A stretch of 64,000 nucleotides of DNA from the NCBI GenBank assembly GCA_946699065.1, contig CAMPDV010000083.1, forward strand, positions 558,001 to 622,000, read 5' to 3'. Of the stretch, positions 1-64,000 are shown piece by piece. Position 1 is the first letter of the stretch, and every line of letters begins with the position of its first letter. The DNA is from Loxodes magnus (Eukaryota; Ciliophora; Karyorelictea; Loxodida; Loxodidae). The translations under genes were made by a program, and so were the position numbers. Under the pieces are notes generated by a model that was not told the origin of the DNA, did not search any database, and saw only the letters and a list, made by a program, of their open reading frames with translations.

Positions 1-441
1 TACTATAATTAAGATATAGAAATCTACAAGGATAATTATAATTTCTTAAAATAAAAGGGGATATAATATTGGTATACTACTACTAACTTTCTTATTTTTA
101 GTCTAAGGACCAATTATTTTATCTTCATTTAATTAAGTTATAACATCCTAGCTTTCGTACTTTTTTATTCTTTACTTTTAAGTTATTTTATTATTCTCCT
201 TTAATATACTAAGCTAAAAAATAATTTAACTAATTTAAAATTTTTTGGAACTAAAGTTTTAATAAATAATCATAAAAAAAATTTGCTTTAGAAATATGAC
301 CATTTTTGAAGATAAATTAATAAAAGAAATTGAAAGAGTTAATAATAGAATAAAAAGCTTCAGTGCAAGAGGATAATATAATACCTATATAATTATTTAT
401 TAAATTAATGTAGTGAAAAATAATTATTATATTTTAGCTAT
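1..441. other. AT-rich flank, no gene recognised
   Basis: Very AT-rich sequence downstream of the 3' end of the glutamate-receptor-like gene. A plus-strand open frame starting with ATG at 296 runs on into that gene in antisense and is not taken as a gene. I see no other coding signal, RNA gene or telomeric repeat here. Confidence 0.5.
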
Positions 442-2289
442 TCAAATTGCTAAAGATCCCATCTCAGCATAACTTTATTCTATTTCTTTGGCTTGGAACT
501 CAGAAGCTACTTTAATTTAATCTTGCTAATTTTCTTATTCTAAATTCAAAGATAGAGGCTTTTTAATAGAGCTTGTGTCTTCTTTAGATTATTACTACAT
601 AATAGTTCTCAACTAGTTTTATCTCACTTTTATCTAAAGTTTATTAAGTATTTCATTTTAGTTCTTTTAAGCCTAGTCTTAGTCCTAATCATTTGTCTCA
701 GTTTAAACATTTTCTATGTTTATATTTTATAATTTAGATTGCTCCAATTAATTAGAATCTCTTTCTAATAAAGTCTGGGTTTATTTTAAAAATAACGTAA
801 AGTACTTTGTTCAGAATAGCACATCTCCCACTAGTTCATTATCAATTAATGCCTCTCTTCTTTATGCCTCATGAAGAACTAAAATACTTTATCTAAAGTT
901 AACTATACTCTATTTATTTATCTAACCATTCCCTTCAAATATAGATACCCTCCGCATTTCTTCTTATACTTTCTTTTTAGCTTAAATCATTTTTCTATAA
1001 TAGTCTCTTGATTTTACTATAACTTATTTATATAAAAAGTTAAAGAGGGCGATAAGTAAAGCAAGAGCAAACACTATAACTCAGGGACCTTACAAATCAG
1101 TTAATTGTAGCTAATATTTATAGACATTTGTACATTTTCCTTCAGGACTTGTGATAAATCTTTTCCTACTTTGTCTATGCTAATCAAAATCGAACATTTT
1201 GTAAAGTGATTTTGTGATGCTTTGGATTAAAGCATCGTCTATATCTTTGTTGAACAAATATGCATATCATGATGGAGCCTCGATAGGACCTACAGATATT
1301 ATATCACAGCTCAAAGCAGCAATATATTCAGCTATAGGTTCTTCTAATAATATCCCATCAACATGATTATCCAGTAAGCTTTATTTTGCTTCTTTTATAA
1401 ACTAGTTATAATCGAAATCTTAGGGCTCTTGATATTAATGAAATTTCCAATTTATATTTTCATAAGTCTATTTAAGTCTTTATGCTACCTATATAATTGT
1501 AAAAACAGTAGCACCTTTATCGTTCATATCGTCTAAATTTTTAAATTGAGGATTTGATTATTTGATTGTATACTAATAGGTAAGTTCGGAGATGTAAGCT
1601 GAGACTACTACAAGCACTACTAATTAATATCCAATTTAAATTAACCTGCTGGAAAGCTCTTAGATCTTCATAAAAGGAATCTGAAATATAATAAAGGACA
1701 GATGATAAACAAAATCAAGCATGCTATATCATTCTACTCTTCTATTAAATAGCACAAATGTCTCAATTAACCATATCAGAAAACCATACAGAATAGTAGA
1801 CAGTAAAAATGTAAGCCAAACACTTCATTCCATTACTAAAAAAAGCTTAAAAAATTTAGGTACCTCCTGTTCTCTAACTATTAGTTTGAAGCCTGATTGA
1901 TAAGCAGGATATGAAATTTTAAATTAGGAATATTTTGATTAAGTGATAAAAGTTTTATCTATTGATCAATCTAACTCTCCTTATTACGTTTTATTAAGCA
2001 AAGTAGTTTAATTAAGGCAATAAAAATTTCAGTTTGATTTAGTCAAGCCTAAATCTTATGCAACATATCTCCACATTTCAACTGCATATCCTGATCATTA
2101 AAATTAAACTTCTAGTGAAAAAGGCTATTAGTTAAAATCAGCAAGAGGGCAATAAATATAAGGTATCTAGGGAGAAATTCCCACTCTGAATGGTCTGGCT
2201 TAAGTAGTAAAATCATAATCCATGGAACAAAGTAGAGGATGAAGTTCTTAAAGGATTAATGTTATCTATAATATTTAGTAAATTTTCAT
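442..2289 (-). CDS. Ionotropic glutamate-receptor-like ligand-gated channel
   Basis: About 615 residues in one exon when TAA/TAG are Gln and TGA is Trp. It is a membrane channel gated by an extracellular ligand. Residues 1-22 look like a signal peptide. S1 begins with PFRVGISPQIPY (about 32-43) and continues to KISYPAYQSGFKLIVRE. TM1 is about 155-180, the pore loop about 186-206, TM3 about 216-236 (VVLVVVSAYISEL), S2 about 244-400 with VDGILLEEPIAEY (about 309-321), TM4 about 403-422, then a Gln/Glu/Asn-rich cytoplasmic tail. The order S1-TM1-P-TM3-S2-TM4 is the family signature. The usual TxxR arginine of S1 that grips an amino-acid carboxylate is replaced (FITQSKYSQF), so the ligand may not be glutamate. 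TM3 has SAYISEL in place of SYTANLA. Many TGA codons fall at sensible Trp positions (MEWSVW, RVEWYS, APSWYAY). Stop taken as TGA at 442-444; a TAA follows at 427-429. No separate amino-terminal ligand-binding domain is seen. Confidence 0.88.
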
Positions 2290-3950
2290 CTTATAAGAAT
2301 AAAGAAATTAAATAGAAATCACTGTATTTTTATAATTAATACTCTTCATAATTATTAATAATACTTTGCTTAATCATAATACTTTATATTTCATTCCATT
2401 TCCTTCTATTTTCATTTTATTCTATTTCTTTGCACTAAAAGAAAAAATATGTGGAAGCATTAAGTTAACACAATCTTTCAATTTACTCTTTACTCTAAAT
2501 ACAGGCAAAGAACTTGAGTTTACTAATTGGAGAACTATTATTTTTGTTCTTAATTTTAATTTAAAATTAGTTCTAATATTTACAGACTAATAAGATAGTT
2601 ATTTAAAAAGAGGGCTTTATAATAGCTTAATTAATTATTAGAACTATTATTTCATCTATTATATCCCTTTATACTAAATTACATTATAAATTTGCTAAGG
2701 TTCTTAGATCTTAATAAAGCAAGCGAAATTAAAATAGATTACATTTTATAGTAATTAATTATTATTGACATTCATGACTGCTTTAAGATTAAAAATATTG
2801 TAATGCTTAGTATAGAAGCATTCTCCTTTCTATTATAGATTAAATATTCTTTATTACATTTTTAAATTAGTCTTAGGGAATGTGTAATTTAATAATCTAG
2901 GTAATTACATATAGATTTCAAATAATCTTATTTTATAAAATAGCAATAATCTAATAGTTATATATAAGTATACTTTAATAATTATTATTACTAGAAACTT
3001 TAGAATAATAAAGTTAAGTTTTATCTCTATAAACAAAGATACTGCTAGTAGATTATATAATCTAAATAAAAAGTCAATACTTCAATTTGTGATATTTAAA
3101 TAAAATGTAATAAGGCCTTGCATAAGAGTTCTATCTATCTTCTTAGAATTTTTTAAGTGTTATTCTTAGATTAATTATAAAATACTAGTCTAAATCATTT
3201 TTAACTAAGAAAAGTTATTAACAAAAATAAGAAAAAATAATAGAATGAGCTAGCTTAATAAAAGCAGATAAAAAATGTTTTAGAAACAATCTAACTAAAA
3301 TAATGGTATGGTAATTTTAAGTTCTAGTTTACATAATTTATCATAATGCAAATAATTTATAGCAAGTTTCCTTTCCTTAAAGTCATCTATTTTGTTTATA
3401 CATATAGTTTGTTATCTAAATTATAATATTTAAGAATTCTAATATCCTTTCTTCTCTCCTTAAATAATATAAAACTATTTTAAGATATTTTCACCATAAG
3501 TTATCTATAACTTATAAACATTAGTCAATAATTATACATAACAATACTTTTTTCTTATAGTTTTCATTTAAAGTTCTTAGAACTTCATGCTTATTAAAAT
3601 TTTAAAAGTGATAAAAGGTAGATAAGGATTCTAGAAATAGTTTTATTAAAAGATATAATTAAAGTAGCAAACTAATAATAGTTTTACACTTTTAAGATAT
3701 TCATTTATAAATTTATCTCTATAATAAGGTAAATTCAATAATTAAAGTACTAATAAATTTTTCTTAAGATTAAGTTATAACTTTTAGGCTTTTAAATATG
3801 ATAATGGTCTTTGTGGATTTAGTTATTTTAAGTTTACATAATAATATCAATTGATTAAAGCAAGCTTAAAGATTAATAAATATATCTCCTTAAAAATAAA
3901 ATAGACTAGCTTGATTATTTAGCAAATACTATTGATAAGATCATTTTTAT
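2290..3950. other. Long AT-rich intergenic region
   Basis: About 1.66 kb between the start of the receptor gene and the 3' end of the phosphodiesterase gene. It is dominated by short A/T runs and words such as TTAAGAT and AATTATT. A 74-codon plus-strand frame at 2366-2590 is open even in the standard code and hydrophobic, but matches nothing I know. I do not call a gene here. Confidence 0.5.
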
Positions 3951-5713
3951 TCATCCTAAATTAAAATGATGAAGAGATATAGACTAGTAGATTATATGAT
4001 AAAATATTGAAAATAATTATTTAGACTGTTATTAATTTTGCTCTTCTAATTTATCTTCTTTTTCGTTAGAGAAGGTATGTATTAATTTTCTGGTTTACCT
4101 CTTTTTTCTCAATTATTCCTTAATTCTTTGATTAGGACTAATTATCTCCTATTCTTCTTCTTTTTTTTGTTCATAGTGTGATGTTTTTTACCTTTGTGCT
4201 CATACCGAATTTCTTGGCTTGCTGATTAACTTAAGATTTATTTCCTAAGATTACATTCCAGAAGACATTGGTAACAAAGAGACTTTCTTAGTTAAGCTTC
4301 CTCTTAATTTTCAAGATTAAGCATTTTGATTTAGAACCATTAAAGTTTCCTGCTTGATGTAAGATGAATCTAAGTAAGTACATAAGGTATTATATAAAGG
4401 AATACAAATAACTGTAAGAAATCCATATTATGATTGAGGAAGATCAGTCGTCTAACGATCACAGTACATACTTACAGGCAAATTTAGTATTTTTTCTTAA
4501 TCTCCTTAATTGAAAAATTCTTCAAATGCTAAATTTGATCACTTAGTATGAAGGTTAAATTCCTTTGCTGAATGACCAATATCTATAAATAATTTAAACA
4601 TACCTGATGATTTCAAGCACATTTTCACAATTTCTATAAAGTCTTCAGTTTTGCATTCTTCATAGCTTAAACCCGGAGGACCCAGAAATTTAGCTTTAAA
4701 TTTCCCCAAAGATTCAAAATGTTTAGTCATATCAGTTGCTATAACTAGATCAATAATGATTTTTCTTACATAAAAATAATCTTAAAAGGAAAAGTTTTTG
4801 AGCAAATTAGTATCTGGGTTATTAAGAATTTAGAAAATAGTTGCACAATGCATGTTTTCTAGCACTGAAATATCATTATCTAAAGCTAAAAGAATTACAG
4901 ATGACTGCCAGTTAACTTTAAGAATTAACCAGAAACCTATTTGTAAATCCAGGATGTCCTATATCATGGTTTAAAGTAGCGATGAGAGTTGCGAAGAAGT
5001 CTATTGATTTTAAATAGTAACATAAATCTGAGTTAAAAATAAAGAAGAAAGTCGAATGGCAAATATCCACACCATGCTTAGAATTATGATAAGGATTTGG
5101 TTAATATTTCTAAATAAGATCTTACAGCTTCACATACTTCAAGAAACTTCAAAGCTACTTCAGGTGCAATTTAGAATGTATCAAAAAATTTCAAATTTCT
5201 CATAAGATATTAGCCAATCACAATAAATGCCTTTTATTTTGAAATAGATTCAAGAAAAAAGGGATCAAAGCTTCAGTAAGCAACTACATACTTTAGTAAC
5301 TATTATATTTCCTAAATCTCATAATTAAATGGCTTAATAATTTCCTTTGGAATGCTTTATTTGCTTGAAATAGGTAAATTTTAATAAAATAGACTAGACT
5401 AATCTTCTTCATTTCATAGAGATTTACTAAGAAATCTTAAATTTGATACTGTAAAATTTTCACTAATAAATGAAATAGTCTAATCATTCAAGTCTTCATT
5501 TTAATTTAGGACTAGACTTTAATTATCCTTTTGCATATCACTAGTCACTTTTTAGATGGTTTAAGATATATGCCCAATTTATTACTATAATGCCTAGTCT
5601 TATATTTTTTATGATAAAGTAATTAGATTATTTTTACACTCTATTAGTTTTTCCAAAGTTATTTCTTAAGCTGTTTTTATAAAGTCTTCAGGATTGGAAA
5701 TATTTTCCTCCAT
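3951..5713 (-). CDS. Class I cyclic nucleotide phosphodiesterase
   Basis: Hydrolyses cAMP and/or cGMP. The catalytic domain is complete in order: WSFDPFFLES, VCEAKYQPNPYHNSKHG, TLIATLNHDIGHPGFTNRF, LAVIYNDISVLENMH, IDLVIATDMTKHFESL, then HTKWSNLAFEEFFNQGD and DRQTTDLPQSQYGF. These hold the metal-binding His/Asp residues of the family. Two micro-introns are needed: 5110-5125 (16 nt), which restores EAKYQPNPYHN, and 4880-4898 (19 nt), which restores LAVIYND. The N-terminal 150 residues are Gln-rich with no transmembrane segment or GAF domain, so the enzyme looks soluble. Three TGA codons fall at conserved Trp positions. The coding flavour ends at a TAA TAA near 4032 (548 aa); the next in-frame TGA is at 3951-3953 (575 aa), so the C-terminus is unsettled. 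It is divergent from the kelch gene 654 bp away. Confidence 0.92.
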
Positions 5714-6367
5714 TATCTTCAGTGATAATTATCCAAAGCTTAAAAATTAAAGTAGTTTTTTTCAAATTTATAAAGTAAAAACTTCAGTTAGAATTATTTA
5801 AAATTTAATTACTTGGACTATCTTAAGACAGTTTAAATATAAAAGTAACTACAATAATAATTTCTGAAGAATTACACATAAATATATAACTGAATATGAT
5901 ATGTTCCTTATAAAACTTTCACAATCTCTTAGTATTATTATTTTGTCTATTATTCCTCTTAAAAATATCTAAATGTATATATTTTTATTTCTAGTTATTT
6001 TAATTTACTTATCAATAGATTCACTTCAATTCACTTTATAACCCTATTTTTCTTAAATTTTGAGAGTGTATATTAAATGGTTTTAGGCATTCGAAAATAA
6101 AAAAAATTTAAAGAATGAATAACATTAAGTGAGTTTAGGAAAAGTGCGGGTATTAGGTAATTTAGGATTTTCTTATATATCTAGGTTTTTATATTATTAG
6201 AACTGTTTTTGCTGTATCCTTGTTTTTGAGGTTTGAGAAATTAAAGGTTTGATAGATGAATTAAAAGTTAAAATGGGATATATAAACTTTATGTTCTGAA
6301 GGAATTTTTCTTATAAATTGTTGTTTTAAAGAAATAAAATTCAAATATAAGATTAATTTAAAGATAA
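5714..6367. other. Divergent intergenic spacer
   Basis: AT-rich spacer between the start codons of the phosphodiesterase (minus) and kelch (plus) genes. It should hold both promoters. I see no recognisable regulatory motif or RNA gene. Confidence 0.5.
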
Positions 6368-7311
6368 ATGGGAAGCTGTTAATGTAGTAATTTTTGCAAG
6401 CAAAACGAAGTTATTCTATCAGAGCAGCAAAAAGAATAATTAACAACATTTGAATCTGAAGAAATAGACAACAATATAATAACAGTTTGCTTCAAAAGCA
6501 ATACTTAAATTAGAATAAATGTTGATACCTTTAAGATAAGGAAAAAAGAAATTAGCACTGATATTATTTCATTCGGCTGTAAAATTCTTCAATTGAATAA
6601 ATATGAGTTTATTATTTCTGGAGGGATAAAATAAGAGCACAGGTTTACATATGTATCTAAAATGAAAATCATTGAGTAAAAAATGCTTTATCCTAGAATA
6701 TTTCATGGATTAGTGTATGATAAGGTTAGAGCTAAAATTTATGTGATTTCAGGATTTAATGAAATCTTAAAGCAATTCCAAAATAAATGCGAATATTATG
6801 ATCTCAATGTTGGATAAATGAGGGCTATCTCTACTATCGAGTAACCAGTAATAGATTTCGGTGCTGGGATATTAAAAGATATAATTTATATATTTGGAGG
6901 AGAATATGATGACGAGTATACTAATTTAGTTCAATGCTATTAGATTTAAAACGACACATGATCGATATTCAATAAAAAATTAACTACTGAAAGTGAAATT
7001 TGTTGTTCGTAGATTTTTTATCAGAATTAAGAATTTTTGCTTATTTTTAATCTATCAGTTCATGATCTACTAGATGGCACTTTTTTGTTTAACGGAGAAA
7101 ATTTTGAAAAAATAGGAGGAAAATACTCAGGTGAGGAAACCTTTACAGTTCCTCAAGATTGCAATGGTACCATTTTTGTGTTTGACGACACTCATTTGTG
7201 GTGATTTAATTTAGAAAAGAAAAAATGAAGTTGTCTCAAAAATGTATGTAGTATTGAAAACTCAAGGTACAACATAAACCAAAGCTTTAAAATCTCAAAA
7301 TTAGAAATTGA
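6368..7311 (+). CDS. Kelch-repeat protein with acylation-type N-terminus
   Basis: About 306 residues. The N-terminus MGSCQCSNFC is a classic N-myristoylation context (MG-x3) followed by Cys residues suited to palmitoylation, suggesting attachment to the cytoplasmic face of a membrane. The body carries beta-propeller kelch repeats: FHGLVYDKVRAKIYVISGF, then DFGAGILKDIIYIFGGEYDD with NDTWSIF, then a third ending DDTHLWWFNLEKKKWSCL. Two of the repeat Trp residues are encoded by TGA. A 23-nt intron at 7244-7266 near the 3' end brings a TGA into frame at 7309-7311. Without it the frame reaches a TAA at 7313-7315, and no in-frame TGA follows for some 700 nt. Kelch propellers bind protein partners; no second domain shows what this one does. 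Confidence 0.83.
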
Positions 7312-7861
7312 ATAATATTAAATATAATTTCCTTAAACAAACTTAAGCCTTTTAAATATTTCTATCTCCTTTTACTTGCTTATCATATCATTAATTTATA
7401 ATAATAGCAGCTGCCTGCAAATTGCATTAAAACTAAGTTAATAATAACTAGTTATAGTAGCATCATAATACAAGTTAAGGTAAGCTTTGAGGCTATAAAA
7501 TTGCTATTAAAATAAATTAATAATTATCAATTCTGTTATACTATCTCTCATATAATCTAATAGTTCCTTATAAATAACTATTTCAATAAGTATTCTATCT
7601 AATTTGGAAAAATAATTAAATATTCTTTAAAACTTAAAATTTTGTTATTTAAATTCAACGAACAATTTATAGTAAGGAAATTTATATGAAATTGATTATT
7701 TATAAAATTAAATAAAAAGTTAATCATAGAAATAAAAAGTTAAGTTAGTTAGTTAGTTTAATAAGTAAGATGATTATAACAAGTAAATACTTTTAAAATA
7801 TAGAGCTTTAGAATTATATAAAATTTATTACTTTAGATTGTTATATATTATATATAAATAA
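7312..7861. other. AT-rich intergenic
   Basis: No coding signal. The sequence becomes sharply richer in G and C at about 7862. Confidence 0.5.
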
Positions 7862-8025
7862 TTAGGGAGAAGCAATCCTCCAACTGAAACCAACTTAAAC
7901 TCAGGTACCAGGAAATACCCTTTAGGTGAAAAACCACCCAAGAGAAGAGAAGACAAGATCGAAGAAGCCTCAAGTAGCATTAATGCAGAAATTTATGTCT
8001 CTTAGGGTAGCATCCCGATCGCGGA
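7862..8025 (+). pseudogene. Orphan exon-like fragment truncated at the array edge
   Basis: A 164-bp tract with clearly higher GC than its surroundings. In one plus-strand frame it reads as ordinary soluble protein: NPPTETNLNSGTRKYPLG, EKPPKRREDKIEEASSS, then INAEIYVSQGSIPIADLY. The reading ends abruptly where array sequence begins at 8026, so this looks like a piece of a gene cut by the array. An in-frame TAG (read as Gln) precedes GSIPIADLY. No ATG is seen upstream. I do not recognise the family; the opposite strand reads less like protein. Confidence 0.4.
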
Positions 8026-8274
8026 CCTATATATATGAGGACACTTCGTTATCTTGTTTTGTTCCAGCTCTTCTTACTCTATTTACTCCTAGCTGGAATA
8101 TCGTAAAGGTGGAATAGTATCGAGCCATTGATCGTAATTTGGTTAATTAGGCACCTTTTCATTTAGTGGGGGTAGATAAGCGAAGTTTGGTCAGCTATTA
8201 GAAAAGTGTAGTTTTTTTTCTCCGTATAGTAGGCTAGGTAAGCCAAATAGAATGGTTGAAGTGAGATCCTCCAT
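8026..8274 (-). pseudogene. Truncated Cys/His-motif gene at the left array edge
   Basis: First 83 codons of the array's minus-strand gene, from its ATG at 8274 to KCPHIYR. Beyond the array edge the reading runs into unrelated flank, so three of the four Cys-rich blocks are lost. A product, if any, would lack the zinc-binding region. Confidence 0.8.
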
Positions 8275-8404
8275 ATATAATGAAAAAATGTAAAATATGT
8301 AAATAAACGGAAAATAAGAAGAAAATTAAAAAGATAAAAGAATCGATAATCTTAGGCAATAAATTTGTAAAAGTATTATTAATTTCTTGTATAGAAAAGA
8401 AAAT

Positions 8405-9493
8405 ATGATACTAAAATATAAATTAAGCTTATTGCTACTTTTTATATGCAAAATCTTAGGTCTAAATGTTATTTTTCAGACTGATTATTATTAGGAGTTA
8501 GTATTCCTTATGTTTCTATTTTATGTGTATTATGCGACTATGTGTTTGTCTTATAAAAGGCGTAGGAGTCATCAATTGAAGTAGCTAGCTAAACTTAAGT
8601 AAGAAGACTTTTAATTTTTTTATATTATGGTTACTTAATAAAAGGACTATTTGAAGTCTTTAAGAAATAACTTAAGAAAAAAAGCCTTAGTGCTTTGATT
8701 TTTTATCCTAATAAATAGGAACATATATGAAGGTATAGAAGTAATAACATTTTTTTAAGTATCTCTGTATATAAATAAATTTATTGATGATAAAAGATTT
8801 GATTAGGTTGGTTAATTTCATAGTTTGATAGTAACTTTTGTTTTAGAGCTTTATAGACTTTAAACAGAATTTAAAATTAAACTCTATAGATAAGTTTGGT
8901 AAACACTATAAATATAAGTGTGTAATAATAAAGATAATTAACTAATTTCTAACTATATATAATAAAGCTCTAGAATATTATAGACACTTAAAAGTCTATC
9001 TAGCAGCTTATAAGATTAGTACTATAAAAAGTTAAAGGGAACAAATCAAAAAGCTCCTATCAATATTTTAAGTATCTATTACACACTCTATTGATGAAGG
9101 ATAGAAGACTTTACAACAAGTATTTTGAAGATATATATGTATAGAGTTTAACATTCTAAATTTATCAAATTACCTAAGCAGTAAAATACAAGTTAGAACG
9201 TTAAAGATATTTAGTGATATACATTAATATTCCATGTGTTAGAAGATAGAAAACTATGTCAAACATTTATAGGAAAATACTTAGGTCTTCTAAAGAAGTT
9301 TATTTAGACATTTAGCTAAGAAAATCCTCATATAGTTTACATGATATAATTATCAAAAGTTAATAGCCTTTAAAATAGCATACCATAATATATACTTTAA
9401 AAAAGAGGAATAACTTAATTCTAAATTGTTTACTTTCAGTATATTTAATTTTCTTATATAGGAAGCTTTTTTTGTCTTTTATACCCCCTGTGA
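8405..9493 (+). CDS. Array membrane-protein gene, unit 1
   Basis: Full-length copy in the leftmost unit; spacer allele G. See 9995-11083 for the family description. Confidence 0.5.
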
Positions 9494-9864
9494 TAGCACT
9501 TCAGACATAGTCCTTTAGCATACATAATGCTATCCTAATGAATACACTTTGTGGCCTTCTTTGGCCTTGCTTTGGAGTGATAACAGTTATTACACATTTA
9601 CTTCGCATAATGTTTCCTATATATATGAGGACACTTCGTTATCTTGTTTTGTTCCAGCTCTTCTTACTCTATTTACTCCTAGCTGGAATATCGTAAAGGT
9701 GGAATAGTATCGAGCCATTGATCGTAATTTGGTTAATTAGGCACCTTTTCATTTAGTGGGGGTAGATAAGCGAAGTTTGGTCAGCTATTAGAAAAGTGTA
9801 GTTTTTTTTCTCCGTATAGTAGGCTAGGTAAGCCAAATAGAATGGTTGAAGTGAGATCCTCCAT
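9436..9864 (-). CDS. Duplicated Cys/His-motif protein, copy 1 (representative)
   Basis: 142 residues, no intron. Positions 1-74 are an acidic/Gln-rich N-terminus (MEDLTSTILFGLPSLLYGEK ... EQIEQEELEQNK). Positions 75-130 carry a repeated motif: C78-P-H80, Y86-A-K, C91-N-N-C94-Y-H96, then C107-I-H109, Y115-A-K-G, C120-L-K-C123-Y-H125. The tail is basic (RGYKRQKK). From memory, paired C-x-H/YAKG/C-x2-C-Y-H blocks recur in ciliate proteins and probably bind zinc; the function is not known to me. W28 is encoded by TGA. Stop taken as TGA at 9436-9438; a TAA lies three codons earlier (9445-9447). The gene starts in unit 2 and ends in unit 1, so it crosses the unit boundary and is intact only within the array. 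Its 3' end converges on the unit 1 membrane-protein gene. Confidence 0.85.
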
Positions 9865-9994
9865 ATATAATGAAAAAATGTAAAATATTTAAATAAACGG
9901 AAAATAAGAAGAAAATTAAAAAGATAAAAGAATCGATAATCTTAGGCAATAAATTTGTAAAAGTATTATTAATTTCTTGTATAGAAAAGAAAAT
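9865..9994. promoter_or_regulatory. 130-bp divergent spacer between the two cassette genes (representative)
   Basis: Purine-rich, very AT-rich spacer between the minus-strand ATG (9864) and the plus-strand ATG (9995). It must contain the 5' untranslated regions and start sites of both genes, so it is inferred to be a bidirectional promoter. The segregating G/T site lies here at 9889. The same spacer occurs at unit offsets 249-378 in every unit. Confidence 0.55.
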
Positions 9995-11083
9995 ATGATA
10001 CTAAAATATAAATTAAGCTTATTGCTACTTTTTATATGCAAAATCTTAGGTCTAAATGTTATTTTTCAGACTGATTATTATTAGGAGTTAGTATTCCTTA
10101 TGTTTCTATTTTATGTGTATTATGCGACTATGTGTTTGTCTTATAAAAGGCGTAGGAGTCATCAATTGAAGTAGCTAGCTAAACTTAAGTAAGAAGACTT
10201 TTAATTTTTTTATATTATGGTTACTTAATAAAAGGACTATTTGAAGTCTTTAAGAAATAACTTAAGAAAAAAAGCCTTAGTGCTTTGATTTTTTATCCTA
10301 ATAAATAGGAACATATATGAAGGTATAGAAGTAATAACATTTTTTTAAGTATCTCTGTATATAAATAAATTTATTGATGATAAAAGATTTGATTAGGTTG
10401 GTTAATTTCATAGTTTGATAGTAACTTTTGTTTTAGAGCTTTATAGACTTTAAACAGAATTTAAAATTAAACTCTATAGATAAGTTTGGTAAACACTATA
10501 AATATAAGTGTGTAATAATAAAGATAATTAACTAATTTCTAACTATATATAATAAAGCTCTAGAATATTATAGACACTTAAAAGTCTATCTAGCAGCTTA
10601 TAAGATTAGTACTATAAAAAGTTAAAGGGAACAAATCAAAAAGCTCCTATCAATATTTTAAGTATCTATTACACACTCTATTGATGAAGGATAGAAGACT
10701 TTACAACAAGTATTTTGAAGATATATATGTATAGAGTTTAACATTCTAAATTTATCAAATTACCTAAGCAGTAAAATACAAGTTAGAACGTTAAAGATAT
10801 TTAGTGATATACATTAATATTCCATGTGTTAGAAGATAGAAAACTATGTCAAACATTTATAGGAAAATACTTAGGTCTTCTAAAGAAGTTTATTTAGACA
10901 TTTAGCTAAGAAAATCCTCATATAGTTTACATGATATAATTATCAAAAGTTAATAGCCTTTAAAATAGCATACCATAATATATACTTTAAAAAAGAGGAA
11001 TAACTTAATTCTAAATTGTTTACTTTCAGTATATTTAATTTTCTTATATAGGAAGCTTTTTTTGTCTTTTATACCCCCTGTGA
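9995..11083 (+). CDS. Putative membrane protein of the cassette, unit 2 (representative)
   Basis: About 362 residues to a TGA at 11081-11083, or 337 to a TAA at 11006-11008. The start MILKYKLSLLLLFICKIL is signal-anchor-like. A second hydrophobic stretch follows (ELVFLMFLFYVYYATMCL), then a basic patch SYKRRRSHQLKQLAKLK, a third hydrophobic stretch (LVLWFFILI), and a long Gln/Leu/Ser-rich region with helical character (SSRILQTLKSLSSSLQDQYY). I recognise no domain. The plus strand is favoured by its purine excess and by the good ATG, but the opposite strand is also open and readable, so coding is likely rather than certain. If TGA is the stop, the 3' end overlaps the convergent Cys/His gene by 58 bp; if TAA, the two stops are nearly adjacent. 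Confidence 0.5.
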
Positions 11084-11454
11084 TAGCACTTCAGACATAG
11101 TCCTTTAGCATACATAATGCTATCCTAATGAATACACTTTGTGGCCTTCTTTGGCCTTGCTTTGGAGTGATAACAGTTATTACACATTTACTTCGCATAA
11201 TGTTTCCTATATATATGAGGACACTTCGTTATCTTGTTTTGTTCCAGCTCTTCTTACTCTATTTACTCCTAGCTGGAATATCGTAAAGGTGGAATAGTAT
11301 CGAGCCATTGATCGTAATTTGGTTAATTAGGCACCTTTTCATTTAGTGGGGGTAGATAAGCGAAGTTTGGTCAGCTATTAGAAAAGTGTAGTTTTTTTTC
11401 TCCGTATAGTAGGCTAGGTAAGCCAAATAGAATGGTTGAAGTGAGATCCTCCAT
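11026..11454 (-). CDS. Duplicated Cys/His-motif protein, copy 2
   Basis: Intact copy, starts in unit 3; spacer allele G. Confidence 0.8.
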
Positions 11455-11584
11455 ATATAATGAAAAAATGTAAAATATGTAAATAAACGGAAAATAAGAA
11501 GAAAATTAAAAAGATAAAAGAATCGATAATCTTAGGCAATAAATTTGTAAAAGTATTATTAATTTCTTGTATAGAAAAGAAAAT

Positions 11585-12673
11585 ATGATACTAAAATATA
11601 AATTAAGCTTATTGCTACTTTTTATATGCAAAATCTTAGGTCTAAATGTTATTTTTCAGACTGATTATTATTAGGAGTTAGTATTCCTTATGTTTCTATT
11701 TTATGTGTATTATGCGACTATGTGTTTGTCTTATAAAAGGCGTAGGAGTCATCAATTGAAGTAGCTAGCTAAACTTAAGTAAGAAGACTTTTAATTTTTT
11801 TATATTATGGTTACTTAATAAAAGGACTATTTGAAGTCTTTAAGAAATAACTTAAGAAAAAAAGCCTTAGTGCTTTGATTTTTTATCCTAATAAATAGGA
11901 ACATATATGAAGGTATAGAAGTAATAACATTTTTTTAAGTATCTCTGTATATAAATAAATTTATTGATGATAAAAGATTTGATTAGGTTGGTTAATTTCA
12001 TAGTTTGATAGTAACTTTTGTTTTAGAGCTTTATAGACTTTAAACAGAATTTAAAATTAAACTCTATAGATAAGTTTGGTAAACACTATAAATATAAGTG
12101 TGTAATAATAAAGATAATTAACTAATTTCTAACTATATATAATAAAGCTCTAGAATATTATAGACACTTAAAAGTCTATCTAGCAGCTTATAAGATTAGT
12201 ACTATAAAAAGTTAAAGGGAACAAATCAAAAAGCTCCTATCAATATTTTAAGTATCTATTACACACTCTATTGATGAAGGATAGAAGACTTTACAACAAG
12301 TATTTTGAAGATATATATGTATAGAGTTTAACATTCTAAATTTATCAAATTACCTAAGCAGTAAAATACAAGTTAGAACGTTAAAGATATTTAGTGATAT
12401 ACATTAATATTCCATGTGTTAGAAGATAGAAAACTATGTCAAACATTTATAGGAAAATACTTAGGTCTTCTAAAGAAGTTTATTTAGACATTTAGCTAAG
12501 AAAATCCTCATATAGTTTACATGATATAATTATCAAAAGTTAATAGCCTTTAAAATAGCATACCATAATATATACTTTAAAAAAGAGGAATAACTTAATT
12601 CTAAATTGTTTACTTTCAGTATATTTAATTTTCTTATATAGGAAGCTTTTTTTGTCTTTTATACCCCCTGTGA
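11585..12673 (+). CDS. Array membrane-protein gene, unit 3
   Basis: Intact copy; spacer allele G. Confidence 0.5.
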
Positions 12674-13044
12674 TAGCACTTCAGACATAGTCCTTTAGCA
12701 TACATAATGCTATCCTAATGAATACACTTTGTGGCCTTCTTTGGCCTTGCTTTGGAGTGATAACAGTTATTACACATTTACTTCGCATAATGTTTCCTAT
12801 ATATATGAGGACACTTCGTTATCTTGTTTTGTTCCAGCTCTTCTTACTCTATTTACTCCTAGCTGGAATATCGTAAAGGTGGAATAGTATCGAGCCATTG
12901 ATCGTAATTTGGTTAATTAGGCACCTTTTCATTTAGTGGGGGTAGATAAGCGAAGTTTGGTCAGCTATTAGAAAAGTGTAGTTTTTTTTCTCCGTATAGT
13001 AGGCTAGGTAAGCCAAATAGAATGGTTGAAGTGAGATCCTCCAT
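12616..13044 (-). CDS. Duplicated Cys/His-motif protein, copy 3
   Basis: Intact copy, starts in unit 4; spacer allele G. Confidence 0.8.
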
Positions 13045-13174
13045 ATATAATGAAAAAATGTAAAATATGTAAATAAACGGAAAATAAGAAGAAAATTAAA
13101 AAGATAAAAGAATCGATAATCTTAGGCAATAAATTTGTAAAAGTATTATTAATTTCTTGTATAGAAAAGAAAAT

Positions 13175-14263
13175 ATGATACTAAAATATAAATTAAGCTT
13201 ATTGCTACTTTTTATATGCAAAATCTTAGGTCTAAATGTTATTTTTCAGACTGATTATTATTAGGAGTTAGTATTCCTTATGTTTCTATTTTATGTGTAT
13301 TATGCGACTATGTGTTTGTCTTATAAAAGGCGTAGGAGTCATCAATTGAAGTAGCTAGCTAAACTTAAGTAAGAAGACTTTTAATTTTTTTATATTATGG
13401 TTACTTAATAAAAGGACTATTTGAAGTCTTTAAGAAATAACTTAAGAAAAAAAGCCTTAGTGCTTTGATTTTTTATCCTAATAAATAGGAACATATATGA
13501 AGGTATAGAAGTAATAACATTTTTTTAAGTATCTCTGTATATAAATAAATTTATTGATGATAAAAGATTTGATTAGGTTGGTTAATTTCATAGTTTGATA
13601 GTAACTTTTGTTTTAGAGCTTTATAGACTTTAAACAGAATTTAAAATTAAACTCTATAGATAAGTTTGGTAAACACTATAAATATAAGTGTGTAATAATA
13701 AAGATAATTAACTAATTTCTAACTATATATAATAAAGCTCTAGAATATTATAGACACTTAAAAGTCTATCTAGCAGCTTATAAGATTAGTACTATAAAAA
13801 GTTAAAGGGAACAAATCAAAAAGCTCCTATCAATATTTTAAGTATCTATTACACACTCTATTGATGAAGGATAGAAGACTTTACAACAAGTATTTTGAAG
13901 ATATATATGTATAGAGTTTAACATTCTAAATTTATCAAATTACCTAAGCAGTAAAATACAAGTTAGAACGTTAAAGATATTTAGTGATATACATTAATAT
14001 TCCATGTGTTAGAAGATAGAAAACTATGTCAAACATTTATAGGAAAATACTTAGGTCTTCTAAAGAAGTTTATTTAGACATTTAGCTAAGAAAATCCTCA
14101 TATAGTTTACATGATATAATTATCAAAAGTTAATAGCCTTTAAAATAGCATACCATAATATATACTTTAAAAAAGAGGAATAACTTAATTCTAAATTGTT
14201 TACTTTCAGTATATTTAATTTTCTTATATAGGAAGCTTTTTTTGTCTTTTATACCCCCTGTGA
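13175..14263 (+). CDS. Array membrane-protein gene, unit 4
   Basis: Intact copy; spacer allele G. Confidence 0.5.
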
Positions 14264-14634
14264 TAGCACTTCAGACATAGTCCTTTAGCATACATAATGC
14301 TATCCTAATGAATACACTTTGTGGCCTTCTTTGGCCTTGCTTTGGAGTGATAACAGTTATTACACATTTACTTCGCATAATGTTTCCTATATATATGAGG
14401 ACACTTCGTTATCTTGTTTTGTTCCAGCTCTTCTTACTCTATTTACTCCTAGCTGGAATATCGTAAAGGTGGAATAGTATCGAGCCATTGATCGTAATTT
14501 GGTTAATTAGGCACCTTTTCATTTAGTGGGGGTAGATAAGCGAAGTTTGGTCAGCTATTAGAAAAGTGTAGTTTTTTTTCTCCGTATAGTAGGCTAGGTA
14601 AGCCAAATAGAATGGTTGAAGTGAGATCCTCCAT
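14206..14634 (-). CDS. Duplicated Cys/His-motif protein, copy 4
   Basis: Intact copy, starts in unit 5; spacer allele T. Confidence 0.8.
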
Positions 14635-14764
14635 ATATAATGAAAAAATGTAAAATATTTAAATAAACGGAAAATAAGAAGAAAATTAAAAAGATAAAAG
14701 AATCGATAATCTTAGGCAATAAATTTGTAAAAGTATTATTAATTTCTTGTATAGAAAAGAAAAT

Positions 14765-15853
14765 ATGATACTAAAATATAAATTAAGCTTATTGCTACTT
14801 TTTATATGCAAAATCTTAGGTCTAAATGTTATTTTTCAGACTGATTATTATTAGGAGTTAGTATTCCTTATGTTTCTATTTTATGTGTATTATGCGACTA
14901 TGTGTTTGTCTTATAAAAGGCGTAGGAGTCATCAATTGAAGTAGCTAGCTAAACTTAAGTAAGAAGACTTTTAATTTTTTTATATTATGGTTACTTAATA
15001 AAAGGACTATTTGAAGTCTTTAAGAAATAACTTAAGAAAAAAAGCCTTAGTGCTTTGATTTTTTATCCTAATAAATAGGAACATATATGAAGGTATAGAA
15101 GTAATAACATTTTTTTAAGTATCTCTGTATATAAATAAATTTATTGATGATAAAAGATTTGATTAGGTTGGTTAATTTCATAGTTTGATAGTAACTTTTG
15201 TTTTAGAGCTTTATAGACTTTAAACAGAATTTAAAATTAAACTCTATAGATAAGTTTGGTAAACACTATAAATATAAGTGTGTAATAATAAAGATAATTA
15301 ACTAATTTCTAACTATATATAATAAAGCTCTAGAATATTATAGACACTTAAAAGTCTATCTAGCAGCTTATAAGATTAGTACTATAAAAAGTTAAAGGGA
15401 ACAAATCAAAAAGCTCCTATCAATATTTTAAGTATCTATTACACACTCTATTGATGAAGGATAGAAGACTTTACAACAAGTATTTTGAAGATATATATGT
15501 ATAGAGTTTAACATTCTAAATTTATCAAATTACCTAAGCAGTAAAATACAAGTTAGAACGTTAAAGATATTTAGTGATATACATTAATATTCCATGTGTT
15601 AGAAGATAGAAAACTATGTCAAACATTTATAGGAAAATACTTAGGTCTTCTAAAGAAGTTTATTTAGACATTTAGCTAAGAAAATCCTCATATAGTTTAC
15701 ATGATATAATTATCAAAAGTTAATAGCCTTTAAAATAGCATACCATAATATATACTTTAAAAAAGAGGAATAACTTAATTCTAAATTGTTTACTTTCAGT
15801 ATATTTAATTTTCTTATATAGGAAGCTTTTTTTGTCTTTTATACCCCCTGTGA
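14765..15853 (+). CDS. Array membrane-protein gene, unit 5
   Basis: Intact copy; spacer allele T. Confidence 0.5.
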
Positions 15854-16224
15854 TAGCACTTCAGACATAGTCCTTTAGCATACATAATGCTATCCTAATG
15901 AATACACTTTGTGGCCTTCTTTGGCCTTGCTTTGGAGTGATAACAGTTATTACACATTTACTTCGCATAATGTTTCCTATATATATGAGGACACTTCGTT
16001 ATCTTGTTTTGTTCCAGCTCTTCTTACTCTATTTACTCCTAGCTGGAATATCGTAAAGGTGGAATAGTATCGAGCCATTGATCGTAATTTGGTTAATTAG
16101 GCACCTTTTCATTTAGTGGGGGTAGATAAGCGAAGTTTGGTCAGCTATTAGAAAAGTGTAGTTTTTTTTCTCCGTATAGTAGGCTAGGTAAGCCAAATAG
16201 AATGGTTGAAGTGAGATCCTCCAT
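15796..16224 (-). CDS. Duplicated Cys/His-motif protein, copy 5
   Basis: Intact copy, starts in unit 6; spacer allele T. Confidence 0.8.
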
Positions 16225-16354
16225 ATATAATGAAAAAATGTAAAATATTTAAATAAACGGAAAATAAGAAGAAAATTAAAAAGATAAAAGAATCGATAAT
16301 CTTAGGCAATAAATTTGTAAAAGTATTATTAATTTCTTGTATAGAAAAGAAAAT

Positions 16355-17443
16355 ATGATACTAAAATATAAATTAAGCTTATTGCTACTTTTTATATGCA
16401 AAATCTTAGGTCTAAATGTTATTTTTCAGACTGATTATTATTAGGAGTTAGTATTCCTTATGTTTCTATTTTATGTGTATTATGCGACTATGTGTTTGTC
16501 TTATAAAAGGCGTAGGAGTCATCAATTGAAGTAGCTAGCTAAACTTAAGTAAGAAGACTTTTAATTTTTTTATATTATGGTTACTTAATAAAAGGACTAT
16601 TTGAAGTCTTTAAGAAATAACTTAAGAAAAAAAGCCTTAGTGCTTTGATTTTTTATCCTAATAAATAGGAACATATATGAAGGTATAGAAGTAATAACAT
16701 TTTTTTAAGTATCTCTGTATATAAATAAATTTATTGATGATAAAAGATTTGATTAGGTTGGTTAATTTCATAGTTTGATAGTAACTTTTGTTTTAGAGCT
16801 TTATAGACTTTAAACAGAATTTAAAATTAAACTCTATAGATAAGTTTGGTAAACACTATAAATATAAGTGTGTAATAATAAAGATAATTAACTAATTTCT
16901 AACTATATATAATAAAGCTCTAGAATATTATAGACACTTAAAAGTCTATCTAGCAGCTTATAAGATTAGTACTATAAAAAGTTAAAGGGAACAAATCAAA
17001 AAGCTCCTATCAATATTTTAAGTATCTATTACACACTCTATTGATGAAGGATAGAAGACTTTACAACAAGTATTTTGAAGATATATATGTATAGAGTTTA
17101 ACATTCTAAATTTATCAAATTACCTAAGCAGTAAAATACAAGTTAGAACGTTAAAGATATTTAGTGATATACATTAATATTCCATGTGTTAGAAGATAGA
17201 AAACTATGTCAAACATTTATAGGAAAATACTTAGGTCTTCTAAAGAAGTTTATTTAGACATTTAGCTAAGAAAATCCTCATATAGTTTACATGATATAAT
17301 TATCAAAAGTTAATAGCCTTTAAAATAGCATACCATAATATATACTTTAAAAAAGAGGAATAACTTAATTCTAAATTGTTTACTTTCAGTATATTTAATT
17401 TTCTTATATAGGAAGCTTTTTTTGTCTTTTATACCCCCTGTGA
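16355..17443 (+). CDS. Array membrane-protein gene, unit 6
   Basis: Intact copy; spacer allele T. Confidence 0.5.
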
Positions 17444-17814
17444 TAGCACTTCAGACATAGTCCTTTAGCATACATAATGCTATCCTAATGAATACACTTT
17501 GTGGCCTTCTTTGGCCTTGCTTTGGAGTGATAACAGTTATTACACATTTACTTCGCATAATGTTTCCTATATATATGAGGACACTTCGTTATCTTGTTTT
17601 GTTCCAGCTCTTCTTACTCTATTTACTCCTAGCTGGAATATCGTAAAGGTGGAATAGTATCGAGCCATTGATCGTAATTTGGTTAATTAGGCACCTTTTC
17701 ATTTAGTGGGGGTAGATAAGCGAAGTTTGGTCAGCTATTAGAAAAGTGTAGTTTTTTTTCTCCGTATAGTAGGCTAGGTAAGCCAAATAGAATGGTTGAA
17801 GTGAGATCCTCCAT
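17386..17814 (-). CDS. Duplicated Cys/His-motif protein, copy 6
   Basis: Intact copy, starts in unit 7; spacer allele T. Confidence 0.8.
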
Positions 17815-17944
17815 ATATAATGAAAAAATGTAAAATATTTAAATAAACGGAAAATAAGAAGAAAATTAAAAAGATAAAAGAATCGATAATCTTAGGCAAT
17901 AAATTTGTAAAAGTATTATTAATTTCTTGTATAGAAAAGAAAAT

Positions 17945-19033
17945 ATGATACTAAAATATAAATTAAGCTTATTGCTACTTTTTATATGCAAAATCTTAGG
18001 TCTAAATGTTATTTTTCAGACTGATTATTATTAGGAGTTAGTATTCCTTATGTTTCTATTTTATGTGTATTATGCGACTATGTGTTTGTCTTATAAAAGG
18101 CGTAGGAGTCATCAATTGAAGTAGCTAGCTAAACTTAAGTAAGAAGACTTTTAATTTTTTTATATTATGGTTACTTAATAAAAGGACTATTTGAAGTCTT
18201 TAAGAAATAACTTAAGAAAAAAAGCCTTAGTGCTTTGATTTTTTATCCTAATAAATAGGAACATATATGAAGGTATAGAAGTAATAACATTTTTTTAAGT
18301 ATCTCTGTATATAAATAAATTTATTGATGATAAAAGATTTGATTAGGTTGGTTAATTTCATAGTTTGATAGTAACTTTTGTTTTAGAGCTTTATAGACTT
18401 TAAACAGAATTTAAAATTAAACTCTATAGATAAGTTTGGTAAACACTATAAATATAAGTGTGTAATAATAAAGATAATTAACTAATTTCTAACTATATAT
18501 AATAAAGCTCTAGAATATTATAGACACTTAAAAGTCTATCTAGCAGCTTATAAGATTAGTACTATAAAAAGTTAAAGGGAACAAATCAAAAAGCTCCTAT
18601 CAATATTTTAAGTATCTATTACACACTCTATTGATGAAGGATAGAAGACTTTACAACAAGTATTTTGAAGATATATATGTATAGAGTTTAACATTCTAAA
18701 TTTATCAAATTACCTAAGCAGTAAAATACAAGTTAGAACGTTAAAGATATTTAGTGATATACATTAATATTCCATGTGTTAGAAGATAGAAAACTATGTC
18801 AAACATTTATAGGAAAATACTTAGGTCTTCTAAAGAAGTTTATTTAGACATTTAGCTAAGAAAATCCTCATATAGTTTACATGATATAATTATCAAAAGT
18901 TAATAGCCTTTAAAATAGCATACCATAATATATACTTTAAAAAAGAGGAATAACTTAATTCTAAATTGTTTACTTTCAGTATATTTAATTTTCTTATATA
19001 GGAAGCTTTTTTTGTCTTTTATACCCCCTGTGA
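17945..19033 (+). CDS. Array membrane-protein gene, unit 7
   Basis: Intact copy; spacer allele T. Confidence 0.5.
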
Positions 19034-19406
19034 TAGCACTTCAGACATAGTCCTTTAGCATACATAATGCTATCCTAATGAAATACACTTTGTGGCCTTC
19101 TTTGGCCTTGCTTTGGAGTGATAACAGTTATTACACATTTACTTCGCATAATGTTTTCCTATATATATGAGGACACTTCGTTATCTTGTTTTGTTCCAGC
19201 TCTTCTTACTCTATTTACTCCTAGCTGGAATATCGTAAAGGTGGAATAGTATCGAGCCATTGATCGTAATTTGGTTAATTAGGCACCTTTTCATTTAGTG
19301 GGGGTAGATAAGCGAAGTTTGGTCAGCTATTAGAAAAGTGTAGTTTTTTTTCTCCGTATAGTAGGCTAGGTAAGCCAAATAGAATGGTTGAAGTGAGATC
19401 CTCCAT
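18976..19406 (-). CDS. Duplicated Cys/His-motif protein, copy 7 (frame broken)
   Basis: Starts in unit 8 (spacer allele T). It is 431 nt long instead of 429: one extra base in a short T run near 19154 and one in an A run near 19081. Read literally, the frame is lost just after CPHIYR, destroying the Cys/His region. Both changes are homopolymer length differences, so sequencing or assembly error is as likely as a real lesion. Confidence 0.7.
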
Positions 19407-19537
19407 ATATAATGAAAAAATGTAAAATATTTAAATAAACGGAAAATAAGAAGAAAATTAAAAAGATAAAAGAATCGATAATCTTAGGCAATAAATTTGT
19501 AAAAAGTATTATTAATTTCTTGTATAGAAAAGAAAAT

Positions 19538-20626
19538 ATGATACTAAAATATAAATTAAGCTTATTGCTACTTTTTATATGCAAAATCTTAGGTCTAAAT
19601 GTTATTTTTCAGACTGATTATTATTAGGAGTTAGTATTCCTTATGTTTCTATTTTATGTGTATTATGCGACTATGTGTTTGTCTTATAAAAGGCGTAGGA
19701 GTCATCAATTGAAGTAGCTAGCTAAACTTAAGTAAGAAGACTTTTAATTTTTTTATATTATGGTTACTTAATAAAAGGACTATTTGAAGTCTTTAAGAAA
19801 TAACTTAAGAAAAAAGCCTTAGTGCTTTGATTTTTTATCCTAATAAATAGGAACATATATGAAGGTATAGAAGTAATAACATTTTTTTAAGTATCTCTGT
19901 ATATAAATAAATTTATTGATGATAAAAGATTTGATTAGGTTGGTTAATTTCATAGTTTGATAGTAACTTTTGTTTTAGAGCTTTATAGACTTTAAACAGA
20001 ATTTAAAATTAAACTCTATAGATAAGTTTGGTAAACACTATAAATATAAGTGTGTAATAATAAAGATAATTAACTAATTTCTAACTATATATAATAAAGC
20101 TCTAGAATATTATAGACACTTAAAAGTCTATCTAGCAGCTTATAAGATTAGTACTATAAAAAGTTAAAGGGAACAAATCAAAAAGCTCCTATCAATATTT
20201 TAAGTATCTATTACACACTCTATTGATGAAGGATAGAAGACTTTACAACAAGTATTTTGAAGATATATATGTATAGAGTTTAACATTCTAAATTTATCAA
20301 ATTACCTAAGCAGTAAAATACAAGTTAGAACGTTAAAGATATTTAGTGATATACATTAATATTCCATGTGTTAGAAGATAGAAAACTATGTCAAACATTT
20401 ATAGGAAAAATACTTAGGTCTTCTAAAGAAGTTTATTTAGACATTTAGCTAAGAAAATCCTCATATAGTTTACATGATATAATTATCAAAAGTTAATAGC
20501 CTTTAAAATAGCATACCATAATATATACTTTAAAAAAGAGGAATAACTTAATTCTAAATTGTTTACTTTCAGTATATTTAATTTTCTTATATAGGAAGCT
20601 TTTTTTGTCTTTTATACCCCCTGTGA
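19538..20626 (+). CDS. Array membrane-protein gene, unit 8 (two homopolymer indels)
   Basis: Spacer allele T. There is one base fewer in the A run near 19810 and one extra in the A run near 20406, so the middle of the protein is out of frame if taken literally and the frame returns near the C-terminus. An extra A in the spacer near 19501 lies before the ATG. Confidence 0.45.
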
Positions 20627-20998
20627 TAGCACTTCAGACATAGTCCTTTAGCATACATAATGCTATCCTAATGAATACACTTTGTGGCCTTCTTTGGCCT
20701 TGCTTTGGAGTGATAACAGTTATTACACATTTACTTCGCATAATGTTTCCTATATATATGAGGACACTTCGTTATCTTGTTTTGTTCCAGCTCTTCTTAC
20801 TCTATTTACTCCTAGCTGGAATATCGTAAAGGTGGAATAGTATCGAGCCATTGATCGTAATTTGGTTAATTAGGCACCTTTTCATTTAGTGGGGGTAGAT
20901 AAGCGAAGTTTGGTCAGCTATTAGAAAAAGTGTAGTTTTTTTTCTCCGTATAGTAGGCTAGGTAAGCCAAATAGAATGGTTGAAGTGAGATCCTCCAT
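20569..20998 (-). CDS. Duplicated Cys/His-motif protein, copy 8 (frame broken)
   Basis: Starts in unit 9 (spacer allele G). It is 430 nt, with one extra base in the A run near 20926 that falls at the GEKKLHFSNS segment. Read literally, the Cys/His region is out of frame. Confidence 0.7.
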
Positions 20999-21128
20999 AT
21001 ATAATGAAAAAATGTAAAATATGTAAATAAACGGAAAATAAGAAGAAAATTAAAAAGATAAAAGAATCGATAATCTTAGGCAATAAATTTGTAAAAGTAT
21101 TATTAATTTCTTGTATAGAAAAGAAAAT

Positions 21129-22217
21129 ATGATACTAAAATATAAATTAAGCTTATTGCTACTTTTTATATGCAAAATCTTAGGTCTAAATGTTATTTTT
21201 CAGACTGATTATTATTAGGAGTTAGTATTCCTTATGTTTCTATTTTATGTGTATTATGCGACTATGTGTTTGTCTTATAAAAGGCGTAGGAGTCATCAAT
21301 TGAAGTAGCTAGCTAAACTTAAGTAAGAAGACTTTTAATTTTTTTATATTATGGTTACTTAATAAAAGGACTATTTGAAGTCTTTAAGAAATAACTTAAG
21401 AAAAAAAGCCTTAGTGCTTTGATTTTTTATCCTAATAAATAGGAACATATATGAAGGTATAGAAGTAATAACATTTTTTTAAGTATCTCTGTATATAAAT
21501 AAATTTATTGATGATAAAAGATTTGATTAGGTTGGTTAATTTCATAGTTTGATAGTAACTTTTGTTTTAGAGCTTTATAGACTTTAAACAGAATTTAAAA
21601 TTAAACTCTATAGATAAGTTTGGTAAACACTATAAATATAAGTGTGTAATAATAAAGATAATTAACTAATTTCTAACTATATATAATAAAGCTCTAGAAT
21701 ATTATAGACACTTAAAAGTCTATCTAGCAGCTTATAAGATTAGTACTATAAAAAGTTAAAGGGAACAAATCAAAAAGCTCCTATCAATATTTTAAGTATC
21801 TATTACACACTCTATTGATGAAGGATAGAAGACTTTACAACAAGTATTTTGAAGATATATATGTATAGAGTTTAACATTCTAAATTTATCAAATTACCTA
21901 AGCAGTAAAATACAAGTTAGAACGTTAAAGATATTTAGTGATATACATTAATATTCCATGTGTTAGAAGATAGAAAACTATGTCAAACATTTATAGGAAA
22001 ATACTTAGGTCTTCTAAAGAAGTTTATTTAGACATTTAGCTAAGAAAATCCTCATATAGTTTACATGATATAATTATCAAAAGTTAATAGCCTTTAAAAT
22101 AGCATACCATAATATATACTTTAAAAAAGAGGAATAACTTAATTCTAAATTGTTTACTTTCAGTATATTTAATTTTCTTATATAGGAAGCTTTTTTTGTC
22201 TTTTATACCCCCTGTGA
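21129..22217 (+). CDS. Array membrane-protein gene, unit 9
   Basis: Intact copy; spacer allele G. Confidence 0.5.
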
Positions 22218-22588
22218 TAGCACTTCAGACATAGTCCTTTAGCATACATAATGCTATCCTAATGAATACACTTTGTGGCCTTCTTTGGCCTTGCTTTGGA
22301 GTGATAACAGTTATTACACATTTACTTCGCATAATGTTTCCTATATATATGAGGACACTTCGTTATCTTGTTTTGTTCCAGCTCTTCTTACTCTATTTAC
22401 TCCTAGCTGGAATATCGTAAAGGTGGAATAGTATCGAGCCATTGATCGTAATTTGGTTAATTAGGCACCTTTTCATTTAGTGGGGGTAGATAAGCGAAGT
22501 TTGGTCAGCTATTAGAAAAGTGTAGTTTTTTTTCTCCGTATAGTAGGCTAGGTAAGCCAAATAGAATGGTTGAAGTGAGATCCTCCAT
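22160..22588 (-). CDS. Duplicated Cys/His-motif protein, copy 9
   Basis: Intact copy, starts in unit 10; spacer allele T. Confidence 0.8.
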
Positions 22589-22718
22589 ATATAATGAAAA
22601 AATGTAAAATATTTAAATAAACGGAAAATAAGAAGAAAATTAAAAAGATAAAAGAATCGATAATCTTAGGCAATAAATTTGTAAAAGTATTATTAATTTC
22701 TTGTATAGAAAAGAAAAT

Positions 22719-23807
22719 ATGATACTAAAATATAAATTAAGCTTATTGCTACTTTTTATATGCAAAATCTTAGGTCTAAATGTTATTTTTCAGACTGATT
22801 ATTATTAGGAGTTAGTATTCCTTATGTTTCTATTTTATGTGTATTATGCGACTATGTGTTTGTCTTATAAAAGGCGTAGGAGTCATCAATTGAAGTAGCT
22901 AGCTAAACTTAAGTAAGAAGACTTTTAATTTTTTTATATTATGGTTACTTAATAAAAGGACTATTTGAAGTCTTTAAGAAATAACTTAAGAAAAAAAGCC
23001 TTAGTGCTTTGATTTTTTATCCTAATAAATAGGAACATATATGAAGGTATAGAAGTAATAACATTTTTTTAAGTATCTCTGTATATAAATAAATTTATTG
23101 ATGATAAAAGATTTGATTAGGTTGGTTAATTTCATAGTTTGATAGTAACTTTTGTTTTAGAGCTTTATAGACTTTAAACAGAATTTAAAATTAAACTCTA
23201 TAGATAAGTTTGGTAAACACTATAAATATAAGTGTGTAATAATAAAGATAATTAACTAATTTCTAACTATATATAATAAAGCTCTAGAATATTATAGACA
23301 CTTAAAAGTCTATCTAGCAGCTTATAAGATTAGTACTATAAAAAGTTAAAGGGAACAAATCAAAAAGCTCCTATCAATATTTTAAGTATCTATTACACAC
23401 TCTATTGATGAAGGATAGAAGACTTTACAACAAGTATTTTGAAGATATATATGTATAGAGTTTAACATTCTAAATTTATCAAATTACCTAAGCAGTAAAA
23501 TACAAGTTAGAACGTTAAAGATATTTAGTGATATACATTAATATTCCATGTGTTAGAAGATAGAAAACTATGTCAAACATTTATAGGAAAATACTTAGGT
23601 CTTCTAAAGAAGTTTATTTAGACATTTAGCTAAGAAAATCCTCATATAGTTTACATGATATAATTATCAAAAGTTAATAGCCTTTAAAATAGCATACCAT
23701 AATATATACTTTAAAAAAGAGGAATAACTTAATTCTAAATTGTTTACTTTCAGTATATTTAATTTTCTTATATAGGAAGCTTTTTTTGTCTTTTATACCC
23801 CCTGTGA
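22719..23807 (+). CDS. Array membrane-protein gene, unit 10
   Basis: Intact copy; spacer allele T. Confidence 0.5.
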
Positions 23808-24178
23808 TAGCACTTCAGACATAGTCCTTTAGCATACATAATGCTATCCTAATGAATACACTTTGTGGCCTTCTTTGGCCTTGCTTTGGAGTGATAACAG
23901 TTATTACACATTTACTTCGCATAATGTTTCCTATATATATGAGGACACTTCGTTATCTTGTTTTGTTCCAGCTCTTCTTACTCTATTTACTCCTAGCTGG
24001 AATATCGTAAAGGTGGAATAGTATCGAGCCATTGATCGTAATTTGGTTAATTAGGCACCTTTTCATTTAGTGGGGGTAGATAAGCGAAGTTTGGTCAGCT
24101 ATTAGAAAAGTGTAGTTTTTTTTCTCCGTATAGTAGGCTAGGTAAGCCAAATAGAATGGTTGAAGTGAGATCCTCCAT
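23750..24178 (-). CDS. Duplicated Cys/His-motif protein, copy 10
   Basis: Intact copy, starts in unit 11; spacer allele T. Confidence 0.8.
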
Positions 24179-24308
24179 ATATAATGAAAAAATGTAAAAT
24201 ATTTAAATAAACGGAAAATAAGAAGAAAATTAAAAAGATAAAAGAATCGATAATCTTAGGCAATAAATTTGTAAAAGTATTATTAATTTCTTGTATAGAA
24301 AAGAAAAT

Positions 24309-25397
24309 ATGATACTAAAATATAAATTAAGCTTATTGCTACTTTTTATATGCAAAATCTTAGGTCTAAATGTTATTTTTCAGACTGATTATTATTAGGA
24401 GTTAGTATTCCTTATGTTTCTATTTTATGTGTATTATGCGACTATGTGTTTGTCTTATAAAAGGCGTAGGAGTCATCAATTGAAGTAGCTAGCTAAACTT
24501 AAGTAAGAAGACTTTTAATTTTTTTATATTATGGTTACTTAATAAAAGGACTATTTGAAGTCTTTAAGAAATAACTTAAGAAAAAAAGCCTTAGTGCTTT
24601 GATTTTTTATCCTAATAAATAGGAACATATATGAAGGTATAGAAGTAATAACATTTTTTTAAGTATCTCTGTATATAAATAAATTTATTGATGATAAAAG
24701 ATTTGATTAGGTTGGTTAATTTCATAGTTTGATAGTAACTTTTGTTTTAGAGCTTTATAGACTTTAAACAGAATTTAAAATTAAACTCTATAGATAAGTT
24801 TGGTAAACACTATAAATATAAGTGTGTAATAATAAAGATAATTAACTAATTTCTAACTATATATAATAAAGCTCTAGAATATTATAGACACTTAAAAGTC
24901 TATCTAGCAGCTTATAAGATTAGTACTATAAAAAGTTAAAGGGAACAAATCAAAAAGCTCCTATCAATATTTTAAGTATCTATTACACACTCTATTGATG
25001 AAGGATAGAAGACTTTACAACAAGTATTTTGAAGATATATATGTATAGAGTTTAACATTCTAAATTTATCAAATTACCTAAGCAGTAAAATACAAGTTAG
25101 AACGTTAAAGATATTTAGTGATATACATTAATATTCCATGTGTTAGAAGATAGAAAACTATGTCAAACATTTATAGGAAAATACTTAGGTCTTCTAAAGA
25201 AGTTTATTTAGACATTTAGCTAAGAAAATCCTCATATAGTTTACATGATATAATTATCAAAAGTTAATAGCCTTTAAAATAGCATACCATAATATATACT
25301 TTAAAAAAGAGGAATAACTTAATTCTAAATTGTTTACTTTCAGTATATTTAATTTTCTTATATAGGAAGCTTTTTTTGTCTTTTATACCCCCTGTGA
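24309..25397 (+). CDS. Array membrane-protein gene, unit 11
   Basis: Intact copy; spacer allele T. Confidence 0.5.
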
Positions 25398-25768
25398 TAG
25401 CACTTCAGACATAGTCCTTTAGCATACATAATGCTATCCTAATGAATACACTTTGTGGCCTTCTTTGGCCTTGCTTTGGAGTGATAACAGTTATTACACA
25501 TTTACTTCGCATAATGTTTCCTATATATATGAGGACACTTCGTTATCTTGTTTTGTTCCAGCTCTTCTTACTCTATTTACTCCTAGCTGGAATATCGTAA
25601 AGGTGGAATAGTATCGAGCCATTGATCGTAATTTGGTTAATTAGGCACCTTTTCATTTAGTGGGGGTAGATAAGCGAAGTTTGGTCAGCTATTAGAAAAG
25701 TGTAGTTTTTTTTCTCCGTATAGTAGGCTAGGTAAGCCAAATAGAATGGTTGAAGTGAGATCCTCCAT
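25340..25768 (-). CDS. Duplicated Cys/His-motif protein, copy 11
   Basis: Intact copy, starts in unit 12; spacer allele G. Confidence 0.8.
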
Positions 25769-25898
25769 ATATAATGAAAAAATGTAAAATATGTAAATAA
25801 ACGGAAAATAAGAAGAAAATTAAAAAGATAAAAGAATCGATAATCTTAGGCAATAAATTTGTAAAAGTATTATTAATTTCTTGTATAGAAAAGAAAAT

Positions 25899-26988
25899 AT
25901 GATACTAAAATATAAATTAAGCTTATTGCTACTTTTTATATGCAAAATCTTAGGTCTAAATGTTATTTTTCAGACTGATTATTATTAGGAGTTAGTATTC
26001 CTTATGTTTCTATTTTATGTGTATTATGCGACTATGTGTTTGTCTTATAAAAGGCGTAGGAGTCATCAATTGAAGTAGCTAGCTAAACTTAAGTAAGAAG
26101 ACTTTTAATTTTTTTATATTATGGTTACTTAATAAAAGGACTATTTGAAGTCTTTAAGAAATAACTTAAGAAAAAAAGCCTTAGTGCTTTGATTTTTTTA
26201 TCCTAATAAATAGGAACATATATGAAGGTATAGAAGTAATAACATTTTTTTAAGTATCTCTGTATATAAATAAATTTATTGATGATAAAAGATTTGATTA
26301 GGTTGGTTAATTTCATAGTTTGATAGTAACTTTTGTTTTAGAGCTTTATAGACTTTAAACAGAATTTAAAATTAAACTCTATAGATAAGTTTGGTAAACA
26401 CTATAAATATAAGTGTGTAATAATAAAGATAATTAACTAATTTCTAACTATATATAATAAAGCTCTAGAATATTATAGACACTTAAAAGTCTATCTAGCA
26501 GCTTATAAGATTAGTACTATAAAAAGTTAAAGGGAACAAATCAAAAAGCTCCTATCAATATTTTAAGTATCTATTACACACTCTATTGATGAAGGATAGA
26601 AGACTTTACAACAAGTATTTTGAAGATATATATGTATAGAGTTTAACATTCTAAATTTATCAAATTACCTAAGCAGTAAAATACAAGTTAGAACGTTAAA
26701 GATATTTAGTGATATACATTAATATTCCATGTGTTAGAAGATAGAAAACTATGTCAAACATTTATAGGAAAATACTTAGGTCTTCTAAAGAAGTTTATTT
26801 AGACATTTAGCTAAGAAAATCCTCATATAGTTTACATGATATAATTATCAAAAGTTAATAGCCTTTAAAATAGCATACCATAATATATACTTTAAAAAAG
26901 AGGAATAACTTAATTCTAAATTGTTTACTTTCAGTATATTTAATTTTCTTATATAGGAAGCTTTTTTTGTCTTTTATACCCCCTGTGA
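25899..26988 (+). CDS. Array membrane-protein gene, unit 12 (frame broken)
   Basis: Spacer allele G. One extra base in the T run near 26193 shifts the frame at about residue 100 if taken literally. This is a homopolymer change, so error is a real possibility. Confidence 0.45.
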
Positions 26989-27359
26989 TAGCACTTCAGA
27001 CATAGTCCTTTAGCATACATAATGCTATCCTAATGAATACACTTTGTGGCCTTCTTTGGCCTTGCTTTGGAGTGATAACAGTTATTACACATTTACTTCG
27101 CATAATGTTTCCTATATATATGAGGACACTTCGTTATCTTGTTTTGTTCCAGCTCTTCTTACTCTATTTACTCCTAGCTGGAATATCGTAAAGGTGGAAT
27201 AGTATCGAGCCATTGATCGTAATTTGGTTAATTAGGCACCTTTTCATTTAGTGGGGGTAGATAAGCGAAGTTTGGTCAGCTATTAGAAAAGTGTAGTTTT
27301 TTTTCTCCGTATAGTAGGCTAGGTAAGCCAAATAGAATGGTTGAAGTGAGATCCTCCAT
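26931..27359 (-). CDS. Duplicated Cys/His-motif protein, copy 12
   Basis: Intact copy, starts in unit 13; spacer allele G. Confidence 0.8.
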
Positions 27360-27489
27360 ATATAATGAAAAAATGTAAAATATGTAAATAAACGGAAAAT
27401 AAGAAGAAAATTAAAAAGATAAAAGAATCGATAATCTTAGGCAATAAATTTGTAAAAGTATTATTAATTTCTTGTATAGAAAAGAAAAT

Positions 27490-28578
27490 ATGATACTAAA
27501 ATATAAATTAAGCTTATTGCTACTTTTTATATGCAAAATCTTAGGTCTAAATGTTATTTTTCAGACTGATTATTATTAGGAGTTAGTATTCCTTATGTTT
27601 CTATTTTATGTGTATTATGCGACTATGTGTTTGTCTTATAAAAGGCGTAGGAGTCATCAATTGAAGTAGCTAGCTAAACTTAAGTAAGAAGACTTTTAAT
27701 TTTTTTATATTATGGTTACTTAATAAAAGGACTATTTGAAGTCTTTAAGAAATAACTTAAGAAAAAAAGCCTTAGTGCTTTGATTTTTTATCCTAATAAA
27801 TAGGAACATATATGAAGGTATAGAAGTAATAACATTTTTTTAAGTATCTCTGTATATAAATAAATTTATTGATGATAAAAGATTTGATTAGGTTGGTTAA
27901 TTTCATAGTTTGATAGTAACTTTTGTTTTAGAGCTTTATAGACTTTAAACAGAATTTAAAATTAAACTCTATAGATAAGTTTGGTAAACACTATAAATAT
28001 AAGTGTGTAATAATAAAGATAATTAACTAATTTCTAACTATATATAATAAAGCTCTAGAATATTATAGACACTTAAAAGTCTATCTAGCAGCTTATAAGA
28101 TTAGTACTATAAAAAGTTAAAGGGAACAAATCAAAAAGCTCCTATCAATATTTTAAGTATCTATTACACACTCTATTGATGAAGGATAGAAGACTTTACA
28201 ACAAGTATTTTGAAGATATATATGTATAGAGTTTAACATTCTAAATTTATCAAATTACCTAAGCAGTAAAATACAAGTTAGAACGTTAAAGATATTTAGT
28301 GATATACATTAATATTCCATGTGTTAGAAGATAGAAAACTATGTCAAACATTTATAGGAAAATACTTAGGTCTTCTAAAGAAGTTTATTTAGACATTTAG
28401 CTAAGAAAATCCTCATATAGTTTACATGATATAATTATCAAAAGTTAATAGCCTTTAAAATAGCATACCATAATATATACTTTAAAAAAGAGGAATAACT
28501 TAATTCTAAATTGTTTACTTTCAGTATATTTAATTTTCTTATATAGGAAGCTTTTTTTGTCTTTTATACCCCCTGTGA
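27490..28578 (+). CDS. Array membrane-protein gene, unit 13
   Basis: Intact copy; spacer allele G. Confidence 0.5.
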
Positions 28579-28949
28579 TAGCACTTCAGACATAGTCCTT
28601 TAGCATACATAATGCTATCCTAATGAATACACTTTGTGGCCTTCTTTGGCCTTGCTTTGGAGTGATAACAGTTATTACACATTTACTTCGCATAATGTTT
28701 CCTATATATATGAGGACACTTCGTTATCTTGTTTTGTTCCAGCTCTTCTTACTCTATTTACTCCTAGCTGGAATATCGTAAAGGTGGAATAGTATCGAGC
28801 CATTGATCGTAATTTGGTTAATTAGGCACCTTTTCATTTAGTGGGGGTAGATAAGCGAAGTTTGGTCAGCTATTAGAAAAGTGTAGTTTTTTTTCTCCGT
28901 ATAGTAGGCTAGGTAAGCCAAATAGAATGGTTGAAGTGAGATCCTCCAT
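28521..28949 (-). CDS. Duplicated Cys/His-motif protein, copy 13
   Basis: Intact copy, starts in unit 14; spacer allele T. Confidence 0.8.
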
Positions 28950-29079
28950 ATATAATGAAAAAATGTAAAATATTTAAATAAACGGAAAATAAGAAGAAAA
29001 TTAAAAAGATAAAAGAATCGATAATCTTAGGCAATAAATTTGTAAAAGTATTATTAATTTCTTGTATAGAAAAGAAAAT

Positions 29080-30168
29080 ATGATACTAAAATATAAATTA
29101 AGCTTATTGCTACTTTTTATATGCAAAATCTTAGGTCTAAATGTTATTTTTCAGACTGATTATTATTAGGAGTTAGTATTCCTTATGTTTCTATTTTATG
29201 TGTATTATGCGACTATGTGTTTGTCTTATAAAAGGCGTAGGAGTCATCAATTGAAGTAGCTAGCTAAACTTAAGTAAGAAGACTTTTAATTTTTTTATAT
29301 TATGGTTACTTAATAAAAGGACTATTTGAAGTCTTTAAGAAATAACTTAAGAAAAAAAGCCTTAGTGCTTTGATTTTTTATCCTAATAAATAGGAACATA
29401 TATGAAGGTATAGAAGTAATAACATTTTTTTAAGTATCTCTGTATATAAATAAATTTATTGATGATAAAAGATTTGATTAGGTTGGTTAATTTCATAGTT
29501 TGATAGTAACTTTTGTTTTAGAGCTTTATAGACTTTAAACAGAATTTAAAATTAAACTCTATAGATAAGTTTGGTAAACACTATAAATATAAGTGTGTAA
29601 TAATAAAGATAATTAACTAATTTCTAACTATATATAATAAAGCTCTAGAATATTATAGACACTTAAAAGTCTATCTAGCAGCTTATAAGATTAGTACTAT
29701 AAAAAGTTAAAGGGAACAAATCAAAAAGCTCCTATCAATATTTTAAGTATCTATTACACACTCTATTGATGAAGGATAGAAGACTTTACAACAAGTATTT
29801 TGAAGATATATATGTATAGAGTTTAACATTCTAAATTTATCAAATTACCTAAGCAGTAAAATACAAGTTAGAACGTTAAAGATATTTAGTGATATACATT
29901 AATATTCCATGTGTTAGAAGATAGAAAACTATGTCAAACATTTATAGGAAAATACTTAGGTCTTCTAAAGAAGTTTATTTAGACATTTAGCTAAGAAAAT
30001 CCTCATATAGTTTACATGATATAATTATCAAAAGTTAATAGCCTTTAAAATAGCATACCATAATATATACTTTAAAAAAGAGGAATAACTTAATTCTAAA
30101 TTGTTTACTTTCAGTATATTTAATTTTCTTATATAGGAAGCTTTTTTTGTCTTTTATACCCCCTGTGA
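29080..30168 (+). CDS. Array membrane-protein gene, unit 14
   Basis: Intact copy; spacer allele T. Confidence 0.5.
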
Positions 30169-30539
30169 TAGCACTTCAGACATAGTCCTTTAGCATACAT
30201 AATGCTATCCTAATGAATACACTTTGTGGCCTTCTTTGGCCTTGCTTTGGAGTGATAACAGTTATTACACATTTACTTCGCATAATGTTTCCTATATATA
30301 TGAGGACACTTCGTTATCTTGTTTTGTTCCAGCTCTTCTTACTCTATTTACTCCTAGCTGGAATATCGTAAAGGTGGAATAGTATCGAGCCATTGATCGT
30401 AATTTGGTTAATTAGGCACCTTTTCATTTAGTGGGGGTAGATAAGCGAAGTTTGGTCAGCTATTAGAAAAGTGTAGTTTTTTTTCTCCGTATAGTAGGCT
30501 AGGTAAGCCAAATAGAATGGTTGAAGTGAGATCCTCCAT
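30111..30539 (-). CDS. Duplicated Cys/His-motif protein, copy 14
   Basis: Intact copy, starts in unit 15; spacer allele G. Confidence 0.8.
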
Positions 30540-30669
30540 ATATAATGAAAAAATGTAAAATATGTAAATAAACGGAAAATAAGAAGAAAATTAAAAAGAT
30601 AAAAGAATCGATAATCTTAGGCAATAAATTTGTAAAAGTATTATTAATTTCTTGTATAGAAAAGAAAAT

Positions 30670-31758
30670 ATGATACTAAAATATAAATTAAGCTTATTGC
30701 TACTTTTTATATGCAAAATCTTAGGTCTAAATGTTATTTTTCAGACTGATTATTATTAGGAGTTAGTATTCCTTATGTTTCTATTTTATGTGTATTATGC
30801 GACTATGTGTTTGTCTTATAAAAGGCGTAGGAGTCATCAATTGAAGTAGCTAGCTAAACTTAAGTAAGAAGACTTTTAATTTTTTTATATTATGGTTACT
30901 TAATAAAAGGACTATTTGAAGTCTTTAAGAAATAACTTAAGAAAAAAAGCCTTAGTGCTTTGATTTTTTATCCTAATAAATAGGAACATATATGAAGGTA
31001 TAGAAGTAATAACATTTTTTTAAGTATCTCTGTATATAAATAAATTTATTGATGATAAAAGATTTGATTAGGTTGGTTAATTTCATAGTTTGATAGTAAC
31101 TTTTGTTTTAGAGCTTTATAGACTTTAAACAGAATTTAAAATTAAACTCTATAGATAAGTTTGGTAAACACTATAAATATAAGTGTGTAATAATAAAGAT
31201 AATTAACTAATTTCTAACTATATATAATAAAGCTCTAGAATATTATAGACACTTAAAAGTCTATCTAGCAGCTTATAAGATTAGTACTATAAAAAGTTAA
31301 AGGGAACAAATCAAAAAGCTCCTATCAATATTTTAAGTATCTATTACACACTCTATTGATGAAGGATAGAAGACTTTACAACAAGTATTTTGAAGATATA
31401 TATGTATAGAGTTTAACATTCTAAATTTATCAAATTACCTAAGCAGTAAAATACAAGTTAGAACGTTAAAGATATTTAGTGATATACATTAATATTCCAT
31501 GTGTTAGAAGATAGAAAACTATGTCAAACATTTATAGGAAAATACTTAGGTCTTCTAAAGAAGTTTATTTAGACATTTAGCTAAGAAAATCCTCATATAG
31601 TTTACATGATATAATTATCAAAAGTTAATAGCCTTTAAAATAGCATACCATAATATATACTTTAAAAAAGAGGAATAACTTAATTCTAAATTGTTTACTT
31701 TCAGTATATTTAATTTTCTTATATAGGAAGCTTTTTTTGTCTTTTATACCCCCTGTGA
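30670..31758 (+). CDS. Array membrane-protein gene, unit 15
   Basis: Intact copy; spacer allele G. Confidence 0.5.
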
Positions 31759-32129
31759 TAGCACTTCAGACATAGTCCTTTAGCATACATAATGCTATCC
31801 TAATGAATACACTTTGTGGCCTTCTTTGGCCTTGCTTTGGAGTGATAACAGTTATTACACATTTACTTCGCATAATGTTTCCTATATATATGAGGACACT
31901 TCGTTATCTTGTTTTGTTCCAGCTCTTCTTACTCTATTTACTCCTAGCTGGAATATCGTAAAGGTGGAATAGTATCGAGCCATTGATCGTAATTTGGTTA
32001 ATTAGGCACCTTTTCATTTAGTGGGGGTAGATAAGCGAAGTTTGGTCAGCTATTAGAAAAGTGTAGTTTTTTTTCTCCGTATAGTAGGCTAGGTAAGCCA
32101 AATAGAATGGTTGAAGTGAGATCCTCCAT
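31701..32129 (-). CDS. Duplicated Cys/His-motif protein, copy 15
   Basis: Intact copy, starts in unit 16; spacer allele T. Confidence 0.8.
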
Positions 32130-32259
32130 ATATAATGAAAAAATGTAAAATATTTAAATAAACGGAAAATAAGAAGAAAATTAAAAAGATAAAAGAATCG
32201 ATAATCTTAGGCAATAAATTTGTAAAAGTATTATTAATTTCTTGTATAGAAAAGAAAAT

Positions 32260-33348
32260 ATGATACTAAAATATAAATTAAGCTTATTGCTACTTTTTAT
32301 ATGCAAAATCTTAGGTCTAAATGTTATTTTTCAGACTGATTATTATTAGGAGTTAGTATTCCTTATGTTTCTATTTTATGTGTATTATGCGACTATGTGT
32401 TTGTCTTATAAAAGGCGTAGGAGTCATCAATTGAAGTAGCTAGCTAAACTTAAGTAAGAAGACTTTTAATTTTTTTATATTATGGTTACTTAATAAAAGG
32501 ACTATTTGAAGTCTTTAAGAAATAACTTAAGAAAAAAAGCCTTAGTGCTTTGATTTTTTATCCTAATAAATAGGAACATATATGAAGGTATAGAAGTAAT
32601 AACATTTTTTTAAGTATCTCTGTATATAAATAAATTTATTGATGATAAAAGATTTGATTAGGTTGGTTAATTTCATAGTTTGATAGTAACTTTTGTTTTA
32701 GAGCTTTATAGACTTTAAACAGAATTTAAAATTAAACTCTATAGATAAGTTTGGTAAACACTATAAATATAAGTGTGTAATAATAAAGATAATTAACTAA
32801 TTTCTAACTATATATAATAAAGCTCTAGAATATTATAGACACTTAAAAGTCTATCTAGCAGCTTATAAGATTAGTACTATAAAAAGTTAAAGGGAACAAA
32901 TCAAAAAGCTCCTATCAATATTTTAAGTATCTATTACACACTCTATTGATGAAGGATAGAAGACTTTACAACAAGTATTTTGAAGATATATATGTATAGA
33001 GTTTAACATTCTAAATTTATCAAATTACCTAAGCAGTAAAATACAAGTTAGAACGTTAAAGATATTTAGTGATATACATTAATATTCCATGTGTTAGAAG
33101 ATAGAAAACTATGTCAAACATTTATAGGAAAATACTTAGGTCTTCTAAAGAAGTTTATTTAGACATTTAGCTAAGAAAATCCTCATATAGTTTACATGAT
33201 ATAATTATCAAAAGTTAATAGCCTTTAAAATAGCATACCATAATATATACTTTAAAAAAGAGGAATAACTTAATTCTAAATTGTTTACTTTCAGTATATT
33301 TAATTTTCTTATATAGGAAGCTTTTTTTGTCTTTTATACCCCCTGTGA
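32260..33348 (+). CDS. Array membrane-protein gene, unit 16
   Basis: Intact copy; spacer allele T. Confidence 0.5.
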
Positions 33349-33719
33349 TAGCACTTCAGACATAGTCCTTTAGCATACATAATGCTATCCTAATGAATAC
33401 ACTTTGTGGCCTTCTTTGGCCTTGCTTTGGAGTGATAACAGTTATTACACATTTACTTCGCATAATGTTTCCTATATATATGAGGACACTTCGTTATCTT
33501 GTTTTGTTCCAGCTCTTCTTACTCTATTTACTCCTAGCTGGAATATCGTAAAGGTGGAATAGTATCGAGCCATTGATCGTAATTTGGTTAATTAGGCACC
33601 TTTTCATTTAGTGGGGGTAGATAAGCGAAGTTTGGTCAGCTATTAGAAAAGTGTAGTTTTTTTTCTCCGTATAGTAGGCTAGGTAAGCCAAATAGAATGG
33701 TTGAAGTGAGATCCTCCAT
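33291..33719 (-). CDS. Duplicated Cys/His-motif protein, copy 16
   Basis: Intact copy, starts in unit 17; spacer allele T. Confidence 0.8.
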
Positions 33720-33849
33720 ATATAATGAAAAAATGTAAAATATTTAAATAAACGGAAAATAAGAAGAAAATTAAAAAGATAAAAGAATCGATAATCTTAG
33801 GCAATAAATTTGTAAAAGTATTATTAATTTCTTGTATAGAAAAGAAAAT

Positions 33850-34938
33850 ATGATACTAAAATATAAATTAAGCTTATTGCTACTTTTTATATGCAAAATC
33901 TTAGGTCTAAATGTTATTTTTCAGACTGATTATTATTAGGAGTTAGTATTCCTTATGTTTCTATTTTATGTGTATTATGCGACTATGTGTTTGTCTTATA
34001 AAAGGCGTAGGAGTCATCAATTGAAGTAGCTAGCTAAACTTAAGTAAGAAGACTTTTAATTTTTTTATATTATGGTTACTTAATAAAAGGACTATTTGAA
34101 GTCTTTAAGAAATAACTTAAGAAAAAAAGCCTTAGTGCTTTGATTTTTTATCCTAATAAATAGGAACATATATGAAGGTATAGAAGTAATAACATTTTTT
34201 TAAGTATCTCTGTATATAAATAAATTTATTGATGATAAAAGATTTGATTAGGTTGGTTAATTTCATAGTTTGATAGTAACTTTTGTTTTAGAGCTTTATA
34301 GACTTTAAACAGAATTTAAAATTAAACTCTATAGATAAGTTTGGTAAACACTATAAATATAAGTGTGTAATAATAAAGATAATTAACTAATTTCTAACTA
34401 TATATAATAAAGCTCTAGAATATTATAGACACTTAAAAGTCTATCTAGCAGCTTATAAGATTAGTACTATAAAAAGTTAAAGGGAACAAATCAAAAAGCT
34501 CCTATCAATATTTTAAGTATCTATTACACACTCTATTGATGAAGGATAGAAGACTTTACAACAAGTATTTTGAAGATATATATGTATAGAGTTTAACATT
34601 CTAAATTTATCAAATTACCTAAGCAGTAAAATACAAGTTAGAACGTTAAAGATATTTAGTGATATACATTAATATTCCATGTGTTAGAAGATAGAAAACT
34701 ATGTCAAACATTTATAGGAAAATACTTAGGTCTTCTAAAGAAGTTTATTTAGACATTTAGCTAAGAAAATCCTCATATAGTTTACATGATATAATTATCA
34801 AAAGTTAATAGCCTTTAAAATAGCATACCATAATATATACTTTAAAAAAGAGGAATAACTTAATTCTAAATTGTTTACTTTCAGTATATTTAATTTTCTT
34901 ATATAGGAAGCTTTTTTTGTCTTTTATACCCCCTGTGA
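33850..34938 (+). CDS. Array membrane-protein gene, unit 17
   Basis: Intact copy; spacer allele T. Confidence 0.5.
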
Positions 34939-35309
34939 TAGCACTTCAGACATAGTCCTTTAGCATACATAATGCTATCCTAATGAATACACTTTGTGGC
35001 CTTCTTTGGCCTTGCTTTGGAGTGATAACAGTTATTACACATTTACTTCGCATAATGTTTCCTATATATATGAGGACACTTCGTTATCTTGTTTTGTTCC
35101 AGCTCTTCTTACTCTATTTACTCCTAGCTGGAATATCGTAAAGGTGGAATAGTATCGAGCCATTGATCGTAATTTGGTTAATTAGGCACCTTTTCATTTA
35201 GTGGGGGTAGATAAGCGAAGTTTGGTCAGCTATTAGAAAAGTGTAGTTTTTTTTCTCCGTATAGTAGGCTAGGTAAGCCAAATAGAATGGTTGAAGTGAG
35301 ATCCTCCAT
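34881..35309 (-). CDS. Duplicated Cys/His-motif protein, copy 17
   Basis: Intact copy, starts in unit 18; spacer allele T. Confidence 0.8.
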
Positions 35310-35439
35310 ATATAATGAAAAAATGTAAAATATTTAAATAAACGGAAAATAAGAAGAAAATTAAAAAGATAAAAGAATCGATAATCTTAGGCAATAAATT
35401 TGTAAAAGTATTATTAATTTCTTGTATAGAAAAGAAAAT

Positions 35440-36528
35440 ATGATACTAAAATATAAATTAAGCTTATTGCTACTTTTTATATGCAAAATCTTAGGTCTAA
35501 ATGTTATTTTTCAGACTGATTATTATTAGGAGTTAGTATTCCTTATGTTTCTATTTTATGTGTATTATGCGACTATGTGTTTGTCTTATAAAAGGCGTAG
35601 GAGTCATCAATTGAAGTAGCTAGCTAAACTTAAGTAAGAAGACTTTTAATTTTTTTATATTATGGTTACTTAATAAAAGGACTATTTGAAGTCTTTAAGA
35701 AATAACTTAAGAAAAAAAGCCTTAGTGCTTTGATTTTTTATCCTAATAAATAGGAACATATATGAAGGTATAGAAGTAATAACATTTTTTTAAGTATCTC
35801 TGTATATAAATAAATTTATTGATGATAAAAGATTTGATTAGGTTGGTTAATTTCATAGTTTGATAGTAACTTTTGTTTTAGAGCTTTATAGACTTTAAAC
35901 AGAATTTAAAATTAAACTCTATAGATAAGTTTGGTAAACACTATAAATATAAGTGTGTAATAATAAAGATAATTAACTAATTTCTAACTATATATAATAA
36001 AGCTCTAGAATATTATAGACACTTAAAAGTCTATCTAGCAGCTTATAAGATTAGTACTATAAAAAGTTAAAGGGAACAAATCAAAAAGCTCCTATCAATA
36101 TTTTAAGTATCTATTACACACTCTATTGATGAAGGATAGAAGACTTTACAACAAGTATTTTGAAGATATATATGTATAGAGTTTAACATTCTAAATTTAT
36201 CAAATTACCTAAGCAGTAAAATACAAGTTAGAACGTTAAAGATATTTAGTGATATACATTAATATTCCATGTGTTAGAAGATAGAAAACTATGTCAAACA
36301 TTTATAGGAAAATACTTAGGTCTTCTAAAGAAGTTTATTTAGACATTTAGCTAAGAAAATCCTCATATAGTTTACATGATATAATTATCAAAAGTTAATA
36401 GCCTTTAAAATAGCATACCATAATATATACTTTAAAAAAGAGGAATAACTTAATTCTAAATTGTTTACTTTCAGTATATTTAATTTTCTTATATAGGAAG
36501 CTTTTTTTGTCTTTTATACCCCCTGTGA
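35440..36528 (+). CDS. Array membrane-protein gene, unit 18
   Basis: Intact copy; spacer allele T. Confidence 0.5.
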
Positions 36529-36899
36529 TAGCACTTCAGACATAGTCCTTTAGCATACATAATGCTATCCTAATGAATACACTTTGTGGCCTTCTTTGGC
36601 CTTGCTTTGGAGTGATAACAGTTATTACACATTTACTTCGCATAATGTTTCCTATATATATGAGGACACTTCGTTATCTTGTTTTGTTCCAGCTCTTCTT
36701 ACTCTATTTACTCCTAGCTGGAATATCGTAAAGGTGGAATAGTATCGAGCCATTGATCGTAATTTGGTTAATTAGGCACCTTTTCATTTAGTGGGGGTAG
36801 ATAAGCGAAGTTTGGTCAGCTATTAGAAAAGTGTAGTTTTTTTTCTCCGTATAGTAGGCTAGGTAAGCCAAATAGAATGGTTGAAGTGAGATCCTCCAT
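36471..36899 (-). CDS. Duplicated Cys/His-motif protein, copy 18
   Basis: Intact copy, starts in unit 19; spacer allele G. Confidence 0.8.
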
Positions 36900-37029
36900 A
36901 TATAATGAAAAAATGTAAAATATGTAAATAAACGGAAAATAAGAAGAAAATTAAAAAGATAAAAGAATCGATAATCTTAGGCAATAAATTTGTAAAAGTA
37001 TTATTAATTTCTTGTATAGAAAAGAAAAT

Positions 37030-38118
37030 ATGATACTAAAATATAAATTAAGCTTATTGCTACTTTTTATATGCAAAATCTTAGGTCTAAATGTTATTTT
37101 TCAGACTGATTATTATTAGGAGTTAGTATTCCTTATGTTTCTATTTTATGTGTATTATGCGACTATGTGTTTGTCTTATAAAAGGCGTAGGAGTCATCAA
37201 TTGAAGTAGCTAGCTAAACTTAAGTAAGAAGACTTTTAATTTTTTTATATTATGGTTACTTAATAAAAGGACTATTTGAAGTCTTTAAGAAATAACTTAA
37301 GAAAAAAAGCCTTAGTGCTTTGATTTTTTATCCTAATAAATAGGAACATATATGAAGGTATAGAAGTAATAACATTTTTTTAAGTATCTCTGTATATAAA
37401 TAAATTTATTGATGATAAAAGATTTGATTAGGTTGGTTAATTTCATAGTTTGATAGTAACTTTTGTTTTAGAGCTTTATAGACTTTAAACAGAATTTAAA
37501 ATTAAACTCTATAGATAAGTTTGGTAAACACTATAAATATAAGTGTGTAATAATAAAGATAATTAACTAATTTCTAACTATATATAATAAAGCTCTAGAA
37601 TATTATAGACACTTAAAAGTCTATCTAGCAGCTTATAAGATTAGTACTATAAAAAGTTAAAGGGAACAAATCAAAAAGCTCCTATCAATATTTTAAGTAT
37701 CTATTACACACTCTATTGATGAAGGATAGAAGACTTTACAACAAGTATTTTGAAGATATATATGTATAGAGTTTAACATTCTAAATTTATCAAATTACCT
37801 AAGCAGTAAAATACAAGTTAGAACGTTAAAGATATTTAGTGATATACATTAATATTCCATGTGTTAGAAGATAGAAAACTATGTCAAACATTTATAGGAA
37901 AATACTTAGGTCTTCTAAAGAAGTTTATTTAGACATTTAGCTAAGAAAATCCTCATATAGTTTACATGATATAATTATCAAAAGTTAATAGCCTTTAAAA
38001 TAGCATACCATAATATATACTTTAAAAAAGAGGAATAACTTAATTCTAAATTGTTTACTTTCAGTATATTTAATTTTCTTATATAGGAAGCTTTTTTTGT
38101 CTTTTATACCCCCTGTGA
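37030..38118 (+). CDS. Array membrane-protein gene, unit 19
   Basis: Last full-length copy; spacer allele G. Confidence 0.5.
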
Positions 38119-38489
38119 TAGCACTTCAGACATAGTCCTTTAGCATACATAATGCTATCCTAATGAATACACTTTGTGGCCTTCTTTGGCCTTGCTTTGG
38201 AGTGATAACAGTTATTACACATTTACTTCGCATAATGTTTCCTATATATATGAGGACACTTCGTTATCTTGTTTTGTTCCAGCTCTTCTTACTCTATTTA
38301 CTCCTAGCTGGAATATCGTAAAGGTGGAATAGTATCGAGCCATTGATCGTAATTTGGTTAATTAGGCACCTTTTCATTTAGTGGGGGTAGATAAGCGAAG
38401 TTTGGTCAGCTATTAGAAAAGTGTAGTTTTTTTTCTCCGTATAGTAGGCTAGGTAAGCCAAATAGAATGGTTGAAGTGAGATCCTCCAT
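38061..38489 (-). CDS. Duplicated Cys/His-motif protein, copy 19
   Basis: Intact copy that starts in the partial unit 20; spacer allele G. Confidence 0.8.
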
Positions 38490-38619
38490 ATATAATGAAA
38501 AAATGTAAAATATGTAAATAAACGGAAAATAAGAAGAAAATTAAAAAGATAAAAGAATCGATAATCTTAGGCAATAAATTTGTAAAAGTATTATTAATTT
38601 CTTGTATAGAAAAGAAAAT

Positions 38620-39119
38620 ATGATACTAAAATATAAATTAAGCTTATTGCTACTTTTTATATGCAAAATCTTAGTATTTTTTCTATATATATCTTTTTCT
38701 TTGTTCAAGTACTCGATTAGATTTTATTATTTTTATATTTTTATCTTTTTTTTAATATATAGTTTTTTTAATATTTATATTGATTTATGATTTTTGTTAA
38801 CATTCTCATTAGACAAATCTGATATTTTTTTTAATGCTTTTTTTCAAGTAATTATTTATTACCTGATTCTAACTTATTCAGCAATTTGCTATTATATTTG
38901 AAAGTTTTTATATTTTTAATATGTTTTTTATGTTTTATCGTTTTTTTATTTATTTTTTTATTAGATACTGTGCTTTTTTTAATTCTTTTGTTCAACTTTA
39001 ATATTTATCTAAATTCGTTCATTTTTTTATTTTATAACCTAGTATTTATGTTTTTATCTTTTTCGTTTTTTTCAGTTTATTTGAATGTTCTTTATATTAT
39101 ATCAGGTACTTATTAGAGT
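38620..39119 (+). pseudogene. Truncated membrane-protein gene fused to a T-rich hydrophobic tract
   Basis: The first 18 codons of the cassette membrane protein (to FICKIL) run to the array edge at 38674 and continue in the same frame into flanking sequence. That flank is very T-rich on this strand and would encode an almost continuous run of Phe, Leu, Ile and Tyr in any frame. Two sub-frames (38602-38790 and 38886-39116) are open even in the standard code, which is expected from the lack of A. A real multi-pass membrane protein is possible, but base-composition artefact is the simpler reading. Confidence 0.3.
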
Positions 39120-39716
39120 TTTTTCCGAATTGGTATTTATTCTTTAAATCATAAGATAAGTAAAAATTTTTTTTTTCGTCCTTTAATTTACATTTCTATC
39201 TACATCTATCTAAATCTTTTTTATAAATGTTGTCAATTATGAAATCTAGTTATATAAATTTTAAAGTGTTAATATTCTGATAAATCTAAAGGAACTTAAA
39301 TATATTAAATTGATAGTTTTTTTAGGTATCTTGATATCAAATTGTAATATTTTTTTAATGAAAGAAGTCTCTTATGTTAAGATTCAGAAATTAAAGGAAT
39401 AATCTATAATTTAGAGTTCTTTTTTGATTTTAAAATTATTTATCTGGTTTAAAATTAAAATATTTCTTGTTTACAAAGCATTTTATGATTAACTTTATTT
39501 AAAGACTAAAAACTTTATATAAATTAGGGAAAATAAGAGATAAAATGTATATATTTAGATATTTATTACAGTGGATGAAGTGAGGTTGCTTTAATGGCTT
39601 ATGAGATATTTTTTAAATAATGATATAAAGTTATATGATAAAATTAAATAGAGTTTGAATTAAAGATTATTTTTAGCTTGAAATTTAAAGAATTTCAAAT
39701 AAAATTTATTAGATAA
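39120..39716. other. AT-rich intergenic
   Basis: T runs fade out by about 39200. The rest is ordinary AT-rich spacer upstream of the ArfGAP gene, with no coding signal seen. Confidence 0.5.
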
Positions 39717-40738
39717 ATGGTTTCTTCTAAAAACACTACATAAGAAATTTTTAATCAGCTTTTGTAGAAACCTGAAAATCAAATCTGCTTCGATTGTGGC
39801 AAATCTCCTGTTTAATGGGCTTCAATATCTTATGGAATATTCTTATGCTGAGATTGTTCGAGTATTCACAGAAATTTGGGTGTTCACATCTCATTTGTAA
39901 GAAGCATTGTAATGGATTAATGGAGTATTAATCACCTGATGATGATGACAAATGGTGGAAATTAATAATTTATGGACTTTTTAAATAGATACAATATTAC
40001 GATGCATCCTTAGATTCAAAAATACTAAACTGTAGCAGCAAAATGGTATAGAAAATGATTAAAAGCTATAGCAGAGCAGAAATAATTTTCAGAACCTTCT
40101 CCACTAGAGTATGAAGGGTCACAACTTATAGAGAACAATTAATAGAGTATTAAGCTGACAAATTTAAATGCTCCTAGTTAATATTCTTCATAAGCCAACT
40201 TTTATAATTAAAACTACTAGTATTCATAAGAGGAAGATTAAAAATCAGAATCAACGCTCAAAAAAATTTTTCGCTGCTTCCGGAAATCGCCGTCAAATCT
40301 AGAGGATAATTTAAATGAAAGTTAATATGACGGATTTTCAAGCTTTGAAAAGAGATCTCTAAAGAAAAAAGTAAAAGATGGAGCAATATATGCAGTTACT
40401 GCAACAGTAAATGGCACAAAAGCAGCTATAGACAAAACAAGAGAAGTGGGTTCGGAAGTGTTATAAAAAGCGAAGATTTCAATAGTAAGTTTATTAATTC
40501 AATAATTTAGCCTGCAGAATAAATTTACAATATTGTAGTAGAAACTAGTTCCATTTTTATTAGTGGTATTAAGTTTGCTGGTAAATAGGGCTTTTCTAAA
40601 ATTCTAAAGAAAGTAGGATTAAAAAAAAAGGAAGAAGAAGAAGATGAAGAATCTATTGAAGCATATGAAAGATATGAGAAGGGTTATAAAATTAATTTTT
40701 ATGAACCCCCTAAAAAATAAAATTCCAATTTTTATTGA
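39717..40738 (+). CDS. ArfGAP-domain protein
   Basis: About 331 residues. GTPase-activating protein for Arf-family GTPases, acting in vesicle budding and membrane traffic. The N-terminal zinc finger is canonical C-x2-C-x16-C-x2-C: C24, C27, C44, C47, with the catalytic Arg at R52 in HRNLGVHISFVRS. W45 between the last two Cys is TGA. Residues 95-110 (MHPQIQKYQTVAAKWYRKWL) match the end of the ArfGAP fold. A Gln/Ser-rich linker and a C-terminal segment (AIYAVTATVNGTKAAIDKTR) suited to an amphipathic membrane-contacting helix follow. A 26-nt intron at 40485-40510 is required to reach the C-terminal exon, which ends in an acidic/Lys tail. Stop taken as TGA 40736-40738; a TAA at 40718-40720 is the alternative. 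Confidence 0.93.
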
Positions 40739-41405
40739 CAATTTCAAACAAAATTCTTAATTATTAATATTTTTTATAAATCCTACTTAAGAAATTCTTT
40801 TATATCTCAAAGATATAGAAATATTTTAGTTATATAAATGTTTTTACAGTTTATTAATAAAAATTTAATTAAATTTATAATAACCTAGATAATAAAACTA
40901 GCAACTATTAAAATTTTATTTATTAAGTATTTAAACTTTAAATTAAAACTTTGATTGAGCATTATGATAATAGTAGCTCTTAATACTATAAATATGCATT
41001 AAAAATTAAATAAGATCTTGAGAACTATGATATTATGATTGTAAAATACTTTAAGAAATATTTTAACTCTTTAAGTATAAAAAATTACTCAGAATTCATT
41101 AAACTATGAAGTTATAAATCCTAAGAAATAGATTTCTTATTAATATGATAATGTTAAAGAAAGTTTATTCATATGATAGCTTTAGTAAAATAATATAATA
41201 GATATTAGGATATAAATAGATTAGTAAGAATAAGTTATTTTAGTCCTAATATATTCTGATTTCAAAGTATTATGATTCTGAAATGATTTGACAATAAAGA
41301 TACAAAAGCTAATTTATCTTAAATTATTTAATTTTACCGTTTTTACTTTATCATTTTTTCATATTTATAATTTAATTTTTTGAAAGATTCAAACTGATAT
41401 AAAAG
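40739..41405. other. AT-rich intergenic
   Basis: No coding signal seen. Confidence 0.5.
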
Positions 41406-42499
41406 ATGTAAAAAGTTGAAGGTTAAGAGGATTTAATTAACTTAAGATCAGGTCAGATAAAAATAAAAGAAAAAGTAATTTGATATTGGTTTTCCGTTCA
41501 AGGGATGATGAATTTAAAACCTCAACTTAAAGTTTTCAAAATAGAATAAAGTTAATAAAGGGTATGGAACCTTAGCGATGTCCTTAAAGAGCAAAAGAAG
41601 AATAAATTTATAATTTGTTAAATTTTTATCTAAGAAAGATAGTTTTGAAGGTGATTTTATCTTAAAAAATCCATATCAACGAGTAAAAATATTTGAATCC
41701 TCCATACAATTCAAATAATTTAGATTTTAGAAAAAATTGACAAATTGAATAAAAGATATACAATTGAGAAAAAAGATAGATAAGCTTCTTCTATTGGCTT
41801 AAGCATTATACCTTACTTTTTAGAAATTGGGAACAAGTAATCAAGCAATTAAAGTAGAGAGCTGATAGTTATGTACTAGAGATATTGTTAGAAGTATTTA
41901 AAAAGATTAAGAGATTGAAGACGAAAAGAATAAAAAACTATTATAATACGAAAGATGTATTATATAGTAGTACTATAAAAAAATATTTATAAACTTAAAA
42001 CATGATCGAAATTTTTCGAAGTTACTGAAACTCAACGAAAAATTTAGAGTTCATAAATATTAGTCAAACGAACGATAGTCAAGTTCTTCAGAAGATATTT
42101 GAGGGTAGTTTAGATATATTAAATTTAAAGCATTAATTTGAAACTAAGGAAGTTATCTAAAAATCAATTATAACGTAAAAGTTGTGGTAAGAGCAATAAA
42201 GGCGAAGATAAAATAACGAAAAAATTATGATTTTTTATTCTTTAAAAAAATTAAATAAAGCAAAAGAATCATATTTTACTTGCTTTTTTAAACTTTTGAG
42301 ACAAATTATTATCTGAAAAAAGATTGACTTGAGTAAAATAATCTAGCTATTATAATATGATTGTAATAGCTTCAAATTTCGACAAGTTTAAATATTATAA
42401 ACAAAATGAGAGGCTACTTTACTAGTTACATAAGTTAGAAAATTTTATAGTCTTTTAAGAATGGAAAAGAAAGAGAATTTGATGAAGAGCGAAGTATGA
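41406..42499 (+). CDS. Unassigned protein, helical and Lys/Gln-rich
   Basis: From about 41437 a single plus-strand frame reads as ordinary protein for about 350 codons, with purine excess: SNLILVFRSRDDEFKTSTQS, GMEPQRCPQRAKEEQIYNLL, YWLKHYTLLFRNWEQVIKQL, then KENLMKSEV before TGA 42497-42499. The frame can also be read on to a TAA at 42545-42547. The start is a guess: an ATG at 41406 joined by a 32-nt intron (41415-41446) enters the right frame. It ends 165 bp from the convergent gene at 42664. I recognise no domain. Confidence 0.45.
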
Positions 42500-42663
42500 A
42501 ATATGAAATTTAAAGTACTCTATTCGACTTTAAATATTTTAAAATAATTTTCTTTATTTCATTACATCATTATGATGAAAGTTCGGCTTTCTTAAAGCTG
42601 GGAAGATAGTTAAATCAGAGTATAATTAAAGATTTTCTCTAATTAATATCTATTTTTATTTCA

Positions 42664-43278
42664 TCACTTAACTTATGTACCTTTTATTATTTCCAAGTTC
42701 CCATACCTTATGTTTGGCTCTATTATAAAATCATCCCAAGAATTTGATCTCACTAAAAAATGATCTTATACAAGTTAAGCAATTATGCCATAGAATCTAT
42801 AGAATCCATGTATTTAATTATTGCTATGCTTTAAACATTTTACAGTCTTAGAGCTTACATTTATTATTAGCATGGAATAATCAATACCAGAAATGAACAG
42901 GAAAATTACGTATTATATCTTTTGGATAAAAAGAGAGTCAAAATCTAGAGGCTTTTGATTAGATATATAAGACTGGAAAATCCGTTTGTAGAAAAATAGA
43001 TATAAATAGCGAATTAGATTATAATATACATAGAAAAGCAAACAGTTGCTTTTGCCAAGCCTTTTATCAAAGATTTATTTTTAAAATGAAATCAAACCCA
43101 TCAAATTAGGAATTATGCTTTCAAAGGTGTCGCTTTATCGTTTTTTGTTGTCTTCATCAAATTGATTCAATATTTCCAAATCAATGCTTTTTGAAAGTAT
43201 CTTATCAATTTAATTAAATTGATAATTGTTAGAAATTTTATTTTATTTTTATTTTTTATACGACAAATCTAACCTTGA
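42664..43278 (-). CDS. Unassigned protein ending in tandem TGA codons
   Basis: About 205 codons of coherent sequence in one frame: SKSIDLEILNQFDEDNKKRQ, then a hydrophobic middle, then ISGIDYSMLIINVSSKTVKC and RSNSWDDFIIEPNIRYG, ending TGA TGA at 42661-42666. The block DYSMLIINVSSKTVK recalls the HWSLIVI strand of Ulp/SENP cysteine proteases, but the catalytic His would be Asp here, so I do not assign the family. No ATG was found near the 5' end, which may lie beyond an unseen micro-intron. It converges on the gene at 41406. Confidence 0.45.
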
Positions 43279-44917
43279 TTGAGTAATAAGACTTTAAGAA
43301 ATGAAAGAGAACAAGAAAGAAACGAAGAGAAGAGGGAAGGAGTTGGGTGAGAAATAGTTTCAAGCTAAAGAATATTGTTTTGGAGAGATTAGGCGAAGTT
43401 AATGAAGGATAAAAATAAAGTATATGATGCTAGTTAAGTGAAGTAGGGTGTTGCGTAGAATAGTTAAGTGTGTAGATTAAAGTTAAAGAGTAATGTAGTT
43501 AATGGTTTTTAAGATTGAATGAAAATAAAGAAATGATAAGACTTGAGTAGCCTTTTAACATTGCGACTTTTTTCTTTGACTTTTAATATAATTTAAATTT
43601 TATTATAAATGCTTCTAAAAAAATCAAAACAGCTGTTTTAAACAGAAGAATTAATATTATATTTAGCAAAACTTCATTATCAATGAATATTTAAACTAAT
43701 TGAAATTAAATTTTTTTTAAATGACTCCAAAATTTTTAACTAATAAAACTTAATAAAGGATAGCCAGTTATGTCTACTTTAATAATTTTATAATTAATTA
43801 AGTTTTAGATAAATATAAATAGATAATCAATTTTGATATTAACTTAATTACAATTTTTTACTACTTAATATATTTAAATTGATTTTTTTATAATTTTTTC
43901 CTTGAAATTATACAGATTAATTAATTTTTTATTTTTAGATTAAACCTTTTTAAAAAAAAAACTTTTTGAGCTTTAATCCACTATTTACCAAGCAAAAATA
44001 ATTATCAATTTTTCTATAACTTTTTTGTTCTAAAACACTATTAAAATTTATTAAAACAATCTAAATATTTCTTAATTTCAAAGATGCTTATTTCTTAATT
44101 TAATCTTAAATAAAATTATTAAAAATTTGAAATTTTTATTATATTTAAAATTAAGAAATGTATAAATCCGATGCTTCTAAATTAAAATCTATTAATGTTT
44201 TTAAAAATATTTTTTATTTTGACTCTTAAATGAAATTTAATATTTATAGAATTTGCTCTATTTTTTCTATTATATTTATTTATTTAATCTTTATGATTAA
44301 TTTCCTTCATATTTTCTAAATTTTTTGTTTTTTAACATAATATTTTACAGCATACTAAAGAACACTAAATATAAATTTATTATCTTCTTTATTCTAGTAA
44401 TATCAAAAGTGATTAAAGCATTCATTTTATAAATATTACTTTCGCAGATTTATAGGAAAACTTTTATATGATAAATTATTGAAATTAACTTGGGAACAAA
44501 AATATAATTTTTAATTATCATGATACATAAAGGAAATAAAATTTTACATAAAAGTAACTTCTAAAATAAAATAATTGTATTTTATAATTAATTTGTTATT
44601 TTATAACTACTTTAATTAGGTTTATTATATAAGTTTAAACTCATTATATTTATAGAGCAATATTGCTAAAATTTATTATTTTTCTAATTAAAATTGAATG
44701 TTAAGATAATAATGCAGGTAGAAGGTATTTCCTTAAAATAAATACTTTAGATTCTTAAAAATTAATTTTAATTTGGAGAAATGTAATAAAAATGAGTGAT
44801 TTTCCTATTTTAACTAATTAATACAAAACTTATCTATTTATAATAAAATTTTAATTAAGAGTAAAAAGAATTAAATGTATATAGATAAATTTGAATATCA
44901 TATTAATTAATTAATAA
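43279..44917. other. Intergenic with a purine-rich island
   Basis: 43301-43560 is unusual: strongly purine-rich and G-rich on the plus strand, beginning with a 34-codon ATG frame (MKENKKETKRRGKELGEKQF and onward) that ends at TGA 43403-43405. It could be a short gene or transcribed leader divergent from the minus gene, or a non-coding tract. From 43560 to 44900 the sequence is almost pure A/T with no coding signal. Confidence 0.45.
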
Positions 44918-47900
44918 TCATCTAATAACAAAATCCAACGCTGCTTCCAGCTTAAAAACCTCATGAACTTTTTCATAATGCTAGAAATCTTCTTCGAAAC
45001 TTTATTCGTTTTAAGGAATTTTTGTAGATTACTTGAAAGATTCTGATTGATTTTAAATTTCCGAAGTTTGAAATTCTTAAGCATTTTTCATATTTAAATT
45101 CTATTCTTTTTGCAAGCATAATTTTATAAAACATTAATCTTGATCCTCCGTATTATTTCTATCTTAGTATGCATAAAGATTTGTTTGATAATTTTCACCA
45201 CTTTTATTATGTTTTTTTAAAGATATTTCTTAATACTAAGTTTCTTTTTTAATATCAAGGTTTGAAAATTCAGATTTTTCTATTTATTAAAATGAAGAAC
45301 TTGGATTTAATTCTTTTTCTTCTTCCAATAAATATCTTATTTTAAAATTAGATGATAAAATATCTTAACTGGAAAATTAGCTAGTGTTTTCATTCATGTT
45401 ATATTTATTTCGAGAATCTAGATTAGGATCTCCTAATGTTCATAAATCTGATGTGCTCCTTTATACCTTTTAAGTATCTTCTTATGATTATTAGCTTAAT
45501 TATGAAGGAAAACCTTAAATTAGATTAACCTTGACTTCATTTTCTTAACTTTTTTATTCGCTAAAACTAGAATCGCTAGAATTAGATCTGCTTTCTGTTG
45601 CAGAAGATTCAGATTGACTTTCTTTATCTTCTTCATCAATTGTAATTTGAGAAATAAATGTCTTACAATTTTGCTTTTATAGAATACTTTGTCTATGATT
45701 TTAATTAAGTTAATCCTAAAAGCTGCTTCTTTAATTTGTAGTAATTTGAGCTTGTAAGCGAATCTATTCTATACTTTTTCTCCTATCTCTTAATTCATCT
45801 TCTGAATCTTCAAACCAGCAATCTCTACTATAAGCTTTTTCTATATCAATTTTTAAAGGAGACCTATTTTAATTAAGCACTGTCGCTCCTCTAATCATAC
45901 TTTCATCTTCTTCATCAGAAAATTCTAAAATCTTGAGACTGCTTGTTTTTCTATCTCCTGAATTTTATTAAACGGCTTAAAAATTAAACAAAATAGGGGA
46001 AGAATTTATAAAATTAAGCATAGACTCACCCTAGAAAAGATATTAAGTTTCCTCTATTTCGTTTTAAGCATCATCATAGTAATAATTAGCATTACCTTTA
46101 GATTAATTGATACTTGCATCTTCATTGCTTAATATTTAAGTGAAATTTAGCGTACTATTTAAAAGTTGGAAATTAAAACAGCTAGATTAAAATTTTTGCT
46201 TATCAAGAGATTTAGAAGTTTTTCATTCTTCGTTTTATCAAACACTTTTATCTACTGCATATTTACTTTATCTTTTATCTTAACTTCAAATTGATTAAAT
46301 TTATTAAAAACTGTGCTTGCTTTTCAAGTTATCTTAAGAAATTAACTTAACTTCCGGAGATTATACTCCAATGGTAAAAGGACTAATAAAATGACTTTAA
46401 TTCCAAGGATGTTTATTATAAATTTCTTAAATATGATTTGTTTATTACTCCTATTTATTATACTAATAACTTTTTATTTCTTAACTACAAGTATTTTGAA
46501 TCTTTAAATTTTTGGTTTGAGGACTTAGGTATGAGATGTTGGATGCTTATTCTAAGTTTTAAATTTTCTCATACTTTGATTTACTATTAAATTAATCATA
46601 TGATATTAATGTATCAATGCTTTTAGTACTAGATAAGTTTAGTTTATCATTTTTATTATTGTCAAATTTATTAGAATCTTCAGAATCCTCATCTGAAGCA
46701 TTTTCTTCTTTGCTTTCGACTATTTCCGGAAATTGAGTTTAATATAGGTTTGTCGTTGGTCTTTGAAGATTATGAATATTACTATTTCAAATTAAATTGC
46801 TTCGCTCTGACTAAGATGATTAAATTGGCGATGTCATAAAGTTTCCATTACTACTACTAAAATCTAATCCACTTTTATTTTGCTAATCATGAATATTTTT
46901 ATTTTAAGAAGAATCATTACTTTTATCTCCTTATCCTTTTTAGTGTTCTTCGAAATTAAATTATACAGTTTTACTAAAAGATTAATCTTCATTTATAAAA
47001 GAAGTCACTTTCTCTCTTATGATATTTATTTTACTATTGTCTTTAAACTTTTTTGAGTTAACTTTACTGTTATTTATTTTAATATTCTAAGGAGAAGAAA
47101 ATGTTAAATTTTTTAGTTCTTAATTACTATATTCCTTAGTGCTTTCAAACTAATTTTGAGTTGAGTATTTATCACAGCCAAAATTATTTTACTTGCTATT
47201 TTCTATTATTTTAGTTCTGCTAGTATTTGATTCTTATAGATTATCTTCTATAACAAAAAAGTTTTGGTAACTTTCTTCTATTTTCTCGTGCTTTTAATTA
47301 TCAAATTTTAATAATTCTAAGCTTAAGTCAGAAGTTTAGTAGTGCTACTGATTATTAAAACTAGTAGTTGATAATATTTCATTTTCTTTATGTTATTACT
47401 TGGCCTTTTTCTCTTCTGGCTTGATAGATTTTACTTAATGGTTTTCTTTTATTTCTTAAGAAGACTAATTTTTAGACTAATCAATATCAAATAAATTTAA
47501 AAATGAAAAGTTGCTAAATTTCTAAGGAATTATCTAATTAAAATGATCATTTTTATCTGAATTAAGCGAAATTTCTTCTTATTGAATGCATTCTTCTGAT
47601 TCTTATTCATAAATAAACTCTTAAGCACTCAGACATTTATAATCTAAAATTTCCTAAAACTCTTCTTCTGAATATTATAATTATTAATCCAAACTTTGAT
47701 TAGATGTACTTAAGAATTTTAGTCGTTTTAGTGGAGAACTTTAATCTTACAGTTTATGCTTCTTGATTTTAAATCTAAAATTATCTGAAGAGCAGTTTTC
47801 TATAGACTTTCTCACTTTTATTTGAAAATCGCTGCTACCCTGTATTGTTTTCTTTTACTTTGATACGTTTGCTATGCTAAAATTTTTTAAATCTTTCTAT

Positions 47901-49595
47901 AACTATGATTTTTATTTAGTAGTGGAAATAGGATTGAAATAAAGAGCATTAGAATCTTAGAGATTAAATAAATTCTAAATTATTATTAAAGAACCTTACC
48001 TGAAAGTCATAAGGAAGTTAGTCTAAATTCATAAAAATGTTTTTTTCTTTTTTTAATTCTAAAGAGTTTGCTCGCTTCTTTCTTACTTGAGATAAAGGAG
48101 AACACTATTAAATAGCCTTCAAAGACTTGGCACAAAATTATTCATATTATCTAAGCTCTTAGTAAATTCTTCTATTCATCTCTCTTTACTGCCTTTTTAT
48201 CTATTCTGGAGTTTATATATTAAATTCAGACTTTTAATTATCTAAATCAAGCATCTCTTTCTATTTCTTAAACATTAACTACTAATCTACTTAGTTGGCT
48301 TTATATTTATCTTCCTAATTTTCAGAATTTAGTTAAGAAATTGAAGAATTTTCAGTTTCGCTATCAGAAACAAGTTCCTTGAAGTATCCTTATTGCTAGA
48401 ATAGCTATTAATTACATTTTTTTTCATGATTTACCTCTTTCTTTAATTTTTAATTTTTACTTCTTTGCTAAGGAAGTTTAATTTGAAAAGAATTCCGATT
48501 TTATAACGAAGGCTAAAAGTTTTTCTAATCTTCGATATCAATTTTATGTTCCTAGCAATTAATATTTTATTCGCTATTTTAAATGCCTTAGTCTAAGTTT
48601 TTGCAAGCTAAAGGTGTGTCTATATTACTATTTTACTTATAAATCTATAAATACGATATCTCGTTATGTTAGCTTTAAATATCTTCTTCTAAATTACTAT
48701 TTTAAACTTCAACTAAATTAAATTCATATTCTTTGTAATCATTTTATTCAAATTCTTTAGAAACTTAGTTAAAACTTTTGTAACTTATTTGGGAGAAATT
48801 ATTAGTATCTATCTTTTATTCTTCTAGAGTTACTGATTTTTATTGTTTTTATTGCTAGAAAATATTTTAGGATGTACTATGATTGAATGGGGACAATCTT
48901 TTCTAATATTAAAAATTTGAAACCTCCTTTTCTTCTTGCTCTACTTCAATCATATTATCAGCCTGAGTTCTAACTAAAGTAGTATTTTAACTTTGCTCAG
49001 ATAGTTCACTTTATTCAAATTAACTACTTTCTTCTGATGTACATTAACTTCTTGATGATTGAGAATCACTATCGAGATTGATTTAATTTCTGTTATCTCA
49101 AAAGTTACTAACAATCTATCTCTAATGCATTTGCTATATTCTATTTTAAGATTATTCTTTTTATCTTTTATTTTTATCTTTTTACGCTTTTAAAAGCCTA
49201 ATTTCCTTTTTATGCTCTTCAGAAATGAACCTCTAATCATCTCCAAATATCTTTTCTCTCTCTTTTATTTCATTATTTTATTGCTTTTAGATGCTTTCAA
49301 TCTTTTCCTCTAAATTTGTCTAACTGTAATTTACTTTAGAAACGCTAAAAATAGTAGTTCTTTTAATATTACTTTTACAAAGCTATTTGGAAGAATTAAG
49401 AGGTTTGGAAATGAATTTATTAGGAGAAGGTGTAAGAGTATAAAATGGGAATTAATTCTAGCGAATTTCAATATCCTGCTTATAAGCTCTTACTATTTAC
49501 TACTTTGTTGGCTATTTGCTAGTTTAAAATTCAAGGTCTTTCACTTCTTCTGTAAGTAAGTGCTTGCATTCATAGAACTCATCACATCACTACAT
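44918..49595 (-). CDS. Very large Ser/Gln/Asn/Glu-rich disordered protein
   Basis: About 1,526 residues, with one frame throughout once two introns are removed: 47975-47999 (25 nt) and 45958-46029 (72 nt). The N-terminus is MQWCDEFYECKHLLTEEVKD. A Lys/Glu helical section follows around residues 110-150 (IFGDDQRFISEEHKKEIRLL). The rest is low-complexity, with acidic Ser clusters such as SKEENASDEDSEDSNK and EESQSE-type runs near the C-terminus. I see no folded domain or membrane segment. The composition suits a scaffold or cytoskeletal/regulatory phosphoprotein, but that is a guess. Stop taken as TGA 44918-44920 after EAALDFVIR; a TAA lies at 44903-44905. It is one of the longest genes here and the only one with an intron above 40 nt. 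Confidence 0.82.
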
Positions 49596-50868
49596 TTTTA
49601 ATAAAGTTAAATGATATTGAAGATACTTTTATTCTAATCATTACTAATTTAAAATAAACTATTCTAACTTTAGTTTTCCTTAACTTATATATAAGACTAA
49701 AGTATCTTTATATCAAATTACACTAATTAGAATAATCATTAATTATGGAAACAGTAACAGTAACAGTAAGCAGAAGACAATTAAATAATAATAAATAGTA
49801 TAAATCACAGAAATAACTTACCTAGTATATAGTAATTAATATTTACATCCAAAAAATTGAAAATAAGTTAAAAATTATTTGAGGAATTAATACTTAAAGT
49901 ATCTAAAAATATAGATAAAGATAAATAATAATTACATAACAATTCAAAATATTTAGTATAATAAAAATGCTAAGATACTTTTATATCTTTGAGATGAGAT
50001 TTATAAACTATGTAAAACTTATAAATGATATAATTTAACAGCAATATCTAACACTAGTTAGCTTATATAAATTATTTCATTAATTTATTTTTAATTTGCA
50101 TAAGAATATTTTCAAAGCTTAATTAAAATAAATCTTTTTTATATAGTACCTTCTTCTAATTACCAAAACAAGAAGCATCTTAAGATTCTTTAGATATTTG
50201 CTTTTTTAAAGAAGTTATAACTTATTTTCCTTAATGCATGTAATTTCTTTATAAAATAGAAGGTTTATAGCCTATAAAATTTTTCAAATAGATTTAACTG
50301 AATAAAATAATTAGTTTTAAGAGGCTTGATGGTGAGAGTTTAAAATATATGAATATATGAGTTATTAATTCTATTTATATAAAATAAATTAAATTAAGTA
50401 AGATTTAATTAGCTTAGCTACACGAATAATGAAATTCTATCAATTATTGTTAATCTAAATAATTTATTTTTAGAGGAAAGTTTGCCAATTTTTAATGAAT
50501 AATAATAAGAAAATTTACTATATTGTCTTTCAATTATTTTAATAATCTATTTCTATCAATTTTTTCATTTTAGCTTGGCTTTTTAATTTTAAAATAAGTT
50601 TAATAGTAATAGTCTGCCTTATAAAAATTCAAAGTTTGACTCTTAAAACTAAATGATAGATTCTTTTCTTAAATATATTTAATAAGCTAGAATCTTTAGA
50701 TATTTAATAATTGGCTATTATACCATAATAAATAAAGTACTTTTAGTTAATTAATTTATGCATAATTACTTGTTATAGCTTTCATATATGATAACCCACT
50801 TTAATTTTAAGAATAAGCATTTAATATATGTAAAGAATAGTTTTTAGATTGGTAATGTTAAGTGTAAT
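49596..50868. other. AT-rich intergenic
   Basis: No gene recognised. It contains a short tandem hexamer at 49751-49768. Confidence 0.5.
49751..49768. repeat. ACAGTA hexamer, three copies
   Basis: Three perfect copies of ACAGTA, about 155 bp upstream of the start codon of the large disordered-protein gene. Possibly regulatory, possibly chance. Confidence 0.6.
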
Positions 50869-51189
50869 ATAAATTACTCTTAATCTAAAGTGCTTTAAAT
50901 ATTTCAAAGTTCCACCTTTTTTAATACCATTGAACTATATTTATTCTCGTCATTATTGAGCAATGCTTAAATCTACTTTCCTCTATTCTTATTAATCTAA
51001 TTAATACAACATTGAAGATATTTTTGATACTAACTTAGCTTCTACAGCAATTTTTATAGTGATAAAAGTCTAAAATTTTTTAAGTTGAAGATTTTCAAGC
51101 AGATGATCTTAATTTAATTCATAGTCTATTTTAGTTATTAGATGAAATTTAAAATTATTTTTAAATTATAGTTATGCAAGTAAATTAAT
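50869..51189 (-). other. Possible coding tract downstream of the K+ channel gene
   Basis: A minus-strand frame reads plausibly as protein (ITKIDYELNQDHLLENLQLK, AVEAKLVSKISSMLYQLDQQ, then WREQIQFNGIKKGG). It is in the same frame as the K+ channel C-terminus, separated by AT-rich sequence. It could be a small gene, a downstream exon, or chance. Confidence 0.2.
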
Positions 51190-51582
51190 ATAACTTTAAG
51201 TCCAAAAAAGCAATATTAAATCTAAGCAAATTAGCTAATTTCAATTACTGCTAAGATACTTTTATCTTTAATTAAATTTGCTTGCCAAACTATTTATAAT
51301 TCTTAGTTTTTTGCTTTACTTAGAATGTGATAGTAAGTTGTTTGGCTATTTTGTAATTAAAAAGATTATTAAGAAAGAATATAAAGATACTTTTCTTTGT
51401 AATGCCGTTTGACTGATAGATGAATAAATATAATATTATAACGAAGTTAAATCTTGAAGAGTATTCAAAATTATGATTTTGTAAAAAAGAAAGCAAAAGC
51501 ATGTTTCTTTTTATTATAATTACATAAGCAAATATCTATTTTTAAACAATAAATCAGGATTTAAAATATTAAGTATTAGCTT

Positions 51583-54357
51583 TCACTCTAAATTTTCTAT
51601 TACAATATCATAAATTTTCTCCTTTTTTTCAATTGAATTTTTACTAGTTTGCTTACTTTCCAGATTTGAATCTTCATTACATTCTTCTGAATCAATAGAA
51701 TTATCGTTGAAGCTGTAGAGTATATCTTTATGCTATTCATTTTGATTTTTTTCACTTTCTTCTTTCTAAATTTAGATTTCTTAACTATCTTTTTAAGGAT
51801 TTTCAGCACTTTGTTTTTGATGTTAATCTTTTTCTTTTTTTGAAATTTTTTTTTCTTTTGACTAGTCTTTTTAGACTTCACCTAAAAATTCATTAATTTC
51901 ATTAATTTATTTTACCTAAATAAAAAATTCATTTTTCTGGCTAAAATGAGGAATTTATTATTCTTTTTTACGTAAACTGGTTTTCTTTTGCATCACCATT
52001 TTTTCTGATTGTGATTTTTATAAATTGTTATCGTCTGAATTTTCATCAGCATTATCTTCATTTATAGTTTCTGATATTTATCAGCTCTCTTTACTTTGAG
52101 CACTTCATTAATTTCAGTATTTATTTTGAAGAAGCGAAAGTTTAGGATTTATTGATTATTCAGTTTTCTTAAAGCTAGTTTTACTGTTTCCTTTATTTAT
52201 ATTATTTTAATCCTCTAAAAATGCAATTTAATTATTTTATTTCTTGGATTTTTCAGGACTAATAGCAGATCTTGGTGTTTTTATTACTGTAAGAGTATTT
52301 TTTAGCTCTTAAATATTTTTTTCTATTTCACTTAATCTCTAGTCAATTTTATCTTCCTTCTTGAAATCTCTTGATTTATTTCAGGATTTTTTTGCTATAT
52401 TTAAAAATTACTTGTTACAGCCACTAGTCTCCTTTCTGCTTTTTCTACAAGATCAGTAGTAACTTTGTTTATAAGGAAATGTTTTAACATACCTTTTTAG
52501 TCGTTACTGTCAATTTAGCCTTTTTGATTAGAAGTGATTTTAGTTTTTCCTTCTATGTGAGTCATTCTTTTCTATCTCATAAATTAAGTTGTTCTTTTTT
52601 TGTTTTATCTAAATTAGGAGACTAAGTTCATTTTTTTGTCTTCCATCAGCTTTTACTAATCCAACGACATTTTTCAAATATCCATTAGATCAGTTTTAAA
52701 CTACTTGAACACTTTTAAGAAATCACTCTTGCTTAATACAAGAAGCTCACTGAACTAAGTTGATTTTACAGTTTCTTATCTAATTTCATATTAAGAGTCG
52801 TTTAAATCACTTAGAGTATCTGAATTGTAACTCATTTATAAGTAAAAAGTTAAATCACCAAAGTGTTGTCCTTCCTATAAATGGTAAAAAGGAAACTCGT
52901 CATTTTGTACTTTTACAAGGAACTAAACTTAGCCTTTAATTATAAAATACATTTCATTTGCAGGATCACCAGTTTAATATACAACTTAATTCTTTAGTAA
53001 TTTAAAAGGTTTCAAGCATTCAGAAAATGCTGCTATTAAGTGTACAGGTCGATTCTGAAAAAAGAGCAATTTCTTCAGTAATACTTCGTTCATCTTTATT
53101 GTCAGTTCATTTTTCAAACTTTGAGGTAAAGCATTGAGCAATTCTCATCTATCCTGCTTATTTTTTTATTCGTTATACTTAAGCGTTTTTATTATTTTAA
53201 GCGTAAATTGCTTATTCAATTAATACTCCTTTGTTATTACTTTTAAAACATCCAATTACTTGGCAAGTTCAGTATTTCTTCTACTAGTCTGCGTCATTAA
53301 GTTAGTGACATTACCAATTATATAAGTATAAAAGAATATCCCTAAGAAAAGAATGAAACTTGCTACAACTCTTTCCAGTTCGTTTTGAGGAACGATATCT
53401 CCAAAACCAACAGTAGCCAAAGTGGTTATAGTGTAATAAAAGCTTACAACATACTTTTCTAAATTAGATTTGTCATTATATCTATAAAAAGTTACTCAGG
53501 TATCATAAGAAAAATTCTCAAAAGCAGCTGTAAAATACCAAACACAAGTTACAAAATGAGCTATAGAAATATAAACGATGAAGAAATAAATGAACTTCTC
53601 AACTTATATACTCATCCTTAAACACTAAGTTATAACATTAAATCCTCTATTTTAGTTCTAAAAAGATTTGGTTATTCTTAATAACTTAGTCATTTTTAGA
53701 ATTTTAGCTATTCTAGGAAATTTCCTTAATCTAAAAAATTCTTAGAAAGCTTTTCCGTTTGTGATTAGTTCAAATGGCAAGCACGAAAATAAGTCGATAA
53801 ATAGTCATCCAGTAACATATTTATAAATGATTTTCTTATGATCGATTATTAGATTGTCGTTGCTATCAAAATAGCTGGAATTTAAGTTTATTAGAATATC
53901 TAAAAAGAACGTAAAATCTATGATCAACTCGAAGTAAGTTCAACCTATATCTTCATTTTCCACAAAAGCTATCCTATAAGGAGTCACTATTATAGTGTAA
54001 ATCAAAAATCTAAATTACAAATTACAATATTATTAACTAGTCAAATCTCTTTTTGAAAGGATCGTCATGATAGAATATTCATTTTCCTTTGTACTCTGGA
54101 TTATCTCTTGTTTTCTAATAATTGTTATCAAACTTTATTTTCATTAAAATTCCTTACCTCATTTGTCTCAGTCTTTTTCTAGATATCATAAGTAGGCACT
54201 TTCTAATATGATTTTTTGTCAAAAAAATTTTATCTACTATTCTAATTTTATCTGATTACTTGTTAATCCCCTATGGTTTCATCCATGCCAAAAGAAGTAT
54301 CTAGAATATTAAGATGTATAGAAAAATCTTACTAGTTGATCTAACTTTGGATTACAT
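51583..54357 (-). CDS. Voltage-gated K+ channel, EAG/CNG-like, with degenerate cyclic-nucleotide-binding domain
   Basis: About 891 residues. Opens a K+-selective pore on depolarisation in the plasma or ciliary membrane. Segments: S1 88-106 (IVTPYRIAF follows), S2 118-135, S3 156-173, S4 182-206 with regularly spaced basic residues (FFRLRKFPRIAKILKMTKLL), S5 228-252, selectivity filter TVGFGD at 291-296, S6 about 305-328, C-linker, then a CNBD-like fold (DPANEMYFIIKGQVQFLV; EGQHFGDLTFYLQMSYN). The CNBD lacks the Arg-Ser/Thr-Ala of the phosphate-binding cassette, so cyclic nucleotide binding is doubtful. The long tail is acidic/Lys-rich. Four introns restore conserved sequence: 54301-54332, 54133-54157, 54010-54025 and 52463-52488. 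Several Trp in classical positions are TGA (KGKWIF, IGWTYF, VTGWLF, DTWVTF). Stop taken as TGA 51583-51585; a TAA is at 51520-51522. The start uses the 32-nt first intron; an internal ATG at 54285 is the alternative. Confidence 0.93.
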
Positions 54358-54402
54358 ATTTGTTAAGATTATATAAACTTTATTGATGTTTATTAATATT
54401 TA

Positions 54403-54876
54403 TCAAAATGAAGTAAGTTTAGCCTTTTTTAAAGATAAATATTATACTTACGCTTTTATCTATTATTTATACTCTGTACCACAATTAGATTAGTATTAAG
54501 ATACCAAGTGCTGTATGAGACTATTTAGTCTGCCTTTTCTTGAGTTTTTTACTTAAGATTAAGCATACCTTGAAGAAATAGATATAATCAGTTGTATTTT
54601 TTAAATTTATTTCATTTAGATATTGGAACTTTCGCATTTTAGTTTAAAAAGTTTAGCTTTTATTTATATGACATTTTTTCTCTATTTAAGAGTTAGTATG
54701 TACAAATTAAGTAAAGTATCCAATAGAAAGTTTGGGTTTATTTATGAATTAAACTTTATTTATTTTCTAAAAAGACTCTTGAAGAGGTATCTTTTAAATG
54801 GACAAATATTCCCCTTTTATCGTCTTTTATAATTTAGATTCTTCTGGAAGTTATTTATTCTTATCATCTTATACAT
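54403..54876 (-). CDS. Possible small basic protein
   Basis: 157 codons from ATG 54876 to TGA 54403-54405: MYKMIRINNFQKNLNYKRRQ, RYLFKSLFRKQIKFNSQINP, then KNSRKGRLNSLIQHLVSQYQ. Lys/Arg/Gln-rich with no domain I recognise. It lies 46 bp upstream of the K+ channel start on the same strand. The opposite strand is also open (standard-code frame 54623-54832, hydrophobic), so strand choice is uncertain. Confidence 0.35.
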
Positions 54877-56250
54877 CCTTAATAATTAAAGATAACTAAG
54901 AATTTTTCCCTCAGTAGTAGAAAGTCTAAAATATCTCCCCTTTAACACTTATTTTAGGTTAGAATACCTAGAAAAGCAAAACTTGACTCTAGGATTTTTA
55001 ATACTTAGTACAAAAAGATAGGTTATTTAGCATAAGTTGATATAGCTAAATAGCAAATATAATAATACCTAAGTGAAGATTAAAGTATCAGTACTTTATA
55101 ACAATATTAAAACTAACTGATTAAGCATCTTAAATGTCTTTACTCTTATACTTGCTTAGCTTCTTTATCTTTCTATTAATTATTATAATTGCTAGCTTAA
55201 TATCTTATATTACTATCAAGGATTTTTATTTATATAGTGATACTAGATTATATACAGTATTTTAATAGCTTTTATTATATTTTTTTATTCTAAATCAAGA
55301 AAAATGAAAGAGGAGCTTATTAGATAAAATGAGTTATGCAATGAAAAGAAGTTAAATTAAAATGGAAAACTGATAACTAACTACTATAAGTGATGCTTAA
55401 TAAAATCTCCATATAAGTAAGAAAGTTTAAAATAACTAAGAAAGCAAAGATGAATCTAATTAATCTATAAGCTTATCTATTAGAAAATAAAAGGTATTTA
55501 CAATCCAATTTAATAACAAAGTAAACCTTATGTAATTAACAAGAAGGAAATTCTTATAAAAAATAATAATTTAACTATAAATTAAAAAGAAAGACATAAT
55601 AACCATTCTAGATAACTAACATATAAATACAATAATATAAAACTTTAAAAATTAACTTATAAACATATATCTGTTTCATTAGGGAATTTGCTTTATATAA
55701 TATTTTCTAGTATATTTATAGTTATTTATATGATATTCTTATACTCTAAAGTTAAAATAGTAATTAATTTTTTCTTACTTTGTATCCTTAAAAATTAAAA
55801 AGCATTTTATAGATAATCTTATAATCCTTGTTTTAATACTAGCTTGACTGTTATATTGACTACTAAGATTATTACTATAAATATACAGTTAAAAATTGAT
55901 ATGTAATGATAATCTACTCTAGCTATACTAAATAAAGTCTTTTGTAAGTATAAAAGCCTTTTTGATTCTAAAGCTGAATATTCTAAATCATAAGATAGAT
56001 TTATATCTCTTTAGTCAGAGATAACTTCTTTATTGCTATGATGTACTAATCCAGCAATTTTATAAATCACAATTCTAAAGCAAAGATTGTAAAATTAGAT
56101 TAATCCTTTATTTTTAGCTCCTGGAAGAGAACAGTTAGTAAAAGAGATAACTTGAGCAAATAAAAAGGGCTAAGGTTAGGATTGAAGCTGACATTAATTT
56201 CTAATTTTAGATAATTTATTTTCTTCATTTTATATTATAGATTCTTGAAG
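54877..56250. other. AT-rich intergenic
   Basis: About 1.4 kb with no coding signal that I trust. Confidence 0.5.
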
Positions 56251-57069
56251 ATGGATTAGGAAAATAGTTTTAATTAGAAATATTAGTTGCCTTAGTTTCC
56301 GCTCCCCGAAAATAGATATCACCTTTAAAAGTTATGCTCAGTGCTAAGGAGTAACTATGAAAGTTTACTACAGAATTTTATTGCTTATTAAACTGACTAT
56401 TTGAATAAAATGAATGAAATAAAAGAATTCAAAGAAAACCTTAATTATTCAAGCCTTGCTACTTATTAACTTAAGCATAAAAAAATTACTTCTATTATAG
56501 AAGTTTTACAATAGCAAAGGAAGACTTAAAGGAGTGAGTGACTAAAAATGATTATGGAACTATTAGAAATTTAAAAAAGTATTAAAGATGTTCAGCAGTT
56601 GAAGGGCTAGTTTGAAGATTAGTTCAAGCTCTCTGAAGAAATAACTAATTTTAAATTACCTGAAACAGAATAGGAAAAGCAGCTTTATGTTCTTTTGAAA
56701 AATTTGCAAATAGTATTTGGTACTGATGTTCTCATAAAGCTAAGAAAATAATTTGACTATTCAAAATACGATGAATAATTTGTAGATGATATCGCCAATC
56801 AATTTTGCTCTTTCAATTTCAAGGAGCATATATTCCAAGGTAAATGAATAGTCTTATATAAATGATTGAAAACAGTCATTTATATTTGAAAATGCAACTG
56901 TCAAATTAAGAAAACTGAGATTGAAATCAAAAAAAAGCAGAAACAAATAAGATAAGTAGAAAGGAATATTGAAAAGATCCAAAAGTAAATAAAGGTTCAC
57001 TTGATGTAACTTTAGAAACTGACAGCTTGCATAGAAATTGAGAAAGTTAAAAAAGATATTTTGGCTTAA
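56251..57069 (+). CDS. Coiled-coil protein, unassigned
   Basis: About 272 residues in one frame from ATG 56251 (MDQENSFNQKYQLPQFPLPE). Helical throughout: KLCSVLRSNYESLLQNFIAY, EWLKMIMELLEIQKSIKDVQ, QLYVLLKNLQIVFGTDVLIK, DEQFVDDIANQFCSFNFKEH, then a heptad-like C-terminal coil (EIEIKKKQKQIRQVERNIEK). A 36-nt intron at 56840-56875 is possible but keeps frame either way. The end is unresolved: coding flavour stops at TAA 57067-57069 and no in-frame TGA follows for over 500 nt, unlike the other genes here. Confidence 0.6.
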
Positions 57070-57819
57070 TCTTGTAAAATATTCATTCAAATTCTTTTAT
57101 TTCTTTTTTATACCTAATCTTAACTATTCTAGAGGTTTTTCTAGATCTTCTAGAGTATTAAATCTCTATTTCTTAAATAATCAGATAATCAAATATCTAA
57201 ATCACTATACTTAAATTCTATTACTTCTCTATTAATCTATTCAAATCAACAAAGTTAAACACTTATAGATTCCTTGATTAAGATATGGTTATTTAGAATA
57301 ATAATAAATAGTTTTGATACTGATAAAAGATTGAAAAACTTCAAAAAATATTAATTGATTTATATAGTAAAAATATATAAAAAGCTTATTAGCAATTTAA
57401 TACTTGTTGCTTATATTATAACAGTTTTTAGTATTTAGATATTGATATTTGTTTCAAATTAAGCTTATAAAAATCTATAAGGAATAATAGGAAGGTAAAG
57501 TAATTATAAGTGTTATAGATTTAAAATTAAACTATGCTAAAAATACTCCCTTTATATCCAATTATCTGCTTTCTATCACTTTAACTAAAATCCCTTTGAC
57601 ATTAATTACTTTAAGAGAAGAAATTCCAGAATATAGTAAATAATTTTATTAAATTGTTTTATTTTAAAGGAATTAATTAGTAAAATGATAATAAGAAATT
57701 AAATAAGATATTTAAAGGTAGAAATAGCAAAGCAGATAGTATATTTTAACTTAATATATAGTCAAATTTAGTGATAAATAGATATAATAATATATTACTT
57801 TTAGCCATTAAAGTTATCA
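57070..57819. other. AT-rich intergenic between convergent genes
   Basis: No coding signal that I trust, although the frame of the preceding gene stays free of TGA. Confidence 0.45.
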
Positions 57820-58284
57820 TCAAAAGTAATCTTTCTTGTAGTCTGAAACTTCAATAAACTGGAAATTTATGCTTACTCCAATTTTACAATTCTTTTTGAA
57901 GCACCTTTCTTTTATTAAGCCTTATTTTTAAGCTTTTTAAAACAAATCCAAAGCTATTTCAAAAAATTGACGTTAGTCAAGGTTTGATCAATTACAAGTA
58001 CCATGCTTCTATCATTCGTGGTTCCAAAAATCAAAGTTTTTATAATTAAAGGAAGGTCAATCTCTTTCCATTTAATCTACTAAGTGATAAATATTCTCTA
58101 TTTTTAGTTTGTTATTCTTTTGACAATATTATGGATGGTCTCCATCTGCTTCATTAGGTCATAATCCATGTATAGAATATTAAGCAGCATGGTTTCTGTT
58201 CTTCTAAAGAGCAAGGTAATAATAATTATCAGAGTAACCTGTACACTTTACCAAAAATATCACAAGAAATAGATAAGCTTTCAT
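57820..58284 (-). CDS. Secreted ribonuclease T2
   Basis: 154 residues. Cleaves single-stranded RNA through a 2',3'-cyclic intermediate, in the secretory/lysosomal route. A signal peptide covers residues 1-17 (MKAYLFLVIFLVKCTGY). The core strand NYYYLALQ is followed by active-site motif CAS I, SIHGLWP at 37-43 with catalytic His39, and CAS II, WNHEWQKHGTC at 87-97 with His89, Glu90, Lys93 and His94. All catalytic residues are present. W42, W76, W91 and W99 are TGA, which is decisive for the code because both CAS motifs require Trp. Oddities: at 154 residues it is shorter than typical family members (about 200 or more), and the Cys usual before CAS I is missing. An 18-nt GT-AG stretch inside IGVSINFQF might be an intron. 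The gene ends TGA TGA TAA at 57814-57822. Confidence 0.93.
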
Positions 58285-59309
58285 TATATTATTCAGATCT
58301 TTAATTAACCAATTATATCTTCCCTTTAATTACATATATATCTATTTATAAATTTGCTTATTATAACTCTATGTATATACTTTCTATTGTCTTACATAGC
58401 TTGTTCATGACTCTTTTCGCTTTACTTTACGTTTTAATAGATACTTAATCGAAAACATTTAATTATAAAACCTAGAATCATCCTTTTTTAAGAAATCAAC
58501 ACACCCAGGGAAGTTTCTACTTGAAATTATGTAATATATAACAAATTTTAAAGAAGAACAAGAAGCTTATTTGAATCACTAGCAACTATATATAAGAACT
58601 GATGTAATTTCTTAAAGAATAACAAATAGAAAGGTTCTTTTATTTAATTAGTCCTTGCTTTTGATTTTAATTTCTAGCTATCTTTACATAATTTATCTCT
58701 GTAAAATAATAAGCATATTAAAGGTATTTCTTCACTTAATTACGTGAAAATGTAATCAATTTGTTGCTGAATAGATCCATTAAAATTATTCTAAAGCTCC
58801 TGTTAAATGTTTTGTGAATTGATAAGTAATAGCTATTAGTAAGTCTTTATACAATAATTAGACTAAAATAATAAAATTTAATATTATTCACACCAAGCAT
58901 TATAATAGAAGTTATTAATTTAAAAATTAATTAAATTTTATTTTAATATTCATTGTTTGGTGATGATTTGAATCCTAAGTATCTTGTATTAAAAGTATTA
59001 TAGGAATTAAAATTTAATAAATAACTTAGTTAAATTTAATTTTTCTAGTAATCTACTTTTAAATCAAACTTAGTTGTCCAAATTAAGAATTTTAGATTAA
59101 ACAAGCCTATCTTTATGTTCTTATACTATTCTATAAGTCTTTATTTTATAAAATGGAAAAATAGCTTAATAAACCTTTATTATTTTACTGGTAATTAATA
59201 TAGAAGATTGGAATGCTAATATCATTATCTAAGTTAGATTGAGATTACCTTGAAAAGTAGGATATTAAAAATGCAGTAAGTTCAAAACTAACAATTTATT
59301 AAAATTACT
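58285..59309. other. AT-rich intergenic
   Basis: About 1 kb between the RNase T2 start and the 3' end of the next minus-strand gene. No gene recognised. Confidence 0.5.
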
Positions 59310-61421
59310 TCAAAATTGTTCATATTTACTTACGCTTCCTCCTCTTACTTGACCTTATTGATTATTTAAAGGCCTTCTCCTTTGTTGGTCTTACTTAATA
59401 ACTTGGTTTTATGAAAAATTTTGTTTTTCTTCTTCCTTGCGACTAAGCTAGTTACTTATGCTACCTTAATCACCTGTATATGATATCTATTTCTTAATTG
59501 TTACAGGAGGTCTTCCGGGAATATTTCTCATAGGTCTAGTTATAGTTCCGATTTCATTATCAACTTGCATGCACTAAAGCATTCTAAAAGGATTTTATCT
59601 AATGTTCTATTTGACATTTCTAACATTCCTTTTTAAATTTTGAATGGAATATCATTTCTAGTCTCTATTACTCTAATCTTAAATCATTTAATTTTACATT
59701 TATTCTGGAGTGTCCAAATATTCACTGATGCTTGCAAGTGTGTTATTGTATTTTCTCTCATATTTACTAAATTCCTAAGCAGGAATTGTGAATACTATAT
59801 TGTTTCTCAATTCATTTGTGCTTACTTGATTTTTCATTGTATCAACAGAATTAACTCTTCTTACTGATTTTTATCCTTCTTCTATAACCTTTTCTGCAGA
59901 TGGTTCTTATTTTTATTAAGGCTTTGCTGTAGGCTAATTAGCCATAGAAGTAGGTGCCGTCATTACCATTCTAAGAAGTTCTTTATAAAGTTGTTCAAAC
60001 GTTTTTTTAAAGTTCCTTATAACGGCCTGTTCTTGACCTGTGGCAACTTTTACTTATTAGCCGAATTGTTAAGGAACACTATTTTATTCAGAATTACTTC
60101 TTTAAAGACTAAGTTCAGATAATTTTTCATTACTTATAGCTTTTAATTCCCCTTCCTCTTCTTCTTCAATCACATTTAATTTTTTTTCTAATTTCTCTGA
60201 AAGTTTTATAACTTCCTTTTTCGCTATCTCTCTTTTTTTCTAAGCTTGTTCTAAACCTTTTTCCAAGCTCATTTTTTCTTATTCTAAAGCAATATTCCTC
60301 ACTTTTAACTCAGTCAATTGGTCTTATAAAATTTATTTGCTCTTAACTAATTCTTAAATCTACTCACACTGCTCAGATAATTATTTTCTACTCCTTTCCA
60401 ATTCTTCAGTTAATTAATGGCATCTTTCTTTATCTTTTATATCATTATTCTAATTCATGGCTTAGTTCTCTTTTAATTCCTTTATTGATTTCTCATGCTA
60501 TTCTTTTAAACGAAATATTTCGTGGTTAAATTTCGTTTATTTTAACTCATTTTCATGTTCTAGAAGTTTCATTTTTTATTGTAGTTCTTAGTTTAATTTA
60601 TTGCTTTCCTAAAGAGTTTACATCCAAGATTATAAATCTTTGTTCTTTTCTTCTAGTATTAGATTAATCTGCTATAATTCTTATTTAAGACTTTCGTTTT
60701 TTTGAACTTAAGCTTTATTATTTTCTTATAATTGAACTATTTAAGATTTAAAGTTTTTAGTATCATTTTCTGTGGCTTTATTTTACAACTATAGGCTCTA
60801 TATTTTTTCTTGTAATGCTCCTTTTTCTTCTTCATTAGCTTAGCTTTGCTTTTACAAATTTTAGATGGTTTACTAAAACTATTATATCTATGTGTTCAAT
60901 TCTTTGGTATTGCTCTTAAGTTATACATTCTCTCTTATTTTTTATTCAAAATCATCTTACTGTACTGATCCTTCTGAACTCTTATTGCTGCTTTAATTTA
61001 TTTGGAGTTTTATTTTGAGTTCATCAATTTCTCTCAATTAATTCACGTTTTCAACTTTTAACTTTTCAAGCAAATCTTTCTTTTTTTCAAAGTTAGAGAC
61101 GGAGTCTTAGTTAATCCTTTTTAATTCCGCTATTAAATTATCTTTTTCTTCATTGAAGTTCGTTTGATCATGAAGTTATTTTACAGTATTTTACAAAGAT
61201 TCCTAAAGCTATTCAATAGTCAACTTAAAACCTTCTGTCTCATCTTTTTGCTTTTTGGAATCTTATTTCTGTTTTTGTATTTTATCTTAGCAGTCTTTTA
61301 ATTCTTATTCCATCCTTAATACTAGATCTTGCATTTCATCCTTTGAAAAATTGGTTAGACCTTCTATCTTCAAACCTTTAGTTTTCTTCTTGTTTATATA
61401 TTCTTTAAACTTTGCTTTCAT
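59310..61421 (-). CDS. Long coiled-coil protein
   Basis: 703 residues, single exon, from ATG 61421 (MKAKFKEYINKKKTKGLKIE). Residues about 30-490 are near-continuous coiled coil rich in Lys, Glu and Gln (LVLRMEQELKDCQDKIQKQK; KLLEHENELKQTKFNHEIFR; KLSEKLEKKLNVIEEEEEGE). A less helical C-terminal third contains FKKTFEQLYKELLRMVMTAP, a Ser/Gln linker, NPFRMLQCMQVDNEIGTITR and a Gln/Arg tail ending RGGSVSKYEQF. It resembles golgin, basal-body or cytoskeletal tether proteins in architecture only, and I see no family-specific motif. Stop taken as TGA 59310-59312. A GTAAGT after RGGS could instead be an intron donor leading to a different C-terminus. Confidence 0.87.
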
Positions 61422-63151
61422 TTTTAATTAAATGACTCTATCAATTTAAATTAAAGGATGAGCAAATACGATAACAAACTAAGTTTTATAGCTTTAAAGT
61501 ATATAAACTAAATACTTCTAAGATCTGAATTCTTATTAAATCAGAAAGCTATTAATTAGACTAAATTACTTAAATAGCAAATACTAGAATTTTATTAAGG
61601 ATTAACATTTAATGTGGTAAGATAAATATCTAAACTGACTAATTATAAGCATTCTAGTATCATTTTAAAGGAATTTATTAATATAGATAGAGATACTTAT
61701 ATAATATTAACTTAATAAATTTTATTAGCAACTAAGGTAAAAATAATTAGACTCTTCACTTGATAAATATATAAACTTTAGTAACTCACAAAGATAAAGG
61801 ATATAAACTTATTATAATTTGACTCACTTTTTATTCTTTACTTTTGCTTATTTATTTAATACTGCTTGCTAATATTTTCTTCTTTATTCTATTACAAATT
61901 ATCTCTTTACTATAATAAAGCTTACACAACCTTTATACTTAGTTTCTAGTGATATTGTAAACAAGTACTTTACAGTAAGTTTTATCCCAGTGCATACATA
62001 CTTATTTAAAAGCAGTTGCAATTTACATTAATTAACTAATATAGTTATTTTAAATAATTATATTGTACCTTTTAATACTTTAATTAGTAATTAGTACTCT
62101 ACATGTGTGTTTGATAGTCATAATACTAAGCAAATTATGGATATTAGCTTTGAGTAAACATCTATTTAATTATAATATCTTAGTTACTATTTAGTATTTG
62201 TATTAGTACTAGTATTTAGTTGTATTTAGAAATCATCTTAAAACATATTTTAAACATACTGATATTTTATTATCTATTTAGATAAACTTATTGCATTAAT
62301 TTCTTATATATATCGCTTTTTAAAAGATTAGTTTACGCTTATGAATTTTAAGATAATTAACAATGATAATAAACCTCCTAGCATAGAACCAAGAATTAAG
62401 TTCTATCTTAGTTATAGTGAACTTGTATGATTCTATGACAATCATAATATTCTTAATTATTTCAAAGTATATATTTAAATGCAGTTATAGTTATAAGTAA
62501 ATTAATATGCTTTAGTTCCTTCTCCATATTTATATAACATCAAGCTTCTTTTTATCTTATTCACATATTCTTCAAACTTTAATACATATATACCAAATAA
62601 TAAAGGCCAATTTAAGCATAGCAGTTTAGCTATAGTAAAGATAAATAGCTTAAAAGCATTAAAAGAGTTAGACTAATAAAGAAGATAATAACTTATTAGT
62701 ATAAAGTTGATATTGTTATATAATCAAGGCTTACTTCATTGAACTGTTCTACTTTAATTATAACTAACTTAAGTTATTTGGATATTATTTACCCTATTTA
62801 TTTAATAGATTACTGCTATGCAGCATTTTTATAATTTAAGTTTAATAATAGAGGGGAATTAGAGAAATGAGATAAAGAGCGAATAATACTAAATACATTA
62901 GTTATAATTAAGATGAATCAAAATGGTGAAAATGTAATTAAATAATTCTAAGCTTATTATATAATATACATAAAGATAACAGTAAATTACCTTACTCTTA
63001 CAAAAAGTACAGATATTACATATTTATATCTTTACTAAATAGAATTACTTAACCATAAGTTAAAAGAATCTATTGATATTTCTATCCATTTTTATCAAAA
63101 CTATAGAGTATTGAAGATAATTAAAATTATTAAATGTTTAAATTAAAGATT
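61422..63151. other. AT-rich intergenic
   Basis: About 1.7 kb of A/T-dominated sequence. I see no gene, array or telomeric motif. Confidence 0.5.
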
Positions 63152-64000
63152 TCATTCAATAATTGGTTCATCAAAAATTCTACTTTCAAGCATTAGGTGG
63201 AACAAATAAGTGCTGTTTTCTAGTTTTAATTTATATGAGTGATTATTGTAAAAATGTATTGCAAGACTTTCTTTTTCTACTAGTTAAAGAATTTTAAATT
63301 TTACTTATTCTTTTGGTTTGAAGAATCATCCTCTATTAAAGGCATAAAGATTGATTAATTCTAAGTTTAAAAGGTTAGGAGTAAAATTTGGGTATTTGTT
63401 TATTACACGATTGAATAAATCAGGCCCTTCATTACAGCTTCTTGTCCAATTTTGATTTTCAATTAATTACATACTTTTCATTAAGAACTAAGAATGAGGC
63501 TACTTCATACCTATAAAGCAATTTTAAGCCATAACATTAAATTATACTTTTGTTCTGCGGCATCCTTCAGATGGAAAAGGACCAAATCTTTTTCCTAAAT
63601 ATTTATGAGGCTCTTTCATCTTTTCTATCATATTTTCAAGCATCTATTTCTAAAGTTCAGTGCTAATAAAATCAAATTTAAGTTGAGTAATTGGCTTTAT
63701 CAGAAATATATCTAAGTCCATATAAATTCCTCCATGATGTCATAAGGCACTTAAACGAGCTAAGTTAGCAAATTTTTTAGGAATCATTTTATTTTTTACA
63801 GCATTATAGTATTTTCAGATAGGAAGACCCTATAATAATTGATATTCGCTATCATAGTAAACTATATTTAAATCAAGTCCTTTATTTCAAAAGTGTCTAA
63901 ATTACCTAGGGTCAATATGTGAAGACAAAATAAATACTCGACTATTAAGAGGATGGAATTTGAAAACTGATTCAATTGAAACAAAATATCTTCCTTTTAA
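63152..64000 (-). CDS. DXD glycosyltransferase (Gly_transf_sug / GT32-like), 5' end outside the window
   Basis: 283 codons to TGA 63152-63154; a TAA follows at 63143-63145. The start lies beyond the window. The visible region has the hallmark RLSALWHHGGIYMDLDIFLI, where Asp-Leu-Asp binds the metal and nucleotide-sugar, preceded by FKFHPLNSRVFILSSHIDP and followed by FNVMAQNCFIG and NEGPDLFNRVI, in the order known for OCH1/alpha-1,4-GlcNAc-transferase-type enzymes. The Trp in ALWHHGG and several others are TGA. These enzymes transfer sugars to glycoproteins or glycolipids in the Golgi; donor and acceptor cannot be told from this sequence. Confidence 0.9.

Follow-up and report, generated by a model that had tools for sequence, protein, structure and literature searches.

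The array and its units

The window, a 64,000-nucleotide stretch of a Loxodes magnus contig, contains a long tandem array, whose main parts are listed here.

8026–38674: the whole tandem array, made up of 19 full units (1,590–1,592 bp) and a 434-bp partial unit
9616–11205: unit 2 (1590 bp), used as the reference; its exact sequence is common to 9 of the 19 full units, unit 2 included
9889: the sole substitution site (T/G), at unit position 274, 25 bp upstream of the ATG of the Cys/His gene
9436–9864, minus strand: first complete copy of a putative gene for a Cys/His protein, 142 amino acids and a TGA stop; 17 of the 19 complete copies are identical and open
8026–8274, minus strand: the Cys/His gene of unit 1, truncated; at the array's left edge the reading breaks off after ...CPHIYR

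Twenty unit starts, arranged head-to-tail, were found between 8026 and 38241, so that the near-identical array of ~1,590-bp units described in the sequence-only reading is borne out, with 19 full units and one partial. The start-to-start spacing is 1590 bp in 15 of 19 cases, 1591 bp in three and 1592 bp in one, and the last unit breaks off after 434 bp, at 38674. When all 20 units were aligned to unit 2, the variation amounted to one substitution site and seven 1-bp indels, and nothing else; the 10 full units that are unlike unit 2 differ from it in the state of site 274, in 1-bp indels, or in both. The mean pairwise substitution among units is 0.033% per base, a similarity far beyond chance, and the difference between units is ∼18 times less than the heterozygosity of 0.6% published for L. 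magnus (PMC11441545). The array was absent from the list produced by a TRF run, in which the longest period was 500.

The spacer is as invariant as the gene across the units. This equality argues that recency or exchange, and not selection on proteins, lies behind the identity. Site 274 is G in nine units and T in 11, and the two kinds are interspersed (11 runs, with 10.9 expected on shuffling), a pattern that repeated exchange would give. Thus, the proposal of a recent expansion or a continuing homogenisation gains support from both the invariant spacer and the low divergence.

Coding content of the unit

Three flanking genes bear on how the DNA is read; they are listed with the spacer core.

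39717–40738, plus strand: ArfGAP gene in the right flank, with two in-frame TGA codons; its end is taken from a home-made gene model
4368–5091, minus strand: left-flank phosphodiesterase domain split over two frames, with a 19-nt intron between them; coordinates from the matched residues
57820–58284, minus strand: RNase T2-like gene, with in-frame TGA at conserved Trp positions; its extent is taken from the home-made gene model
10096–10815: spacer core (unit positions 481–1200), scored as non-coding

The flanking genes show a Loxodes-like code (NCBI code 27), that of a karyorelict ciliate. With TAA and TAG read as Gln and TGA as Trp, the ArfGAP match has an E value of 1.1e-32. Four of the seven aligned in-frame TGAs in the three genes fall on a Trp of the best PDB match, one of one in the phosphodiesterase, where the Trp is conserved, and three of four in the RNase T2; both ArfGAP codons align with Ile. 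One 19-nt GT..AG intron, read by eye, restores the phosphodiesterase frame. The same code has been published for L. magnus, with a mean intron length of 19.3 bp (PMC11441545).

The Cys/His open reading frame, with its stop, covers 429 bp, or 27% of the unit, and has one in-frame TGA, read as W. It starts at unit position 249 in units 2–20 and extends into the preceding unit. The calibration set for the coding scores comprised 60 windows of coding sequence, with a 5th percentile of 0.021, and 40 of non-coding sequence, with a 95th percentile of −0.036; this calibration replaced a first codon-usage scan with fewer training genes, in which the frames were poorly separated. Since the training data of the gene model came from this same window, the model's classes are partly circular, and it ranks some windows of true genes low (RNase T2, 0.02, with a z of 0.2; one Kelch window, 0.01). 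The best-frame scores are 0.176–0.206 in windows over the Cys/His gene and −0.03 to −0.13 in those of the spacer core. The Cys/His frame outscores the other five at unit positions 1–240 (0.193) and narrowly does so at 1521–1760 (0.176, against 0.174 for another minus frame). At 1441–1680 another minus frame scores higher (0.206 against 0.122), at 81–320 a plus frame does so (0.190 against 0.077), and at 1361–1600 the score of the Cys/His frame is −0.026.

The predicted protein contains two CxH-x10-CxxCYH modules. Their self-similarity score of 61 exceeds the maximum of 38 in 100 shuffles and is the highest of the frames compared (the next two reach 44 and 33). Compared codon by codon over 28 codons, the modules show 13, 12 and 17 differences at first, second and third positions, only a slight third-position excess. 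Two further features count against the gene. The home-made gene model preferred an intron-containing version in which part of the Cys motifs is spliced out; for that reason we set these introns aside, as a matter of judgement, and the model's preference stands as evidence on the other side. In addition, TAA codons lie at residues 137 and 140 of 142, just before the stop, a region in which UAA is depleted in L. magnus (PMC11441545). Taken with the intact state of 17 of 19 complete copies, the coding scores and the module duplication lend moderate support to the Cys/His frame as a gene, presumably a working one, as first proposed from the sequence.

Searches for relatives of the protein gave little. 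There was no Pfam match at E ≤ 1 (the domain alone matched DUF7685 best, at E 0.1), none in NCBIfam at E ≤ 10 and none in the PDB at E ≤ 5. The best PHROGs profile, phrog_20467 ‘HNH endonuclease’, matched two stretches at a non-significant E of 0.043, and neither HNH endonuclease nor zinc-finger families gave a significant profile match. The 10 phage sequence records returned, with a best E of 0.7, held no relative, nor was one found in IMG/VR or GTDB genomes; a 22-bp DNA pattern searched in IMG/VR yielded nothing useful, and a text search of the literature for variants of the Cys motif gave no paper. Since none of the collections searched holds a relative, they offer no evidence of selection on the protein. 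AlphaFold2 run on the protein without an alignment gave a mean pLDDT of 48 and a pTM of 0.19. The spacing CxH-x10-CxxC, present here twice, resembles that of zinc-knuckle or HNH-associated modules, and comparable CxH/CxxCY proteins probably exist in other alveolates as well as among phage HNH proteins. The two modules here stand alone, with no catalytic part recognised. From the Cys/His pattern and the non-significant HNH-like match, the protein may perhaps bind zinc and nucleic acid, and a role as a small nucleic-acid-binding protein is our tentative suggestion.

The sequence-only reading held that the unit was about 90% coding and carried a second, divergently transcribed gene for a putative membrane protein. 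Neither claim found support in the analysis, which backs only the Cys/His frame. Of the 20 windows placed round the unit, nine have scores lower than any of the 60 coding windows: the seven with starts at 481–961 and two more, at 1201 and 1281. The rest of unit positions 250–1410, outside the spacer core, is non-coding-like or ambiguous, and no second gene emerged on the plus strand, although some windows are ambiguous. Over unit positions 330–1400 the gain of the gene model was 0.7, compared with 2.1 ± 2.1 for shuffles, in a test of limited power. A cassette of the kind put forward in that reading, in which the Cys/His gene and a divergent membrane-protein gene were co-amplified for dosage, both products being needed together, does find some points in its favour: long open frames run on the plus strand from about unit position 263 or 389, a 20-nt GT..AG stretch at 435–454 has the size of a Loxodes intron, the plus frame at 81–320 was mentioned above, and further windows reach the coding range (161–400, plus, 0.107; 401–640, minus, 0.067; 1121–1360, plus, 0.021). 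However, long open frames are to be expected, and are nearly free, because the code has almost no stops, TAA, TAG and TGA all being readable. In Pfam and NCBIfam the plus-strand reading matches, at best, far under the curated cut-offs, and the candidate gene would span unit position 434, the point at which the right end of the array falls. With the seven low-scoring windows at its core, we consider such a cassette highly improbable.

Two other identities for the unit were considered and rejected. Against a structural RNA array, Rfam gave no match that reached the gathering score anywhere in the window and nothing at E ≤ 1 for the unit alone, and there was no tRNA. Against a transposon bounded by terminal inverted repeats, the unit has 114 inverted pairs, of which the 25 longest proved imperfect (71–94%) and AT-rich.

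Copy number and array edges

The indels are not spread evenly through the array, and its two edges share a short motif.

19081–26193: stretch with all seven 1-bp indels, probably without uniquely anchored reads; a span this short has P = 0.0009
8027–8036, plus strand: left-edge copy of CTATATATAT, a motif that also occupies unit positions 2–11
38683–38692, plus strand: CTATATATAT, found nowhere else in the flanks, 8 bp beyond the right edge
7863–8025, plus strand: exon-like, GC-rich (0.44) fragment adjoining the left edge, which may be the end of a gene or a broken one

Indel-free ends of 11.1 kb (left) and 12.5 kb (right) enclose an indel-bearing middle of 7.1 kb, within which the two broken copies of the Cys/His gene also lie. 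This clustering suggests that the ends are anchored by reads and that the middle is not bridged by them, which makes the figure of 19.3 copies uncertain. We lean slightly towards the view that the assembly itself produced the copy number, or some of the array, and that the chromosome has more or fewer units. The confinement of the indels is what would be seen if polishing had used uniquely mapping reads alone, and in the published L. magnus workflow, from which the window presumably derives, polishing reads were filtered at mapping quality 20; its authors attribute differences in assembly size to repeat misassembly (PMC11441545). Against a purely artefactual array, the T/G strings of units 1–7 and 13–20 cannot be overlapped, so that at least 15 units are needed, and under eight tighter choices of the trusted ends the minimum lies between 9 and 14. 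In either case the chromosome must carry a genuine multi-unit array: at least 9 units, perhaps 15 or more, the true number not being fixed by this assembly.

The 10-bp TA-rich direct repeat CTATATATAT at both edges raises the possibility that a preformed array, for example from a rolling-replication circle, was inserted as a block at a TA-rich site and left the repeat behind. The two ends of the array do not share a unit position (1 on the left, 434 on the right), and copy 1 is cut within its Cys/His gene. A 10-bp match between the edges has a chance probability of 0.0065, or 0.0015 with GC-matched windows, for a comparison chosen after the edges had been seen. Insertions in L. magnus are bounded by terminal direct repeats more often than chance predicts, especially by repeats with TA motifs (PMC11441545). 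On the other hand, the left copy of the repeat belongs to every unit, the right one lies beyond the array, and a duplication in situ (junction 434|435), with a later loss from the left edge, accounts for the ends equally well. We regard block insertion as doubtful.

Origin and meaning of the array

Our preferred reading, with a probability of roughly 0.6, is of an array that was recently amplified, is still homogenising, or both, in which each unit consists of one small Cys/His gene and ∼1.1 kb of sequence, most or all of it spacer. Arrays of rRNA, 5S and histone genes are likewise built of near-identical head-to-tail units of gene and spacer, with the spacer as uniform as the gene. As in those arrays, unequal crossing-over and gene conversion would expand the array and keep its units uniform; we infer such exchange here from the pattern. 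Among the marks of concerted evolution, many head-to-tail copies, a uniform spacer and variants common to several units are present; the Cys/His frame is the candidate for the working, expressed gene that each unit would also carry. The difference is that the gene here encodes a Cys/His protein without a name, rather than an RNA or histone known to be in high demand. A benefit of dosage is possible and is not needed to explain the array. The rDNA of L. magnus is itself an example of a homogenised tandem gene array (PMC11441545).

A rather unlikely alternative is a satellite that grew by drift with the Cys/His gene, or a gene-like frame, as a silent or redundant passenger. The equal invariance of spacer and gene means that nothing points to selection on the Cys/His protein, and one third or more of the L. 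magnus assemblies is tandem repeat (231 of 706 Mbp in the MAC and 359 of 848 Mbp in the MIC, i.e. 33–42%; PMC11441545). The intact copies argue the other way, the two broken ones lying in the suspect middle, but intactness says little about function because the divergence among copies is so small.

With a recently amplified or homogenising gene-and-spacer array as the preferred reading, the locus can be set beside the low-complexity tandem repeats reported for L. magnus (PMC11441545). By code and intron size the genome is of the same kind, and the array is a clear instance of a kind of repeat already known to abound in this lineage. The TRF setting of 2000 given in that source would admit a period of 1590 bp; the parts of it consulted here describe neither the present unit nor arrays of any protein-coding unit. 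We consider it improbable that part of what is masked in Loxodes as ‘low-complexity tandem repeat’ consists of arrays of intact, expressed genes for small proteins, a large hidden amplified set in which the present array would supply a Cys/His nucleic-acid-binding protein at high dosage through germline arrays, possibly moved preformed between TA-rich sites.

On a practical level, the case illustrates how false genes arise from a code with almost no stops, and how the clustering of indels in an assembled array can show where reads ceased to bridge it. Loxodes is reported to have large, repeat-rich genomes without extensive DNA elimination, and the contrast between germline and soma is less relevant there because its two genomes are reported to be equivalent (PMC11441545). 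If some Loxodes tandem repeats are gene arrays, gene counts that omit repeat regions would miss those genes, and germline array amplification could then serve where other ciliates amplify somatic chromosomes.

Structure and copy number of the array

Exact matching of the unit's first 25 bases locates 20 unit starts between 8026 and 38241. When each unit is aligned to unit 2 (9616-11205), the reference unit, 15 are 1590 bp long, three 1591 bp and one 1592 bp, and the last is a partial unit of 434 bp ending at 38674. The tandem array described in the sequence-only reading is thus plainly present in the sequence. A single substitution site, unit position 274, is found across all 20 units (9 G, 11 T), and the mean pairwise difference is 0.52 substitutions per unit, or 0.033% per base. 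This is 18 times below the difference between two L. magnus haplotypes, for which the genome paper gives a heterozygosity of 0.6% (PMC11441545). As the apparent spacer is invariant to the same degree as the gene, unit identity points to recency or exchange and not to selection on the protein, and the proposal of recent expansion or homogenisation therefore stands. The G and T states at site 274 are interspersed (11 runs, with 10.9 expected under shuffling), a pattern that unequal crossing-over or conversion would leave.

Seven 1-bp indels also occur in the array: unit 8 has three, unit 7 two, and units 9 and 12 one each. All lie within 19081-26193, leaving 11,055 bp on the left and 12,481 bp on the right free of indels; the probability that seven random array positions fall in so short a span is 0.0009, in a test picked after the pattern had been seen. 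The natural reading is that the array ends were polished by reads anchored in the unique flanks, over roughly 11-12 kb, and that the middle retained draft errors. The workflow as published for L. magnus, with Falcon contigs from CCS reads and Racon polishing using reads of mapping quality of at least 20 (PMC11441545), would yield such clean ends and an error-bearing middle. The T/G strings of units 1-7 and 13-20 admit no overlap, so full trust in both ends requires at least 15 units; eight tighter choices of trusted ends give minima of 9 to 14 units. Together, the indel clustering and these minimum counts indicate that the long array is real and that the figure of 19.27 copies is an assembly count, uncertain and not established.

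Genetic code and coding content of the unit

Genes and domains read in the window are as follows.

1072-1830, minus strand: ligand-gated ion channel domain (Pfam; coordinates from matched residues)
4368-5091, minus strand: cyclic-nucleotide phosphodiesterase domain; sole aligned TGA on a conserved Trp of the best PDB match
6674-7261, plus strand: Kelch domain (Pfam; coordinates from matched residues)
52674-53638, minus strand: K+ channel-like gene with a cyclic-nucleotide-binding part (by eye)
57820-58284, minus strand: RNase T2-like gene; three of four aligned TGA codons on Trp
Unit position 249 (ATG) into the preceding unit, with a TGA stop at 1411, minus strand: candidate Cys/His gene, 142 codons

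According to the genome paper, TGA in L. magnus is either stop or Trp, and introns average 19.3 bp (PMC11441545). With TAA and TAG read as Gln and two in-frame TGAs as Trp, the ArfGAP gene at 39717 has a Pfam ArfGap match (E 1.1e-32); both TGAs lie opposite Ile in the best match. In the RNase T2-like gene, TGAs align with the Trp of motifs resembling HGLWP, WP and HEW in PDB matches, a compact showing of TGA as Trp. Inspection by eye gives a 19-nt GT..AG intron that restores the phosphodiesterase frame. Code and intron size point most probably to Loxodes or a near karyorelict relation. Since all three usual stops can be sense, AT-rich DNA here is expected to hold open frames hundreds of codons long.

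Coding potential was scored with a codon model built from 18 predicted flank genes, each excluded in turn when scored. The model separated the two classes, 60 coding windows having a 5th percentile of 0.021 and 40 non-coding windows a 95th percentile of -0.036, with some circularity in that both classes were defined on the same 64 kb. Among 20 windows round the unit, nine (seven starting at 481-961, plus those starting at 1201 and 1281) fall under every coding window; one of these, 481-720 (-0.034), lies slightly over the non-coding 95th percentile, yet below every coding window. Windows 161-400, 401-640 and 1121-1360 are ambiguous, and windows 241-560 and 1041-1280 lie near the floor of the coding range. 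Over the Cys/His gene the best-frame scores are 0.193 (1-240), 0.206 (1441-1680) and 0.176 (1521-1760), so that the region looks coding-like. Its own frame is top at 1-240 and at 1521-1760 (0.176, another minus frame 0.174), is behind another minus frame at 1441-1680 (0.122 vs 0.206) and a plus frame at 81-320 (0.077 vs 0.190), and reaches only -0.026 at 1361-1600. The Cys/His frame is thus favoured by its motif and by some windows, not all. The second minus-strand frame overlapping the gene at unit 1411-1680 (e.g. 9436-9705), which outscores it in one window, has no recognised motif.

The gene-model gain for unit 330-1400 was 0.7, against 2.1 ± 2.1 in 60 shuffles. That for the Cys/His region was 27.0, against 15.3 ± 4.9 (maximum 23.9), but with a different exon structure. 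The power of this test is limited, as the RNase T2-like gene, a true gene, did not rise above its own shuffles (z 0.2). The claim that the unit is about 90% coding was not borne out, support extending to about 27% of it (429 of 1590 bp). With no gain over shuffles at 330-1400 and nine of 20 windows below all coding windows, the idea of two divergent genes is unsupported, though near unit 80-480 divergent transcription is conceivable.

The Cys/His candidate gene

The predicted protein, with one internal TGA read as W, contains two modules, CPH-x10-CNNCYH and CIH-x10-CLKCYH. Module self-similarity (ungapped BLOSUM62) is 61 in this frame. The two frames that follow, at 44 and 33, have the DNA-level likeness of the modules in common; in 100 dinucleotide shuffles the highest value in any of the six frames was 38. 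The modules differ in 13, 12 and 17 of 28 codons at positions 1, 2 and 3, only a slight third-position excess. The gene is complete in units 2-20, and 17 of these 19 copies predict an identical protein. In copies 8 and 9, indels in the suspect middle shift the frame, and the unit 1 copy is truncated at the array's left edge after CPHIYR.

The protein had no match in Pfam at E ≤ 1 (the domain alone gave only DUF7685, E 0.1), in PDB at E ≤ 5 or in NCBIfam at E ≤ 10. The best PHROGs match, 'HNH endonuclease' at E 0.043, provides no family or relative; no relatives were found in IMG/VR or GTDB, and phages gave a best E of 0.7. Viral and prokaryotic sequences, solved structures and curated families make up these collections, and a lack of matches there says little on other ciliates. 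A single-sequence AlphaFold2 model was useless (pLDDT 48).

Edges, origin and standing of the array

On the left the array stops at unit position 1 and on the right at 434. Should the Cys/His gene be real, it spans the join 1590|1, which must then be ancestral; in that case 434|435 is the best place for the duplication join, the right flank being original and the left end having been lost or rearranged. A preformed array may instead have been inserted as a block: CTATATATAT occurs at the array's left edge and again 8 bp outside the right edge (chance 0.0015-0.0065), and according to the genome paper direct repeats, particularly ones with TA motifs, bound more L. magnus insertions than chance would give (PMC11441545). 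A GC-rich (0.44), exon-like stretch at 7863-8025 reads on into the start of the array as far as a TGA, and is either a true gene's end or a fragment broken at the left edge. A 20-nt GT..TTTTCAG stretch at unit 435-454 (e.g. 10050-10069) has the look of a Loxodes-size intron; it starts directly after the end of the last partial unit (434), which may be coincidence.

The sequence-only reading thus holds in the main part of its observation, and in its interpretation only as recent expansion or homogenisation. The array is a well-formed homogenised tandem gene array of a known kind, its gene a small, unnamed Cys/His candidate, in a lineage already known as tandem-repeat-rich. The genome paper assigns 231 of 706 Mbp (33%) of the MAC and 359 of 848 Mbp (42%) of the MIC to low-complexity tandem repeat, and its methods describe identifying gene predictions that overlap TRF regions (PMC11441545). 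That repeat masking in such genomes may hide arrays of working genes is an interesting possibility.
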